A stretch of 64,000 nt of DNA from Tragulus kanchil (Eukaryota; Chordata; Mammalia; Artiodactyla; Tragulidae), in the NCBI GenBank assembly GCA_022376925.1, contig JAIOJX010000031.1:142990854-143054853 (forward strand), written 5' to 3'. The notes below the pieces were generated by a model. The model had not been told where the DNA came from. It did no database searches and was given only the letters and a program-made list of their open reading frames with translations. Positions 1-64,000 of the stretch are shown in pieces. Positions within the stretch are counted from its first letter, which is position 1. Each line of letters begins with the position of its first letter. The translations under genes were made by a program, and so were the position numbers.

Positions 1-303
1 TTCAATGGTGAAACTAAAAACTTCTAGTCTTATGTTAATCTGGGCATTTACAATAGAATGTCTCACGTAGCCCTGAGGCCTGGAGATTGGGTAATCTCAG
101 CTAATCTCACGTTAATGTTGTTGGTGTGGGCCTACAGGGCCTTTACAACCTTAAGATATTCTTTTGATATACTGTTTTTGTAACTGACTGAAAGATACAT
201 ATTGTCATGCTTCAACTGGCAAAGGGGGATACTCTTCTATCCCCCCTCCAGTGTCTATGCTGAAAGCTCTTCCCTATCCTTTCTTACTTTAATAAACTTT
301 TCA
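1..303 (+). repeat. LTR-like sequence, left copy (cut by window start)
   Basis: This copy matches 1121-1418 with scattered substitutions and a net 5-base deletion in the right copy, so it is more diverged than the other repeated pairs here. It ends in a T/C-rich stretch with AATAAA at 291-296, as in the R region of an LTR. No coding content was recognised. It may be one of two LTRs of a deleted element, or part of the local duplication pattern. Its left edge is not visible. Confidence 0.4.
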
Positions 304-1120
304 ACTCATTGCTAATATCCCTGGCTTTCTTCTCCCAGCTGGGTGTGCACATGTAGACCCCTTGCTGAGCATCCATGGTAGTTCATGAGTGACTCTCTTG
401 CGGTGTGTCAGTCCCTCCATGGGTCTCTGCAGGTTTGTCTCAGCAACATGGATCCATCTGGGAGAAGCTCTGAGCATGCAGACTGCCTGCAAGGGGCCTA
501 ATGGACTGTCCAAATCCTGACTGCAGTAGACATGCCTAACTGGCCCTTCATGCACTGATGGAGGTGATCATTCCAACTACCATTTTACCCTCTCTCTAGT
601 AACTGCAGGTGTTGTAAAGCTAAAGACGACTTCTCAGACTCCCCAGGGTTCAGGAGTCATTTGGGTTTTGGCCTCTAAGAGGCACAAGACTTGGAAGGCA
701 GCAATGAGGCAGAGCCCAGGCCTCTGCTGCTACTTACAGGAAGAGCTGTCATAACAAAACTTGATTTTTATTCAGCAAGGTCAGGAAAGGTCCAGGAAGA
801 GACTCAATAGCTTCATAGGTGCCAAGAGGCAGGATGCAGGGCACTATTTTGCTGGTGTGGATCCAGAATGGCACAGTTCTGGAGCCAACGGTCCTGACGA
901 CAAACGACCTGATCCTTGGCTTGCAGGAAGGTGGCATGACCAGTATGACAGGGAAGCTCCTCAGTTCTCTACTCCCTGAGCTTAACAGAGCCACTCCCAA
1001 TGTGGACCAATTCTGTATTGCTCTTGAAAGGGGTACATAGGCAGATCTGATAAAGAGGCTAGCCTATCTCAAGGACAAGGAGGAGAAGAGGAAGGACAAG
1101 GAGAAACAAAGGCAAAGATC
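304..1120 (+). other. Unrecognised spacer between two LTR-like copies
   Basis: About 820 bases of unique sequence. Short open frames overlap on both strands, such as 819-1040 (+), but none resembles a family I know. A strongly purine-rich stretch at about 1070-1116 lies just before the right LTR-like copy, where a retroviral polypurine tract would sit. That would fit a remnant internal region of an endogenous retroelement, but no gag, pol or env motif was seen. Confidence 0.25.
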
Positions 1121-1425
1121 TTCAATGGTGAAACTAAAAACTTCTAGTCTTATGTTAATCTGTGCATTTACATTAGAATGTCTCACCTAGCCCTGAGGCC
1201 TGGAGATTGTGCTAGCTAATCTCATGTTAATGTTGTTGGTGTGGGCCTACAGGGCCTTTACAACCTTAAGATATTCTTTTGATATACTGTTTTTGTAACT
1301 GACTGAAAGATACATATTGTCATGCTTCAACTGGCAAAGGGGGATACTCTTCTATCCCGCCTCCAGTGTCTATGCTGAAAGCTCTTCCCTATCCTTTCTT
1401 ACTTTAATAAACTTTTCACTACATG
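1121..1425 (+). repeat. LTR-like sequence, right copy
   Basis: Homologous to 1-303. AATAAA lies at 1406-1411, followed by CTTTTCACTACA, which could be a U5/CA end. A purine-rich tract precedes it. I see no clear TG start or target-site duplication, so the LTR call rests on repetition, the poly(A) signal and the neighbouring tract. Confidence 0.4.
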
Positions 1426-2107
1426 AAACTCTGAGTGACCATTGCTGAGTCTTCTGATCCCAATGTGAACTCTCCTCCAACAGAGATTAAGAATCCAGCA
1501 CAGTTCACATTAACTTACCATCGTCTATCACCTATCACTCTCCCGGATGTCATTCCTGTAGCCAACCCCAGCTCCTCCGACCATTTGCAAAGCACTGAAT
1601 ATCCTGCAAATTGCTTTCTTCTGAAGAGAACAATTTGTGTGTTCCATTATTGAGCCATGACTATCAGATCCTCCTTTCCACTATCAGTCCTGACTTCCAG
1701 CTGAAGGTCCATCCAGTCTTACCTTAGTCTTCCTAGACCTTCCAGGGTAAAATATACAACCAAGGCCTAAGCCAGTGCAAGGCCCCAGCCCTCTTCAGGA
1801 AGTCACTCCTTCCTTCTGGGGCCAGAGCATGTGAACCAAGTCTCCTTAGTCAGAGCGAATCTCAGGGTCGTTTTCTGGGAACGCTAAGAATAAAGAGTAA
1901 CTCATTTCTGTCATACTCACAGCTAGCAGGATGGGACCCTGAAAACTGGAAGCAGGCACCTTGCATTCACTGAAAGAAAAAAAATAAAAAAATCTGAGGA
2001 TGAGTTCTCCAAAGATAAACCTGAGTCAAGAAATGGAGAATAAGAAGTCACATCTATGGTGACTTGAGTCCTTACAGTTAACTGCACCTCAAGTATGATT
2101 TACTCTT
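1426..2107. other. No feature recognised
   Basis: Unique-looking sequence of mixed composition with an A-rich run near 1975-1992. No convincing open frame, splice-site pair or known repeat was seen. Confidence 0.3.
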
Positions 2108-2108
2108 A

Positions 2109-2325
2109 GTGGGCAGGTTTCCCAGGTGACACAAGTGGTAAAGAACCTACCGACAGGAGACCTAAGAGGCAAAGTTCAATTCTTAGGTCGGAAAAATCCC
2201 CTGGAGAAGGGCATGGACAGAATACTCCAGTATTCTTGCCTGGAGAATCCCATGGACAGAAGACCCTGGCAGGCTACAGTCGGCAGGCAAAGAGCTGGAC
2301 ACATCTGAGCTTAGCACACATGCAC
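2109..2325 (+). mobile_element. Bov-tA SINE
   Basis: A tRNA-like head with GTGGTAAAGAACCTACC is followed by the Bov-A body phrases CCCTGGAGAAGG, CTCCAGTATTCTTGCCTGG and CCCATGGACAGA, and a degenerate tail. This is the standard ruminant Bov-tA architecture. Several mismatches suggest an older copy. The 60-codon open frame inside is not a gene. Confidence 0.85.
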
Positions 2326-2520
2326 CCTTGGTGCATAAAGTATAGATACCAAGAGGGTTTCATTGCTTTTTTTCTCTACAAGCCAGTCTGAGTTACGTTC
2401 TCCAACATCTGTGACCCAAAACCTTATCTCATCATTCTACCCAATACCACAGTTCTTGTGGATCTATAAGGGTTAGGAGGGAAAGGGGCAAGGCACAAGT
2501 TTTGAAAAGAATGACAGTTC

Positions 2521-2870
2521 AAGGACACAGCATAAATCCATTAGAATCAAATGGATCCAAGATGGCAGACCAGACCTTGATCCTCAGTCAGCAAGCTAAA
2601 TGACACAACCAGAGGCACCATGACAGTTCCACCTCTCCCTAAAAGAGCTGGAATAATCCTCCCACTCATTAGCATATGGAATTAACCAGCCTTATATAAA
2701 AGCTAAGAACGCCATGTTTTCGGGGCCACTGGATTTGCTCTGCCATGGCCCACACTCTGTCTGTGGAGTGTGCTTTCTCTGAATCTGAATAAATTCATTT
2801 CTTACCTATCACTTTGTCTCTTGCTGAATTCTTCTCTGCAAAGAGATATGAAGAACCTGAACCTCAGTGG
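2521..2870 (+). repeat. Solo LTR-like element with TATA box and poly(A) signal
   Basis: TATATAAA at 2693-2700 is followed about 90 bases later by AATAAA at 2788-2793. The CTTTGTCTCTTGCTGAATTC phrase that follows resembles the R/U5 end of gamma-type endogenous retroviral LTRs. No internal genes follow. Instead an array of B-box-like words begins about 40 bases downstream. Boundaries are approximate and the family was not identified. Confidence 0.5.
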
Positions 2871-2900
2871 GTCTAGACACTGGGTGAGTGATTTTAATTA

Positions 2901-3085
2901 CCAGGGTTTAGGCTGGGTTCAAGTCCCGGCCGCATGGGTTCAAGTCCCAAACAGGGTCTAGGCTGGGTTCGAGTCCCGGCCGAAGTCCCAAACAGGGTCT
3001 AGGCTGGGTTCGAGTCCTGGCTGCGTGGGTTCAAGTCCCAAACAGGTTTGATTAAGTCTGGGCCCTGGGTTTAAGTCTCAAATTG
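2901..3085 (+). repeat. Short tandem array of GGGTTCRAGTCCC words
   Basis: Three units of roughly 40-50 bases start near 2903, 2953 and 2992. A full unit carries two copies of GGGTTCAAGTCCC or GGGTTCGAGTCCC, separated by GGCCGCATG or a variant. The middle unit has lost about 10 bases. A decayed word, GGGTTTAAGTCTC, sits near 3066. The word matches the tRNA T-arm/B-box consensus (GGTTCRANYCC), but no tRNA body surrounds it. It may be an expanded leader segment behind the LTR at 2521-2870. Confidence 0.6.
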
Positions 3086-3538
3086 AGGTTGAACACTTTC
3101 AGATCTGTTCTGCTTCTAGAAGTAAAGGTTATGTGAGCAGATCATGCAGAACCTGCAGCCAGAGATCACCATGTTGCTCTTCTCTCCTTCTCTGGGTTTC
3201 TCAGGGCCTCTTTCCACCCAGCACCTGTGAACACAAGTCCTGAGAACTACCCTACAGAAACCACAAGTCCAGAAAATCTTGTCCATGCAACTCACTAGCT
3301 TACACTTCTGAAAGAAAAGAGAGTTTGATTGTTTGTCACTTATTAGAATTGATTCGTTTCTCCCTAACAGTGCACTCAATCTCGATTCCCTTGGCTGTAT
3401 ACAGCAATTCTGGGGTCCAGAGCTCCAGGAAGTCTATTATTAGCCACATGTAATTTGTCATGTGAGGGAGCATGGATTTTTGGCGGCCATGGAGATGATG
3501 AATGGTTTGGGAAGAGCAAGCACAGGAACTGGGGTAGG
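3086..3538. other. No feature recognised
   Basis: Mixed-composition unique sequence. Overlapping open frames of 70-90 codons on both strands lack recognisable motifs, and their mutual overlap argues against coding. It ends at the left target-site duplication of the next SINE. Confidence 0.3.
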
Positions 3539-3832
3539 ATTTTTTTTGATACATTAAGGATTTTATTTCATAATTTTGACCTCTTTTATTGGTTATTTAT
3601 TTATTTATCTTCATCCATCTTTATTCTTTGCCCTGTATGGACCTCCCATCTCACTGGCTTCTCTGGTTGCAGAGCATTGGCTCTGGGCACATGCACTCCA
3701 GAGTGCTGGCTCATAATTGGACACACCGGTCCAGCCGCTTTGCAGCACGTGGGATCTTCCCAGGCCAGGGATCAAACCAGTGCCCCTTGCACTGCAAGGC
3801 AGACTCTACCCACTGGACCACCAGGGAAGCCC
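3539..3832 (-). mobile_element. CHR-like tRNA-derived SINE, short-tail type
   Basis: On the minus strand it reads GGGCTTCCCTGGTGGTCCAG, then TTGCAGTGCAAGG, a B box near GGTTTGATCCCTGG, GGCTGGACCGGTGTGTCC, the GCCAATGCTCTGCAACC region, and a tail with repeated AAATA and ACCAATAAAAGAGGTC. It is flanked by a 9-base target-site duplication, CTGGGGTAG, at 3530-3538 and 3833-3841. Open frames inside come from the SINE. Confidence 0.85.
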
Positions 3833-3841
3833 CTGGGGTAG

Positions 3842-4500
3842 CTTTCCCTGGAGAACTGTGAAGGAGTCTTCAAGGGATCAAGAAGGGATGTCAGAGAACA
3901 TGCAGAACTCAGTGGACCTGCCCAAACGCTGGACACAGGGTTCCCCTGGCAAAAGTCACAGTCACCTAAACTGGTCATCACAGCACTTCTGCAGTGACCA
4001 CTGCTTCCAGGCATAGTTTAAGATTCAAAGGATGTCAGCTTTAAGATGATTCTTTCTTTGCAAGGAATTGGATGAAAGCGAAACTGTGATATTACTGTAA
4101 TATCCTTACCCTCACTGTGGCTTGCATTACTCTGGGAAGACTTCAGATGCACTGAATTAATCTAAAATGCATGGGGACATCCGATAGATGTGGTAAAAAA
4201 CAGGCATGACACCATTTTTACTTTCCTTCTTCACTTGCTTTCAGTATGAAGATAGAGGCACTGACATAGGTATTCTTCCTGTAGGAGGGAGCAGAATATT
4301 ACAAAATGTACTTGCAAGAAGGCTAAATCATGACTGACAAAACAAAATTTGTTAATACAATGGTTTGAGGCCCTTGACAGAAATTTTTGTCAACAGTGTA
4401 GATTAAGGGATTCAAAAAGAAAAATGAAATGTGCAGATGAAATGGCTTTGATGTTTCTCATGAAAAGCATTTTGTTGACAGACCAGATCTCAGTGGAAAA
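3842..4500. other. No feature recognised
   Basis: AT-leaning unique sequence up to the first large duplication. No repeat family or convincing coding frame was identified. Confidence 0.3.
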
Positions 4501-4839
4501 AAAGTGCGTTTCCTCAATGCACAGATTTTAAGTCTTTGACAAAACATGTATTTATCCTGCTGATTGTGCTCATTTGTCACAAGCTCCTTTGGCCTAGCCA
4601 TTAGCCGTACAAAGTGTTCAGGTATGCATCAGAAAAGTGTGAAAACCACCTTAAGAAAATTTCAAATTGGTCCTGTGCAGTCGTAATGTTCAGCCATATT
4701 ATTTTTCAAGTGCTTACTGACAAGTTCCCAGATACATAATTTTATCTTAATTCTATTCATTCTTCTTTTCCTTTTAGAAAAGATCTGGTATCAGGACAGT
4801 TTTGGTCATAAGCAACAGGAGACAAATGGTTTATTAGCC

Positions 4840-4999
4840 AACAGTTCTCAAAGTATGGTCCATGTGCCAGAAGCAGCAGCATCTCCTGGAAAATTGCCTG
4901 ACATGTAAGCTTTGGGTCCCTATCCTAGACCTCCTTTCAGCAGTCTGTATTTTAATAAGCTCCCTAAGTGATTTGATGCACATCAAATTCTGAGAACCC
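4840..4999 (+). mobile_element. MER5A-type hAT nonautonomous DNA transposon
   Basis: The sequence runs from CAACAGTTCTCAAAGTATGGTCC to a complementary end ATTCTGAGAACCCGGG, through AGCAGCATCTCCTGG, AGCAGTCTGTATTTTAA and GTGATTTGATGCACATC. This is the MER5A layout of an old eutherian nonautonomous hAT element with short terminal inverted repeats. It lies in the left copy of the 4.5-6.5 kb duplication. Confidence 0.75.
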
Positions 5000-5841
5000 G
5001 GGTCTTGAACAAGAGCTCCAAAGAATGAGATTGGTTCATACGACTGAAAAGTTCATGGGTATGTGAGGCTTCAAACATGACTGCATCCAGGTGTGCAAAC
5101 AATGTCATCAAGGACCTGGCACCGATTTTTCTTCCTCCCTCCAGAATGGCTGAACTCTAAGATAACATCTCCCTATGTGGTGGCAAGATGTCAGCAACTC
5201 CAGACTTATATCCCAGGCTTCTGACTGCCACACAAGAGAAAGGATGCTTTCCCCCCAGCAGCTTCAACAAAAGTCTCAGGATCAAGTCCCATTTGCTCTC
5301 ACTGGGTTCTAGCCCAGGCCTTGTGCCTTCCCTGAATTTATCATAGGAGCCTGAGGATATAAAACTCTGAGTCATGATTTACACTTTGGAGAGCTTGAAC
5401 TCTAAAGCCATGGAGAGAGAAAGTGAGGAGGCACAGCTGACCATATAAAATCCAGCACAGGTGGAGGAAAACAGAAGAACGGAGGCTAGCCAAATAGAAA
5501 CAAAGTGCGTTTCCTCAATGCACAGATTTTAAGTCTTTGACAAAACATGTATTTATCCTGCTGATTGTGCTCATTTGTCACAAGCTCCTTTGGCCTAGCC
5601 ATTAGCCGTACAAAGTGTTCAGGTATGCATCAGAAAAGTGTGAAAACCACCTTAAGAAAATTTCAAATTGGTCCTGTGCGGTCGTAATGTTCAGCCATAA
5701 TATTTTTCAAGTGCTTACTGACAAGTTCCCAGATACATAATTTTATCTTAATTCTATTCATTCTTCTTTTCCTTTTAGAAAAGACCTGGTATCAGGACAG
5801 TTTTGGTCATAAGCAACAGGAGACAAATGGTTTATCAGCCA

Positions 5842-6001
5842 ACAGTTCTCAAAGTATGGTCCATGTGCCAGAAGCAGCAGCATCTCCTGGAAAATTGCCT
5901 GACATGTAAGCTTTGGGTCCCTATCCTAGACCTCCTTTCAGCAGTCTGTATTTTAACAAGCTCCCTAAGTGATTTGATGCATATCAAATTCTGAGAACCC
6001 G
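5842..6001 (+). mobile_element. MER5A-type element, duplicate copy
   Basis: Second copy of the element at 4840-4999 with two or three substitutions (AATAAGC/AACAAGC, CACATC/CATATC). It arises from the 1001-bp duplication and is not an independent insertion. Confidence 0.75.
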
Positions 6002-6570
6002 GGTCTTGAACAAGAGCTCCAAAGAATGAGATTGGTTCATACGACTGAAAAGTTCATGGGTATATGAGGCTTCAAACATGACTGCATCCAGGTGTGCAAA
6101 CAATGTCATCAAGGACCTGGCACCGATTTTTCTTCCTCCCTCCAGAATGGCTGAACTCTAAGATAACATCTCCCTATGTGGTGGCAAGATGTCAGCAACT
6201 CCAGGCTTATATCCCAGGCTTCTGACTGCCACACAAGAGAAAGGATGCTTTCCCCCCAGCAGCTTCAACAAAAGTCTCAGGATCAAGTCCCATTTGCTCT
6301 CACTGGGTTCTAGCCTAGGCCTTGTGCCTTCCCTGAATTTATCATAGGAGCCTGAGGATATAAAACTCTGAGTCATGATTTACACTTTGGAGAGCTTGAA
6401 CTCTAAAGCCATGGAGAGAGAAAGTGAGGAGGCACAGCTGACCATATAAAATCCAGCACAGGTGGAGGAAAACAGAAGAACGGAGGCTAGCCAAATAGAA
6501 ACAAAATGTCCTTGGTCTTCCAACAAACTCCAGATTAAGGAAAGGGTAGCTTCCTGAATCCTCACGTCTC

Positions 6571-7242
6571 AAAGATCATGGCATCTGGTCCCATCATTTC
6601 ATGGCAAATAGATGGGCAAATAATGGAAACACGAACAGATTTTATTTTCTTGGGCTCCAAAATCATTGTGGATGGTGACCACAGCCATGAAATTAAAAGA
6701 TACTGGCCCTTGGAAGGAAGACTGTGACAGACCTAGACAGCATGTTCAAAAGCAGAGATATCACTTTGACAACAAAAGTCATTACAGTCAAATCTATGGT
6801 TTTCCCAGCAGTCATGTATGGATGTGAGAGTTGGACCATAAAGAAGGCTGAGCACTGAAGAATTGATGTCTTTGAACTGTGGAGTTGGAAAAGACTCTTG
6901 AGAGTCCCTTGGACTACAAGGAGATCAAACCAGTCAATCCTAAAGGAAATAAACCCTGAATATTCATTAGAAGGAATGATGCTGAAGCTCAAGATCCAGT
7001 ACTTTGGCCATCTGATGTGAAGAGACAACTCACTGGAACAGAATCTGATGTTGGGAAAAACAGAAAGCAAAAGGAGAAGGGGACAACAGAGGACAAGATA
7101 GCTGGATGGCATCACTGAGTCAATGGACATGAATTTGAACAAGCTTCGGGCAATGGTGAAGGACAAGGAAGCCTGGCATGCTGCAGTCTATGGGGTTGCA
7201 AAGAGTCAGACACAACTGAATGACTGAGCTGAACTAAACTGA
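6571..7242 (+). mobile_element. BovB LINE 3' fragment
   Basis: The sense strand matches the end of BovB ORF2 and its 3' end: CATCTGGTCCCATCATTTCA, GGGCTCCAAAATCATTGTGG, CAGCCATGAAATTAAAAGA and CAAAAGCAGAGATATCAC, ending in GCAAAGAGTCAGACACAACTG and GACTGAGCTGAACTAAACTGA. BovB is an RTE-clade retrotransposon. This is a 5'-truncated, frame-broken relic. The 157-codon frame on the opposite strand (6693-7166) is an antisense artefact. Confidence 0.9.
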
Positions 7243-7504
7243 GATACTAAAGATGGAAGCCCACCCCTTTCCTCCCACCCTCTTCCATGGACCCTCTCTG
7301 GCTTCTCAATTAATGCAAATAGAGGAAAATTAGTTCTTAATAAATGCAGTCCCAAAGCCTTAGGAAGTGAACCAGGAGAGATGTCTTATCAAGTGCTTCT
7401 TTATAAGACTGTTCCTAGTCTCACTTACTGTTTGTTTGTACTTTGCGCTCTATATTGGTACAGCGGTGATGTTTAATTCCTCCTGTACCTTGAGAGCTGT
7501 ATAC

Positions 7505-9677
7505 AAAACCTGGCACTGACCAAGGCCTACATGTCTCTAAATAAAGAGAGCTTCTAAAGATTAACAGCGGGGAGGAGTCTAGAAAAGATCTCCCCAAGGA
7601 GCACTAGGTGAGGCTCCACACGGATGGGGAAGGCAGCCATCTTTGACTCCATCGCCTCCCTGAGTAGACAGCCTTTCATTTCCTGTAGCTCACAGAGGAA
7701 CTTATTTAGCAAAGGAATAAAGAACTCGGGTACACAGTTTGGCTTTCATCTTCAAACCAAGACTGAAACTTTGAGTCGTCATAGTTGTGCCACCTCAGCA
7801 GTCCAAATGCAGTGTTCTATAAAAGAGAGAGAAGAAAGAAAACTTTATCCCCTCCCTGTAGCATCATCTCTGTACAGAACAAGACATAGATGTTTTCCTT
7901 TGGGGGAACAAATGAAAACTCTCAGTGAGTAATCTCACTCTAACTTGAGAACAACTATCAAGAACTATCTCATCAAATGCCTCTTATAACACAATTCCTG
8001 GTCTAGCTTGTTGTGTGTTTTTGCCCTGCCTTCTATCACTGGGATCTCCCCAAGGACGGGGTGATGTTTAACCACCTCCTGTATGTTCAGTGCTGCACAC
8101 GAAATTGGCAATGAGTCAATGTTGTACATATAATACTTACATTAAGTGAAGAGTGTCCTGTTTCCCATATTTGCTTTCTACTATTAAGTAGCTCCCTTCC
8201 AGTATACACTTGGATGTTCCCTGGTTTCTACCCAGCAACACTTTTCCCTCATCACCAGTCATGGTGATTACAAGATAGACAGTTTTAAGGACTCCCTAAT
8301 GCCACCTTTCTCTCTTCTACCATCAAGTTAGGGAAGGATGACCTTGAGACATTTTTTACACCCAACTCCCTCATATGACCACTAGAGGGAAGCAGAGAAC
8401 ACAACGATGGCGCAATGACCATTTCCTCCACCCTTTGTCTTCAGCTCTCCAAGTCTCAATCGCCTTAGCCTTCACCCTTCTGTTAACTTTGGTTGGATGG
8501 GTGCAAGTTTCAGTATGGGACAGACTGCTGCGTTTTAGAACAGGGAAAAAATCATTCCTTTCTTTCTGATTTTTCATGAGATTCTGAGCAAAACCTGGCA
8601 CTAAAGGCCTACATGTCTCTAAATAAAGAGAGCTTCTAAAGATTAACAGCGGGGAGGAGTCTAGAAAAGATCTCCCCAAGGAGCACTAGGTGAGGCTCCA
8701 CACGGATGGGGAAGGCAGCCATCTTTGACTCCATCGCCTCCCTGAGTAGACAGCCTTTCATTTCCTGTAGTTCACAGAGGAACTTATTTAGCAAAGGAAT
8801 AAAGAACTCGGGTACACAGTTTGGCTTTCATCTTCAAACCAAGACTGAAACTTTGAGTCGTCATAGTTGTGCCACCTCAGCAGTCCAATTGCAGTGTTCT
8901 ATAAAAGAGAGAGAAGAAAGAAAACTTTATCCCCTCCCTGTAGCATCATCTCTGTACAGAACAAGACATAGATGTTTTCCTTTGGGGGAACAAATGAAAA
9001 CTCTCAGTGAGTAATCTCACTCTAACTTGAGAACAACCATCAAGAACTATCTCATCAAATGCCTCTTATAACACAATTCCTGGTCTAGCTTGTTGTGTGT
9101 TTCTGCCCTGCCTTCTATCACTGGGATCTCCCCAAGGATGGGGTGATGTTTAACCACCTCCTGTATGTTCAGTGCTGCACACGAAGTTGGCAATGAGTCA
9201 ATGTTGTACATATAATACTTACATTAAGTGAAGAGTGTCCTGTTTCCCATATTTGCTTTCTACTATTAAGTAGCTCCCTTCCAGTATACACTTGGATGTT
9301 CCCTGGTTTCTACCCAGCAACACTTTTCCCTCATCACCAGTCATGGTGATTACAAGATAGACAGTTTTAAGGACTCCCTAATGTCACCTTTCTCTCTTCT
9401 ACCATCAAGTTAGGGAAGGATGACCTTGAGACATTTTTTACACCCAACTCCCTCATATGACCACTAGAGGGAAGCAGAGAACACAACGATGGAGCAATGA
9501 CCATTTCCTCCACCCTTTGTCTTCAGCTCTCCAAGTCTCAATCATCGCTTTAGCCTTCACCCTTCTGTTAACTTTGGTTGGATGGGTGCAAGTTTCAGTA
9601 TGGGACAGACTGCTGCGTTTTAGAACAGGGAAAAAATCATTCCTTTCTTTCTGATTTTTCATGAGATTCTGAGCAAA
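7505..9677 (+). repeat. Direct tandem duplication, ~1083-bp unit, junction near 8588
   Basis: Left copy about 7505-8590, right copy about 8588-9677. The offset goes from 1082 to 1085 because of an ATC insertion near 9541-9546. The AAAACCTGGCACT phrase at the start of each copy is followed by a 3-4 base length difference. The content was not identified: it has AATAAAG motifs and a 102-codon open frame (7624-7932 and 8706-9014) that differs by one residue between copies and has no recognised domain. Confidence 0.95.
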
Positions 9678-10105
9678 AAGTCATTTCATTGGGGGAGCCA
9701 AATTACTCAAAGTTTACAAAATGCATATTTTTAAGTTTTGCTATGGCCTTTCCCTTCAAAAAGATTTTTAAAAATCTTATCTACCTACATTAGGCTACAG
9801 CCCTCCCTTCTGAAGACCTTTCCTGTAAGATCTTTAACTGAGCTATTCTATCACTCCCTCCGGTCTCCATTCTTCTCCTGATCCAAAATCCAGTCTGGGA
9901 GAAAGCTCCCGTTGGAAGGATAATTAAAGTAGATGAACAAATCCTTCAGTCTCAGTTAATCCCAGTAAGTCTAATTCAGCTCTTATAGATGGAGGGATAA
10001 GTATGTTCTCCCACCAGAGTCCTTGATAGCTGGACTGTAGCCTACACCAATAAATCACTTCCCAGATAAACCAAGGTTCTACATAAATAAAATCCAATTT
10101 GGTTT
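9678..10105. other. No feature recognised
   Basis: AT-rich unique sequence with no known repeat or supported coding frame. It ends at the left target-site duplication of a Bov-tA at 10106-10117. Confidence 0.3.
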
Positions 10106-10159
10106 AGGTTTGATCCAGGGGCTTCCCAGATTGTGCTAGTGGTAAAGAATCTGCCTCCC

Positions 10160-10459
10160 GGGCTTCCAGTGGGTAAGTCTGGTGGGTAGTCCATTGCGGG
10201 GGTGGAGGGGTTGGGGTGGGGGCGGGTACCAGTTTGAGTTTGATCCCTGGCCTGGGAGGAGGATCCCCGCATGCCAGGGAGCAGCTGAACTGGGAGCAGG
10301 TACTCTGTGGCGGGGGCAGAGGGAGGGTAGACACTAATGTGGGAGGCCCACACAGACCAGGGAGTGAAGATGGATGAGAGTGAATGGATAGAAAATCAAT
10401 GAAAGGAGGTCAGAAATTTAAAAAAAAAAAAAAAGCAAAACCCCTTCCTTTCAAAAAAA
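10160..10459 (+). mobile_element. CHR-like SINE nested inside Bov-tA
   Basis: The element starts GGGCTTCCAGTGGGTAAG, has a degenerate body with TTGATCCCTGGCCTGGG and GGGAGGCCCACACAG, and ends in GAGGTCAGAAATTT plus an A-rich tail. A perfect 16-base target-site duplication, AAAGAATCTGCCTCCC, flanks it at 10144-10159 and 10460-10475. G-rich expansions around 10195-10225 are unusual for the family. Confidence 0.85.
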
Positions 10460-10653
10460 AAAGAATCTGCCTCCCAAAGCAGGAGACCAAACAGACGTGG
10501 GTTCAATCCCTAACAGACCTGGGTTCAGCCCCTGGGTTGAGATGATCCCCTGGAGAAGGAAAGCACAACCCACACCAGTATTTGTGCCTACAAAATTCCA
10601 TAGACAGAGGAGCCTAGTACAGCCCATGGGGTCACAAAGAGTTGGACACAACT

Positions 10654-10683
10654 GAGCACACACATACACACACACACACACAA
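10654..10683 (+). repeat. (CA)n microsatellite
   Basis: Nearly pure CA dinucleotides with one TA interruption, grown from the tail of the Bov-tA element at 10118-10685. Confidence 0.9.
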
Positions 10684-10877
10684 ACAGGTTTGATCCAATG
10701 GCACAAAATTAAGCTACAACTGGCAGGGGGAAAAAAGTTTCCTTAGAACTAAATTTCAGGAAGAAACAACATCTGGAACTTTGCTTCCATGCAAAATTTC
10801 TCTTCAAATTCAGGAAAGTGCCTTTGACATGCAAAGCAGGAGAGCTTTTTAAAATAAAAATATAGTAGCAATTATTA

Positions 10878-11149
10878 GGGCTTCCCTGGTGGTCCACTGA
10901 GTAAAGAGTCTGCCTTGCAGTGCAAGGGCACCAGTTTGATCCCTGGCCCAGGAAGATCCATACCTGCCGCTCAGCGGCTGGACCAGCGTGTCCTTTATGA
11001 GCCAGCACTCTGGAGCGCATGTGCCCAGAGCCGGTGCTCTGCAACGAGAGAGGCCACTGCAATGGGAGGCCCACACAGGCCAAAGACTAAAGATGGATGA
11101 AAATAAATAAACAAAACACCAATAAAAGAGGCCAAAAATTTAAAAAATA
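10878..11149 (+). mobile_element. CHR-like SINE, short-tail type
   Basis: GGGCTTCCCTGGTGGTCCAC, TTGCAGTGCAAGG, a B box at CAGTTTGATCCC, GCGGCTGGACCAGCGTGTCC, AGAGCCGGTGCTCTGCAACG and an A-rich tail with CCAATAAAAGAGGCC. An imperfect target-site duplication is visible: TATAGTAGCAATTATTA before it and TATACAGCAGCAACTATTA after it. Confidence 0.85.
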
Positions 11150-11168
11150 TATACAGCAGCAACTATTA

Positions 11169-11560
11169 AAATGAATAGGAATTAGGATACTCACTGCAGA
11201 GTTATTTATTACACTTGGTAACTGGAAACTATCTAAATGTCTATCAATAAGGCTTTCTTTAGATATATTTTAGTACACTCATACTATGAAATATCACACA
11301 GCTAAAATAAAGAAAGAGTGTGATAAGTCTATAATTAATGAACGGAAAGAACAGGTAAGAGCTATTGCTAGCAGTGTACTAAAAACTAAAAATACACTGT
11401 TTTGAGTTTTAAAAATTATATGTGCATGCATACAAATGAATATGAATACAGCCTGTATTTACAAGGTCTGGAAGGATTTACAATGGGCTTTGGGTGGACA
11501 CTGTGGATCTTGGAGAGAAGTAAGAGAGTGGTCATTTCACTGAACTCTGCTATAACATGT
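11169..11560 (+). mobile_element. Old L1/HAL1-like 3' region
   Basis: GTTATTTATTACACTTGGTAACTGGAAAC, TAAATGTCTATCAATAAGG and ACTCATACTATGAAATATCAC follow the order of the ancient L1/HAL1 region that reads 'asleep in isolation, n copies, amplitude' in many mammals: tattg-like, aactggaaac, aatgtccatcaa, tatgaaatat. It is heavily diverged, has no open frame, and the right edge is uncertain. Confidence 0.4.
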
Positions 11561-11588
11561 GCAATGACTTTTTTTAAGGTACGGTTAC

Positions 11589-11790
11589 TGTTGTTCAGTC
11601 AGTCAGTCATGTGCAACTCTTTGCAACCCCATGGACTAAAACAACCAGGCCTCCCTGTCCTTCTCCGTCTCCCAGAGTTTGCCCAAACTCAGGTCCATTG
11701 AGTCGGTGATGCCATCCAACCATCTCGTCCTCTGTCGTTCCTTTCATCTCTGCCTTCAATCCTTCCCAGCATCAGGGTCTTTCTTAAGTG
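11589..11790 (-). mobile_element. BovB 3' end / Bov-A fragment, antisense
   Basis: The plus strand reads TGTTGTTCAGTCAGTCAGTC, CTTTGCAACCCCATGGACT, CAGGCCTCCCTGTCC, TCCATTGAGTCGGTGATGCC and AGCATCAGGGTC, the reverse complement of the BovB 3' terminus. The fragment is about 200 bases and non-coding. Confidence 0.88.
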
Positions 11791-13025
11791 TGAAAATCTG
11801 CTTACATAATTGGGCCCAAATTAGCCATGGTCACTTGTATGTCAGCTAAAATTGCATTTACTTCAGGCTCTATTTATCATGCGGTCTTCATATTCAAAGG
11901 ATAAAACAATAATTTTTAGTTTCCACTCTTCAAAGAGTTTTGGAAACTAACACAACTCTGCCAGCCTGAACAAACACAACATGTAGAACAATGGAATACA
12001 CATCATCCTCAAACAGAGGGTGAACAAGCATCCTCTGACTGTAAGCTTTGCCCAAACACATACACTAACAATAGGGCTTGGAAGCTAGGAGGAGAGCTTA
12101 GAATTCTGCTCCATGGCCCCTCATTCACTAATGAAGCAAGGGAGGCCCAGCAAGACCATGGCATTGCCCCAGTTATACACATGCAGCCAGATTCTCTGGC
12201 TTCCCTGACCACCTCACAGAAGGACCATGTTATTTATCATCTAAAACTAGGATACTTTTGACAGTGAAAGGTGGCACTACTCTGGGATAAGAGCTGTTAA
12301 CCAGCCTTGGGCAACATGGACACACGGTCACTATTCTAGCCCCTCTTCAACCACAATAAATTCCAAACAGACACGTCTGTGACATCTGTATCCCCAATGC
12401 CACCATCTCCTGGGGCAGGACCCTGATGAGGGGCTTCCCTTCCAACTCCCCCATACCGACGTCCCCTTAAGTTCAGTTACTCCTTGTTGCTTTAGTTCAA
12501 TATTCATTAACAAACATCTTCCTCGCTTTTCAGGAGGAAGAAACTATGTGGCAAATCATGTAACCATTCCTGGGAGAAATAAAACCCAAATAGGACAATG
12601 GTTGGTCTCTTAACTGTTCTCTCTCCATTGCTCTCAGAGACCTTGCAAGATGACACAGACACCCAGGTCAGCCTTTCCAGCCAGGGTTAGCAGTGAAAAC
12701 ATAGAACATCCCATTAAATCTGACTTAAATCATGCAATATTTGGGATGTACTTATAATTTTAAAAAATTGCATGTTTATCAGAGAGGAATTACACTGGAC
12801 CTCCTGTATGTTACCTCGCCACCCTGTGACTTAATCTCACTCTGCCTTGCGTTTCTGAAGGTCCAAGCCACGCCAGGCAGATTGGGCTCTTGGAGCTATG
12901 GGCTGGTGGCAGGAGAAGAGAAGCCACAATGAAACACACAGGAAAACTACATGGAATATTCCCTCATGCTATTCCTGGAGGCACTCTGGGCTAGCAATCC
13001 GACCAAATTTCTCTCTGTCCTTCAG
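11791..13025. other. Unrecognised unique sequence
   Basis: About 1.2 kb with no ruminant SINE or LINE visible. Short open frames occur on both strands but lack family signatures. The right end holds a pyrimidine tract and AG (13007-13025) that could be a splice acceptor. Confidence 0.3.
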
Positions 13026-13053
13026 CTGCTCCGCAGGAAACAGAGGAGAGAAG
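13026..13053 (+). other. Possible 28-bp micro-exon with strong splice sites
   Basis: The segment is preceded by TTTCTCTCTGTCCTTCAG and followed by a donor, AAG|GTAAGT, that matches the U1 consensus perfectly. It lies within a longer open frame starting at 12951. The length is not a multiple of three and no homologue was recognised, so this may be a chance pair of splice-like words. Confidence 0.15.
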
Positions 13054-13436
13054 GTAAGTGGCGATTTTGCCAGTCAGTCTGTCAGCTGAGGAGGGCATCC
13101 TTACGAATTCTGCAGCCCCTGGCCTTCTCACCTCTCTTCCATGGAAACTCTCCTCCTTTGATCCTCTTCCCTGCCCACCGCAACCACGCCCTTCTCAGCT
13201 CCCTGAACCACACCAACCACCAGTGGCTTCATTCTGGCTCTGACACCTTTCCGGATGCTTTTCTCCTCTCAGCCTGACAAAACCCTAAGTCAGTTGCGAG
13301 AGCATCTCACTCTGCACAGTCCCTCTCTTTCCCCTCTCCTCTCTTGCCTTATTCTTTTCACATTACTGTTATTCCTGACATGGCATGTGGGTGTTTCTCT
13401 TTCCTCGTTTGTTGCCTGTTTGCAATCACGAACCCC

Positions 13437-13525
13437 CTCGCAAAAAAAAAGAAGCTCCATAGGGTCAAGGGCTCTGTTGGCCTCAATCACCATGTCTCCA
13501 GTACCTAGAAGAGTATCTGATGCTG
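13437..13525 (+). mobile_element. L2 3' end fragment
   Basis: AAGCTCCATAGGGTCAAGG, ATGTCTCCAGTACCTAG and AGAGTATCTGATGCTGG follow the L2 3' terminal pattern (aggg caggg ... tatccccag ... cctagaacagtgcctggc). It is old and diverged. The pyrimidine-rich sequence upstream (13100-13380) may be more of the same element, but I cannot show it. Confidence 0.45.
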
Positions 13526-13675
13526 GCCTTCCTTGGTGGTCCAATGATTAAGAATTCACATACCCAATGCAGAGAACACAAGCTAGATCCCTGGTCCAGG
13601 AAGATCTCACATGCAGAGTAGCAACTAAAGCCATGTGCCACAACTACTGAGGTCCTAGTGCTTCCACACAGGTAG
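13525..13675 (+). mobile_element. CHR SINE, 5' part
   Basis: GGCCTTCCTTGGTGGTCCAA, TTAAGAATTCACATACCCAATGCAG, GATCCCTGGTCCAGGAAGATC and CACATGCAGAGTAGCAACTAAAG match the classic CHR tRNA-derived SINE. The element is cut short after about 150 bases. Confidence 0.65.
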
Positions 13676-13868
13676 AGAATGAATGGATGGCAGGTTCTCT
13701 ACTTCAAAACCTCTCCTCACCACCCTCAGGAAAAACCTATGACTGCCTCCTTTGCAATTTCACAGACCATTAGTCTTCTTTATCTAGGCTTCCATTCAAA
13801 AATTACTGAGTACCAACCATATACAAAGAATTTATAGCACATCACATAACATAGTTATACACTTACCT

Positions 13869-14030
13869 TGTTGTTCAGTCACTTAAGTCATGTCTGATTC
13901 TTTACAACCCCATGGACTGTAGCACGCCAGGTTTTCCTAGTCTTTACTGTCTCCTAGATTTTGCTCGGATCCACATCTATTGAGTTGGTGATGCTATCTA
14001 ACCAATTCATCCTCTTCACTTACCTATCTC
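13869..14030 (-). mobile_element. Bov-A / BovB 3' end, antisense
   Basis: The plus strand reads TTGTTGTTCAGTCACTTAAG, CTTTACAACCCCATGGACTG, AGCACGCCAGG, TTGAGTTGGTGATGC and ACCAATTCATCCTC. This is the reverse complement of the BovB/Bov-A 3' end. It is repeated at 15038-15198 through the duplication. Confidence 0.85.
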
Positions 14031-14166
14031 CACTCTAAGGAATGAATTTCTTAAGGAGAGGAATGACTTATTCATTGAATGGCTCCAACAATTAGGACAA
14101 TATTGGAGGTGCTTATTTAAATGGGTTCATTTAAATGACTGCATATCTGGGGACATGTTGGAAGAG

Positions 14167-14382
14167 GGGCTTCCTGGTGGCTCAATGGTAAAGAATTCGT
14201 CTGCCAATGCAGAAGAGTCGGGTTCCATCTCTGGGTTGGGAAGATTGCTGGAGAAGGAAATGGCAACCCCCTCCAGTATTCTTGCCTGGGAAATCCCATG
14301 GGCAGAGAAGCCTGATGGGCTACAGTCCAAGAGGGCACAAAAGAGCTGGACATGACTTAACGACTAAATAACAAGAACAAAG
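14167..14382 (+). mobile_element. Bov-tA SINE
   Basis: Head GGGCTTCCTGGTGGCTCAATGG, CTGCCAATGCAG, GGTTCCATCTCTGGG, CTGGAGAAGGAAATGGCAAC, CTCCAGTATTCTTGCCTGGG and tail ACTTAACGACTAAATAACAAG. It is a near full-length, relatively young copy. Confidence 0.93.
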
Positions 14383-14539
14383 AAGAGAGACACGATTTGT
14401 TTCCTTATTTTATTTATAACTGAAAGCATATTTTAATTGCTTTTATAATAGATTTTTAAATTTAAATACCTAGTTTGAACAAGTCTATATATAAAGGGGT
14501 GGTTTCATACCTTGCAGGTGGACGTGCACATCAGTAGGC

Positions 14540-14845
14540 CTTTCCCAAGGCCCTGAGAATCCATTTTTCCCTGAGAATCTATCCTAAGGGAGGAAAAGGT
14601 GCCCAGAGGAGGCCCGTGCCTTTAGTGTTTATAGTAACGTGTGGTTAGAAAAAACATGATCAAATATTCAGTGTGGAACTATGCAGTCATGAAGATCATT
14701 GGTTAAAATATTTAAGAATGTCAAAAGATTTTCAAGGTCTGGTATTAGTTGAAAAAAGTGATGAAAAACAGTATTCCCAGTGTGATTTTGATAAGGAAAA
14801 AAGAACATACACAAGTACACACAGATGAATGAATTATATAGCCAT
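14540..14845 (+). mobile_element. Old L1/HAL1-like relic
   Basis: GAATCTATCCTAAGGGAGG, GTGTTTATAGTAACGTGTGG, AACATGATCAAATATTCAGTGTGG and CTATGCAGTCATGAAGATCATTGG follow the order of the ancient L1/HAL1 end of ORF2. It is non-coding. It repeats at 15708-16013. Confidence 0.4.
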
Positions 14846-15037
14846 AATATTACCAGTGCTTAAGCTTGGATATAGTATTAATATCATGTTGTTGTTGCTT
14901 AGTTCCTATGACTGCCTCCGTTGCAATTCCACAGACCATTAGTCTTCTTTATCTAGGCTTTCATTCAAAAATTACTGAGTACCACCCATATACAAAGAAT
15001 TTATAGCACATCACACAACATAGTTATACACTTACCT

Positions 15038-15198
15038 TGTTGTTCAGTCACTAAGTCGTGTCTGATTCTTTACAACCCCATGGACTGTAGCATGCCAGGT
15101 TTTCCTAGTCTTTACTGTCTCCTAGATTTTGCTCGGATCCACATCTGTTGAGTTGGTGATGCTATCTAACCAATTCATCCTCTTCACTTACCTATCTC
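15038..15198 (-). mobile_element. Bov-A / BovB 3' end, duplicate copy
   Basis: Second copy of 13869-14030, from the 1169-bp duplication, with a one-base deletion and two substitutions. Confidence 0.85.
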
Positions 15199-15334
15199 CA
15201 CTCTAAGGAATGAATTTCTTAAGGAGAGGAATGACTTATTCATTGAATGGCTCCAACAATTAGGACAATATTGGAGGTGCTTATTTAAATGGGTTCATTT
15301 AAATGACTGCATATCTGGGGACATGTTGGAAGAG

Positions 15335-15550
15335 GGGCTTCCTGGTGGTTCAATGGTAAAGAATTCGTCTGCCAATGCAGAAGAGTCGGGTTCCATCTCT
15401 GGGTTGGGAAGATTGCTGGAGAAGGAAATGGCAACCCCCTCCAGTATTCTTGCCTGGGAAATCCCATGGGCAGAGAAGCCTGATGGGCTACAGTCCAAGA
15501 GGGCACAAAAGAGCTGGACATGACTTAACGACTAAATAACAAGAACAAAG
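15335..15550 (+). mobile_element. Bov-tA SINE, duplicate copy
   Basis: Second copy of 14167-14382; a GGCTCAATGG to GGTTCAATGG change is the main difference. Confidence 0.93.
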
Positions 15551-16051
15551 AAGAGAGACACGATTTGTTTCCTTATTTTATTTATAACTGAAAGCATATT
15601 TTAATTGCTTTTATAATAGATTTTTAAATTTAAATACCTAGTTTGAACAAGTCTATATATAAAGGGGTGGTTTCATACCTTGCAGGTGGACGTGCACATC
15701 AGTAGGCCTTTCCCAAGGCCCTGAGAATCCATTTTTCCCTGAGAATCTATCCTAAGGGAGGAAAAGGTGCCCAGAGGAGGCCCGTGCCTTTAGTGTTTAT
15801 AGTAACGTGTGGTTAGAAAAAACATGATCAAATATTCAGTGTGGAACTATGCAGTCATGAAGATCATTGGTTAAAATATTTAAGAATGTCAAAAGATTTT
15901 CAAGGTCTGGTATTAGTTGAAAAAAGTGATGAAAAACAGTATTCCCAGTGTGATTTTGATAAGGAAAAAAGAACATACACAAGTACACACAGATGAATGA
16001 ATTATATAGCCATAATATTACCAGTGCTTAAGCTTGGATATAGTATTAATA

Positions 16052-16098
16052 TCATGTTGTTGTTGCTTAGTTGTTAAGTCATGTCTGACTCTAACATG
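16052..16098 (-). mobile_element. Bov-A terminal fragment, antisense
   Basis: TGTTGTTGTTGCTTAGTTG and TTAAGTCATGTCTGACTCT are the reverse complement of a Bov-tA 3' end. The rest of the element is missing. It lies about 30 bases before an intact Bov-tA and repeats at 17195-17241. Confidence 0.7.
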
Positions 16099-16130
16099 GT
16101 ACTGAATATAGGGGAGCCTGTGCTTTGTCA

Positions 16131-16343
16131 GGGCCTCCCTGGTGGCTCTGCGGTAAAGAATGTGCCTGTAATGTAGGAACCACAGGAGACATGGATTTGA
16201 TCCCTGGGTCCATAAGATGCCTTGGAGGAGAGCATGGCAACTCACTCCAGTATTTTTGCCTGGAGTGTTCCCATGGACAGAGGAGACTGGCAGGCTACAG
16301 TCCATTAAGTCACAAAGAGTAGGACATGACAAAAGCAACTTAG
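16131..16343 (+). mobile_element. Bov-tA SINE
   Basis: GGGCCTCCCTGGTGGCTCTG, GGTAAAGAATGTGCC, TGATCCCTGGGTCC, CTCACTCCAGTATTTTTGCC and AGTCCATTAAGTCACAAAGAG mark a moderately diverged copy. It repeats at 17274-17486. Confidence 0.9.
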
Positions 16344-16349
16344 TTGGGT

Positions 16350-17079
16350 GATGAGGGAACACAGTATCTGGTAACTCCCTTTTTTCTGCTCAATTTTGCT
16401 GTGACCTTAAAGAATAAAGTCTATATTAAATGTATTACTTTGATAATAAGAAAAAATATAACTAACTAAAAGAAAAATACAAAACCTGTCTCAAGAATTC
16501 GAGAAGATCAAAGCAGGAATGAGTTATCTGAAGACATCAGAGAAGTCTGCCATGCTGACAGAAGGCAGCCTAACCCAGAGAGCCTTAAAGTCCTGGATGG
16601 ACCTGCTTGCCTCCTCCCCTGCCCCTGCCAGGTAAGCACCCTTGTATGTTCCTGAGAGAAGGGAGAACATTCGTTCAGTTGTACACACACAGGCACACCT
16701 AAAGGTACGTTCTCTGTTCCTTCCTTACACACACACCACCTCCCTCCATGTGCAAAGGAGAAACCATCCTAAAACCCTTTTCCAGATACCCTGTTAGAAA
16801 ATCTAGCCCATGTGACCCTATGCTTCCAGGAAGCCAGATCAGGAAAGTACTCTGGGGGTTTCAGGCTTCATTTTTATGAGTCCATAACACACATCTATTA
16901 GATGTCAAGACTTTGACAGGCATTTTTTCCTTGGCGGGGGGCACGGGGAAGGTGTTTTGAATGAAGCTAGAAATCATTTTACCACTGAGAATATTCCCCC
17001 TTGAGATTAAACCAAGAAAGTTTCAGCTTCTGATTAAACAAAGTAGGGACAATCAAATTCTGGAAGCCCCAGAATAAAG
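16350..17079. other. Unrecognised unique sequence (present twice)
   Basis: About 730 bases with no recognised repeat. A minus-strand 74-codon frame at 16508-16732 survives in the second copy (17652-17876) with several replacements, and lacks domain signals. A short G-run occurs near 16935. Confidence 0.3.
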
Positions 17080-17273
17080 CAGTATTCCCAGTGTGATTTT
17101 GATAAGGAAAAAAGAACATACACAAGTACACACAGATGAGTGAATTATATAGCCATAATGTTACCAGTGCTTAAACCTGGATATAGTATTAATATCATGT
17201 TGTTGTTGCTTAGTTGTTAAGTCATGTCTGACTCTAACATGGTACTGAATATAGGGGAGCCTGTGCTTTGTCA

Positions 17274-17486
17274 GGGCCTCCCTGGTGGCTCTGCGGTAAA
17301 GAATGTGCCTGTAATGTAGGAACCACAGGAGACATGGATTTGATCCCTGGGTCCATAAGATGCCCTGGAGGAGAGCATGGCAACTCACTCCAGTATTTTT
17401 GCCTGGAGTGTTCCCATGGACAGAGGAGACTGGCAGGCTACAGTCCATTAAGTCACAAAGAGTAGGACATGACAAAAGCAACTTAG
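17274..17486 (+). mobile_element. Bov-tA SINE, duplicate copy
   Basis: Second copy of 16131-16343 produced by the 1143-bp duplication. Confidence 0.9.
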
Positions 17487-17891
17487 TTGGGTGATGAGGG
17501 AACACAGTATCTGGTAACTCCCTTTTTTCTGCTCAATTTTGCTGTGACCTTAAAGAATAAAGTCTATATTAAATGTATTACTTTGATAATAAGAAAAAAA
17601 TATAACTAACTAAAAGAAAAATACAAAACCTGTCTCAAGAATTCGAGAAGATCAAAGCAGGAATGAGTTATCTGAAGACATCAGAGAGGTCAGCCATGCT
17701 GACAGAAGGCAGCCTAACCCAGAGAGCCTTAAAGTCCTGGATGGACCTGCTTGCCTCCTCCCCTGCCCCTGCCAGGTAGGCACCCTTGTATGTTGCTGAG
17801 AGAAGGGAGAACATTTGTTCAGTTGTACACACACAGGCACACCTAAAGGTATGTTCTCTGTTCCTTCCTTACACACACACCACCTCCCTCC

Positions 17892-20115
17892 ATGTGCAAA
17901 GGAGAAACCATCCTAAAACCCTTTTCCAGATACCCTGTTAGAAAATCTAGCCCATGTGACCCTATGCTTCCAGGAAGTCAGATCAGGAAAGTACTCTGGG
18001 GGTTTCAGGCTTCATTTTTATGAGTCCATAACACACATCTATTAGATGTCAAGACTGACAGGCATTTTTTCCTTGGCGGGGGGCACGGGGAAGGTGTTTT
18101 GAATGAAGCTAGAAATCATTTTACCACTGAGAATATTCCCCCTTGAGATTAAACCAAGAAAGTTTCAGCTTCTGATTAAACAAAGTAGGGACAATCAAAT
18201 TCTGGAAGCCCCAGAATAAAGCAGACGACTTATGAACAGCCATTACCTTTAGCTCCTTTAAGGATGCCTTCCTCCCTCCCATGTATACTTGTAATAGTCT
18301 TGCTCCAAATCACAGACACGAAAAAGCGCCAGGGTCCATGTCCCAGTGGAAATTATTAACAGGTTCCTGACTCAGTCATTCACACTGTCACTGCGAAACA
18401 CTTAGAAATGTCATTAAAGGCACTTGGTTCTATAAGAAGGGACTCTGAGCCCTGATTATTCTGGGGAGCAAAGAAGACATATCCCGTAAGTGTTCTCAGA
18501 AAGATGAGACAAATGAGGCATTGGGCCTACAAAAAGCATACGTGGTAGGTGGACCTGTTGAGAGGGAGCTGTGGGCAGAGGTGTTATGTCTTCATCATAA
18601 TTAAAGCATCAGGATGAAATCAGGATGAAAGAGACTGAGAATATGTGTGTTGGGTCACTAGCTAGCAGTGTGTCCACGTATGTTTCTTCTGTCCTCTGTA
18701 GAGCTCAATCTACTGTCTATAAAATCCGGGTGCTGTGCTGGAGGCAATCTGTTCCTAAATTCGACTTAGCATCAGCTTTTCAAAAAGAAAAATTCCAAGA
18801 CCAGACTTCAAATCTTCTAAATAAGAATTTCTGGGGGTTGGAGTCCTAGGATCTGTCTGTTTTCAAAGATCCCCAGGTGTATTGACTTGGACACAGTCAG
18901 TCAACAAAAAAATGAGTTTGGGCACTGAGGGTTTATATGTATCACTGGCCTTTTCCACTTCTATCATCTCCTAATTCAAAAGAATCAAAGGGATGGCCAA
19001 AGGGATGTGCAAAGGAGAAACTAGCCTAAAACCCTTTTCCAGATACCCTATTAGAAAATCTAGCCCATGTGACCCTATGCTTCCAGGAAGCCAGATCGGG
19101 AAAGTACTCTGGGGGTGTCAGGCTTCATTTTTATGAGTCCAGAACACACATGTATTAGATGTCAAGACTGACAGGCATTTTTCCTTGGCGGGGGGCACGG
19201 GGAAGGTGTTTTGAATGAAGCTAGAAATCATTTTACCACTGAGAATATTCCCCCTTGAGATTAAACCAAGAAAGTTTCAGCTTCTGATTAAACAAAGTAG
19301 GGACAATCAAATTCTGGAAGCCCCAGAATAAAGCAGATGACTTATGAACAGCCATTACCTTTAGCTCCTTTAAGGATGCCTTCCTCCCTCCCATGTATAC
19401 TTGTAATAGTCTTGCTCCAAATCACAGACACGAAAAAGCGCCAGGGTCCATGTCCCAATGGAAATTATTAACAGGCTCCTGACTCAGTCATTCACACTGT
19501 CACTGCGAAACACTTAGAAATGTCATTAAAGGCACTTGGTTCTATAAGAAGGGACTCTGAGCCCTGATTATTCTGGGGAGCAAAGAAGACATATCCCGTA
19601 AGTGTTCTCAGAAAGATGAGACAAATGAGGCATTGGGCCTACAAAAAGCATACGTGGTAGGTGGACCTGTTGAGAGGGAGCTGTGGGCAGAGGTGTTATG
19701 TCTTCATCATAATTAAAGCATCAGGATGAAATCAGGATGAAAGAGACTGAGAATATGTGTGTTGGGTCACTAGCTAGCAGTGTGTCCACGTATGTTTCTT
19801 CTGTCCTCTGTAGAGCTCAGTTTACTGTCTATAAAATCCGGGCACTGTGCTGGAGGCAATCTGTTCCTAAATTTGACTTAGCATCAGCTTTTCAAAAAGA
19901 AAAATTCCAAGATCAGACTTCAAATCTTCTAAATAAGAATTTCTGGGGGTTGGAGTCCTAGGATCTGTCTGTTTTCAAAGATCCCCAGGTGTATTGACTT
20001 GGACACAGTCAGTCAACAAAAAAATGAGTTTGGGCACTGAGGGTTTATATGTATCACTGGCCTTTTCCACTTCTATCATCTCCTAATTCAAAAGAATCAA
20101 AGGGATGGCCAAAGG
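17892..20115 (+). repeat. Direct tandem duplication, ~1112-bp unit, junction at 19004/19005
   Basis: Left copy 17892-19004, right copy 19005-20115. Differences: GAAACCATCC/GAAACTAGCC, CTGTTAG/CTATTAG, CAATCT/CAGTTT, GGTGCT/GGCACT, CAGACGAC/CAGATGAC and a T-run length change near 18068/19181. The first 330 bases also occur at about 16750, so that part is present three times. The content is mostly unrecognised. Confidence 0.96.
18795..18890 (+). mobile_element. MER5-like fragment
   Basis: CTAAATAAGAATTTCTGGGG, CCTAGGATCTGTCTGTTTTC and AAAGATCCCCAGGTG follow the middle of a MER5-family element (gaatttctggggg ... atctgtttttaacaagctccccaggtg). The ends are not visible. It is repeated at about 19907-20002. 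Confidence 0.45.
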
Positions 20116-20244
20116 AACACTGTGTGTAGAGATGTGATCATCCAAAACCTTTATGGATTTTAAGTGAGGAAATACTGAATATGGCCTGAGGTGATAGACA
20201 AGGTAGATATTGTGAGTGCACCATGACAAAGCTTAGATCTAGGG

Positions 20245-22603
20245 TTCACAGAAAATAAATCCATACGAGTACAGTTGACTAGAATGTTGCCAATTTCTAT
20301 AATATTAACAACACACTCATGTGTTTCCCTTGGTAAAGAACATCTACTTGCACTGGGACTTTTTTGTGCATTGAAAAATACAATCACCAGAATTTCAAAA
20401 CTATCCAGCTATGTTAATGTCAAATGCATGAGAAAAAGGGCTTACCTTAAATTAACATAAAAATACAAAACTTCAGTCCTTAACAAAATTATGCAGATCA
20501 GTCATTCTCATTCAAGATGGTATCACAATAAGGATTCCGAAAGAGCCTCTGAATGTTACCCTGAACAGTTCTATTCAGGGATGCATTTTGCATGAATATA
20601 GAAACTTACCACCATAGCCAACTGCAAACTGAGAATTAACTTAATGATACTGAACACAGCACAGATCTTCAAGAAAGACCTGACTGGTCCTGGGGTCACA
20701 CACCACACACGCAGTAGTGAACGTGAAGATGGCGATCTTGGGGTCCTCACCTTGACCGTGGTTAGTCACTGCATATTCCAGCTCATGGCCCTTAAAACTT
20801 TGGTGGCAGAGAACTTAAAACAGATTTCCTGCAATTTGTCCTCATAGAGGAAAAAAAGCTAGCTCTCTTTCAGAAGCCATGACGCTGTAGAGGCGAAATG
20901 CTCTACTGAAAAGAAAGTCAGAAACTCAAGGTTGCTTTAACTGACCACATCCCAAGCAGAGGATGCAGGCTGAAACACTGTTCATGTTTTTAGGATTGGA
21001 AAGATCATTTTTGATCTTTGGAATTGCTCTTCTGGCTGGGTTTCTTGTGTATGAATGAGACTCACTGATAATAAATCCTGGTCATGCTGGTCACTCTGCT
21101 CAGCAAGATAAACATGGATGCTCAAATGTATCTTCCCTTGGCTCTAGAGGTCATCCTTGGAATAAAGGAAGAATCGGACAACTGAACTGGCATTTTTAAT
21201 ATCTAACTTGGTGACTGTATTCAGTTATTAATTAATTCACAATATTGATTCATAATATTTCTTGGTCACCTCCAACCTCCTTCTAGGTTACAAATCTTAC
21301 ACTGTATATAAGCATAAGAGAAACAGACAAGTAAACAAACAAGGTAATTTTTAATAGCTATCAGTTCTATTTTAAAAAAAATGCACAGGATGATGTTGAA
21401 GAGGATGGCTAGTAGAGGACAACTTTCACAGAAAATAAATCCATACGAGTACAGTTGACTAGAATGTTGCCAATTTCTATAATATTAACAACACACTCAT
21501 GTGTTTCCCTTGGTAAAGAACATCTACTTGCACTGGGACTTTTTTGTGCATTGAAAAATACAATCACCAGAATTTCAAAACTATCCAGCTATGTTAATGT
21601 CAAATGCATGAGAAAAAGGGCTTACCTTAAATTAACATAAAAATACAAAACTTCAGTCCTTAACAAAATTATGCAGATCAGTCATTCTCATTCAAGATGG
21701 TATCACAATAAGGATTCCGAAAGAGCCTCTGAATGTTACCCTGAACAGTTCTATTCAGGGATGCATTTTGCATGAATATAGAAACTTACCACCATAGCCA
21801 ACTGCAAACTGAGAATTAACTTAATGATACTGAACACAGCACAAATCTTCAAGAAAGACCTGACTGGTCCTGGGGTCACACACCACACACGCAGTAGTGA
21901 ACGTGAAGATGGCGATCTTGGGGTCCTCACCTTGACCGTGGTTAGTCACTGCATATTCCAGCTCATGGCCCTTAAAACTTTAGTGGCAGAGAACTTAAAA
22001 CAGATTTCCTGCAATTTGTCCTCATAGAGGAAAAAGCTAGCTCTCTTTCAGAAGCCATGACGCTGTAGAGGCGAAATGCTCTACTGAAAAGAAAGTCAGA
22101 AACTCAAGGTTGCTTTAACTGACCACATCCCAAGCAGAGGATGCAGGCTGAAACAATGTTCATGTTTTTAGGATTGGAAAGATCATTTTTGATCTTTGGA
22201 ATTGCTCTTCTGGCTGGGTTTCTTGTGTATGAATGAGACTCACTGATAATAAATCCTGGTCATGCTGGTCACTCTGCTCAGCAAGATAAACATGGATGCT
22301 CAAATGTATCTTCCCTTGGCTCTAGAGGTCATCCTTGGAATAAAGGAAGAATCGGACAACTGAACTGGCATTTTTAATATCTAACTTGGTGACTGTATTC
22401 AGTTATTAATTAATTCACAATATTGATTCATAATATTTCTTGGTCACCTCCAACCTCCTTCTAGGTTACAAATCTTACACTGTATATAAGCATAAGAGAA
22501 ACAGACAAGTAAACAAACAAGGTAATTTTTAATAGCTATCAGTTCTATTTTAAAAAAAATGCACAGGATGATGTTGAAGAGGATGGCTAGTAGAGGACAA
22601 CTT
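20245..22603 (+). repeat. Direct tandem duplication, 1180-bp unit, junction at 21424/21425
   Basis: Left copy 20245-21424, right copy 21425-22603. Few differences: ACAGATC/ACAAATC, TTTGGTGG/TTTAGTGG, a two-A deletion in GAGGAAAAAAAGC, and ACACTG/ACAATG. No known repeat was recognised in the unit. Open frames of 61 and 67 codons are repeated identically and show no domain. Confidence 0.97.
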
Positions 22604-22649
22604 TAGATCGATGGTCACACCCTTCTCAGGTGGAGGTGAGCAAGGGTCA

Positions 22650-22730
22650 TGGAAAGAACCTGGGATTGGAATCGTGTAGAACTAGATCCAATTCTCCCTG
22701 CTGCTTATTAGCCATGTGACCTGGGACCTT
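22650..22730 (+). mobile_element. MIR SINE fragment
   Basis: GGAAAGAACCTGGGATTGGAATC, CTGCTTATTAGCCATGTGACC and TGGGACCTTC correspond to the MIR core (aagagcctgggctttgga ... ttagctgtgtgaccttgggca). It is an ancient mammalian SINE relic. Confidence 0.7.
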
Positions 22731-23049
22731 CCGTTCTGGTGAAGATCTTGGATGGTGGACAGACTGAGATAAGGAGCAGGGAGAAAATGGACATTCAGAG
22801 GGGTAACTGTATGCAATGGCATGACATATGTGGGATCTGAGGACACAGTAAGTCCTCAGAACATAATTGTCTCCAATTTTCTTTGTAGACAAGGCTAACA
22901 CAGGTGTCTTACCTTGTGATGAAATGTTCTCTGTAAGATTTAACATGATATGTTCTGTAGAACTGGCCCAAATTAAAAAGAAAATCTTTTCTCTCTTTAC
23001 TTAGACACCTGTACAAGAGAAAACAGAGGTAAATAATCTTGCTACAGAA

Positions 23050-23525
23050 GGGTCACAGAAATTATCTGGTAAAACACCTTCATTTCACAGATCCGAAAAC
23101 TGAGACTCAGAAAAGAAGTAACTTGGGCTTCCCCTGGTGGTCCAGTGGGTAAGGACACCGCCTTGCAGTGCAAGGGGCGCCGGTACAAGCCCTGGCCTGG
23201 GAAGATCCCATGTGCCGTGGAGCGGCTGGACTGATGTGTCCAATTACCAAGCCAGAGCTCTGGAGCGCATGTGCCCAGAGCCGGCGCTCTGCAATGACAG
23301 ACGCCACCGCGATGGGAGGCCCACAGGAGCCAAAGAACAAAGACAGATGAACATAGAGAAACGAAAGACCAATGGAAGTGGCCCGCCTGTTCCCCTCCCT
23401 CCCCAACCCGACCCCCGCCCAAAATAAATAAATAAATCTTTAAAAAAAAAAAAAAAGAAAGGAAGTAACTTGTTTGTTGTCAAGAAAGTTGGTAGGGCAA
23501 AAATGCAAGTCAGATTATCTAACAT
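23050..23525 (+). mobile_element. MIR 3' half split by a CHR-like SINE
   Basis: ATTTCACAGATCCGAAAACTGAGACTCAG and AAGTAACTTG belong to MIR. The element is interrupted at 23125-23455 and resumes with AAGTAACTTGTTTG and AAGTCAGATTATC. The insertion therefore postdates MIR. Confidence 0.7.
23125..23455 (+). mobile_element. CHR-like SINE, long-tail type
   Basis: GGGCTTCCCCTGGTGGTCCAG, TTGCAGTGCAAGGGGCGCC, AGCGGCTGGACTGATGTGTCC and GAGCGCATGTGCCCAGAGCC lead to ACCAATGGAAGTGGCCC, then a C-rich segment (about 23385-23420), AAATAAATAAATAAATC and a poly(A). The target-site duplication AGAAAAGAAGTAACTT (23109-23124) is repeated after the tail (23456-23471) with one mismatch. The C-rich extension separates it from the short-tail type. 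Confidence 0.88.
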
Positions 23526-23574
23526 AACAAAAACTGCCCTGTGCAGAAGTGAGGTGTAATCAAAACCACAGTAA

Positions 23575-23690
23575 GACCTACAATTTGTGTGCCACTTCCT
23601 ACATTCTTAACATGCACTAACTCATTCAATCTTCACAACAGGGTCACAGGATATGTTCTAATATCGTTCCCTGTGTAACAGATCAAGATG
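23575..23690 (+). mobile_element. MIR fragment
   Basis: TGTGTGCCACTTCC, AACATGCACTAACTCATTCAATC, TTCACAACAGGGTCACAGG and TGTAACAGATC match the MIR pattern (catgtattaactcatttaatcctcacaacaacc). Boundaries are approximate. Confidence 0.55.
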
Positions 23691-23980
23691 ATGGAATACA
23701 AGGACGTGGAGCATGCCTCCTCCCATAAATACATCCAAAATACACCTACATGTGGAACAGTTCTCACAGAATACCTGCTGTGTAACAGTCTTCTCAAAGT
23801 TTTACAATAGTGGAGCCACCATCTGAACCAAAGACTCCTTGGCTCCTTTGAACCAAACTCCTGCTCTCACTCACCACACTCTCATGTTCATTCACAGAGC
23901 ACCATCAATTTTTCTAACATGGGACAGCCTCTAGGGAAGATAAAGTTATGATGCAACTCTAATCTTAAAACACCTAACTT

Positions 23981-24271
23981 GGGCTTCCCTGGTGGTCCAG
24001 TGGGTAAAGAGTCTGCCTTGCAGTGCAAGGGGTGCCGGTTCGATCCCTGGCCCTGGAAGATCCCATGTGCTGCAGAGCAGCTGGACTGGTGTGTCCAATT
24101 ACAGGCCAGTGCTCTGGAGCATGTGCACCCGGAGCTGGTGCTCTGCAGTGAGAGGGTCCACTGCAATGAGAGGCCCACACAGGCCAAGGAATAAAAGATG
24201 AATGAAAATAAATAAATAAATAAATAAACAAAACCAATAAAAGAGGCCAGAATTTAAAAAAAAAAAAAAAA
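23981..24271 (+). mobile_element. CHR-like SINE, short-tail type
   Basis: GGGCTTCCCTGGTGGTCCAG, TTGCAGTGCAAGGGG, B box GGTTCGATCCCTGG, AGCTGGACTGGTGTGTCC, GGTGCTCTGCAGTGAGAGG and a tail with (AAAT)n, ACCAATAAAAGAGGCC and poly(A). Open frames on both strands are SINE readings. Confidence 0.88.
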
Positions 24272-24484
24272 ACTGACATTTTAATTGAGGAAAAAAAAAT
24301 ACACACTTAATGATTCATAGCAGTCAAAGACAACATGCTTAAAGTGATGAGATGTGGTTATCTAGATGTGAGAGAAAGAAGAATGTGGGTCCAGGTAGCA
24401 AAAGAGGTCTTTTCAGATGAGGTGCTACATCAATGAGCCTGGAAAACAAGGTTATTCTGGAAGCACATGCTAGTGTGTCTTGTT

Positions 24485-24850
24485 GTTTTTTTTTTTTTTT
24501 TAATTTTTATTTATTTTATTATTTTTGACTATTCTGGGTTTTCACTGGTGCCACAGGCTTTTCTGTAGTTGCAGGGAATGCAGGCTGCTTTCTAGTTGAG
24601 GTGAGCAGGCTTCTTGTTGCAGTGGCTTCTATTGTTGTGGAACTCGGGGTCTAGGACACACGGGCTTCAGTAGTTGCGGCACATGGGCTCCATAGTTGCG
24701 GCTCCAAGGCGCTAGAGCACAGGCTCCACAGTTGTGGCTCACAGTCTTCATTGCTCCGCAGCATGTGGGATCTTCCCAGATCAGGGATCGAACCCAGGTC
24801 TCCTGCATTGGCAGGCAAACTCTCTACCACTGAACTACCAGGGAAGCCCC
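24485..24850 (-). mobile_element. Full-length CHR SINE
   Basis: The minus strand begins GGGCTTCCCTGGTAGTTCAG, has the B box GGGTTCGATCCCTGATC, then CACATGCTGCGGAGCAATG, repeated GCCGCAACTATGGAGCC-type segments, and ends in an A-rich tail. The target-site duplication TAGTGTGTCTTGTT (24471-24484) reappears as TAGAGTGTCTTGTT at 24851-24864. Confidence 0.88.
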
Positions 24851-24875
24851 TAGAGTGTCTTGTTCAGGTGGTGCA

Positions 24876-26160
24876 GTGGTTTTAAAATACATCCACAAGC
24901 TCTTTGGGGTGCCTCCCTTCAAGAGTCAGAATTTAGTTTGCCCCTTCAAAATGAGTAGGACCTGGTGACTCACTCCTAATAAACAGAACATGGCAGAGGT
25001 GACAAGTCATAAAAGACAGTGTAGCTTCCTTCCTCTCTCTTAGATCAACTGCTCTTGTTGAAGACAGCTCCCATGCTGTTGTTGTTCAATCACTTAGTCA
25101 TGTCTGTCTCTTTGTGACCCCATGGACTGAAGTATGCCAGGCTTCCCTGACCTTCACTGCCGCCCGGAATTTGCTCAAACTCATGTCCACTGACTTGATG
25201 ATGCCATCCAACCATCTCATCCTTTGTCACCCCCTTATCTTCCTGCCTTCAATCTTTCCCAGCACCAGGGTCTTTTCTACTGACAGCATCAGGGTCTCTG
25301 CATCAGGGGGCCAAGGAGCTTCAACTTCAGCGTCAGTCCTTCCAATGACTATTCAGGGTTGATTTTCTTTGGGATTGGCTTCTTTGATCTCCTTGCTGTC
25401 CAGGGAACTCTCAAGAGTCCTCTCCAACACCACAGTTCGAAGGCATCAATTCTTCAGTGCTCAACCCTCTTTACGGTCCAACTCCCACGTCCATACATGA
25501 CTACTGGGAAAACCATAGCTTGACTATATGGACCTTTGTCAGCAAAGTGATGTGTTTCTGCTTTTTAAATATGCTGTCCAGATTTATCATAGCTTTTCTT
25601 CCAAGGAGCAAGTGTCCTTTAATTTCATGGCTGCAGTCACTGTCCACAGTGATTCTGGAGCCCAAGAAAATTAAGTCTGTCACTATTTTCATTTTTTCCC
25701 CATCTATCTACCATGAAGTGATGGGACTGGATGTTCATGATTTTAGTTTTTCGAATGTTGAGCTTTAAGCCAGCTTTTTCACTCTTCCTCTTTCACTTTC
25801 ATCAAGAGGTTCTTCAGTTCTTGCCATGCTATAGGTACACTTATGCAGCTCTATGGAAAGACTCACATGGAAATGAATGGAAGCTTCCTGCCAACTGAGG
25901 AATTGAGACTTCTTGCTAACAGCTATCCTTTTGGAAGAGGATCCTCCAGCCCTCCAGTCCCCCAGCTAGACTTCATGCTGACTTAAGTCTTGGCAAATGC
26001 CCTGAGGCAGCTTCCTTAAAAATCCCAACCCAGAATCAACCATCTAAATGGTTCCCAAATTCCTGACCCACAGAAATTGTGAGATAATAAACAGCTGTTA
26101 TTTTAAGCTGTTAAAGTTGGAGGTAACTGGTTACACCACAACAAACAAGTTAATCTAGGT
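24876..26160 (+). mobile_element. MLT1-like (MaLR) LTR split by BovB
   Basis: Left part 24876-25077: AGTAGGACCTGGTGACTCAC, CCTAATAAACAGAACATGGCAGAGG, CATAAAAGACAGTGTAGCTTCC. Right part 25824-26160: AGCTCTATGGAAAGACTCACATGG, CTTGGCAAATGCC, TTCCTGACCCACAGAAATTG and GTGAGATAATAAACAGCTG, then a decayed GTTACACC end. This follows the MaLR/MLT1 LTR layout and is interrupted by an antisense BovB at 25078-25823. The right part is repeated at 27040-27370. Confidence 0.6.
25078..25823 (-). mobile_element. BovB LINE 3' fragment, antisense
   Basis: From GTTGTTGTTCAATCACTTAG and GACCCCATGGACTGAAG the minus strand reads the BovB 3' end backwards into ORF2 as far as TCATCAAGAGGTTCTTC. It includes the reverse complement of CAGCCATGAAATTAAAGG. 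A short target-site duplication CCATGCT flanks it at 25071-25077 and 25824-25830. Open frames at 25457 (+) and 25501 (-) are BovB readings. Confidence 0.88.
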
Positions 26161-27744
26161 AGTAATGCTGCATGTGTACTAAAGGGACGTGAAAAATAAA
26201 GAGGATGAGGATAACAAAGTAAATGGCAGACTCCTCATTTTCAAACTCTAGTTCTAATGCTCTGAGACCTAGAAAATGCAGGTTAAGCTGGAGTTAAGTG
26301 TAGAAAAGACATTTATTCAAGTTAATAGCCAGGAGCCAATTTCCTGAAAATTCAGTTAGTAAATTTACCAAGCAACTATCCAGGGTCACTATGTGCCATC
26401 AAGAGTAGTGAATACTAATTAATCTTTCGCAAGAGGGGAGTCAACTGGGCCTAAAATAGAAATATTCCTCTGCAGTGTACCCAAGGGCAGTGGAAAAAAC
26501 CCAGGCTTCTCACGTGCAATCTGACTTTGTAATTAACCTCTGCAATTTAATACCCGACTATTCAGGGTTGATTTTCTTTGGGATTGGCTTCTTTGATCTC
26601 CTTGCTGTCCAGGGAACTCTCAAGAGTCCTCTCCAACACCACAGTTCGAAGGCATCAATTCTTCAGTGCTCAACCCTCTTTACGGTCCAACTCCCACGTC
26701 CATACATGACTACTGGGAAAACCATAGCTTGACTATATGGACCTTTGTCAGCAAAGTGATGTGTTTCTGCTTTTTAAATATGCTGTCCAGATTTATCATA
26801 GCTTTTCTTCCAAGGAGCAAGTGTCCTTTAATTTCATGGCTGCAGTCACTGTCCACAGTGATTCTGGAGCCCAAGAAAATTAAGTCTGTCACTATTTTCA
26901 TTTTTTCCCCATCTATCTACCATGAAGTGATGGGACTGGATGTTCATGATTTTAGTTTTTCGAATGTTGAGCTTTAAGCCAGCTTTTTCACTCTTCCTCT
27001 TTCACTTTCATCAAGAGGTTCTTCAGTTCTTGCCATGCTATAGGTACACTTATGCAGCTCTATGGAAAGACTCACATGGAAATGAATGGAAGCTTCCTGC
27101 CAACTGAGGAATTGAGACTTCTTGCTAACAGCTATCCTTTTGGAAGAGGATCCTCCAGCCCTCCAGTCCCCCAGCTAGACTTCATGCTGACTTAAGTCTT
27201 GGCAAATGCCTTGAGGCAGCTTCCTTAAAAATCCCAACCCAGAATCAACCATCTAAATGGTTCCCAAATTCCTGACCCACAGAAATTGTGAGATAATAAA
27301 CAGCTGTTATTTTAAGCTGTTAAAGTTGGAGGTAACTGGTTACACCACAACAAACAAGTTAATCTAGGTAGTAATGCTGCATGTGTACTAAAGGGACGTG
27401 AAAAATAAAGAGGATGAGGATAACAAAGTAAATGGCAGACTCCTCATTTTCAAACTCTAGTTCTAATGCTCTGAGACCTAGAAAATGCAGGTTAAGCTGG
27501 AGTTAAGTGTAGAAAAGACATTTATTCAAGTTAATAGCCAGGAGCCAATTTCCTGAAAATTCAGTTAGTAAATTTACCAAGCAACTATCCAGGGTCACTA
27601 TGTGCCATCAAGAGTAGTGAATACTAATTAATCTTTCGCAAGAGGGGAGTCAACTGGGCCTAAAATAGAAATATTCCTCTGCAGTGTACCCAAGGGCAGT
27701 GGAAAAAACCCAGGCTTCTCACGTGCAATCTGACTTTGTAATTA
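25347..27744 (+). repeat. Direct duplication, 1189-bp unit with 20-bp filler
   Basis: Left copy 25347-26535 and right copy 26556-27744 are identical except for about one substitution (CCCTGAGG/CCTTGAGG). Unlike most junctions here, 20 bases that belong to neither copy (26536-26555) separate them. The unit covers BovB ORF2 (antisense), the right half of the MLT1-like LTR and about 380 bases of unrecognised sequence. Confidence 0.97.
26556..27033 (-). mobile_element. BovB fragment, duplicate copy
   Basis: Second copy of the BovB segment from 25347 to the target-site duplication; it lacks the 3' terminal 270 bases because the duplication begins inside the element. Confidence 0.88.
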
Positions 27745-28575
27745 CAATTTCAGGTAGCAATCATTAAGCGCACACACCCCACCCCTCAATTTACAGATAA
27801 GCATCTACCTGCACATGCACACCACAGCTCACAGACCACGATTCATTCCCAGTGCTGTGCCCTTCATCTGGGTCACCCATCACAGAAACCTCCGCCCCAC
27901 CACGATCTTAAAGAAATGATTACCATTTGTGGTTCTAAATAGGCTCACATTATTTTCTACAAGTGTCAATTTTCCCCTGCGATATTACATTTTTCCAACA
28001 TTTAGTTTTCCAGCATTTTGCCATGACTATCTGTGTAGATTAGAAAGGTTCTTAACTGTTATCTGTAATAGATTTTGCCTGTAGCAAAATTCATGCAGGC
28101 ATAATAGAAGAACAAAGTGTACTCTGATGAAATTGCAACCATAATTTCCAGATGCCTGACATTTATTGCTTATTGCTATTAGAATTCAAGTGCCTATTTG
28201 TTTTGTACTTTGCTTTTATTCTTGCATCACAACATATAATGGAAAAAAAGATATTTTAAATGTTGGGTTAAGTATCACAGATCAGCACGAGGTATCAACA
28301 TAATCAATACTACTTAAACATACTCCTAGGCAATTAATTTTTAAACAATCAAATTGTTGCACCACATCAAAATTTATAATGATACCAGAAAGGGTGTTAC
28401 ATTCTTTATTGTTTAATTAAAAGCAACACTTAGCACTCAGGCAACTAATGTTAAGACATCACAGCATAAAAGGCTTTCCTTATCATTATGCTGAGGGAGG
28501 TACAACTGACTTTTTACATTTTTTATTATTAAATGTTAATTGTACTTTATTAGCGAGGATGCATTTATCAAATTA
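27745..28575. other. AT-rich, repeat-poor island
   Basis: About 800 bases in which I recognise no transposon. From about 27920 it is strongly AT-rich, with homeodomain-type words such as GTTTAATTAAAAG, CAATTAATTTTTAAAC and ATTATTAAATGTTAATTG. No long open frame is present. It could be a conserved noncoding element, but conservation cannot be judged from one sequence. Confidence 0.3.
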
Positions 28576-29128
28576 CTAGAAATAATGAGAGCTGTAAGAA
28601 GCAGAGCTTAATACAGCTATCCTACAGTGACCAGGACATTGCTGATACTTGATATCAGGATAACTGTCTTCTTCTGAAAGGAGAAAGCACATGGCTCTTA
28701 TGGTGACCAAGTTGATGAAGTTGAGTTCAGAAAACGGCAAAGAGCAAAGCATGCATAATTTCAGGGCAAGACAAGAAGATGCATACACAGAACAGAGAAG
28801 AGACCTATGAAATAAAAACAAACAAAATTATACTGAAAAGTCCAAACTGAAAGAAATACAGAGAAAGAGCGAGGGAGGGTAGTAGAAGAACGTGTACCAG
28901 TCTCTGGGCTCCTACCCAGAGGATCAGAGATTCACAATAGGTGTGTGAAGCTGTTAAACTCAGGTCAGGAATACTGCCCAATACTGAGGCACTGCCCAAA
29001 TGCTCAGGTTGTGTTTAGGCTCTTAAGAGAAAAACAGTGGGTAGAATTAGAGTATCTTGCTCGCTGTCAAGTTCTTGGCCTACCTGGGCTGATTTACAGA
29101 CTGTTGAAGGGGCCTGGAGTGGGTTGTC
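28576..29128. other. No feature recognised
   Basis: Unique sequence. An 81-codon minus-strand frame (28576-28821) is Cys/Ser/Leu-rich without a recognisable domain, and no strong splice sites flank it. Confidence 0.25.
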
Positions 29129-29285
29129 ATGGGTTCCATCCCTGGGTTGGGAAGGTGCTCTGGAGGAGGACATGGCAACCCACTCCAGTATTCTTGCCTG
29201 GAGAATCCCATGGACAGAGCAGCCTGGTGGGCTGCAGTTCATGGGGCCTGCACAGTCAGACACGACTGAGCAAATAAGTACAGTC
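29129..29285 (+). mobile_element. Bov-tA SINE, 5'-truncated
   Basis: GGGTTCCATCCCTGGGTTGGG, CATGGCAACCCACTCCAG, CCATGGACAGAGCAGCC and GACACGACTGAGC identify the Bov-A body. The tRNA-like head is missing or replaced. Confidence 0.85.
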
Positions 29286-29310
29286 CAGAAACCTATCAAT
29301 GTGCAACAAC

Positions 29311-29382
29311 CCCGGTAAAATTCCTGGGTCAGGAAGTTCCCCTGGAGAAGGGATAGACTACCCAGTCCAGTATTCTTGAGTT
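29311..29382 (+). mobile_element. Bov-tA middle fragment
   Basis: CCTGGGTCAGGAAGTTCCCC, TGGAGAAGGGATAGACTACC and CAGTCCAGTATTCTTG are Bov-tA body sequence that breaks off where the next Bov-tA begins. Confidence 0.65.
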
Positions 29383-29602
29383 CCCCTGAAAACTCAAGGT
29401 GGCTCAGCAGTAAAGAATCTGCCTACAATGCAGGAGCTGCAAGTTCATTCCCTGGGTCTGGAAGATCCCTTGGAGAAGGACACAGCATCCCATTCCAGTT
29501 CTTGCCTGGGAAATCCCATGGACAGACGAGCTTGGTAGTCTACGATCCATGGGGTCACAAAGAGTAGGACATGACTTAGGGATTAAACAACAACAATAAA
29601 AG
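29383..29602 (+). mobile_element. Bov-tA SINE
   Basis: AAGGTGGCTCAGCAGTAAAG, CTACAATGCAGGAGC, CTTGGAGAAGGACACAGC, GGAAATCCCATGGACAG and the tail GGGATTAAACAACAACAATAAA. Its first bases merge into the preceding Bov-tA fragment, which suggests recombination or insertion between related copies. Confidence 0.87.
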
Positions 29603-29736
29603 AGACCAGGAAAGGACATTGAGACAAAGTAGGCCCAACCATGGACCCTTTTCATTAGTTTTCCCCTGCAAACTCCACATATGAAAAATCCTGTCTAATA
29701 AGAAATTAGATGATGCTATGAACTTGAGTCAGGCAG

Positions 29737-29808
29737 TTCAGTTGCTCAGTCATGTCTGACTCTTTGTGACCCCATGGACTTCAGCACGCCAGGCCTCCCT
29801 GTCCTGAA
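29737..29808 (-). mobile_element. Bov-A / BovB 3' terminal fragment, antisense
   Basis: GTTGCTCAGTCATGTCTGAC, CTTTGTGACCCCATGGACTTC and CCAGGCCTCCCTGTCC are the reverse complement of the BovB 3' end. Only about 70 bases remain. Confidence 0.8.
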
Positions 29809-30516
29809 GGTATATTTGGTCATTTTGCAATACTGAAAGCAACTTTTGAACCCCATGGCTATTGCTCAGACCCCAATCTAACAACTTTACTTTACAGTCG
29901 AGAAAACGATGCCATCCCTAATACTGACAACAACTTAGACTGACTCCAAAGATGCAGAATACACCCAGGAGGCAGTGAGCACTGGCCTGGTCTGCAAAGG
30001 CAGCTCCACACACCTGTACTTTCTATGGGGATAGGACTGTGATCTCACAAGCTACCAGAGCTCTACTCTCTGCCCCAAGACTCTACAAAAGAGCACACCC
30101 TCCTTGGGGTAAGCTCTATGACTATGTCTGGGTTCTGAAACTGTATGTCCAGGCAACTGCTCTCAGAAGTGCATATGCTATGTGGTGATGCCAAAGAAAC
30201 AAGGCATAGTCATTCCGTCCACAAACCTATCAAGACCAGGCCTGTACAACAACAGAGAAAATTTACACATCATTCTACAATTAGGCAAAGAAATTACAAC
30301 TACTCCAGTTTCTGTAGATGACCTCATCTTCCCAATATTATCTTATGCCTAGTCAAAAAAGCCAGGGAAGGATTTAAACATACCATCTATTGGTATTTAT
30401 GTCTCTTCTGCTTCAAATAGTCTCTTTTGGGCAACTGAGACTCTTCTCAATAAATAAATCTTGAGAAGATCTTTTTTGTACTCTGTATGCAGATGTGTTT
30501 ATATTAATATAGATTT
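29809..30516. other. No feature recognised
   Basis: About 700 bases of unique-looking sequence with no convincing coding frame, splice pair or known repeat. Confidence 0.3.
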
Positions 30517-30729
30517 GTTGTTGTTTAGTCACTAAGTCATTATCTGACTCTTTTGTGGCCCCACGGACTGTAGCCCACCAGGCTCCTCTGCCCATGATAT
30601 TTTCCAGGCAAGAACAGTGGAGTGGATTGCCATTTCCTTCTCCAGGAGATCTTCCTGACCCAGGGATCAAACCCACATCCTCTGCATTGACAGACAGGTT
30701 CTTTACCATTGAGCCACTAGGGGAGGCCC
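30517..30729 (-). mobile_element. Bov-tA SINE, antisense
   Basis: The plus strand runs from GTTGTTGTTTAGTCACTAAG through CCATTTCCTTCTCCAGG and AGGGATCAAACCCACATCC to CCACTAGGGGAGGCCC. This is a full-length copy in reverse orientation. Open frames on both strands come from the SINE. Confidence 0.92.
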
Positions 30730-30845
30730 TTATATAAACTTGCATCACATCATTTAGATAATCATTGAAAACATCTTATCACTAAGTTCAAGATACCATA
30801 AAATTCAGTTCACTAGGGAGGACTGGACCCAATCTATAAATGTAA

Positions 30846-30860
30846 GTGTGTGTGTGTGTA
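30846..30860 (+). repeat. (GT)n microsatellite
   Basis: A short pure run of GT dinucleotides about 35 bases before the L1 insertion site. Confidence 0.8.
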
Positions 30861-30904
30861 CACAGGAGGTGGGTGTTTTAGGTTGAATCAAGACAGACTT
30901 CCTG

Positions 30905-31355
30905 AGAACAGACTTATGGACATTGTGAGGAGTGAACACTGGGTGAGAGGCATGGAAAGAGTAACATGGAAACCTACACTATTATATGTAAAAGAGATCA
31001 CTATTGTCAATGTGCTGTGGGAATAAGGGATCCTACATGGGGGCGATACGATGGCCTGGAGGGGTAGGATGGGGGGACTAGGAGGGGGGTGGAGGAGAAA
31101 TGGGGGCCAAGGATATACATATGACCAGTCTGGGATTATACATATCTGTAAACAATGAAACATTGTGAAAGTTAAAAGCAAAAATTTTTAAAAAAGGAAT
31201 AAATAAATAAATGGAAACTCAAAAAAAAAAAAAAAACCACACAAAACTGTCAAATTGGGTGAACAAACTTGAAGATAATGCCACTACCAGATTTTAAGAC
31301 AGAAAAGCACCTGCCACCAATAAAAGTTCATTAAAGGCAAAAAAAAAAAAAAAAA
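30905..31355 (+). mobile_element. 5'-truncated L1 3' end with probable 3' transduction
   Basis: Positions 30905-31220 have the ruminant L1 3' UTR pattern: CAGACTTATGGAC, GTAACATGGAAACC, a long G-rich stretch, then ATACATATG and an A-rich end. A first A-run at 31221-31236 is followed by about 100 unrelated bases (31237-31338) with AATAAA at 31319-31324 and a second A-run starting at 31339. A perfect target-site duplication, AGACTTCCTG, encloses everything (30895-30904 and 31356-31365). One retrotransposition event that read through the L1 poly(A) signal explains this. Confidence 0.7.
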
Positions 31356-31365
31356 AGACTTCCTG

Positions 31366-31713
31366 GATCTGTGAGTTTGAATACAAACTAAGGATAGTGG
31401 GCTCCACCTCCTGGGCACCCTCTGTTCTATAGAATCAGAGGCATTAGGATAATACAGCATGTTACGGGAAAGATGACTAGTGGGCTTCGAAAGCTAGACC
31501 AGTAGGAAACAGCAACACTTCTTGTCCTCTACTCCAGGCACAGGTTCACACAAGGCCAGGGTGGAGGTATGGAAAGGAAACATGGGTCCAACTAACACTG
31601 ATGAGGTCACAGGGTAGGAAGGAGCAAGGATCCGGGGAAAGATACAGGGAGAAGAGCAAGGCTGGCCTAAAAAGGAACAACTTAGTTGGTATGTTCTTTT
31701 AAAATGCTACCTT
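31366..31713. other. No feature recognised
   Basis: Unique sequence, somewhat purine-rich, between the L1 insertion and a possible minus-strand exon. Confidence 0.3.
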
Positions 31714-31914
31714 TCAAGAATCAACCAGCCATTCATGGAAAGATCTGTTACTGTTGCTGTTTTCTCTAGGGATCTGAATATTTGTGATACAGAGTGCAAT
31801 GAAACCAATGAGAATGGCATAAATGCTAACCAGCGCCACCTGATGTTTCCTTCCCCATAACTTATGACAGAGCAAAGGCAAAAGCACAAAGAACCAGAGA
31901 GAAAACCTGTTCAC
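31714..31914 (-). other. Possible exon or pseudogene fragment encoding two membrane segments
   Basis: A 66-codon frame outside any repeat I recognise encodes two hydrophobic stretches: residues about 3-16 (FSLWFFVLLPLL) and 26-46 (VALVSIYAILIGFIALCITN), joined by a basic loop HKLWGRKHQ. The C-terminal part is polar (IPRENSNSNR) and ends at a stop. On the minus strand AACAG precedes the frame as a weak acceptor with a poor pyrimidine tract. No family was recognised. It could be a terminal exon, a relic or a chance hydrophobic frame. Confidence 0.22.
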
Positions 31915-32003
31915 CGATCCTCCTTTTACAAATCACTGGATATTTGACACAACAGGAGGGTAACTTTTTTCTGAGGAAATGTTTTATATGTACCAACCAA
32001 AAG

Positions 32004-34233
32004 AATACAGAATAATAGAATCAATTCTTGTACACCCACTGGACAGTCATGTTTGAACCATATGCTTTGAAGAATAATTAGCTCAGGGGCAAACATCAGC
32101 CCACATCAAATGTGATGTTCTTCCTCACTAAACCCTTCAAAAAATTTTGTAAAGCATTTTCTATGACTGTTTTACCTTCCCTTTTTTGTAAAATTGCAGA
32201 GTGATTCAGCAGATCACACAATTGTCATGATTTTTAACCTAATTTTGGAAGAGAAATAACACATAAATGTGGTTTAAAACAAAATCCAAAAAGTACATAA
32301 TGGTACAAAATTAGAATGTACAAGCCTCTCTTCTTCCCTAACCTTTTGAATATCAATGATAGCTATTGTTAACAGCTTCTCATTTATCTTTCCTTCAAAA
32401 GGAAACAAAACCACATTCATGATTTTATACTTATGCCAAGGCAATCTTATAGCTTGTTGTTTTTACTCAATTCGCCATATCATGGTAGTATTTCCTTGTC
32501 TATACATACCATGGTGACACATATTTTTAACAACTAGATGGACGTGCCATGTTTATATAGCTAGTCCCCTGCTGATGAACATGTAGGTTACCAATATTCT
32601 AGTATTACACTTGATGTTCCAATGAATAACCTCACATATATGTCTATAAGAATATCCATAAAGCAATTCTGTAGATATGGAATCTCTGAATCAAAGGAGA
32701 TATTCATTTCTAATTTTAGCAAATTTTGCCACATTACTTTACAAAATGGTTTTCCTCAGTTACATTTTCACCAAAAGCTGTAAGAGTACACATTCACTTA
32801 TACTCTTATTTAACTGACTTATAAAGCTGACTATATTAATGATTATATACCACTATAAATTTGATCTGTTACTTTAATCATGGAACATAACTAAATATAC
32901 TTTGCATGGAGATTAGCACTTTGTGTTCCTTTTTGAATGAACTTGGGAAAAACTCGAGAACACGCTATTGCAAAGCATCTTCATCAAACGCCTCTCCTAG
33001 TTTCACACTGAGAATCATTACCTAAGAGGCTTCCCGATCCCAAGAGTCAAGTCTCTGATTCAGCGAGCCTCACCAAGAATTCACATTTCCAACAAACATG
33101 ACCAGGGCTGAGGGCTTCAAAAAAAGGGCCAAAATACAGAATAATAGAATCAATTCTTGTACACCCACTGGACAGTCATGTTTGATGTTGAAGAATAATT
33201 AGCTCAGGGCAAACATCAGCCCACATCAAATGTGATGTTCTTCCTCACTAAACCCTTCAAAAAATTTTGTAAAGCATTTTCTATGACTGTTTTACCTTCC
33301 CTTTTTTGTAAAATTGCAGAGTGATTCAGCAGATCACACAATTGTCATGATTTTTAACCTAATTTTGGAAGAGAAATAACACATAAATGTGGTTTAAAAC
33401 AAAATCCAAAAAGTACATAATGGTACAAAATTAGAATGTACAAGCCTCTCTTCTTCCCTAACCTTTTGAATATCAATGATAGCTATTGTTAACAGCTTCT
33501 CATTTATCTTTCCTTCAAAAGGAAACAAAACCACATTCATGATTTTATACTTATGCCAAGGCAATCTTATAGCTTGTTTTTTTTACTCAATTCGCCATAT
33601 CATGGTAGTATTTCCTTGTCTATACATACCATGGTGACACATATTTTTAACAACTAGATGGACGTGCCATGTTTATATAGCTAGTCCCCTGCTGATGAAC
33701 ATGTAGGTTACCAATATTCTAGTATTACACTTGATGTTCCAATGAATAACCTCACATATATGTCTATAAGAATATCCATAAAGCAATTCTGTAGATATGG
33801 AATCTCTGAATCAAAGGAGATATTCATTTCTAATTTTAGCAAATTTTGCCACATTACTTTACAAAATGGTTTTCCTCAGTTACATTTTCACCAAAAGCTG
33901 TAAGAGTACACATTCACTTATACTCTTATTTAACTGACTTATAAAGCTGACTATATTAATGATTATATACCACTATAAATTTGATCTGTTACTTTAATCA
34001 TGGAACATAACTAAATATACTTTGCATGGAGATTAGCACTTTGTGTTCCTTTTTGAATGAACTTGGGAAAAACTCGAGAACATGCTATTGCAAAGCATCT
34101 TCATCAAACGCCTCTCCTAGTTTCACACTGAGAATCATTACCTAAGAGGCTTCCCGATCCCAAGAGTCAAGTCTCTGATTCAGCGAGCCTCACCAAGAAT
34201 TCACATTTCCAACAAACATGACCAGGGCTGAGG
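32004..34233 (+). repeat. Direct duplication, ~1.11-kb unit with 19-bp filler
   Basis: Left copy 32004-33113, right copy 33133-34233. The right copy lacks about 9 bases near 33186 and has CTTGTTTTTT for CTTGTTGTTT. Nineteen bases at 33114-33132 belong to neither copy. The unit includes an antisense old L1-like relic and a possible MER5-like end. Confidence 0.96.
32400..32830 (-). mobile_element. Ancient L1/HAL1 relic, antisense
   Basis: The plus strand reads GCTGATGAACATGTAGGTTACC, CCAATGAATAACCTCACATATATG, GGAATCTCTGAATCAAAGG and CTTTACAAAATGGTTTTCC in the order of a reversed ancient L1 3' region. It repeats at 33520-33950, and its end occurs a third time near 34987-35045. Confidence 0.5.
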
Positions 34234-34639
34234 TTGTCTTATAAAAACAATGAAATAGAACCAGTGATATTTACATCACACTCAACTTACGAAGCACAAC
34301 AGCAGGTGAAATTACCTGAAAATAGAGAGATCTAGTGCCTTGAAGGAGAGATCTGATCAAAGAGAGGGTTGGTGGCTTAGCAGCAAGATTAATGTTGGGA
34401 TAGTGGCCCATCACATAACTGAAGGAGAAAAGTGAGCACCAAGAATAGCTTTCACCTTCATTTCCAGATACTGCATTTTTTTTTTTTTTGAAATAGCTCA
34501 TTTTGTATTTACAAAGAAAGATGGGAATGACTGAATGTCGGCACCAAGATGACCCCTAGAGCAGGTGTAGAGAAATGGATGTGATGAATTCAGGTAATTG
34601 CGGTCTGCGATGAATGAAATCCCCTTTGTAATTCTTCAA

Positions 34640-34990
34640 CCTAGACTGTATTTTAGAATCATCTGGAGGACTTCTTTTCTGTTTATTTTTTGGCTGTGCT
34701 GGGTTTTCGTTGCAGCCCATGGACTTTCTCTGGTTGCAGACCACAAGCTCTAGAAAGCATGGGCTCCATAGTTGCAGTGCACAGACTGGGTTGCTCTGAG
34801 GCATCCAAATCTTAGTTCCCTGACTGGGGATTGAACTGTGTCCCCTGAACTGAAAGGTGGATTCTTAACCACTTAACCACCAGGAAGTCTCTGGAGAGTT
34901 TTTAAATCATTCAAGGCCTGGGTCTTACCTCAGACCCGCTGAGTCTAGGCTTAAGCACTGGTTTTAAAAGTTTCCTCAGAAGATTTTAAT
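34640..34990 (+). mobile_element. MER5A-like element split by CHR SINE
   Basis: TTTTAGAATCATCTGGAGGAC before the SINE, and GGAGAGTTTTTAAATCATTC, GCCTGGGTCTTACCTCAGAC and AAAAGTTTCCTCAGAAGATTTTAA after it, follow the MER5A consensus order. The CHR SINE at 34679-34893 splits it. The right part recurs at about 36018-36120 and 37148-37250. Confidence 0.6.
34679..34893 (-). mobile_element. CHR SINE, antisense
   Basis: The minus strand reads AGACTTCCTGGTGGTTAAGTGG, AAGAATCCACCTTTCAGTTC, GTTCAATCCCCAGTCAGGG, CAACTATGGAGCCCATGC and AACCCAGCACAGCCAAAA, the classic CHR layout. Open frames through it are not genes. Copies of it occur at 35804-36018 and, truncated, 36973-37148. Confidence 0.85.
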
Positions 34991-35803
34991 TTTAGCAAAT
35001 TTTGCCACATTACTTTAAAATGCCATTTACAAAAATTCACCTTATACTCTTATTTAACTGACTTATAAAGCTGACTATATTAATGATTATATACCACTAT
35101 AAATTTGATCTGTTACTTTAATCATGGAACATAACTAAATATACTTTGCATGGAGATTAGCACTTTGTGTTCCTTTTTGAATGAACTTGGGAAAAACTCG
35201 AGAACATGCTATTGCAAAGCATCTTCATCAAACGCCTCTCCTAGTTTCACACTGAGAATCATTACCTAAGAGGCTTCCCGATCCCAAGAGTCAAGTCTCT
35301 GATTCAGCGAGCCTCACCAAGAATTCACATTTCCAACAAACATGACCAGGGCTGAGGTTGTCTTATAAAAACAATGAAATAGAACCAGTGATATTTACAT
35401 CACACTCAACTTACGAAGCACAACAGCAGGTGAAATTACCTGAAAATAGAGAGATCTAGTGCCTTGAAGGAGAGATCTGATCAAAGAGAGGGTTGGTGGC
35501 TTAGCAGCAAGATTAATGTTGGGATAGTGGCCCATCACATAACTGAAGGAGAAAAGTGAGCACCAAGAATAGCTTTCACCTTCATTTCCAGATACTGCAT
35601 TTTTTTTTTTTTTTGAAATAGCTCATTTTGTATTTACAAAGAAAGATGGGAATGACTGAATGTCGGCACCAAGATGACCCCTAGAGCAGGTGTAGAGAAA
35701 TGGATGTGATGAATTCAGGTAATTGCGGTCTGTGATGAATGAAATCCCCTTTGTAATTCTTCAACCTAGACTGTATTTTAGAATCATCTGGAGGACTTCT
35801 TTT

Positions 35804-36018
35804 CTGTTTATTTTTTGGCTGTGCTGGGTTTTCGTTGCAGCCCATGGACTTTCTCTGGTTGCAGACCACAAGCTCTAGAAAGCATGGGCTCCATAGTTGC
35901 AGTGCACAGACTGGGTTGCTCTGAGGCATCCAAATCTTAGTTCCCTGACTGGGGATTGAACTGTGTCCCCTGAACTGAAAGGTGGATTCTTAACCACTTA
36001 ACCACCAGGGAAGTCTCT
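35804..36018 (-). mobile_element. CHR SINE, second copy
   Basis: Copy of 34679-34893 created by the local duplication; it has CCAGGGAAG where the first copy has CCAGGAAG. Confidence 0.85.
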
Positions 36019-36152
36019 GGAGAGTTTTTTAAATCATTCAAGGCCTGGGTCTTACCTCAGACCCGCTGAGTCTAGGCTTAAGCACTGGTTTTTAAAAAGT
36101 TTCCTCAGAAGATTTTAATATGCAGAGCTAAATTTGAGGACCTCTTTATTAA

Positions 36153-36362
36153 GGGCTTCCCTAGTGACTCAGACAGTAAAGAATCTATCTGTAGTGCAGG
36201 AGACCAGGGTTCCATCCCTGGGTTGGGAAGATCCCCTAGCGAAGCAAATGGCTACCCACTCCAGGAGTCCTATCTGGAGAATCCCATGGACAGAGGAGTC
36301 TGGCAGGCTACAGTCCATGGGGTCACAAAAAATCAAATACAAACAAGCGACTGACACTTTCA
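36153..36362 (+). mobile_element. Bov-tA SINE
   Basis: GGGCTTCCCTAGTGACTCAG, GTAAAGAATCTATCTG, CCATCCCTGGGTTGGG, GGCTACCCACTCCAGG and CTACAGTCCATGGGGTCAC with tail GCGACTGACACTTTCAG. It repeats at 37283-37492. Confidence 0.9.
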
Positions 36363-36639
36363 GTTTTCATTAAGAGCATCCTGTAGGGTTTAGGTACATT
36401 TTCAAGATCTTCCTAAGGTCTTTAGCTAATCTAGGGATCAATCCAGAAACCTCATGACTACTAAGCCCTGCTGTAACAATCTGAAATCAGTATTTGGCAT
36501 GATGTCTATTATAAGGCCGTGTATACAGAAAAGTTAGTCACATGAAGCACAATGAAATACAGTGAATATAAAGTTCCTGTGGGTGTTTGAAGGAATTAAT
36601 CTTAAAAAAAATAAATAAACCCTCACTCTACTAGTGGTG

Positions 36640-36930
36640 ATCTGGAGAGCATCTTAGCAATTTAAATCAAGAGCCTTAAAAATGTACATATCTGTTGACC
36701 CACAAATCCCATGTCTAGAAACCAGGGATATTTACAAAGTCTAGGCCTGGACTAGGATGGTAACTGCTGAATTGTCTTTATCACAAAACTGGAACCAAGT
36801 CATCTAATCACCATTAATACATTCAATATTTAGAGTGGAATATTATAAATCATTTAAAACAGTATGCTCAGAATATCAGATTAGTCATTCATTGACTTAA
36901 AATGAATAACATGCATAATATTCAAACACA
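36640..36930 (+). mobile_element. Ancient L1 relic
   Basis: TGTTGACCCACAAATCCC, ATGTCTAGAAACCAGGGATA, ATCACAAAACTGGAACCAAG, TAATACATTCAATATTTAGAG and GTGGAATATTATAAATCATTT follow the end of an old L1 ORF2. It is non-coding and repeats at 37770-38060. Confidence 0.55.
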
Positions 36931-37282
36931 TTTGAAGTGAAAAAGCAAGCTGTAAAGTTCCACATGTAGCATCATGGACTTTCTCTGGTTGCAGACCACA
37001 AGCTCTAGAAAGCATGGGCTCCATAGTTGCAGTGCACAGACTGGGTTGCTCTGAGGCATCCAAATCTTAGTTCCCTGACTGGGGATTGAACTGTGTCCCC
37101 TGAACTGAAAGGTGGATTCTTAACCACTTAACCACCAGGGAAGTCTCTGGAGAGTTTTTTAAATCATTCAAGGCCTGGGTCTTACCTCAGACCCACTGAG
37201 TCTAGGCTTAAGCACTGGTTTTTAAAAAGTTTCCTCAGAAGATTTTAATATGCAGAGCTAAATTTGAGGACCTCTTTATTAA

Positions 37283-37492
37283 GGGCTTCCCTAGTGACTC
37301 AGACAGTAAAGAATCTATCTGTAGTGCAGGAGACCAGGGTTCCATCCCTGGGTTGGGAAGATCCCCTAGCGAAGCAAATGGCTACCCACTCCAGGAGTCC
37401 TATCTGGAGAATCCCATGGACAGAGGAGTCTGGCAGGCTACAGTCCATGGGGTCACAAAAAATCAAATACAAACAAGCGACTGACACTTTCA
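37283..37492 (+). mobile_element. Bov-tA SINE, duplicate copy
   Basis: Second copy of 36153-36362 from the 1130-bp duplication, with no visible difference. Confidence 0.9.
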
Positions 37493-38214
37493 GTTTTCAT
37501 TAAGAGCATCCTGTAGGGTTTAGGTACATTTTCAAGATCTTCCTAAGGTCTTTAGCTAATCTAGGGATCAATCCAGAAACCTCATGACTACTAAGCCCTG
37601 CTGTAACAATCTGAAATCAGTATTTGGCATGATGTCTATTATAAGGCCGTGTATACAGAAAAGTTAGTCACATGAAGCACAATGAAATACAGTGAATATA
37701 AAGTTCCTGTGGGTGTTTGAAGGAATTAATCTTAAAAAAAATAAATAAACCCTCACTCTACTAGTGGTGATCTGGAGAGCATCTTAGCAATTTAAATCAA
37801 GAGCCTTAAAAATGTACATATCTGTTGACCCACAAATCCCATGTCTAGAAACCAGGGATATTTACAAAGTCTAGGCCTGGACTAGGATGGTAACTGCTGA
37901 ATTGTCTTTATCACAAAACTGGAACCAAGTCATCTAATCACCATTAATACATTCAATATTTAGAGTGGAATATTATAAATCATTTAAAACAGTATGCTCA
38001 GAATATCAGATTAGTCATTCATTGACTTAAAATGAATAACATGCATAATATTCAAACACATTTGAAGTGAAAAAGCAAGCTGTAAAGTTCCACATGTAGC
38101 ATCATCGCACTTCTCTGCAAACAATATAACTGTACCACATTTACCAAGGGCTTTCGTCATTCTAGGCATGGGTTCTAAATGCTTGAAAACATTCATTCCT
38201 TCATGCTTCCAATT

Positions 38215-38370
38215 CCTGCGGTGTCACTATTTTTGCCTCCCTTTAAAGATGAAACTGCTGGGACACAGAAGTCACTAACATGCCTGAGGTCACACAGCCC
38301 GTAAGTGGCAGACCAGAGTCACAGACTCTGGCCCAGAGTCCATGTTTCTCCATTGCACTACACTGCTGAC
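38215..38370 (+). mobile_element. MIR SINE
   Basis: CTTTAAAGATGAAACTGCTGGG, ACACAGAAGTCACTAACATGCC, TGAGGTCACACAGCCCGTAAG, TGGCAGACCAGAG and GGCCCAGAGTCCATG match the MIR 3' half and core in order. Confidence 0.8.
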
Positions 38371-38776
38371 ATGGGCTGATATGCACAAGGTGTCTGGAGG
38401 AATAAAAGGAAAGTTTACAGTCTACCCTTTGTTAATAAATAATCTGTTTCTTCTACAATGAGCATATATGACATAGTTTTTAAAGTTAGTATATATATTT
38501 TTAAACTTTGTATTTTATATTAGAGTCACTTAGCAACGTTGTGATTGTTTCAGGTGGACGGCAAAGGGATGCAGCCCTACCGAAACATGTCTCTATTTTC
38601 CCCCAGACTCCCCTCCTATCCAGGCTGGCGCACAACACTGAGCAGAGTTCCCTAGGCTCTACACTAAGTCCTTGGGGGTTGTCTGCTTTAAATATAGCAG
38701 TATGTACAGGATGATCCCTTCTATATTTTTCAGGAACAAAAAATCCATTAAGCATACCAAATAAAAATTGGAGGGA

Positions 38777-39114
38777 GGGCTTCCCATGGTGGTCCAGTGG
38801 GTAAGGACACCGCCTTGCAGTGCAAGGGGCGCCGGTTCCATCCCTGGCCTGGGAAGATCCCACGTGCCGCGGAGCGGCTGGACGGATGTGTCCAATTACC
38901 GAGCTGGAGCTCCGGAGCTCTGGAGCGCATGCGCCCAGAGCCGGTGCTCTGCAACGACAGACGCCACCGCGATGGGAGGCCCACAGGAGCCGAAGAACAA
39001 AGACGGATGAAAATAGAGAAATGAAAGACCAATAGAAGTGGCCCGCCCGCTCCCCTCCCTCCCCAACCCGACCCCCGCCCAAAATAAATAAGTAAATCTT
39101 AAAAAAAAAAAAAA
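38777..39114 (+). mobile_element. CHR-like SINE, long-tail type
   Basis: It is nearly the same as the element at 23125: GGGCTTCCCATGGTGGTCCAG, AGGGGCGCCGGTTCC, GCGGAGCGGCTGGACGG, GCATGCGCCCAGAGCC and GACAGACGCCACCGCGATGGG. A C-rich segment (about 39043-39080) precedes AAATAAATAAGTAAATC and poly(A). TGGAGGGA flanks it at 38769-38776 and 39115-39122. A small internal duplication, GGAGCTCCGGAGCTCTGGAG, is present near 38905-38925. The intact CpGs suggest a young copy. Confidence 0.88.
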
Positions 39115-39727
39115 TGGAGGGAAGAAAGAAAGGTGTACAAAGGACAAGGAGGTTAGGCATCTGCCCAGTGAGGAAAGCTAGGGAGAAGAACCTGGCTCTA
39201 AAAATCTGTGCAGATCCTAGCCTGGCAGGTCCTTTCCTTACCTGTTCTGCTGAACAACCAAAGGTGCAAATATGCAAAATGAGGAAGGAGGCAGCAGCCA
39301 GGAGGTGAATGGGTAAATTCGGTGGCGTATCCTGGAGCTCTTTCGGGACAGAAAAGAGAATTTGAGAGGAGAGCTGAGTAGGGAGAAGGAACCAGTGAGG
39401 AGATGCTGAAAATGCATGACAGTCAAAAGACTAGGTGAGTGGGAGGGTTAGTTAAGTGGAGGTGAAAGAAAGGAGAGAGAGACAAGACCTCACTTCACAA
39501 GACCTCACTTCACAAGACCCCACTTATATGAGACATTAAAAAAGGAGGCCAGCGAGGGAACAACACCTGACACCTTCCCAGTGAGATCTGATGAGCAGCT
39601 GGAGCTCAGCAAAAGCCAAACGTTGAAAGTTTGGTGCAGCCAATTTACTGATGAAGGAGTGGGGCTCATCAGGGACACGTGGGATAGCTTCAGAGCAGTG
39701 ATTTGGAGCTGAGCAGGAGCTAGATTT
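39115..39727. other. Purine-rich sequence with a 16-bp triplicate
   Basis: Unique sequence, purine-rich at 39355-39485. A short tandem repeat of CAAGACCTCACTTCA occurs about three times at 39483-39528. No coding frame is supported. Confidence 0.4.
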
Positions 39728-39950
39728 AGGCTTCCCAGGTGCCTCGGTGGTAAAGAATCTGCCTGCCAGTGTGGGGGACACAGGTTCAATCCCTGTGTCA
39801 GGAAGATCCCCTGGTGGGGGGGCGGGGGTGGCAAAGCAACCCTCTCTAGTAGTCTTGCCTGGAGAATTCCATGGACAGGGGAGCCTGGTGGACTACAGTC
39901 CACGGAGTCACAAAGAGTAAGACATGACTCGGTGACTGAACAACAAAGCT
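39728..39950 (+). mobile_element. Bov-tA SINE
   Basis: AGGCTTCCCAGGTGCCTCGG, GTAAAGAATCTGCCTGCC, GGTTCAATCCCTGTGTC, a G-run GGGGGGGCGGGGGTGG in place of GGAGAAGG, TAGTCTTGCCTGGAG and GACTGAACAACAAAG. The G-run is an odd local expansion. Confidence 0.9.
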
Positions 39951-39988
39951 CTGCTCTCAAGGGTCAATGTATGAATTTGTGATTTTGG

Positions 39989-40206
39989 GACTTCCCTAGT
40001 GGCTCAGATGGTAAAGAATCCGCCTGCAATACAGGATACCTGGGTTCAATCCCTAGAGTGGAAAGATCCCCAACCCAGGGGAGGGGATGGCAACCCACTC
40101 CAGCATTCTTGTCTGGAGAATCCCCATGGACAGAGGAGCCTGGCGGGCTGCAGTCCACGGGGTCACAAAGAGTCTAACATGAAAGAGCGACTAAGCACAG
40201 CAAAGC
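39989..40206 (+). mobile_element. Bov-tA SINE
   Basis: GGGACTTCCCTAGTGGCTCAG, CTGCAATACAGGATACCTGG, GGTTCAATCCCTAGAG, GATGGCAACCCACTCCAGC and GCTGCAGTCCACGGGGTC with tail GAGCGACTAAGCACAGC. It lies 40 bases after another Bov-tA on the same strand. Confidence 0.92.
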
Positions 40207-41545
40207 ACAGAAGCTAGACACCAGTGATCTATGATGGTGCTGCATATCCAGTTACTCTACTCCAAGTGACATCAGGAGAAATAAAATGCAGCTGTCGGAC
40301 CTTGGCCACAATGCTCTTCCCACTGACCCAGTGGCCCAGGCTTCTGGCTCACTGTGGTCATTAGTGTCTGTCAGCCAACGATGCTAGGCTGGAATTCTTC
40401 CCCTTTGACCAAAGCTTCAGTGGGCAGAACTGCTTCGGAAAGTAGGACATTCATTTTGAGCCGGAGAAAAAAAAATTCTAGAATATATTTAAAGACATGC
40501 AGCTGGCTGTGTTACTTTTAGGACCATATACTCGTTCAAACTATGATAACAAGTTCAAACCATTGCCTAGTAAAAATACTTTGGGTACAAGTGACTGACT
40601 TATAACTGATATGTAAATCTGTGCTCCTCAAGAATTCGACGGTGCTAGAAAACAGAAATTAAAACAGATCCTATTCAACATTTTAAGGACATCACTCCGT
40701 CTCATTCCCATGTTCAGCTTCTATTTTAAGAAGGTCTCTTCCCTTCTTCACAGATTCCCATCCTTATTACTGACAAGATAAGGTTAAATAAATAAAGTTT
40801 GACTCTACATTTTGCTCCACTTAGCAGATGCACTCAATATTTTCACACATTCACACTTAGAATTACAGCAAAAGAGCACATTCAAGCCAAGAAATAATTG
40901 TCTTTCACAATCGTTCTACAACCAGAACTCTCAAATTAATGGGTTTAATAGCAGATTTTCCCTCCTTTGGACACTAACCTCTTTCTGTCTTTAGATATAA
41001 CAGATGATACCTGGGAAGCCGGCAGAAATTATGCACAGACATGCACTCAGACAGTAAAAACCTCATTGTAGAAATAGCTATCCCTACAGTAAGTACTCAT
41101 ATAACTTTTTTTGCCTCCTTATTATTGCCATACATAATTCACTCCTCTGCAAGTTCAAATTGCATATTACAGCACATTAATGTTGGTCTTCCTTTATAGC
41201 AACCTATCATATGGTTAGCATTCTCATTTATAACTTAAATTACTTTTATTTCTCCAGCCATTTCACCTAACTACTTTGAATCAAATGGGGGAAACGCTCC
41301 TATATCCCAAATTGCAGAAAGAGGCAGTCCTAAGACCTGGCTGGAGCACAATGTTACCCGTATATGGGAGTGCACCCATCTCTGAGGTCAGTGGCTCTTC
41401 TGAACCCACAAAGACCAAAGGGAGGTGTGTTAGGGCTTCTTGACTCCATTTAGAAGCAGCCTCAGAAGTAGGTAGAACTGAGGACAACCTTTTAATAAAG
41501 ACTACCGCCAAATATATGCTTTTTAAGTGGAGAAGGGGAAAAAAA
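40207..41545. other. Unrecognised unique sequence
   Basis: About 1.3 kb with no recognised transposon and no supported coding frame. It is AT-rich from about 40480 onward. With 41000-42100 it forms one of the longest stretches free of ruminant repeats in the window. Confidence 0.3.
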
Positions 41546-41549
41546 GCAG

Positions 41550-41770
41550 TTTGGAACCTTCCAGTGGCTTCCCATTTACTCTAAGGTAAGAATAGAAACG
41601 CTAGCCCCTCCAGCTTTGGCCCCTGCCTGCCTTCCTGGTCTCCACATGGGCCCCTCCGCTTTGCCCTCTACACCGAAGCTTCCCACCCCTACCCTACAGG
41701 GTTAATTCCATCTTTTTGAAAACTCGAATTCAATCATTAGTCCCTCTTTCCTGGCCTCCCAACTGAATCA
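41550..41770 (+). mobile_element. L2 LINE fragment
   Basis: CCAGTGGCTTCCCATTTACTC, AAGGTAAGAATAG, GGCCCCTGCCTGCCTTCC, TGGGCCCCTCCGCTTTGC and CCCTCTTTCCTGGCCTCCC follow the L2 pattern (cttcccatt...aggataaag...ctggcccctgcctacct). It is old and non-coding. Confidence 0.5.
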
Positions 41771-41918
41771 CTTTGCTGGAGTATATAATCTTGGGCAGGA
41801 TAATTTATTAAAAGAGCTTTTTTTAATTATTATATATACATATGTGATCTTTCTTTTTTTCTCCCATTTCAAGCTTGCACTTTGACCTTTCTGTTCTCTG
41901 CATTACCAAGTTTTGCAG

Positions 41919-41993
41919 AGCAGAGAGCAAAAGCCTCCTATCTTTCCCAGCAGTTTAAAACCATTGAAGAGATAATGCTAGACCTTCAGACAG
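41919..41993 (+). other. Candidate 75-bp exon
   Basis: A pyrimidine-containing acceptor ending GTTTTGCAG (41911-41918) and a strong donor CAG|GTGAGA at 41991-41999 bracket 75 bases. The open frame has 2 bases completing a codon, 24 codons, then 1 base, so the exon would be phase-symmetric. The residues read QRAKASYLSQQFKTI then EEIMLDLQT, a charged helix-like segment typical of coiled-coil proteins and unlike the surrounding repeats. No family was recognised and no partner exon can be proven. Confidence 0.3.
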
Positions 41994-41999
41994 GTGAGA

Positions 42000-42474
42000 G
42001 ATCCTATATACAAAGTGGAGACCTTTTCCGTGCTCCCAAATGGCCTTTCAAAGAGATTGCAAGACTTCCAAATGATGGCTTATGGTGTTTCTAGAGAGCT
42101 TATGAGTTCAATAGCAACATGCCTCTGACCCTCAAGGATGCTTATGCATCATCGGACAATAAAGATATCAGCAATGACCATGAAGGCCTGGGACTCAGGG
42201 GCCTTTATTGCACTGTCCAGGTGCCACCAGAGTTCCCTGGGTTTGGCATGACCAGGAGGACTAGGCAGTCCTGAGGCAGAGCTGGAATCCCTCACTTACC
42301 CAGATGGAGGGAAACTAAGACCATTTAAAAGAATGTGACACTTGTTGCCTATCTAAGTTTTAGACACAAACATAATGCTCGTATCTGCTATATTCTCACC
42401 TTGCTGTGCAAAAACTGCACTCATCAAGAGCTTTCAAATTTACGCACACACCATTCTTTTCATTAATGTCTTTT
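42000..42474. other. No feature recognised
   Basis: Unique sequence following the candidate exon; no repeat was recognised. Confidence 0.3.
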
Positions 42475-42560
42475 TCCTCCTCTCCTTCTAAGCTCTGTGA
42501 GGAAAGAAACTACGTCTGTGTTTGTTCACTATTCAACTTCAGGGTCTAGCACAAAAATTC
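42475..42560 (+). mobile_element. L2 3' end fragment
   Basis: CTAAGCTCTGTGAGGAAAG, AAACTACGTCTGTGTTTGTTC and CAGGGTCTAGCACA follow the L2 3' terminal consensus. Confidence 0.5.
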
Positions 42561-42777
42561 ATCCACAGTGGATGCTGATACACTCCTTTGTAGATTTAAC
42601 GGCATACAGTAAAATGCACCAATCTACGAGCACATTTCAATGAATTTTGATGAATGTATCTGCTTATTTAAGTAGTAACACTTCAATCAAAGTATAAAGC
42701 ATTACCATCACTCAAGAAAGGTCTCTCGTCTCTTGACAGTTGTATCCCTCTCTCTACCAGCGTGTGGTGGTGTGGTG

Positions 42778-42973
42778 TGTGCACACTCAGTCACATTTGA
42801 CACACTGGCACCCCATGGACTGTAGCCGGCCAGGCACCAGTGAGATTCCCCAAGAACACTGGAATGGACTGCCATTTCCTCCTCCAGGGGATCTTCCCAA
42901 TTCAGGGATCGAACCTCTGCATCTCCTGCACAGGCAGGTGGATTCTTTACCACAGGCCACCTGGGAAGCCCTT
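42778..42973 (-). mobile_element. Bov-tA SINE, antisense
   Basis: The plus strand reads GTGTGCACACTCAGTCAC, CACCCCATGGACTGTAGCC, CTGCCATTTCCTCCTCCAGG, AGGGATCGAACCTCTGC and ACCTGGGAAGCCC. It is inserted in the antisense L1. Open frames on both strands derive from it. Confidence 0.9.
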
Positions 42974-43521
42974 TCTAACAGAGATGACCACTACTCCGAT
43001 TTCTATGCTCACAGATGAGTTCTGCCAGTCATTTCACTTCATGTAAATGGAAACATGCTGTATGAACTATCTCGCATCTTGATTGACTGACTCATCAAAA
43101 TGTTTCTAGCTTTTACCCATGTGTTGTATGAATGTGTAAATTTGTTCTTTTTTGGGTACACACTGTTCCACTGTGTGGAGTTACCACCATGTGCTTGTCC
43201 ATCAATAAGAAAACATAAACATGTTGTCTGGGACATTTCACTATTATGAATAAAGCTGAAATGAACATTCTTGCACATGTCATTCTGTAGACATACACTT
43301 CCACTTCTCTTGGGTAAACAGGTAGAAGGTGAACGGCTGGATCATACAGTGGGTGTGTGTCTACATACAGAGCTGGCAGTGTTCCACGGAAGTTGTGTGG
43401 TTTTATAACGCCTCCACCAACACACGAGCAGTCCAGCTGCTCCGCATCTGTTTTCAGCATTAGATACTGTTCGTCTTTTTAAATTTAATGGGTTTTAGTA
43501 AACATATACTAGTGTATTTCT

Positions 43522-43661
43522 GTGTTTTGTTTTGTTCATTTGCTTGTTTGGCTACACAGCTCAGCTTGCAGGATCTTACGTTTCCAGACCAGAAACCAAA
43601 CCCATCCACTGGGCAGTGAAAACACCAAGGCCTAACCACTAGACTGCCAGAGAATTCTCAT
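43522..43661 (-). mobile_element. CHR SINE, antisense, diverged
   Basis: GGCTACACAGCTCAGCTTGCAGG, TTACGTTTCCAGACCAG, AACCAAACCCATCCACTGGG, CAGTGAAAACACC and CTAACCACTAGACTGCCAG read as a reversed CHR head. It repeats at 44671-44810. Confidence 0.7.
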
Positions 43662-44670
43662 AGAGTTGACGTTTTAATATGCCATTCCCAACAGAATTAT
43701 AGCTCAATTTTTAATGAGTATTTAGAGTTATTCAGGTCACCCATCTATTTTATAATTTGATAAGTTGCATTTTTTGAGTGTTGTCAAATTCGGTGGCATA
43801 ATTTGTTTTGATATCCTGTTTAATAGTTAATGATGATTTTTGTGTTTCTCTCTTCTTTCTTGAGTAGTCTTGTTAGTAGTTTATCAGTTTTGTTAATATT
43901 TGTTCAATAAGCAACTATTGGACTTGGTATATTAATCTACTGCTTTCCATTTTCATTATTTCATTTTACTTACTTTGACTTTAGTAGCTATTTTTCCTAG
44001 CTTAAAGTAGAAGCTTATATACTTTTAGATCCTTCTTTTTTAATATAAGCTTTCAAAATACGATCTTCTGTCTTCATACCATTTTAGACATACCCTACAA
44101 ATTTTGAAAGTTGTGTTTTTACTGTCGAATTCTTTGAATCATGGATTATTAAGTGGTGTGTTTTTAAATTCTGCCAGTCATTTCACTTCATGTAAATGGA
44201 AACATGCTGTATGAACTATCTCGCATCTTGATTGACTGACTCATCAAAATGTTTCTAGCTTTTACCCATGTGTTGTATGAATGTGTAAATTTGTTCTTTT
44301 TTGGGTACACACTGTTCCACTGTGTGGAGTTACCACCATGTGCTTGTCCATCAATAAGAAAACATAAACATGTTGTCTGGGACATTTCACTATTATGAAT
44401 AAAGCTGAAATGAACATTCTTGCACATGTCATTCTGTAGACATACACTTCCACTTCTCTTGGGTAAACAGGTAGAAGGTGAACGGCTGGATCATACAGTG
44501 GGTGTGTGTCTACATACAGAGCTGGCAGTGTTCCACGGAAGTTGTGTGGTTTTATAACGCCTCCACCAACACACGAGCAGTCCAGCTGCTCCGCATCTGT
44601 TTTCAGCATTAGATACTGTTCGTCTTTTTAAATTTAATGGGTTTTAGTAAACATATACTAGTGTATTTCT

Positions 44671-44810
44671 GTGTTTTGTTTTGTTCATTTGCTTGTTTGG
44701 CTACACAGCTCAGCTTGCAGGATCTTACGTTTCCAGACCAGAAACCAAACCCATCCACTGGGCAGTGAAAACACCAAGGCCTAACCACTAGACTGCCAGA
44801 GAATTCTCAT
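44671..44810 (-). mobile_element. CHR SINE, duplicate copy
   Basis: Second copy of 43522-43661 from the 1149-bp duplication. Confidence 0.7.
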
Positions 44811-45514
44811 AGAGTTGACGTTTTAATATGCCATTCCCAACAGAATTATAGCTCAATTTTTAATGAGTATTTAGAGTTATTCAGGTCACCCATCTATTTT
44901 ATAATTTGATAAGTTGCATTTTTTGAGTGTTGTCAAATTCGGTGGCATAATTTGTTTTGATATCCTGTTTAATAGTTAATGATGATTTTTGTGTTTTCTC
45001 TCTTCTTTCTTGAGTAGTCTTGTTAGTAGTTTATCAGTTTTGTTAATATTTGTTCAATAAGCAACTATTGGACTTGGTATATTAATCTACTGCTTTCCAT
45101 TTTCATTATTTCATTTTACTTACTTTGACTTTAGTAGCTATTTTTCCTAGCTTAAAGTAGAAGCTTATATACTTTTAGATCCTTCTTTTTTAATATAAGC
45201 TTTCAAAATACGATCTTCTGTCTTCATACCATTTTAGACATACCCTACAAATTTTGAAAGTTGTGTTTTTACTGTCGAATTCTTTGAATCATGGATTATT
45301 AAGTGGTGTGTTTTTTGTCTCTAAATATTTCAGGAACCTGTAGACACATTTTTATTATTGACTTCTAATTTAATACGGTCACTACCAGAGGTCACATTTT
45401 TGTATTATTTCAACTTTTGAAATTTTGGAGGACTTGTTTTATGGCCCAGAACCTATCTAGCTTGCTTAGTCTTTTCTGTATCCTTGATAAGAACATGTGT
45501 TACACACTTGTTGA

Positions 45515-45746
45515 TTACATCGCTTCAGTCATGTCCAACTCTTTGCAGTCCCATGGACTGTAGCCCGCCAGCCTCCTCTGTCCATGGGATTCTCCACACA
45601 AGAATCCTGGAGAGGGTTGCCTTTTCCTCCTCCAGGGGATCTTTTAACAGGAACCGAAGCCACCATATCACTTAACTCTCTAACATTGGAAGGTGGGGTT
45701 TTCTGTTTTTGTTTTTGTTTACCACTAGCACCACCTGGGAAGCCCC
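45515..45746 (-). mobile_element. Bov-tA SINE, antisense
   Basis: TCGCTTCAGTCATGTCCAAC, CTTTGCAGTCCCATGGACTG, CATGGGATTCTCCACACAAG, CTCCTCCAGGGGATC and CACCTGGGAAGCCCC. The segment 45660-45720 has lost the normal B-box region and gained a TTTTTG run. The end (from 45667) is repeated at 46788-46864. Confidence 0.85.
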
Positions 45747-47908
45747 ATAAAAATTTTGTAAATATCTGCTAAGTCAGGCTGGTTGACAGTATTGTTCAAA
45801 TCATCTATACTTTCTGATTTCTGTGTCTCTTTTTCTATCAGTTACTGAGAAAAGAATGCTAAGTCTCCTGCTCTGATTGTCAACTGATCTATTTCTCCAT
45901 TTAGTTCTGTCAGTGTTTACTGCATGTAGTGTGATGCACTATTTGACACACATACATTTAGGATTATCATGTTTTCTTGATGAATTGACTCTATTCTTAG
46001 GAAATATCTCTCTCTTGTGTCTGGTAATATTTCCTGTTTTGAAGTCATTTTTGTCTGATTGAGAAGGATACCAGTTTTCTTATGAGTAGTGTTTGCATGG
46101 TATATCTTTTCCTCTTCTGACTTTTAGTCTATCTGCAATTTTATATTTTTAGACGTGTCAGTTGTAGACAGCACTCAGCTGTTTATCCATCTTGACAATC
46201 TTGGCTTTGTAACTAGAGTATTTGTTTCCATTTAAATGCAAACAGTTATTGATAAAGACAGGGTTTTAATATACTATTTGGGGGCCTTTTCCCCCATTTT
46301 TATTCTTCTAGTCTCTGATCCTTGATTCTCCTTTCCTGCCTTCTTTCATATACGCTGAGTACTTATTTACAATTTCATTTTTTCTTCTCTATGTATTTGT
46401 AATCTGTATGTGTGTTTTCTATGGCTGCTCATGAGAATCACAATACATGTTTATTAGATGAGTAAATGAGTGGGGCACTGTGTTCCCACCACTTCTAATC
46501 CCTCATCAAGGCTGGGAGGTGAACACCATGTGCCCTAGTGCAGCCAAAATTGATAACATGCCAGTGGAGGAGGGATATTTTAATTTCAGGTTCACATTTT
46601 GACATTAAAGAGCTCTAGTCTCAACTCTAACACAATTGTTTCTGGTCAGTTGAAGTTTTACTCTTTCCCCAACTTAATGATCTTTCCATCTATTAAATAC
46701 ACATTCCTTCCTCTGGCTATATATCCAAATTACCTTTGAAGATTTTAAAAAACTATGGATGCCTAGATCTTGTCCAAGAGCCACTGAATCACTTAACTCT
46801 CTAACATTGGAAGGTGGGGTTTTCTGTTTTGTTTTGTTTACCACTAGCACCACCTGGGAAGCCCCATAAAAATTTTGTAAATATCTGCTAAGTCAGGCTG
46901 GTTGACAGTATTGTTCAAATCATCTATACTTTCTGATTTCTGTGTCTCTTTTTCTATCAGTTACTGAGAAAAGAATGCTAAGTCTCCTGCTCTGATTGTC
47001 AACTGATCTATTTCTCCATTTAGTTCTGTCAGTGTTTACTGCATGTAGTGTGATGCACTATTTGACACACATACATTTAGGATTATCATGTTTTCTTGAT
47101 GAATTGACTCTATTCTTAGGAAATATCTCTCTTGTGTCTGGTAATATTTCCTGTTTTGAAGTCATTTTTGTCTGATTGAGAAGGATACCAGTTTTCTTAT
47201 GAGTAGTGTTTGCATGGTATATCTTTTCCTCTTCTGACTTTTAGTCTATCTGCAATTTTATATTTTTAGACGTGTCAGTTGTAGACAGCACTCAGCTGTT
47301 TATCCATCTTGACAATCTTGGCTTTGTAACTAGAGTATTTGTTTCCATTTAAATGCAAACAGTTATTGATAAAGACAGGGTTTTAATATACTATTTGGGG
47401 GCCTTTTCCCCCATTTTTATTCTTCTAGTCTCTGATCCTTGATTCTCCTTTCCTGCCTTCTTTCATATACGCTGAGTACTTATTTACAATTTCATTTTTT
47501 CTTCTCTATGTATTTGTAATCTGTATGTGTGTTTTCTATGGCTGCTCATGAGAATCACAATACATGTTTATTAGATGAGTAAATGAGTGGGGCACTGTGT
47601 TCCCACCACTTCTAATCCCTCATCAAGGCTGGGAGGTGAACACCATGTGCCCTAGTGCAGCCAAAATTGATAACATGCCAGTGGAGGAGGGATATTTTAA
47701 TTTCAGGTTCACATTTTGACATTAAAGAGCTCTAGTCTCAACTCTAACACAATTGTTTCTGGTCAGTTGAAGTTTTACTCTTTCCCCAACTTAATGATCT
47801 TTCCATCTATTAAATACACATTCCTTCCTCTGGCTATATATCCAAATTACCTTTGAAGATTTTAAAAAACTATGGATGCCTAGATCTTGTCCAAGAGCCA
47901 CTGAATCA
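45667..47908 (+). repeat. Direct tandem duplication, 1121-bp unit, junction at 46787/46788
   Basis: Left copy 45667-46787, right copy 46788-47908. Differences are TTTTTGTTTTTG/TTTTGTTTTG and loss of one TCTC (ATCTCTCTCTTG/ATCTCTCTTG). The junction cuts a MER5A-like element in the left copy; it continues intact in the right copy. Confidence 0.97.
46450..46720. other. Possible end of L1; otherwise unrecognised
   Basis: After the recognisable antisense L1 the sequence has GAGTAAATGAGTGGGGCAC and CAGCCAAAATTGATAAC, which I cannot place. It repeats at 47571-47840. Confidence 0.3.
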
Positions 47909-47965
47909 AGATCTTCAGAAAGCTTCAACACAGAGATAAAGTGGAGAACCACTGCATTACTGAAT
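47835..47965 (+). mobile_element. MER5A-type element
   Basis: CAAATTACCTTTGAAGATTTTAA, ACTATGGATGCCTAG, CAAGAGCCACTGAATCAAG, ATCTTCAGAAAGC and GTGGAGAACCACTGC follow a MER5A/MER5B layout. The GAGAACCACTG end is the diagnostic terminal repeat. A 5' portion also occurs at 46715-46787. Confidence 0.65.
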
Positions 47966-48272
47966 GTCCATTAAATTCTGGGTCCTGGCTATAAACACTA
48001 AGTCGTTAATGCCTCCTACCTACATGCACAAAGCAGGTTCCATAACAGCAGTGTATACAAGTTCCTTTCTCCCTTCTAATTATGTACAAGGCCAAAAGGG
48101 ACTGGAGGTGGGGGTGAAGAAACTAAAGAAGCTCATTAGGTTTCTAATAGGTTTTTTTTTCCTTTTTCTTTTCTGGAGATTGGTCCCCTTGAGGCACAGT
48201 GTAACTCAAAATAATCCCATGGGAGAAGGGAGGCGTGTTGGAACTACATTGGCAGAATCTAATGTAGCAAAA
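47966..48272. other. No feature recognised
   Basis: Unique sequence with a T-run near 48152; a 134-codon frame (47964-48368) runs from here into L1 and has no domain. Confidence 0.3.
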
Positions 48273-48317
48273 GAAAATTTCGAAAAAGAAAGAAAAGCAA
48301 ATAGCCTTAGCAATAAT

Positions 48318-49045
48318 GTATTAGATATTACTCAGCCACAAGAAGGAATGCATCCAAATCAGTGCTAATGAGGTCAATGAACCTAGAGCATATTATACAG
48401 AGTGAAGTAAGTCAGAAAGAGAAAAACAAATATTGTGTATTAATACAAATACATGGACTCTAAAGAGATGGTACTGATGAACCTACTCACAGGGCAGCAA
48501 TGGAGATGCAGACATAGAGAACAGAAGGGTGGACACAGCAGAGGAAGGAAAGGGTGGAACAAATGGAGAGAGTAGCATTGAAACATACACATTACCACAT
48601 GCAACATTAAAGAGCCAGTGGGAGTTAGTTGTATAATGCAGGGAACTCAAATCTGGTCATCTGTTACAACCTAGAGGGGTGGGATGGGGTAGGAGGTGGG
48701 AGGGAGGTTCAAGAGGAAGGAGACACGTGTATGTGAGTGCTCAGTCTCTTCGGTCATGTCCGTTTTTTAAGACCCTATCAACTGCAGCCCCTCAAGTTCC
48801 TCTGTCCATGGGATTCTCCAGGTAAGAAGACAGGAGGCGGCTGCCTTGCCTGTAGTGGATCTTCCTGACCCAGGGTCGAACCTGTGTCTCCTGCATCTCT
48901 TCCACTGCAGGTGGCTTCCTTACCACTGAGCCACTAGGGAAGCCCAGACATATGTGTACATATGGCTGATTCATGCTGCTGGATGGCAGATCAGCACAAT
49001 ACTGTAAAGCAATCATCCTCCAATTAAAAATAAATTCATTTAAAA
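48318..49045 (+). mobile_element. Ruminant L1 3' end with Bov-tA insertion
   Basis: ATATTACTCAGCCACAAGAAGG, CTAGAGCATATTATACAGAG, GTGAAGTAAGTCAGAAAGAG, AGAGTAGCATTGAAACATACAC, then a G-rich stretch, ATGGCTGATTCATGCTGCTG and CAATCATCCTCCAATTAAAAATAAA match the end of ORF2 and the 3' UTR of ruminant L1. A Bov-tA at 48729-48945 splits the 3' UTR. It repeats at 49432-50159, and the last 50 bases again at 51252. Confidence 0.85.
48729..48945 (-). mobile_element. Bov-tA SINE inside L1, antisense
   Basis: The plus strand runs from GTATGTGAGTGCTCAGTC through CCATGGGATTCTCCAGG and AGGGTCGAACCTGTGTC to CCACTAGGGAAGCCC. Flanking AGACACGTGTA and AGACATATGTGTA suggest a partly decayed target-site duplication. 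Confidence 0.88.
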
Positions 49046-49431
49046 ATAATGTACTAGAAAAAATTTCTTTATAAAATAGGATTATTACCCTTTCACATTT
49101 CTTCTCTGAGTTCTCCATGTATACAACAGGCTTTATATAGATTGTGCATTCTTACAATTCCCGAATTATTTCTACACCACTGGCCCCATCTTTACTCATA
49201 GATGCTCTCCTTGGTCTATCATGATCAGCTAGTAGAAGTACTGGGTACTCACTGCTCTAAGGAGGGACTTGGGGACATACAAGGCCATGAAGCAAATCTG
49301 CAACCAGAATCACAACCTTCCGTCCAGTGAATTCCTTCATCGTTTCCATACTTTCGGATTTACCATTCACCCTGAAAGCCTGGTTTGAAAATTTCAAAAA
49401 AGAAAGAAAAGCAAATAGCCTTAGCAATAAT

Positions 49432-50159
49432 GTATTAGATATTACTCAGCCACAAGAAGGAATGCATCCAAATCAGTGCTAATGAGGTCAATGAACCTAG
49501 AGCATATTATACAGAGTGAAGTAAGTCAGAAAGAGAAAAACAAATATTGTGTATTAATACAAATACATGGACTCTAAAGAGATGGTACTGATGAACCTAC
49601 TCACAGGGCAGCAATGGAGATGCAGACATAGAGAACAGAAGGGTGGACACAGCAGAGGAAGGAAAGGGTGGAACAAATGGAGAGAGTAGCATTGAAACAT
49701 ACACATTACCACATGCAACATTAAAGAGCCAGTGGGAGTTAGTTGTATAATGCAGGGAACTCAAATCTGGTCATCTGTTACAACCTAGAGGGGTGGGATG
49801 GGGTAGGAGGTGGGAGGGAGGTTCAAGAAGAAGGAGACACGTGTATGTGAGTGCTCAGTCTCTTCGGTCATGTCCGTTTTTTAAGACCCTATCAACTGCA
49901 GCCCCTCAAGTTCCTCTGTCCATGGGATTCTCCAGGTAAGAAGACAGGAGGCGGCTGCCTTGCCTGTAGTGGATCTTCCTGACCCAGGGTCGAACCTGTG
50001 TCTCCTGCATCTCTTCCACTGCAGGTGGCTTCCTTACCACTGAGCCACTAGGGAAGCCCAGACATATGTGTACATATGGCTGATTCATGCTGCTGGATGG
50101 CAGATCAGCACAATACTGTAAAGCAATCATCCTCCAATTAAAAATAAATTCATTTAAAA
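49432..50159 (+). mobile_element. L1 3' end with Bov-tA, duplicate copy
   Basis: Second copy of 48318-49045; the Bov-tA is at 49843-50059. It arises from the 1114-bp duplication. Confidence 0.85.
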
Positions 50160-52395
50160 ATAATGTACTAGAAAAAATTTCTTTATAAAATAGGATTATT
50201 ACCCTTTCACATTTCTTCTCTGAGTTCTCCATGTATACAACAGGCTTTATATAGATTGTGCATTCTTACAATTCCCGAATTATTTCTACACCACTGGCCC
50301 CATCTTTACTCATAGATGCTCTCCTTGGTCTATCATGATCAGCTAGTAGAAGTACTGGGTACTCACTGCTCTAAGGAGGGACTTGGGGACATACAAGGCC
50401 ATGAAGCAAATCTGCAACCAGAATCACAACCTTCCGTCCAGTGAATTCCTTCATCGTTTCCATACTTTCGGATTTACCATTCACCCTGAAAGCCTGGTTT
50501 GATAGTATCTCTCAGAGGCTCCGCGAGGAGAACGGAAACCTATTTTCTGGTGGGAAAATCCAAAACACCTTTCCACCAATTCTTATTGTCCCGGAAGTTG
50601 TATAGCCCAAGAAAAAAGAAACAAAAACTGAAAACTATAGCAAGGCGTGATTCATAGAATGACTATTATAACACTAGAAAAATATACTAGTGCCTTTAGC
50701 GATAGCTCTGACACGTGCTCCTTTCCAGATTACCAGTTATGGGTGCTGTACCATGACAGTCATAACATGTGCTTTTCCTGGTTTTGTTTTTAGTCCATCT
50801 TTGATTAGATAAGAACCATACGATTCTGTTAATTTTGGGGGGGGACTGCCTAAAAAAATCAGGTCATGCTGTCATACATGAAAACCAGCACCAGGTAGAG
50901 GTGCCCAGAAGACAAATTCAAAATGTCCACTAGCACCTCCCTCATCCTCTGGGCCTGAATGCCAGCTGAGGGGGATCTGGAGCGTCACACACTGGTGAGA
51001 GAGCTGATTGCCTAGCACTGGGTGTGCCTTGTAGGCCATTACGCTAGCTTACAGGAAGTCTGGCTGGGAACAGAGAAAGCAAGTGCCTCCCAAATCAGAG
51101 GTTTCAAACTGGAGGCATGCAGGCTAGGGATGCACTAATATAAGGTTTCTGCAGTCCTATATACACCTGTGTATGACTTAGAAGGGCTTCCCTGGTGGTT
51201 CAGTAAATAAATTTAAAAAAAAACTTGCCTGCCAATGCAGGAGATGCAGGCATACTGTAAAGCAATAAAATCCTCCCCAATTAAAAATAAATTCATTTAA
51301 AAATAATGTACTAGAAAAAATTTCTTTATAAAATAGGATTATTACCCTTTCACATTTCTTCTCTGAGTTCTCCATGTATACAACAGGCTTTATATAGATT
51401 GTGCATTCTTACAATTCCCGAATTATTTCTACACCACTGGCCCCATCTTTACTCATAGATGCTCTCCTTGGTCTATCATGATCAGCTAGTAGAAGTACTG
51501 GGTACTCACTGCTCTAAGGAGGGACTTGGGGACATACAAGGCCATGAAGCAAATCTGCAACCAGAATCACAACCTTCCGTCCAGTGAATTCCTTCATCGT
51601 TTCCATACTTTCGGATTTACCATTCACCCTGAAAGCCTGGTTTGATAGTATCTCTCAGAGGCTCCGCGAGGAGAACGGAAACCTATTTTCTGGTGGGAAA
51701 ATCCAAAACACCTTTCCACCAATTCTTATTGTCCCGGAAGTTGTATAGCCCAAGAAAAAAGAAACAAAAACTGAAAACTATAGCAAGGCGTGATTCATAG
51801 AATGACTATTATAACACTAGAAAAATATACTAGTGCCTTTAGCGATAGCTCTGACACGTGCTCCTTTCCAGATTACCAGTTATGGGTGCTGTACCATGAC
51901 AGTCATAACATGTGCTTTTCCTGGTTTTTGTTTTTAGTCCATCTTTGATTAGATAAGAACCATACGATTCTGTTAATTTTGGGGGGGGACTGCCTAAAAA
52001 AATCAGGTCATGCTGTCATACATGAAAACCAGCACCAGGTAGAGGTGCCCAGAAGACAAATTCAAAATGTCCACTAGCACCTCCCTCATCCTCTGGGCCT
52101 GAATGCCAGCTGAGGGGGATCTGGAGCGTCACACACTGGTGAGAGAGCTGATTGCCTAGCACTGGGTGTGCCTTGTAGGCCATTACGCTAGCTTACAGGA
52201 AGTCTGGCTGGGAACAGAGAAAGCAAGTGCCTCCCAAATCAGAGGTTTCAAACTGGAGGCATGCAGGCTAGGGATGCACTAATATAAGGTTTCTGCAGTC
52301 CTATATACACCTGTGTATGACTTAGAAGGGCTTCCCTGGTGGTTCAGTAAATAAATTTAAAAAAAAACTTGCCTGCCAATGCAGGAGATGCAGGC
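50113..52395 (+). repeat. Direct tandem duplication, 1139-bp unit, junction at 51251/51252
   Basis: Left copy 50113-51251, right copy 51252-52395. At the right copy's start AATCATCCTCCAATT becomes AATAAAATCCTCCCCAATT; later TGGTTTTGTTT becomes TGGTTTTTGTTT. The left end lies inside the previous right copy, so the L1 tail occurs three times. The unit contains about 680 unique bases (50502-51180) and the start of a Bov-tA. Confidence 0.97.
50502..51180. other. Unrecognised unique sequence (present twice)
   Basis: No known repeat was seen. It has a G-run (GGGGGGGGA) near 50837 and a pyrimidine tract followed by AG near 50790. No coding frame is supported. It repeats at about 51641-52320. Confidence 0.3.
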
Positions 52396-52545
52396 TCTAT
52401 CCCCATGTTGGGAAGATCCACTGGAGAAGGGAATGGCAACCCACTCCAGTATTCTTGCCTGGAGAATTCCATAGACAGAGGAGCCTGGGGAGCTACAGCC
52501 CATGAGGCCATAGAGTCGGACCCAGCTTTGAAAACCATGAGTTAG
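52328..52545 (+). mobile_element. Bov-tA SINE with A-rich insert
   Basis: GGGCTTCCCTGGTGGTTCAG is followed by AAATAAATTTAAAAAAAAAC in place of GGTAAAGAATC, then TTGCCTGCCAATGCAGG, CTCTATCCCCATGTTGGG, CAACCCACTCCAGTATTC and a decayed tail. The first 68 bases also occur at 51184-51251, where the duplication junction truncates them. Confidence 0.88.
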
Positions 52546-53016
52546 AAAAAGGTACTCCTTCACCTGTGTAGATCTATTCCACCCTAAGCTAAAACACAAC
52601 CTACCCAATTGTACACGATAGCCCTGGAGGCCACACATGCTTTGTCTCCTTTTAAAGTATCAGAATATTTTACCAAAAGAAACCACCGAAAAATCAGAAT
52701 TGTGGCACACGGAATTCATATTCCCCCATGGCAGCTGTCATGAATATAATAAGCAGGTGCCCATTTGAGATGGGCCATGTGCTCTCCAGCTCACTGTGGT
52801 CCACTCCTCACCCTACTGTTCGTCACTGGGCCCACTTCGCTCATTGACCTGCCAGGCACTAAGGACATTAAAGTGTGCAACCACTCAAGGATTTCAGGGT
52901 CTAGGATAACACATACTGTCAGAGTTAAGTTTCCTTCTTGCCTCCCTGAAACAGAAAGAAGAGATTCCATGGGATCCAACACTGCTCTCACACAGAGGTT
53001 AAAATGGTGGGATCTG

Positions 53017-53288
53017 GATGGGCTTCTCTGGTGGTCCAGTGGGTAAAGAGTCCGCCTTGCAGTGCAAGGTGCACCGGTTCAATCCCTGGCCAGGGAAGAC
53101 TCCACGTGCTACAGAGTGGCTGGACCGGTGTGTCCGATTACGAGCTAGTACTCTGGAGCGCATGCACCCAGAGCCGGTGTTCTGCAACGAGAGAGGCCAC
53201 TGTGATGGGGGATCCACTCAGGCCAAAGAATAAAGATGGATGAAGATAAATAAATAACAAACCAATAATAGGGGCCAAAATTTTTTTT
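53017..53288 (+). mobile_element. CHR-like SINE, short-tail type
   Basis: GGGCTTCTCTGGTGGTCCAG, TTGCAGTGCAAGGTGC, B box CGGTTCAATCCCTGG, GTGGCTGGACCGGTGTGTCC, GAGCCGGTGTTCTGC and tail ACCAATAATAGGGGCC. A perfect 15-base target-site duplication AAATGGTGGGATCTG lies at 53002-53016 and 53289-53303. It repeats at 54098-54369. Confidence 0.9.
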
Positions 53289-54097
53289 AAATGGTGGGAT
53301 CTGCAGTAAGCTTGCCCTGGGTTGAAAGATTTCATTGATTTTCCACTTCCTGTCTTTATGACCTCCACCTGAAATCTGATCCCCACTCTCTTCTGCCTTT
53401 CCGTTAAGGTTCAGCCTGAAAGGCACTGCTTTCCCTGGCAGGAATCAACCTACACCTTAATACCAAAGCTTTACACCCTATACCAGGAGCCTACTCTCTA
53501 CATGGCAGCTGTTGATGATCTAGATAGGTTTCAGGGAATCTATGCACCTGGCTAGAATGGAATGTAAAATACTATATATGGGTGATTCTATGGTTAGCGG
53601 AAGAAGATAGCTTTCATCAGATTTCCACATGGATTTGCAAACATAAAAGCTGTAAGATTCCACCCTAAGCTAAAACACAACCTACCCAATTGTACACGAT
53701 AGCCCTGGAGGCCACACATGCTTTGTCTCCTTTTAAAGTATCAGAATATTTTACCAAAAGAAACCACCGAAAAATCAGAATTGTGGCACACGGAATTCAT
53801 ATTCCCCCATGGCAGCTGTCATGAATATAATAAGCAGGTGCCCATTTGAGATGGGCCATGTGCTCTCCAGCTCACTGTGGTCCACTCCTCACCCTACTGT
53901 TCGTCACTGGGCCCACTTCGCTCATTGACCTGCCAGGCACTAAGGACATTAAAGTGTGCAACCACTCAAGGATTTCAGGGTCTAGGATAACACATACTGT
54001 CAGAGTTAAGTTTCCTTCTTGCCTCCCTGAAACAGAAAGAAGAGATTCCATGGGATCCAACACTGCTCTCACACAGAGGTTAAAATGGTGGAATCTG

Positions 54098-54369
54098 GAT
54101 GGGCTTCTCTGGTGGTCCAGTGGGTAAAGAGTCCGCCTTGCAGTGCAAGGTGCACCGGTTCAATCCCTGGCCAGGGAAGACTCCACGTGCTACAGAGTGG
54201 CTGGACCGGTGTGTCCGATTACGAGCTAGTACTCTGGAGCGCATGCACCCAGAGCCGGTGTTCTGCAACGAGAGAGGCCACTGTGATGGGGGATCCACTC
54301 AGGCCAAAGAATAAAGATGGATGAAGACAAATAAATAACAAACCAATAATAGGGGCCAAAATTTTTTTT
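54098..54369 (+). mobile_element. CHR-like SINE, duplicate copy
   Basis: Second copy of 53017-53288. Its left target-site duplication reads AAATGGTGGAATCTG, one base different from the right one. Confidence 0.9.
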
Positions 54370-54738
54370 AAATGGTGGGATCTGCAGTAAGCTTGCCCTG
54401 GGTTGAAAGATTTCATTCATTTTCCACTTCCTGTCTTTATGACCTCCACCTGAAATCTGATCCCCACTCTCTTCTGCCTTTCCGTTAAGGTTCAGCCTGA
54501 AAGGCACTGCTTTCCCTGGCAGGAATCAACCTACACCTTAATACCAAAGCTTTACACCCTATACCAGGAGCCTACTCTCTACATGGCAGCTGTTGATGAT
54601 CTAGATAGGTTTCAGGGAATCTATGCACCTGGCTAGAATGGAATGTAAAATACTATATATGGGTGATTCTATGGTTAGCGGAAGAAGATAGCTTTCATCA
54701 GATTTCCACATGGATTTGCAAACATAAAAGCTGTAAGA

Positions 54739-55019
54739 GGGGTTTCCCTGGTGGTCCAGTGGGTTGTGAGTCTGCTTTGCAGTGCAAGGAGCACCTGTTC
54801 AATCCCTGGCTGGGGAAGATCCCGTGTGCCACAGAGTGGCTGGACTGGTGTATCCAGTTATGAGCCAGCACTCTGGAGCATGTGCACCCAGAGTTGGTGC
54901 TCTGCAACGAGAGAGGCCATTGTGATGGGAGGCCCACACAGGCCAACAGAATAAAGATGGATGAAAATAAATAAATGAAGGACCAATAAAAGAAGCCAAA
55001 ATTGAAAAAAAAAAAAAAA
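54739..55019 (+). mobile_element. CHR-like SINE, short-tail type
   Basis: GGGGTTTCCCTGGTGGTCCAG, TTGCAGTGCAAGGAGC, CTGTTCAATCCCTGG, GTGGCTGGACTGGTGTATCC, GAGTTGGTGCTCTGC and tail GACCAATAAAAGAAGCC plus poly(A). The target-site duplication AAAAGCTGTAAGAG is repeated after the tail as AAAAGCTATAAGAG. It repeats at 55950-56228. Confidence 0.88.
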
Positions 55020-55022
55020 AAA

Positions 55023-55591
55023 AGCTATAAGAGCCACTCTTCATAGCATTTATCTATACTACTAATTTCCCCCATGTGGCATTTGCTTTTTAATAGCTTA
55101 TCATTATTATGTTTATTTATGTATCAGGTAAGATCACAGCCATGTTGCAGCAGCAAATAACTCCAGAATCTCAGGAGTTTACAACAACAAATGTTTATTT
55201 CTCACACAATATCCACTCTGGTTCTAGATGACTTCCCCAGGCTGCTGCCTTCCACTGAATGAGTCAGCTCAGACTTTTACAGCAGCATATGCTTCCACAC
55301 TGCTAACAGAGGGATGGAGAATCTCACACCAAGCAATCAACTCCTTCTTTCTAGATGTAAAACATGTCCCCTGCTCTTACATTTCAATGGGCAAAACAGG
55401 TAACAAGCTCTTACCTAATCTAGTGAGGCAAGAAAGTTCTAACCCCATATGCCCAAAAGAAGAGAGGTGAAAATATTAGCAAACAGCACTATTGTACCTG
55501 CTTCCCAGCTGGACCTAAAAGAGGAGACTGTTGACTTAAGTAACTGTGGGAAATGGCATTTTGATAAGAAACTGTAAAGCTAAAGAAAATG
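55023..55591. other. Unrecognised sequence present three times
   Basis: Contains an 80-116 codon frame that starts at 55228, 56433 and 57513 in the three copies. C-run length changes alter where each copy stops. There is no domain signature. GAATCTCAGGAGTTTACAAC and ACAAATGTTTATTTCTCAC resemble an old MER/L2-like repeat, but I cannot name it. Confidence 0.3.
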
Positions 55592-55949
55592 TCTGCAGTA
55601 AGCTTGCCCTGGGTTGAAAGATTTCATTCATTTTCCACTTCCTGTCTTTATGACCTCCACCTGAAATCTGATCCCCACTCTCTTCTGCCTTTCCGTTAAG
55701 GTTCAGCCTGAAAGGCACTGCTTTCCCTGGCAGGAATCAACCTACACCTTAATACCAAAGCTTTACACCCTATACCAGGAGCCTACTCTCTACATGGCAG
55801 CTGTTGATGATCTAGATAGGTTTCAGGGAATCTATGCACCTGGCTAGAATGGAATGTAAAATACTATATATGGGTGATTCTATGGTTAGCGGAAGAAGAT
55901 AGCTTTCATCAGATTTCCACATGGATTTGCAAACATAAAAGCTGTAAGA

Positions 55950-56228
55950 GGGGTTTCCCTGGTGGTCCAGTGGGTTGTGAGTCTGCTTTGCAGTGCAAGG
56001 AGCACCTGTTCAATCCCTGGCTGGGGAAGATCCCGTGTGCCACAGAGTGGCTGGACTGGTGTATCCAGTTATGAGCCAGCACTCTGGAGCATGTGCACCC
56101 AGAGTTGGTGCTCTGCAACGAGAGAGGCCATTGTGATGGGAGGCCCACACAGGCCAACAGAATAAAGATGGATGAAAATAAATAAATGAAGGACCAATAA
56201 AAGAAGCCAAAATTGAAAAAATAAAAAA
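55950..56228 (+). mobile_element. CHR-like SINE, duplicate copy
   Basis: Second copy of 54739-55019 with a shorter, T-interrupted A tail. Confidence 0.88.
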
Positions 56229-56358
56229 GCTATAAGAGCCACTCTTCATAGCATTTATCTATACTACTAATTTCCCCCATGTGGCATTTGCTTTTTAATA
56301 GCTTATCATTATTATGTTTATTTATGTATCAGGTAAGATCACAGCCATGTTGCAGCAG

Positions 56359-58521
56359 CAAATAACTCCAGAATCTCAGGAGTTTACAACAACAAATGTT
56401 TATTTCTCACACAATATCCACTCTGGTTCTAGATGACTTCCCCAGGCTGCTGCCTTCCACTGAATGAGTCAGCTCAGACTTTTACAGCAGCATATGCTTC
56501 CACACTGCTAACAGAGGGATGGAGAATCTCACACCAAGCAATCAACTCCTTCTTTCTAGATGTAAAACATGTCCCCTGCTCTTACATTTCAATGGGCAAA
56601 ACAGGTAACAAGCTCTTACCTAATCTAGTGAGGCAAGAAAGTTCTAACCCCCATATGCCCAAAAGAAGAGAGGTGAAAATATTAGCAAACAGCACTATTG
56701 TACCTGCTTCCCAGCTGGACCTAAAAGAGGAGACTGTTGACTTAAGTAACTGTGGGAAATGGCATTTTGATAAGAAACTGTAAAGCTAAAGAAAATGAAA
56801 CCGTATATAATCATTGAACTTTAGTTTCACTACATAAATAAAGAGCTATCTAGTGGGAGCCAGGTTTCTGTCAGAGAAAAAAGTTTACAAATAAGCAGGA
56901 AGGTCTGTACGTGCGTCAAGAAGCAACAGTTAGAACCGAATGTGGAACAACAGACTGATTCAAAATCAGAAAGGAATACATCAAGGCAGTATATTGTCAC
57001 CCTTCTCATTCAACTTATATGCTGGGTACCTCATGTGAAATCCTAGGCTGGATAAATCACAAGCTGGAGTCAAGATTTCTGGGAGAAATATCAATAACCT
57101 CAGATATGCAGATGACACTATCCTAATGGTAGAAAATTAAGAAGAACTAAAAAGTCTCTTGATGAAGATGAAAGCTGAGAGTGGAAAAGCTGGCTTAAAA
57201 CTCAACATTCAAAAAAACTAAGATCATGGTATCCAGTCCCATCACTTCATGGCAAACAAACGGGAAAACAGTGAATGCAGTAGCAGATCCTAATTTCTTG
57301 AGCTCCAAAATCACCATGGACAGTGACTGCAGCCATGAAATTAAAAGACACTTGCTCCTTGGAAAGAAAGCTATGACAAACCTAGACAATGACATCATTT
57401 TGCCGATAAAGGTCCATATAGACAAAGCTATGGTTTTTCAAATAACTCCAGAATCTCAGGAGTTTACAACAACAAATGTTTATTTCTCACACAATATCCA
57501 CTCTGGTTCTAGATGACTTCCCCAGGCTGCTGCCTTCCACTGAATGAGTCAGCTCAGACTTTTACAGCAGCATATGCTTCCACACTGCTAACAGAGGGAT
57601 GGAGAATCTCACACCAAGCAATCAACTCCTTCTTTCTAGATGTAAAACATGTCCCCTGCTCTTACATTTCAATGGGCAAAACAGGTAACAAGCTCTTACC
57701 TAATCTAGTGAGGCAAGAAAGTTCAAACCCCCCATATGCCCAAAAGAAGAGAGGTGAAAATATTAGCAAACAGCACTATTGTACCTGCTTCCCAGCTGGA
57801 CCTAAAAGAGGAGACTGTTGACTTAAGTAACTGTGGGAAATGGCATTTTGATAAGAAACTGTAAAGCTAAAGAAAATGAAACCGTATATAATCATTGAAC
57901 TTTAGTTTCACTACATAAATAAAGAGCTATCTAGTGGGAGCCAGGTTTCTGTCAGAGAAAAAAGTTTACAAATAAGCAGGAAGGTCTGTACGTGCGTCAA
58001 GAAGCAACAGTTAGAACCGAATGTGGAACAACAGACTGATTCAAAATCAGAAAGGAATACATCAAGGCAGTATATTGTCACCCTTCTCATTCAACTTATA
58101 TGCTGGGTACCTCATGTGAAATCCTAGGCTGGATAAATCACAAGCTGGAGTCAAGATTTCTGGGAGAAATATCAATAACCTCAGATATGCAGATGACACT
58201 ATCCTAATGGTAGAAAATTAAGAAGAACTAAAAAGTCTCTTGATGAAGATGAAAGCTGAGAGTGGAAAAGCTGGCTTAAAACTCAACATTCAAAAAAACT
58301 AAGATCATGGTATCCAGTCCCATCACTTCATGGCAAACAAACGGGAAAACAGTGAATGCAGTAGCAGATCCTAATTTCTTGAGCTCCAAAATCACCATGG
58401 ACAGTGACTGCAGCCATGAAATTAAAAGACACTTGCTCCTTGGAAAGAAAGCTATGACAAACCTAGACAATGACATCATTTTGCCGATAAAGGTCCATAT
58501 AGACAAAGTTATGGTTTTTCC
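56359..58521 (+). repeat. Direct tandem duplication, 1080-bp unit, junction at 57438/57439
   Basis: Left copy 56359-57438, right copy 57439-58521. Changes are TCTAACCCCC/TCAAACCCCCC and AAAGCTATGG/AAAGTTATGG. CA is shared at the join. The unit includes about 550 bases of BovB ORF2. The segment from CAAATAACTCC is a third copy, starting at 55149, 56359 and 57439. Confidence 0.98.
56918..57438 (+). mobile_element. BovB ORF2 reverse-transcriptase segment, left copy
   Basis: The sense strand encodes part of the BovB reverse transcriptase. YADD, the catalytic motif, is encoded at 57105-57116, in the context LRYADDTIL. A stop (TAA) follows soon after at GAAAATTAAGAAG, and another interrupts the region before YADD, so this is a dead copy. 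The segment ends abruptly at the duplication junction. Confidence 0.9.
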
Positions 58522-58568
58522 AGAAATCACATACAGATGTGAGAAATGGATTATAAAGAAGCTGGCAT
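57998..58568 (+). mobile_element. BovB ORF2 reverse-transcriptase segment, right copy
   Basis: Second copy of 56918-57438, with YADD encoded at 58186-58197. It continues about 50 bases further (CAGAAATCACATACAGATG, TTATAAAGAAG) before a Bov-tA begins. The 192-codon frame 58307-58885 joins BovB, SINE and simple repeat and is not a gene. Confidence 0.9.
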
Positions 58569-58776
58569 ATGTGTGGGTGCTAAGTTGCTTCAGCCGTGTC
58601 CAGCTATTTGCAGCCCCATGGACAGTAGCCCTCCAGGCTCCTCTGTCCATGGGATTCTCCAGACAAGAATACTGGAGTGGGCTGGCATTTCCTTCTCCAG
58701 GGGATCTTCCTGATCAGGGATCAAACCTGTGTCTCCAGTGTTTCTCTTGCAATGGCAGGCAGATCCACCTGGAAGT
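58569..58776 (-). mobile_element. Bov-tA SINE, antisense
   Basis: The plus strand reads GTGTGGGTGCTAAGTTGC, GCAGCCCCATGGACAGTAG, CCATGGGATTCTCCAGAC, CCTTCTCCAGGGGATC and GGGATCAAACCTGTGTC, ending CCACCTGGAAGTC. It directly abuts BovB sequence. Confidence 0.9.
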
Positions 58777-58920
58777 CTATATATACATATATGCTTACTG
58801 TCTATATGTATGCATATTATACTATATATATATATGTATATGTATACTATATATGTACATACACATATATAGGTATTATATATAATTACATATAAAATAT
58901 AAAAATATATTCAGTAACTC
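58777..58920. repeat. AT-rich (TA)n-type simple repeat
   Basis: Interrupted TATATA and TGTATA repeats over about 140 bases directly after the Bov-tA. It is likely unstable in length. Confidence 0.88.
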
Positions 58921-59085
58921 AGTATATAAAATAATTCAATAATTAACCAAGAAACTGTCTGACACATTAAACAGATATCTGTTATTAAACAAAATAATAA
59001 AAAAGAATCTAGCTTCTGATATGGACATACTCCTGTGATATACATTTAAAACTCTTCTCTCATCCTAGTTGAAAGGTTTTTATGG

Positions 59086-59403
59086 GGGCTTTCCTGGTGG
59101 TCCAGTAGGTAAGACACTGCCTTGCAGTACAAGGGGCGCCAGTTCGATCTCTGGCCTGGGAAGATTCCACGTGCCACGGAGCGGCTGGACCGATGTGTTC
59201 AATTACCGAGCTGGAGCTCTGGGGCACATGCGCCCAGAATTGGTGCTCTGCAACAACAGAGGCCATGGCGATGGGAGGCCCACATGGTCAGAGAACAAGA
59301 TGGATGAAAACAGATAAATGAAAGACCAATAGAAATGGCCTGCCCACCCCTCCTCCCTCCCCAACCCTCACCCCTCAAAAAAAAAAAATTGTAATAAAAA
59401 AAA
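59086..59403 (+). mobile_element. CHR-like SINE, long-tail type
   Basis: GGGCTTTCCTGGTGGTCCAG, TTGCAGTACAAGGGGCGCC, GGAGCGGCTGGACCGATG, GCACATGCGCCCAGAATTGG, GACCAATAGAAATGGCC, a C-rich segment (59340-59378) and an A-rich tail. A perfect target-site duplication, AAAGGTTTTTATGG, is at 59072-59085 and 59404-59417. Confidence 0.9.
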
Positions 59404-59417
59404 AAAGGTTTTTATGG

Positions 59418-59762
59418 GGGTCCCTACAGGCCTGAAAAATGAAGGAAGAGACAAAGATTCCTTCCTCCTCAACCCTGCTGTCTGGGAAGGGGATGGGGGA
59501 CTGAGGCCTGAAGTCTCAGCCCTGGCATCTGGGCCCACTGTCTCTCAGGAACAGCTGTTCCTCTATCCCTCACCACTCACAGGTCAGAAGGGTTTGTGAA
59601 GGTGGATCTGAGCAGATGACCCCCAGGGCCCACAGGTCAAACACAGGCTGGGACAGGTGAGGACCCAAGGAGGAGCAGTTGCTGTTGGCTGGGCTGGGCC
59701 TCCTCGGGATTATTTGTTTAAGTTTCACGGAAATGATTTTAATTTAGTGGATCTATGCTTTA
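59418..59762. other. GC-richer unrecognised sequence
   Basis: About 345 bases, richer in GC than the surroundings, with a 61-codon plus-strand frame (59414-59599). No repeat or domain was recognised. Confidence 0.3.
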
Positions 59763-59797
59763 TGTTTAGTTTTTCAAAAAAAAAAAGATTTTCAATT

Positions 59798-60062
59798 GGG
59801 CTTCCCTGGTGGTCCAGTGGGTAAAGAGTTCGCCTTGCAGTGCAGGGGGCACCAGTTCAATCCCTGGCCTGGGAAGATCCCACGTGATGAGGAACGGCTG
59901 GACCAGTGGGTTCAATTACAAGTCAGCGCTCTGGAGTGCATGCACCCAGAGCCAGTGCTCTGCAACAAGAGAGGCCACTGCGATGGGAGGCCCACACAGG
60001 CCAAAGAATAAAGATGGGTGAAAAATAAAAAACGATGGCTTAGAGGCAGAAATAAATAAATA
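59798..60062 (+). mobile_element. CHR-like SINE, short-tail variant
   Basis: GGGCTTCCCTGGTGGTCCAG, TTGCAGTGCAGGGGGCACC, GGAACGGCTGGACCAGTGGG, GAGCCAGTGCTCTGC and GCCAAAGAATAAAGATGGG; the tail then diverges (CGATGGCTTAGAGGC). The target-site duplication AAAGATTTTCAAT at 59784-59796 matches AAAGATGTTCAAT at 60063-60075 with one mismatch. It repeats at 60877-61141. Confidence 0.88.
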
Positions 60063-60457
60063 AAAGATGTTCAATCTAGCCTCAGAGTTCCCTAGAGGTT
60101 GTTGATAATAATTTAAGTACTCAATTATTTGGTCTGAGAACAATTGTCAGAGGTCACAGGATTGGCCAGGAGATCCCTATGTCAGCCACCACGACACTTC
60201 CTTCTGCTGTTATTATTTCACTTTATTCTTCCAAACAAATAATACAATCAGAAGTGACTGGAAATGTTAACTCCACCAGAGCATTGCCTCTTACTCATCC
60301 CATCATCTAGCTCATGCCTTATAGGCAATGACTTTATTAGTTCTAAGATTTGCTTTTTGGATCCTTTCAAAGACTTTTTTCCCAAACAGGCAAACGTGAA
60401 TATTCCTATCTGATTTCAGGTTTCTTCTCTTTTTTTTTCTGTTATTTCTTTGAACAG

Positions 60458-60556
60458 GAAATATTTCTCAGATCCCTACAACAGCGGCTATGTTTGTTTT
60501 CACAGGCTAAAATACATTCTGAATTTAGTGACATTTTAGATGAACTAGTGTTTTAA
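60458..60556 (+). other. Candidate terminal exon, left copy
   Basis: A strong acceptor, with a long T/C tract and TTTGAACAG ending at 60457, leads into a frame of 32 codons (EIFLRSLQQRLCLFSQAK, then KIHSEFSDILDELVF at its end) closed by TAA. The sequence is not a repeat I know. A second frame (KYFSDPYNSGYVCF) is also open for 25 codons, so the frame is uncertain. No donor or upstream exon can be linked. Confidence 0.25.
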
Positions 60557-60569
60557 TAATAAGGTCTGC

Positions 60570-60787
60570 GTTCATTTGACAAACAGTTCCTATGGGAGTT
60601 TAAGAACACCTATACGAGGTTGTATCACACAGCAGCTAAAAGGAAAGTGGTAGCTATTCTCGGTAAAGTACGAAAAGATCCACTAACAAGAAATATTAAC
60701 AAGAAATGTATTTATGCTTTGATTAAAAGTGTCCCCAATACTCCAAATTCACTGAGTGCATACAAAGCATATAACACTCTACAGAAA
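60570..60787. other. Unrecognised, possibly 3' UTR of the candidate exon
   Basis: AT-rich, repeat-free sequence following the candidate stop codon. No canonical AATAAA was seen close to a likely end. It repeats at 61652-61871. Confidence 0.2.
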
Positions 60788-60876
60788 TGTATTATCATGC
60801 TTTCGGATTAAAAAGGGGTCCCCCAATAGGTCTAATTTTTGTTTAGTTTTTTTCAAAAAAAAAAAGATTTTCAATT

Positions 60877-61141
60877 GGGCTTCCCTGGTGGTCCAGTGGG
60901 TAAAGAGTTCGCCTTGCAGTGCAGGGGGCACCAGTTCAATCCCTGGCCTGGGAAGATCCCACGTGATGAGGAACGGCTGGACCAGTGGGTTCAATTACAA
61001 GTCAGCGCTCTGGAGTGCATGCACCCAGAGCCAGTGCTCTGCAACAAGAGAGGCCACTGCGATGGGAGGCCCACACAGGCCAAAGAATAAAGATGGGTGA
61101 AAAATAAAAAACGATGGCTTAGAGGCAGAAATAAATAAATA
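60877..61141 (+). mobile_element. CHR-like SINE, duplicate copy
   Basis: Second copy of 59798-60062 from the local duplication. Confidence 0.88.
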
Positions 61142-61539
61142 AAAGATGTTCAATCTAGCCTCAGAGTTCCCTAGAGGTTGTTGATAATAATTTAAGTACT
61201 CAATTATTTGGTCTGAGAACAATTGTCAGAGGTCACAGGATTGGCCAGGAGATCCCTATGTCAGCCACCACGACACTTCCTTCTGCTGTTATTATTTCAC
61301 TTTATTCTTCCAAACAAATAATACAATCAGAAGTGACTGGAAATGTTAACTCCACCAGAGCATTGCCTCTTACTCATCCCATCATCTAGCTCATGCCTTA
61401 TAGGCAATGACTTTATTAGTTCTAAGATTTGCTTTTTGGATCCTTTCAAAGACTTTTTTTTTCCCAAACAGGCAAACGTGAATATTCCTATCTGATTTCA
61501 GGTTTCTTCTCTTTTTTTTTCTGTTATTTCTTTGAACAG

Positions 61540-61638
61540 GAAATATTTCTCAGATCCCTACAACAGTGGCTATGTTTGTTTTCACAGGCTAAAATACATT
61601 CTGAATTTAGTGACATTTTAGATGAACTAGTGTTTTAA
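61540..61638 (+). other. Candidate terminal exon, right copy
   Basis: Second copy of 60458-60556 with a single change, CGG to TGG (Arg to Trp) in the main frame, and synonymous (AGC/AGT) in the alternative KYFSDPY frame. It belongs to the local duplication. Confidence 0.25.
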
Positions 61639-62510
61639 TAATAAGGTCTGCGTTCATTTGACAAACAGTTCCTATGGGAGTTTAAGAACACCTATACGAG
61701 GTTGTATCACACAGCAGCTAAAAGGAAAGTGGTAGCTATTCTCGGTAAAGTACGAAAAGATCCACTAACAAGAAATATTAACAAGAAATGTATTTATGCT
61801 TTGATTAAAAGTGTCCCCCCAATACTCCAAATTCACTGAGTGCATACAAAGCATATAACACTCTACAGAAAGTTACATGCCAAACCAAGAACAACAGGAA
61901 TGGGAGCAGAATGGATGAGAGTCAGGGCTGGGTGGTCAAAGGTGTCATTAGCAGGGTACACTCTGAGCTGGGACAGACCATTAGGCAGCACTGCTTGCTT
62001 CGTGACTGGCATCAGCCCAACTGGTCACTGCCCACTGTGGTTGGGCATTTAAACATTTCACCTGGTCATTGACCTTATCTTTACTATTCAAATATTTCAT
62101 CCAATGAATTTTCTTTGGAAATTAAGCATGTATCTATCCAGAAAAGACTCTACGTGCAACATTTATGTACCTTACTCACAAAAAGAACTCAGAGTCTATG
62201 GCTGTGCTGTGCATAGCTATGAGCCACTGCTTTATAAACCATAGTTTTCCAAAAGCTAGAAGATGATTCTTCAACACTTCCAGCCAGACTCAACATGGAT
62301 CAGGGGTTCCATCTCCTATCTGGGAATGGCCTCTCACTCCGCTGAAGTGGATTAACTCCCTATTGTTCAAATTCCAAATGCGATCTTCCTCCCCAGTCTA
62401 AGTCACTTCAGTACTGACAGAAAGGGAAGGAGGGTCCCTCTAGGATCCTTCCCACCTCAAAGGCTGCACAGGCAAGGACTGCTCATCAGAAATCAACTTT
62501 GACAACTTGT

Positions 62511-62685
62511 AGGGGTTGGCAAACTTTTCTGTAGAGGGCCAGATAAGTGTTTTTGGCTTTGTGGGCTAGATGGTCTCTGTGAATGTTACTCAGCTCCATC
62601 ATCCCAGTGCTGTATGGAAATGAAGGGACGTGGCTGTGTTCCAATAAACTGTCCTTTACAAAAACAGGCCAGTGGCAAGCCATGG
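62511..62685 (+). mobile_element. hAT-Charlie-type nonautonomous DNA transposon
   Basis: AGGGGTTGGCAAACTTTTCTG, AGAGGGCCAGATAAGTG, TTTTTGGCTTTGTGGGC, ATGGTCTCTGTGAATG and GTGGCTGTGTTCCAATAAAC, ending with ACAAAAACAGGCCAGTGG, match the well-known eutherian element that begins GGGTCGGCAAACTTTTTCTG. The 3' terminal repeat is decayed. It repeats at 63687-63861. Confidence 0.8.
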
Positions 62686-63686
62686 CTTATCAGCCACTGA
62701 GGCTGACAACTACTGTTGCCAGAACCTTGTTTAATGCATCACTGGCCAGAGGTATCAAAAACCTAATGCTAGCCATGGACTCTGAGTCCTCGATGAGACT
62801 TTATGGAATAGGAGACCTACACAGAGTAAAGGGCCCCAAAGCAATCTCACTCAGCACTTCCTGGTGACCCCGAAGATAAAGGATTCCCTGATGACGTTGA
62901 TGTTCAACCTCCCATACTCAAAGAAGAAGGAGGTGCACAGAAGCTGGATAAAGCAGGGTAGTTTCCATGTTTGTTCTCCACTCTGAGTTTCTTTCTCTCT
63001 GCACTGAACACTTGTTGTCACAATTTAAATAGGAATACAGAGAACTGAGGGCTTCCCAAGTATCTCAGTGGAGAAAGAAAAGAAGGGAAAATGAGAGTCA
63101 GGGCTGGGTGGTCAAAGGTGTCATTAGCAGGGTACACTCTGAGCTGGGACAGACCATTAGGCAGCACTGCTTGCTTCGTGACTGGCATCAGCCCAACTGG
63201 TCACTGCCCACTGTGGTTGGGCATTTAAACATTTCACCTGGTCATTGACCTTATCTTTACTATTCAAATATTTCATCCAATGAATTTTCTTTGGAAATTA
63301 AGCATGTATCTATCCAGAAAAGACTCTACGTGCAACATTTATGTACCTTACTCACAAAAAGAACTCAGAGTCTATGGCTGTGCTGTGCATAGCTATGAGC
63401 CACTGCTTTATAAACCATAGTTTTCCAAAAGCTAGAAGATGATTCTTCAACACTTCCAGCCAGACTCAACATGGATCAGGGGTTCCATCTCCTATCTGGG
63501 AATGGCCTCTCACTCCGCTGAAGTGGATTAACTCCCTATTGTTCAAATTCCAAATGCGATCTTCCTCCCCAGCCTAAGTCACTTCAGTACTGACAGAAAG
63601 GGAAGGAGGGTCCCTCTAGGATCCTTCCCACCTCAAAGGCTGCACAGGCAAGGACTGCTCATCAGAAATCAACTTTGACAACTTGT

Positions 63687-63861
63687 AGGGGTTGGCAAAC
63701 TTTTCTGTAGAGGGCCAGATAAGTGTTTTTGGCTTTGTGGGCTAGATGGTCTCTGTGAATGTTACTCAGCTCCATCATCCCAGTGCTGTATGGAAATGAA
63801 GGGACGTGGCTGTGTTCCAATAAACTGTCCTTTACAAAAACAGGCCAGTGGCAAGCCATGG
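63687..63861 (+). mobile_element. hAT-Charlie-type element, duplicate copy
   Basis: Second copy of 62511-62685 from the 1176-bp duplication. Confidence 0.8.
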
Positions 63862-64000
63862 CTTATCAGCCACTGAGGCTGACAACTACTGTTGCCAGAA
63901 CCTTGTTTAATGCATCACTGGCCAGAGGTATCAAAAACCTAATGCTAGCCATGGACTCTGAGTCCTCGATGAGACTTTATGGAATAGGAGACCTACACAG

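What the first reader, a model, noticed from the sequence alone, without database searches (positions are those of the whole stretch)
4501..64000. Nineteen direct ~1.0-1.2 kb near-adjacent duplications in one 64-kb window
The sequence repeatedly reaches a point, jumps back about 1.1 kb and replays with few changes. Junctions lie near 5501, 8588, 14904, 17079, 19004, 21424, 26555, 33132, 34986, 36972, 44168, 46787, 49386, 51251, 53656, 55591, 57438, 60839 and 63090. The units share no sequence with one another and cut through SINEs, LINEs and unique DNA alike, so no single mobile element explains them. The narrow length range (1.0-1.21 kb) points to overlapping sequence pieces placed end to end. 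The alternative is a locus shaped by serial template switching, which would be remarkable.
Basis: partly seen in the sequence, partly recalled or inferred. Interest (0 to 1): 0.85.

Follow-up and report, generated by a model that had tools for sequence, protein, structure and literature searches.

The report
Genome-wide unmerged assembly-piece overlaps, not biology
The roughly 1.1-kb stutters are real letters in the file, but they are almost certainly an assembly mistake in which overlapping consensus pieces were laid end to end without removing the overlap, and the same mistake turns up elsewhere in this genome.

Summary
In detail: all 19 junctions are there, and a twentieth (near 303) is cut by the window start. 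The reading "overlapping pieces placed end to end" is right too. The window's assembly became searchable late (3.17 Gb, 32 contigs). Of 18 further 10-kb stretches, 17 carry the same stutter; the exception is mostly satellite. Over 63 complete duplications the offset is 1001-1211 bp (mean 1116, sd 40), and differences between copies pile up at both ends of the overlap. In 16 three-copy zones the odd copy is a piece end in 102 of 103 differences. Spacings of successive overlaps lean to multiples of 256 bp (37 spacings, P = 0.0006; 24 outside the window, P = 0.011; an open period scan gave only P = 0.019). The assembler wtdbg2 works with 1024-bp segments (PMC10989838, passage) and 256-bp bins (recalled). 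I conclude that neighbouring wtdbg2-type consensus units, which share one node, were concatenated unmerged. The assembler is inferred, not documented. This is not a biological feature; about 29% of the sampled bases are redundant.

The parts
1..1418 (+). Overlap 0 (cut by window start): junction near 303; 1-303 repeats as 1121-1418
   Evidence: 96.4% identity, offset 1120
4496..6508 (+). Overlap 1: 4496-5507 repeated as 5497-6508
   Evidence: offset 1001, 98.9%
7504..9678 (+). Overlap 2: 7504-8593 repeated as 8589-9678
   Evidence: offset 1085, 98.5%
13736..16072 (+). Overlap 3: 13736-14904 repeated as 14905-16072
   Evidence: offset 1169, 99.1%
15933..18224 (+). Overlap 4: 15933-17082 repeated as 17076-18224
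   Evidence: offset 1143, 98.6%; shares 140 bp with overlap 3
17892..20115 (+). Overlap 5: 17892-19003 repeated as 19005-20115
   Evidence: offset 1113, 98.4%; three-copy zone of 333 bp with overlap 4
20245..22604 (+). Overlap 6: 20245-21426 repeated as 21425-22604
   Evidence: offset 1180, 99.6%
25347..27744 (+). Overlap 7: 25347-26535 repeated as 26556-27744
   Evidence: offset 1209, 99.9%; 20 unmatched bases at the junction
32004..34233 (+). Overlap 8: 32004-33113 repeated as 33133-34233
   Evidence: offset 1129, 99.0%; 19 unmatched bases at the junction
33828..36119 (+). Overlap 9: 33828-34990 repeated as 34984-36119; the first 90 bp of the second copy are eroded by small deletions
   Evidence: offset 1156, 96.4%; in the 406-bp three-copy zone with overlap 8, 16 of 17 differences lie in the unit start
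35843..38117 (+). Overlap 10: 35843-36987 repeated as 36973-38117
   Evidence: offset 1130, 99.6%; shares 277 bp with overlap 9
43020..45315 (+). Overlap 11: 43020-44165 repeated as 44169-45315
   Evidence: offset 1149, 99.9%
45658..47908 (+). Overlap 12: 45658-46791 repeated as 46779-47908
   Evidence: offset 1121, 99.3%
48273..50502 (+). Overlap 13: 48273-49388 repeated as 49387-50502
   Evidence: offset 1114, 99.8%
50113..52395 (+). Overlap 14: 50113-51251 repeated as 51252-52395
   Evidence: offset 1139, 99.5%; shares 390 bp with overlap 13
52576..54738 (+). Overlap 15: 52576-53657 repeated as 53657-54738
   Evidence: offset 1081, 99.7%
54381..56797 (+). Overlap 16: 54381-55591 repeated as 55592-56797
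   Evidence: offset 1211, 99.3%; shares 358 bp with overlap 15
56359..58520 (+). Overlap 17: 56359-57439 repeated as 57439-58520
   Evidence: offset 1080, 99.7%; shares 439 bp with overlap 16
59759..61871 (+). Overlap 18: 59759-60787 repeated as 60836-61871; 48 unmatched bases between the copies
   Evidence: offset 1077, 99.1%
61915..64000 (+). Overlap 19 (cut by window end): 61915-62824 repeated as 63091-64000; junction near 63090
   Evidence: offset 1176, 99.9%

Best explanation
It is an assembly artefact. A long-read assembler of the wtdbg/wtdbg2 type computes a consensus for each graph edge, i.e. from one 1024-bp node to the next, both nodes included. Neighbouring edge consensuses therefore share one whole node and must be merged over it. 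Here many of those merges failed and the consensuses were written end to end, so the shared node appears twice. Shown here: the duplications, their narrow length, their spread over the assembly, the piece-end error pattern and the 256-bp preference of overlap-start spacings. Inferred: the name of the assembler and the failing step. Later polishing, and the choice of a different allele in each piece, would explain the remaining scattered, transition-rich differences inside the overlaps (inferred).
For: Spread: 17 of 18 fetched 10-kb stretches outside the window, on 12 of the 13 contigs fetched from, hold 1-4 complete duplications each, 45 in all, with the same offsets; the 18th is mostly a satellite array with a unit of about 360 bp. 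Length: 63 complete overlaps, window and stretches together, 1001-1211 bp, mean 1116, sd 40; 67,572 of 72,587 shared 31-mer pairs lie 1000-1249 bp apart and none lie 900-999 bp apart. Piece-end errors: of 316 differences, 117 fall in the first 150 bp and 92 in the last 150 bp of the overlap, against a rotation mean of 42.9 (sd 10.2; 0 and about 1 of 100,000 rotations as high). Three-copy vote: 16 zones of 60 bp or more, odd copy = piece start 57, piece end 45, piece middle 1. Bin preference: 37 overlap-start spacings under 2.6 kb, tested at 256 bp, R = 0.43, phase -2 bp, P = 0.0006; outside the window n = 24, P = 0.011; inside n = 13, P = 0.028. The spacing never falls below 695 bp in 45. PMC10989838 (passage read): wtdbg2 chops reads into 1024-bp segments, merges similar segments into a vertex and connects vertices by adjacency on reads. 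PMC8434745 (passages read): wtdbg2 writes contig layout and edge sequences, and wtpoa-cns then makes the consensus.
Against: The organism and its assembly record are not named, so the use of wtdbg2 is not shown. The wtdbg2 paper is not held; the 256-bp bin, the default node overlap and the merge step are recalled. The mean overlap (1116) exceeds 1024 by 9%. Successive overlaps share up to 439 bp, more than the 256 bp that I recall as the default maximum. A first period scan on the window alone was not significant (14 spacings, P = 0.22), and the scan over periods on all 37 gave P = 0.019 with its peak at 260 bp. The test at 256 bp was run after those scans had shown peaks near it, and the 2.6-kb cut was my choice, so its P values are somewhat flattering. 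Inside the window alone the excess of differences is at the start of the overlap only (44 of 120, against 12 at the end), and only 10 of 18 overlaps are denser at their start.
Confidence: 0.9

Rival explanations
1. An assembly artefact of another making: contigs or local gap-fill assemblies from some other tool that overlap by a fixed length and were concatenated.
For: Spread over the assembly and piece-end errors fit any piece-joining fault. Wtdbg2 use is not documented for this genome in any call.
Against: A fixed overlap near 1.1 kb and a 256-bp preference of spacings are not expected from gap filling or from contig-end overlaps, whose lengths should vary freely (inference). Pieces between complete junctions are 1.84 to 7.2 kb long (45 pieces), too short for contigs of a long-read assembly.
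Confidence: 0.08
2. Two haplotypes of the sequenced animal placed side by side as a false segmental duplication (heterotype false duplication).
For: Inside the window's overlaps the substitutions are transition-rich (63 transitions, 21 transversions, with 37 indels), as allelic differences are. The class is known in vertebrate assemblies (PMC2864568 and PMC9516828, passages read).
Against: Some copies are identical or nearly so (L008 7145-8244 at 100%; 43020-44165 with a single 1-bp indel). Haplotype blocks have no reason to be 1.0-1.2 kb long or to prefer 256-bp steps, nor to carry their differences at the ends.
Confidence: 0.015
3. A real genome with very many recent tandem duplications of about 1.1 kb, made by serial template switching or re-replication.
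For: Duplications are head to tail and near-identical; junction ambiguity of at most 4 bp in the 16 of 18 junctions resolved would be compatible with microhomology.
Against: Offset sd of 40 bp, no copy number above 3 in the window, piece-end error pattern, 256-bp preference and presence in 17 of 18 other stretches. I know of no mechanism with a 256-bp ruler (recalled knowledge).
Confidence: 0.005

Closest known systems
Homotype / heterotype false duplications in genome assemblies (PMC9516828; PMC2864568; passages read)
   Same: Near-identical sequence written twice although the genome holds one copy, in part on one scaffold or at adjacent places; inflates assembly size and can duplicate exons.
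   Different: In the passages read those are driven by haplotype divergence or read errors. Here the length is fixed near 1.1 kb, junctions recur every 1.8-7.2 kb, and spacings prefer multiples of 256 bp.
wtdbg/wtdbg2 fuzzy-Bruijn-graph nodes and edge consensuses (PMC10989838 and PMC8434745, passages read; rest recalled)
   Same: 1024-bp segments as graph vertices; consensus made from edge sequences; neighbouring edges share a node (recalled), the expected size of an unmerged overlap.
   Different: Observed overlaps average 1116 bp, and successive overlaps share up to 439 bp; the assembler of this genome is not documented in any call.

Membership tests
wtdbg2-type unmerged node overlap | Duplicated length narrowly set near the node length (1024 bp, or another multiple of 256) | tested here: met
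   63 complete overlaps, 1001-1211 bp, mean 1116, sd 40; narrow, but 9% over 1024
wtdbg2-type unmerged node overlap | Node starts spaced by multiples of a 256-bp bin | tested here: met
   37 of 45 spacings (those under 2.6 kb): R = 0.43, phase -2 bp, P = 0.0006; outside the window n = 24, P = 0.011. Open period scans: P = 0.019 on 37, P = 0.22 on 14 of the window
wtdbg2-type unmerged node overlap | Spread over the assembly, not local | tested here: met
   17 of 18 stretches of 10 kb
wtdbg2-type unmerged node overlap | Poor consensus at piece ends, good in piece middles | tested here: met
   16 three-copy zones: 102 of 103 odd copies at piece ends
wtdbg2-type unmerged node overlap | Adjacent nodes overlap by no more than the node-overlap setting (recalled default 256 bp) | tested here: inconclusive
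   Shared stretches up to 439 bp; the setting used is unknown and the default is recalled
wtdbg2-type unmerged node overlap | Assembly record names wtdbg/wtdbg2 | not testable with these tools
wtdbg2-type unmerged node overlap | Half read depth over each copy, no read spanning both | not testable with these tools
   no reads held
Heterotype false duplication | Copies differ as two haplotypes do | tested here: not met
   Some copies identical (L008 7145-8244); differences concentrate at piece ends. Interior substitutions are transition-rich, so alleles may contribute
Real tandem duplication by template switching | Local cluster with varied lengths, and differences spread evenly over the copies (my expectation, recalled) | tested here: not met
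   Spread over the assembly, fixed length, differences at the ends

The most novel reading that the evidence does not exclude
A 3.17-Gb assembly of an apparently mammalian genome is inflated by several hundred megabases through one systematic joining fault that can be recognised, and its assembler fingerprinted, from the sequence alone by the 1.1-kb offset and the 256-bp preference of spacings. The same fingerprint may identify other assemblies with the fault.
Probability: 0.75. Interest if true: 0.25.

Novelty: not a real feature. Interest (0 to 1): 0.12.

Why it matters
It has no biological meaning, but it matters for anyone using this assembly. About 29% of the sampled bases are redundant (63 complete overlaps, mean 1116 bp, in 244 kb). 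If the sample stands for the whole, exon counts, repeat counts, tandem-duplication calls, genome size and copy-number estimates from it would be distorted (inference). The spacing test needs no reads.

Tried and rejected
Rejected: local template switching (the pattern is found across the assembly); haplotype side-by-side placement as sole cause (identical copies, fixed length); a mobile element (apart from stretches shared by successive overlaps, the 18 complete overlaps resemble each other only in diverged repeats of about 70-85% identity).

Led nowhere: Rfam scan of the window (0 matches at gathering scores); tRNA scan (one call of undetermined type); open reading frames (36 listed, none followed up). 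The period scan on the window alone (P = 0.22) did not decide. The repeat proxy was too weak to test the claim about SINEs and LINEs. Four paper searches that could have shown this fault in print (13 of 14 listed, 15 of 325, 2 of 2, 15 of 19) listed no title or abstract start that describes it. Of those lists I read passages of PMC2864568, PMC9516828, PMC8434745 and PMC12621783 only, so I do not claim that it is undescribed. Passages of PMC7247394 (12 of 18 places shown), a pipeline built on wtdbg2, mention rare misassemblies of wtdbg2 but not this fault; passages of PMC9848057 report wtdbg2 pangolin assemblies slightly larger than the estimated genome size, without a cause in what I saw. Searches sought wtdbg2's node and bin sizes and ruminant uses. 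The search for ruminant assemblies made with wtdbg2 and the giraffe paper (PMC12621783, passages) did not identify the species.
Full report
Observation. Self-comparison of the window finds all 19 junctions of the finding, plus a twentieth near 303 that the window start cuts. The 18 complete overlaps have offsets of 1001-1211 bp (mean 1127, sd 51). The separation of shared 31-mers is sharp: 18,225 pairs at 1000-1249 bp, 1,598 at 2150-2399 bp, none at 900-999 or 1250-2149 bp, 5 below 900 and 57 at 2400 or more. Only 8 31-mers have a reverse-complement partner, and no 31-mer is present more than three times. Chance is excluded.

Anatomy. The sequence is a chain of pieces. Each piece begins with the overlap shared with the piece before and ends with the overlap shared with the piece after. 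When pieces are short, the two overlaps inside a piece themselves share 140-439 bp (seven places), which creates three-copy zones. I saw no common insert among the 18 junctions printed (by eye; no adapter search was made). Between the solidly matching parts of the copies lie from -4 to +20 bases in 16 of 18 cases; the other two were not resolved by that script. One of those two, the junction near 60839, has 48 unmatched bases in the BLAST alignment.

Where the differences are. In the window 44 of 120 differences lie in the first 150 bp of the overlap against 16.1 expected, and 12 in the last 150 bp (18 complete overlaps). Per overlap the trend is not universal: 10 of 18 are denser at their start. 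With the further stretches added the picture becomes two-sided: 63 overlaps, 316 differences, 117 in the first and 92 in the last 150 bp, against a rotation mean of 42.9. Three-copy zones tell which copy is the odd one. In the window (7 zones) it is a piece start 37 times, a piece end 7 times and a piece middle once. Over all 16 zones of 60 bp or more the counts are 57, 45 and 1. Piece ends are poor and piece middles are good, which is what separately computed consensus pieces look like. Duplicated DNA in a genome has no reason to do this.

Test elsewhere in the assembly. After six unanswered requests, the window's assembly was reached: 3,167,203,957 bases in 32 contigs, the window being C30:142990854-143054853. 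A 900-bp query from the window also gave two weak matches (71% identity) on C17, 1,087 bp apart. I fetched 18 stretches of 10 kb from 13 contigs: 13 of 20 asked for, the other 7 not existing because those contigs are too short, and 5. Two of the 18 were chosen with knowledge: L017, the C17 place, and L018, next to the window. Seventeen of 18 carry 1-4 complete duplications of the same size, 45 in all. The exception, L019 on the 1.5-Mb contig C9, is mostly a satellite array with a period of about 360 bp. Eighteen stretches are a small sample of 3.17 Gb, but they come from 13 contigs, and the pattern is therefore best taken as a property of the assembly, not of a locus.

Which fault. The start-to-start distances of successive overlaps (45) never fall below 695 bp; many lie near 768, 1024, 2048, 2304 and 2560 bp, others fall between. 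Tested at 256 bp, the bin size I recall for wtdbg2, against jitter of half a period either way, the 37 distances under 2.6 kb give P = 0.0006 with phase -2 bp. The 24 outside the window alone give P = 0.011 and the 13 inside P = 0.028. The 8 distances above 2.6 kb were left out of this test, and it was run after open scans had been seen: on the window alone the scan peaked at 257.5 bp and was not significant (14 distances, P = 0.22), and on all 37 it peaked at 260 bp with P = 0.019. Wtdbg2 chops reads into 1024-bp segments that become graph vertices (PMC10989838, passage) and makes its consensus from a layout of edge sequences (PMC8434745, passages). That its index works in 256-bp bins, and that successive edge consensuses are merged over the shared node, is recalled; the wtdbg2 paper itself is not held. 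Node-length settings seen in print are multiples of 256 (2304 in PMC7831173; 1536, 2048, 2304 and 2560 in PMC11087460; passages). I conclude that merges between successive edge consensuses failed at a large share of nodes.

Consequences. The 63 complete overlaps amount to about 70 kb of 244 kb read (29%; partial overlaps not counted). If the sample stands for the whole, several hundred megabases of this assembly are redundant. The interior differences are rich in transitions (63 to 21 in the window) and are best read as alleles fixed differently in the two pieces; this is inference.

Not settled. Contigs up to 297 Mb point to a karyotype of few large chromosomes, no more. Overlaps that share up to 439 bp exceed the node-overlap default that I recall, so either the setting was changed, or read pieces extended the nodes, or a relative of wtdbg2 was used.

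Noticed in passing
L019 (G000:C9:500001-510000), positions 1-5874 and 8845-10000: Satellite array with a unit of about 360 bp on a 1.5-Mb contig; the only fetched stretch without the 1.1-kb duplications.
   Followed up: partly
window junctions listed in parts (18 complete overlaps): DNA within 50 bp of 18 junctions is AT-richer than random places in the window (GC 36.2% against 41.9%, about 2.8 standard errors); possibly merges fail more often in AT-rich sequence.
   Followed up: no
window 4496-20115 against 20245-64000: The first five complete overlaps differ at 10-18 places each, the later ones mostly at 1-6 (one at 13), as if the left part were more heterozygous.
   Followed up: no
G000, whole assembly: Contigs of 297, 294, 292, 249, 229 and 224 Mb: few large chromosomes; the species was not identified.
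   Followed up: no
window 2902-3046: Tandem array with a unit of about 41-50 bp and two to three copies, unrelated to the 1.1-kb overlaps.
   Followed up: no
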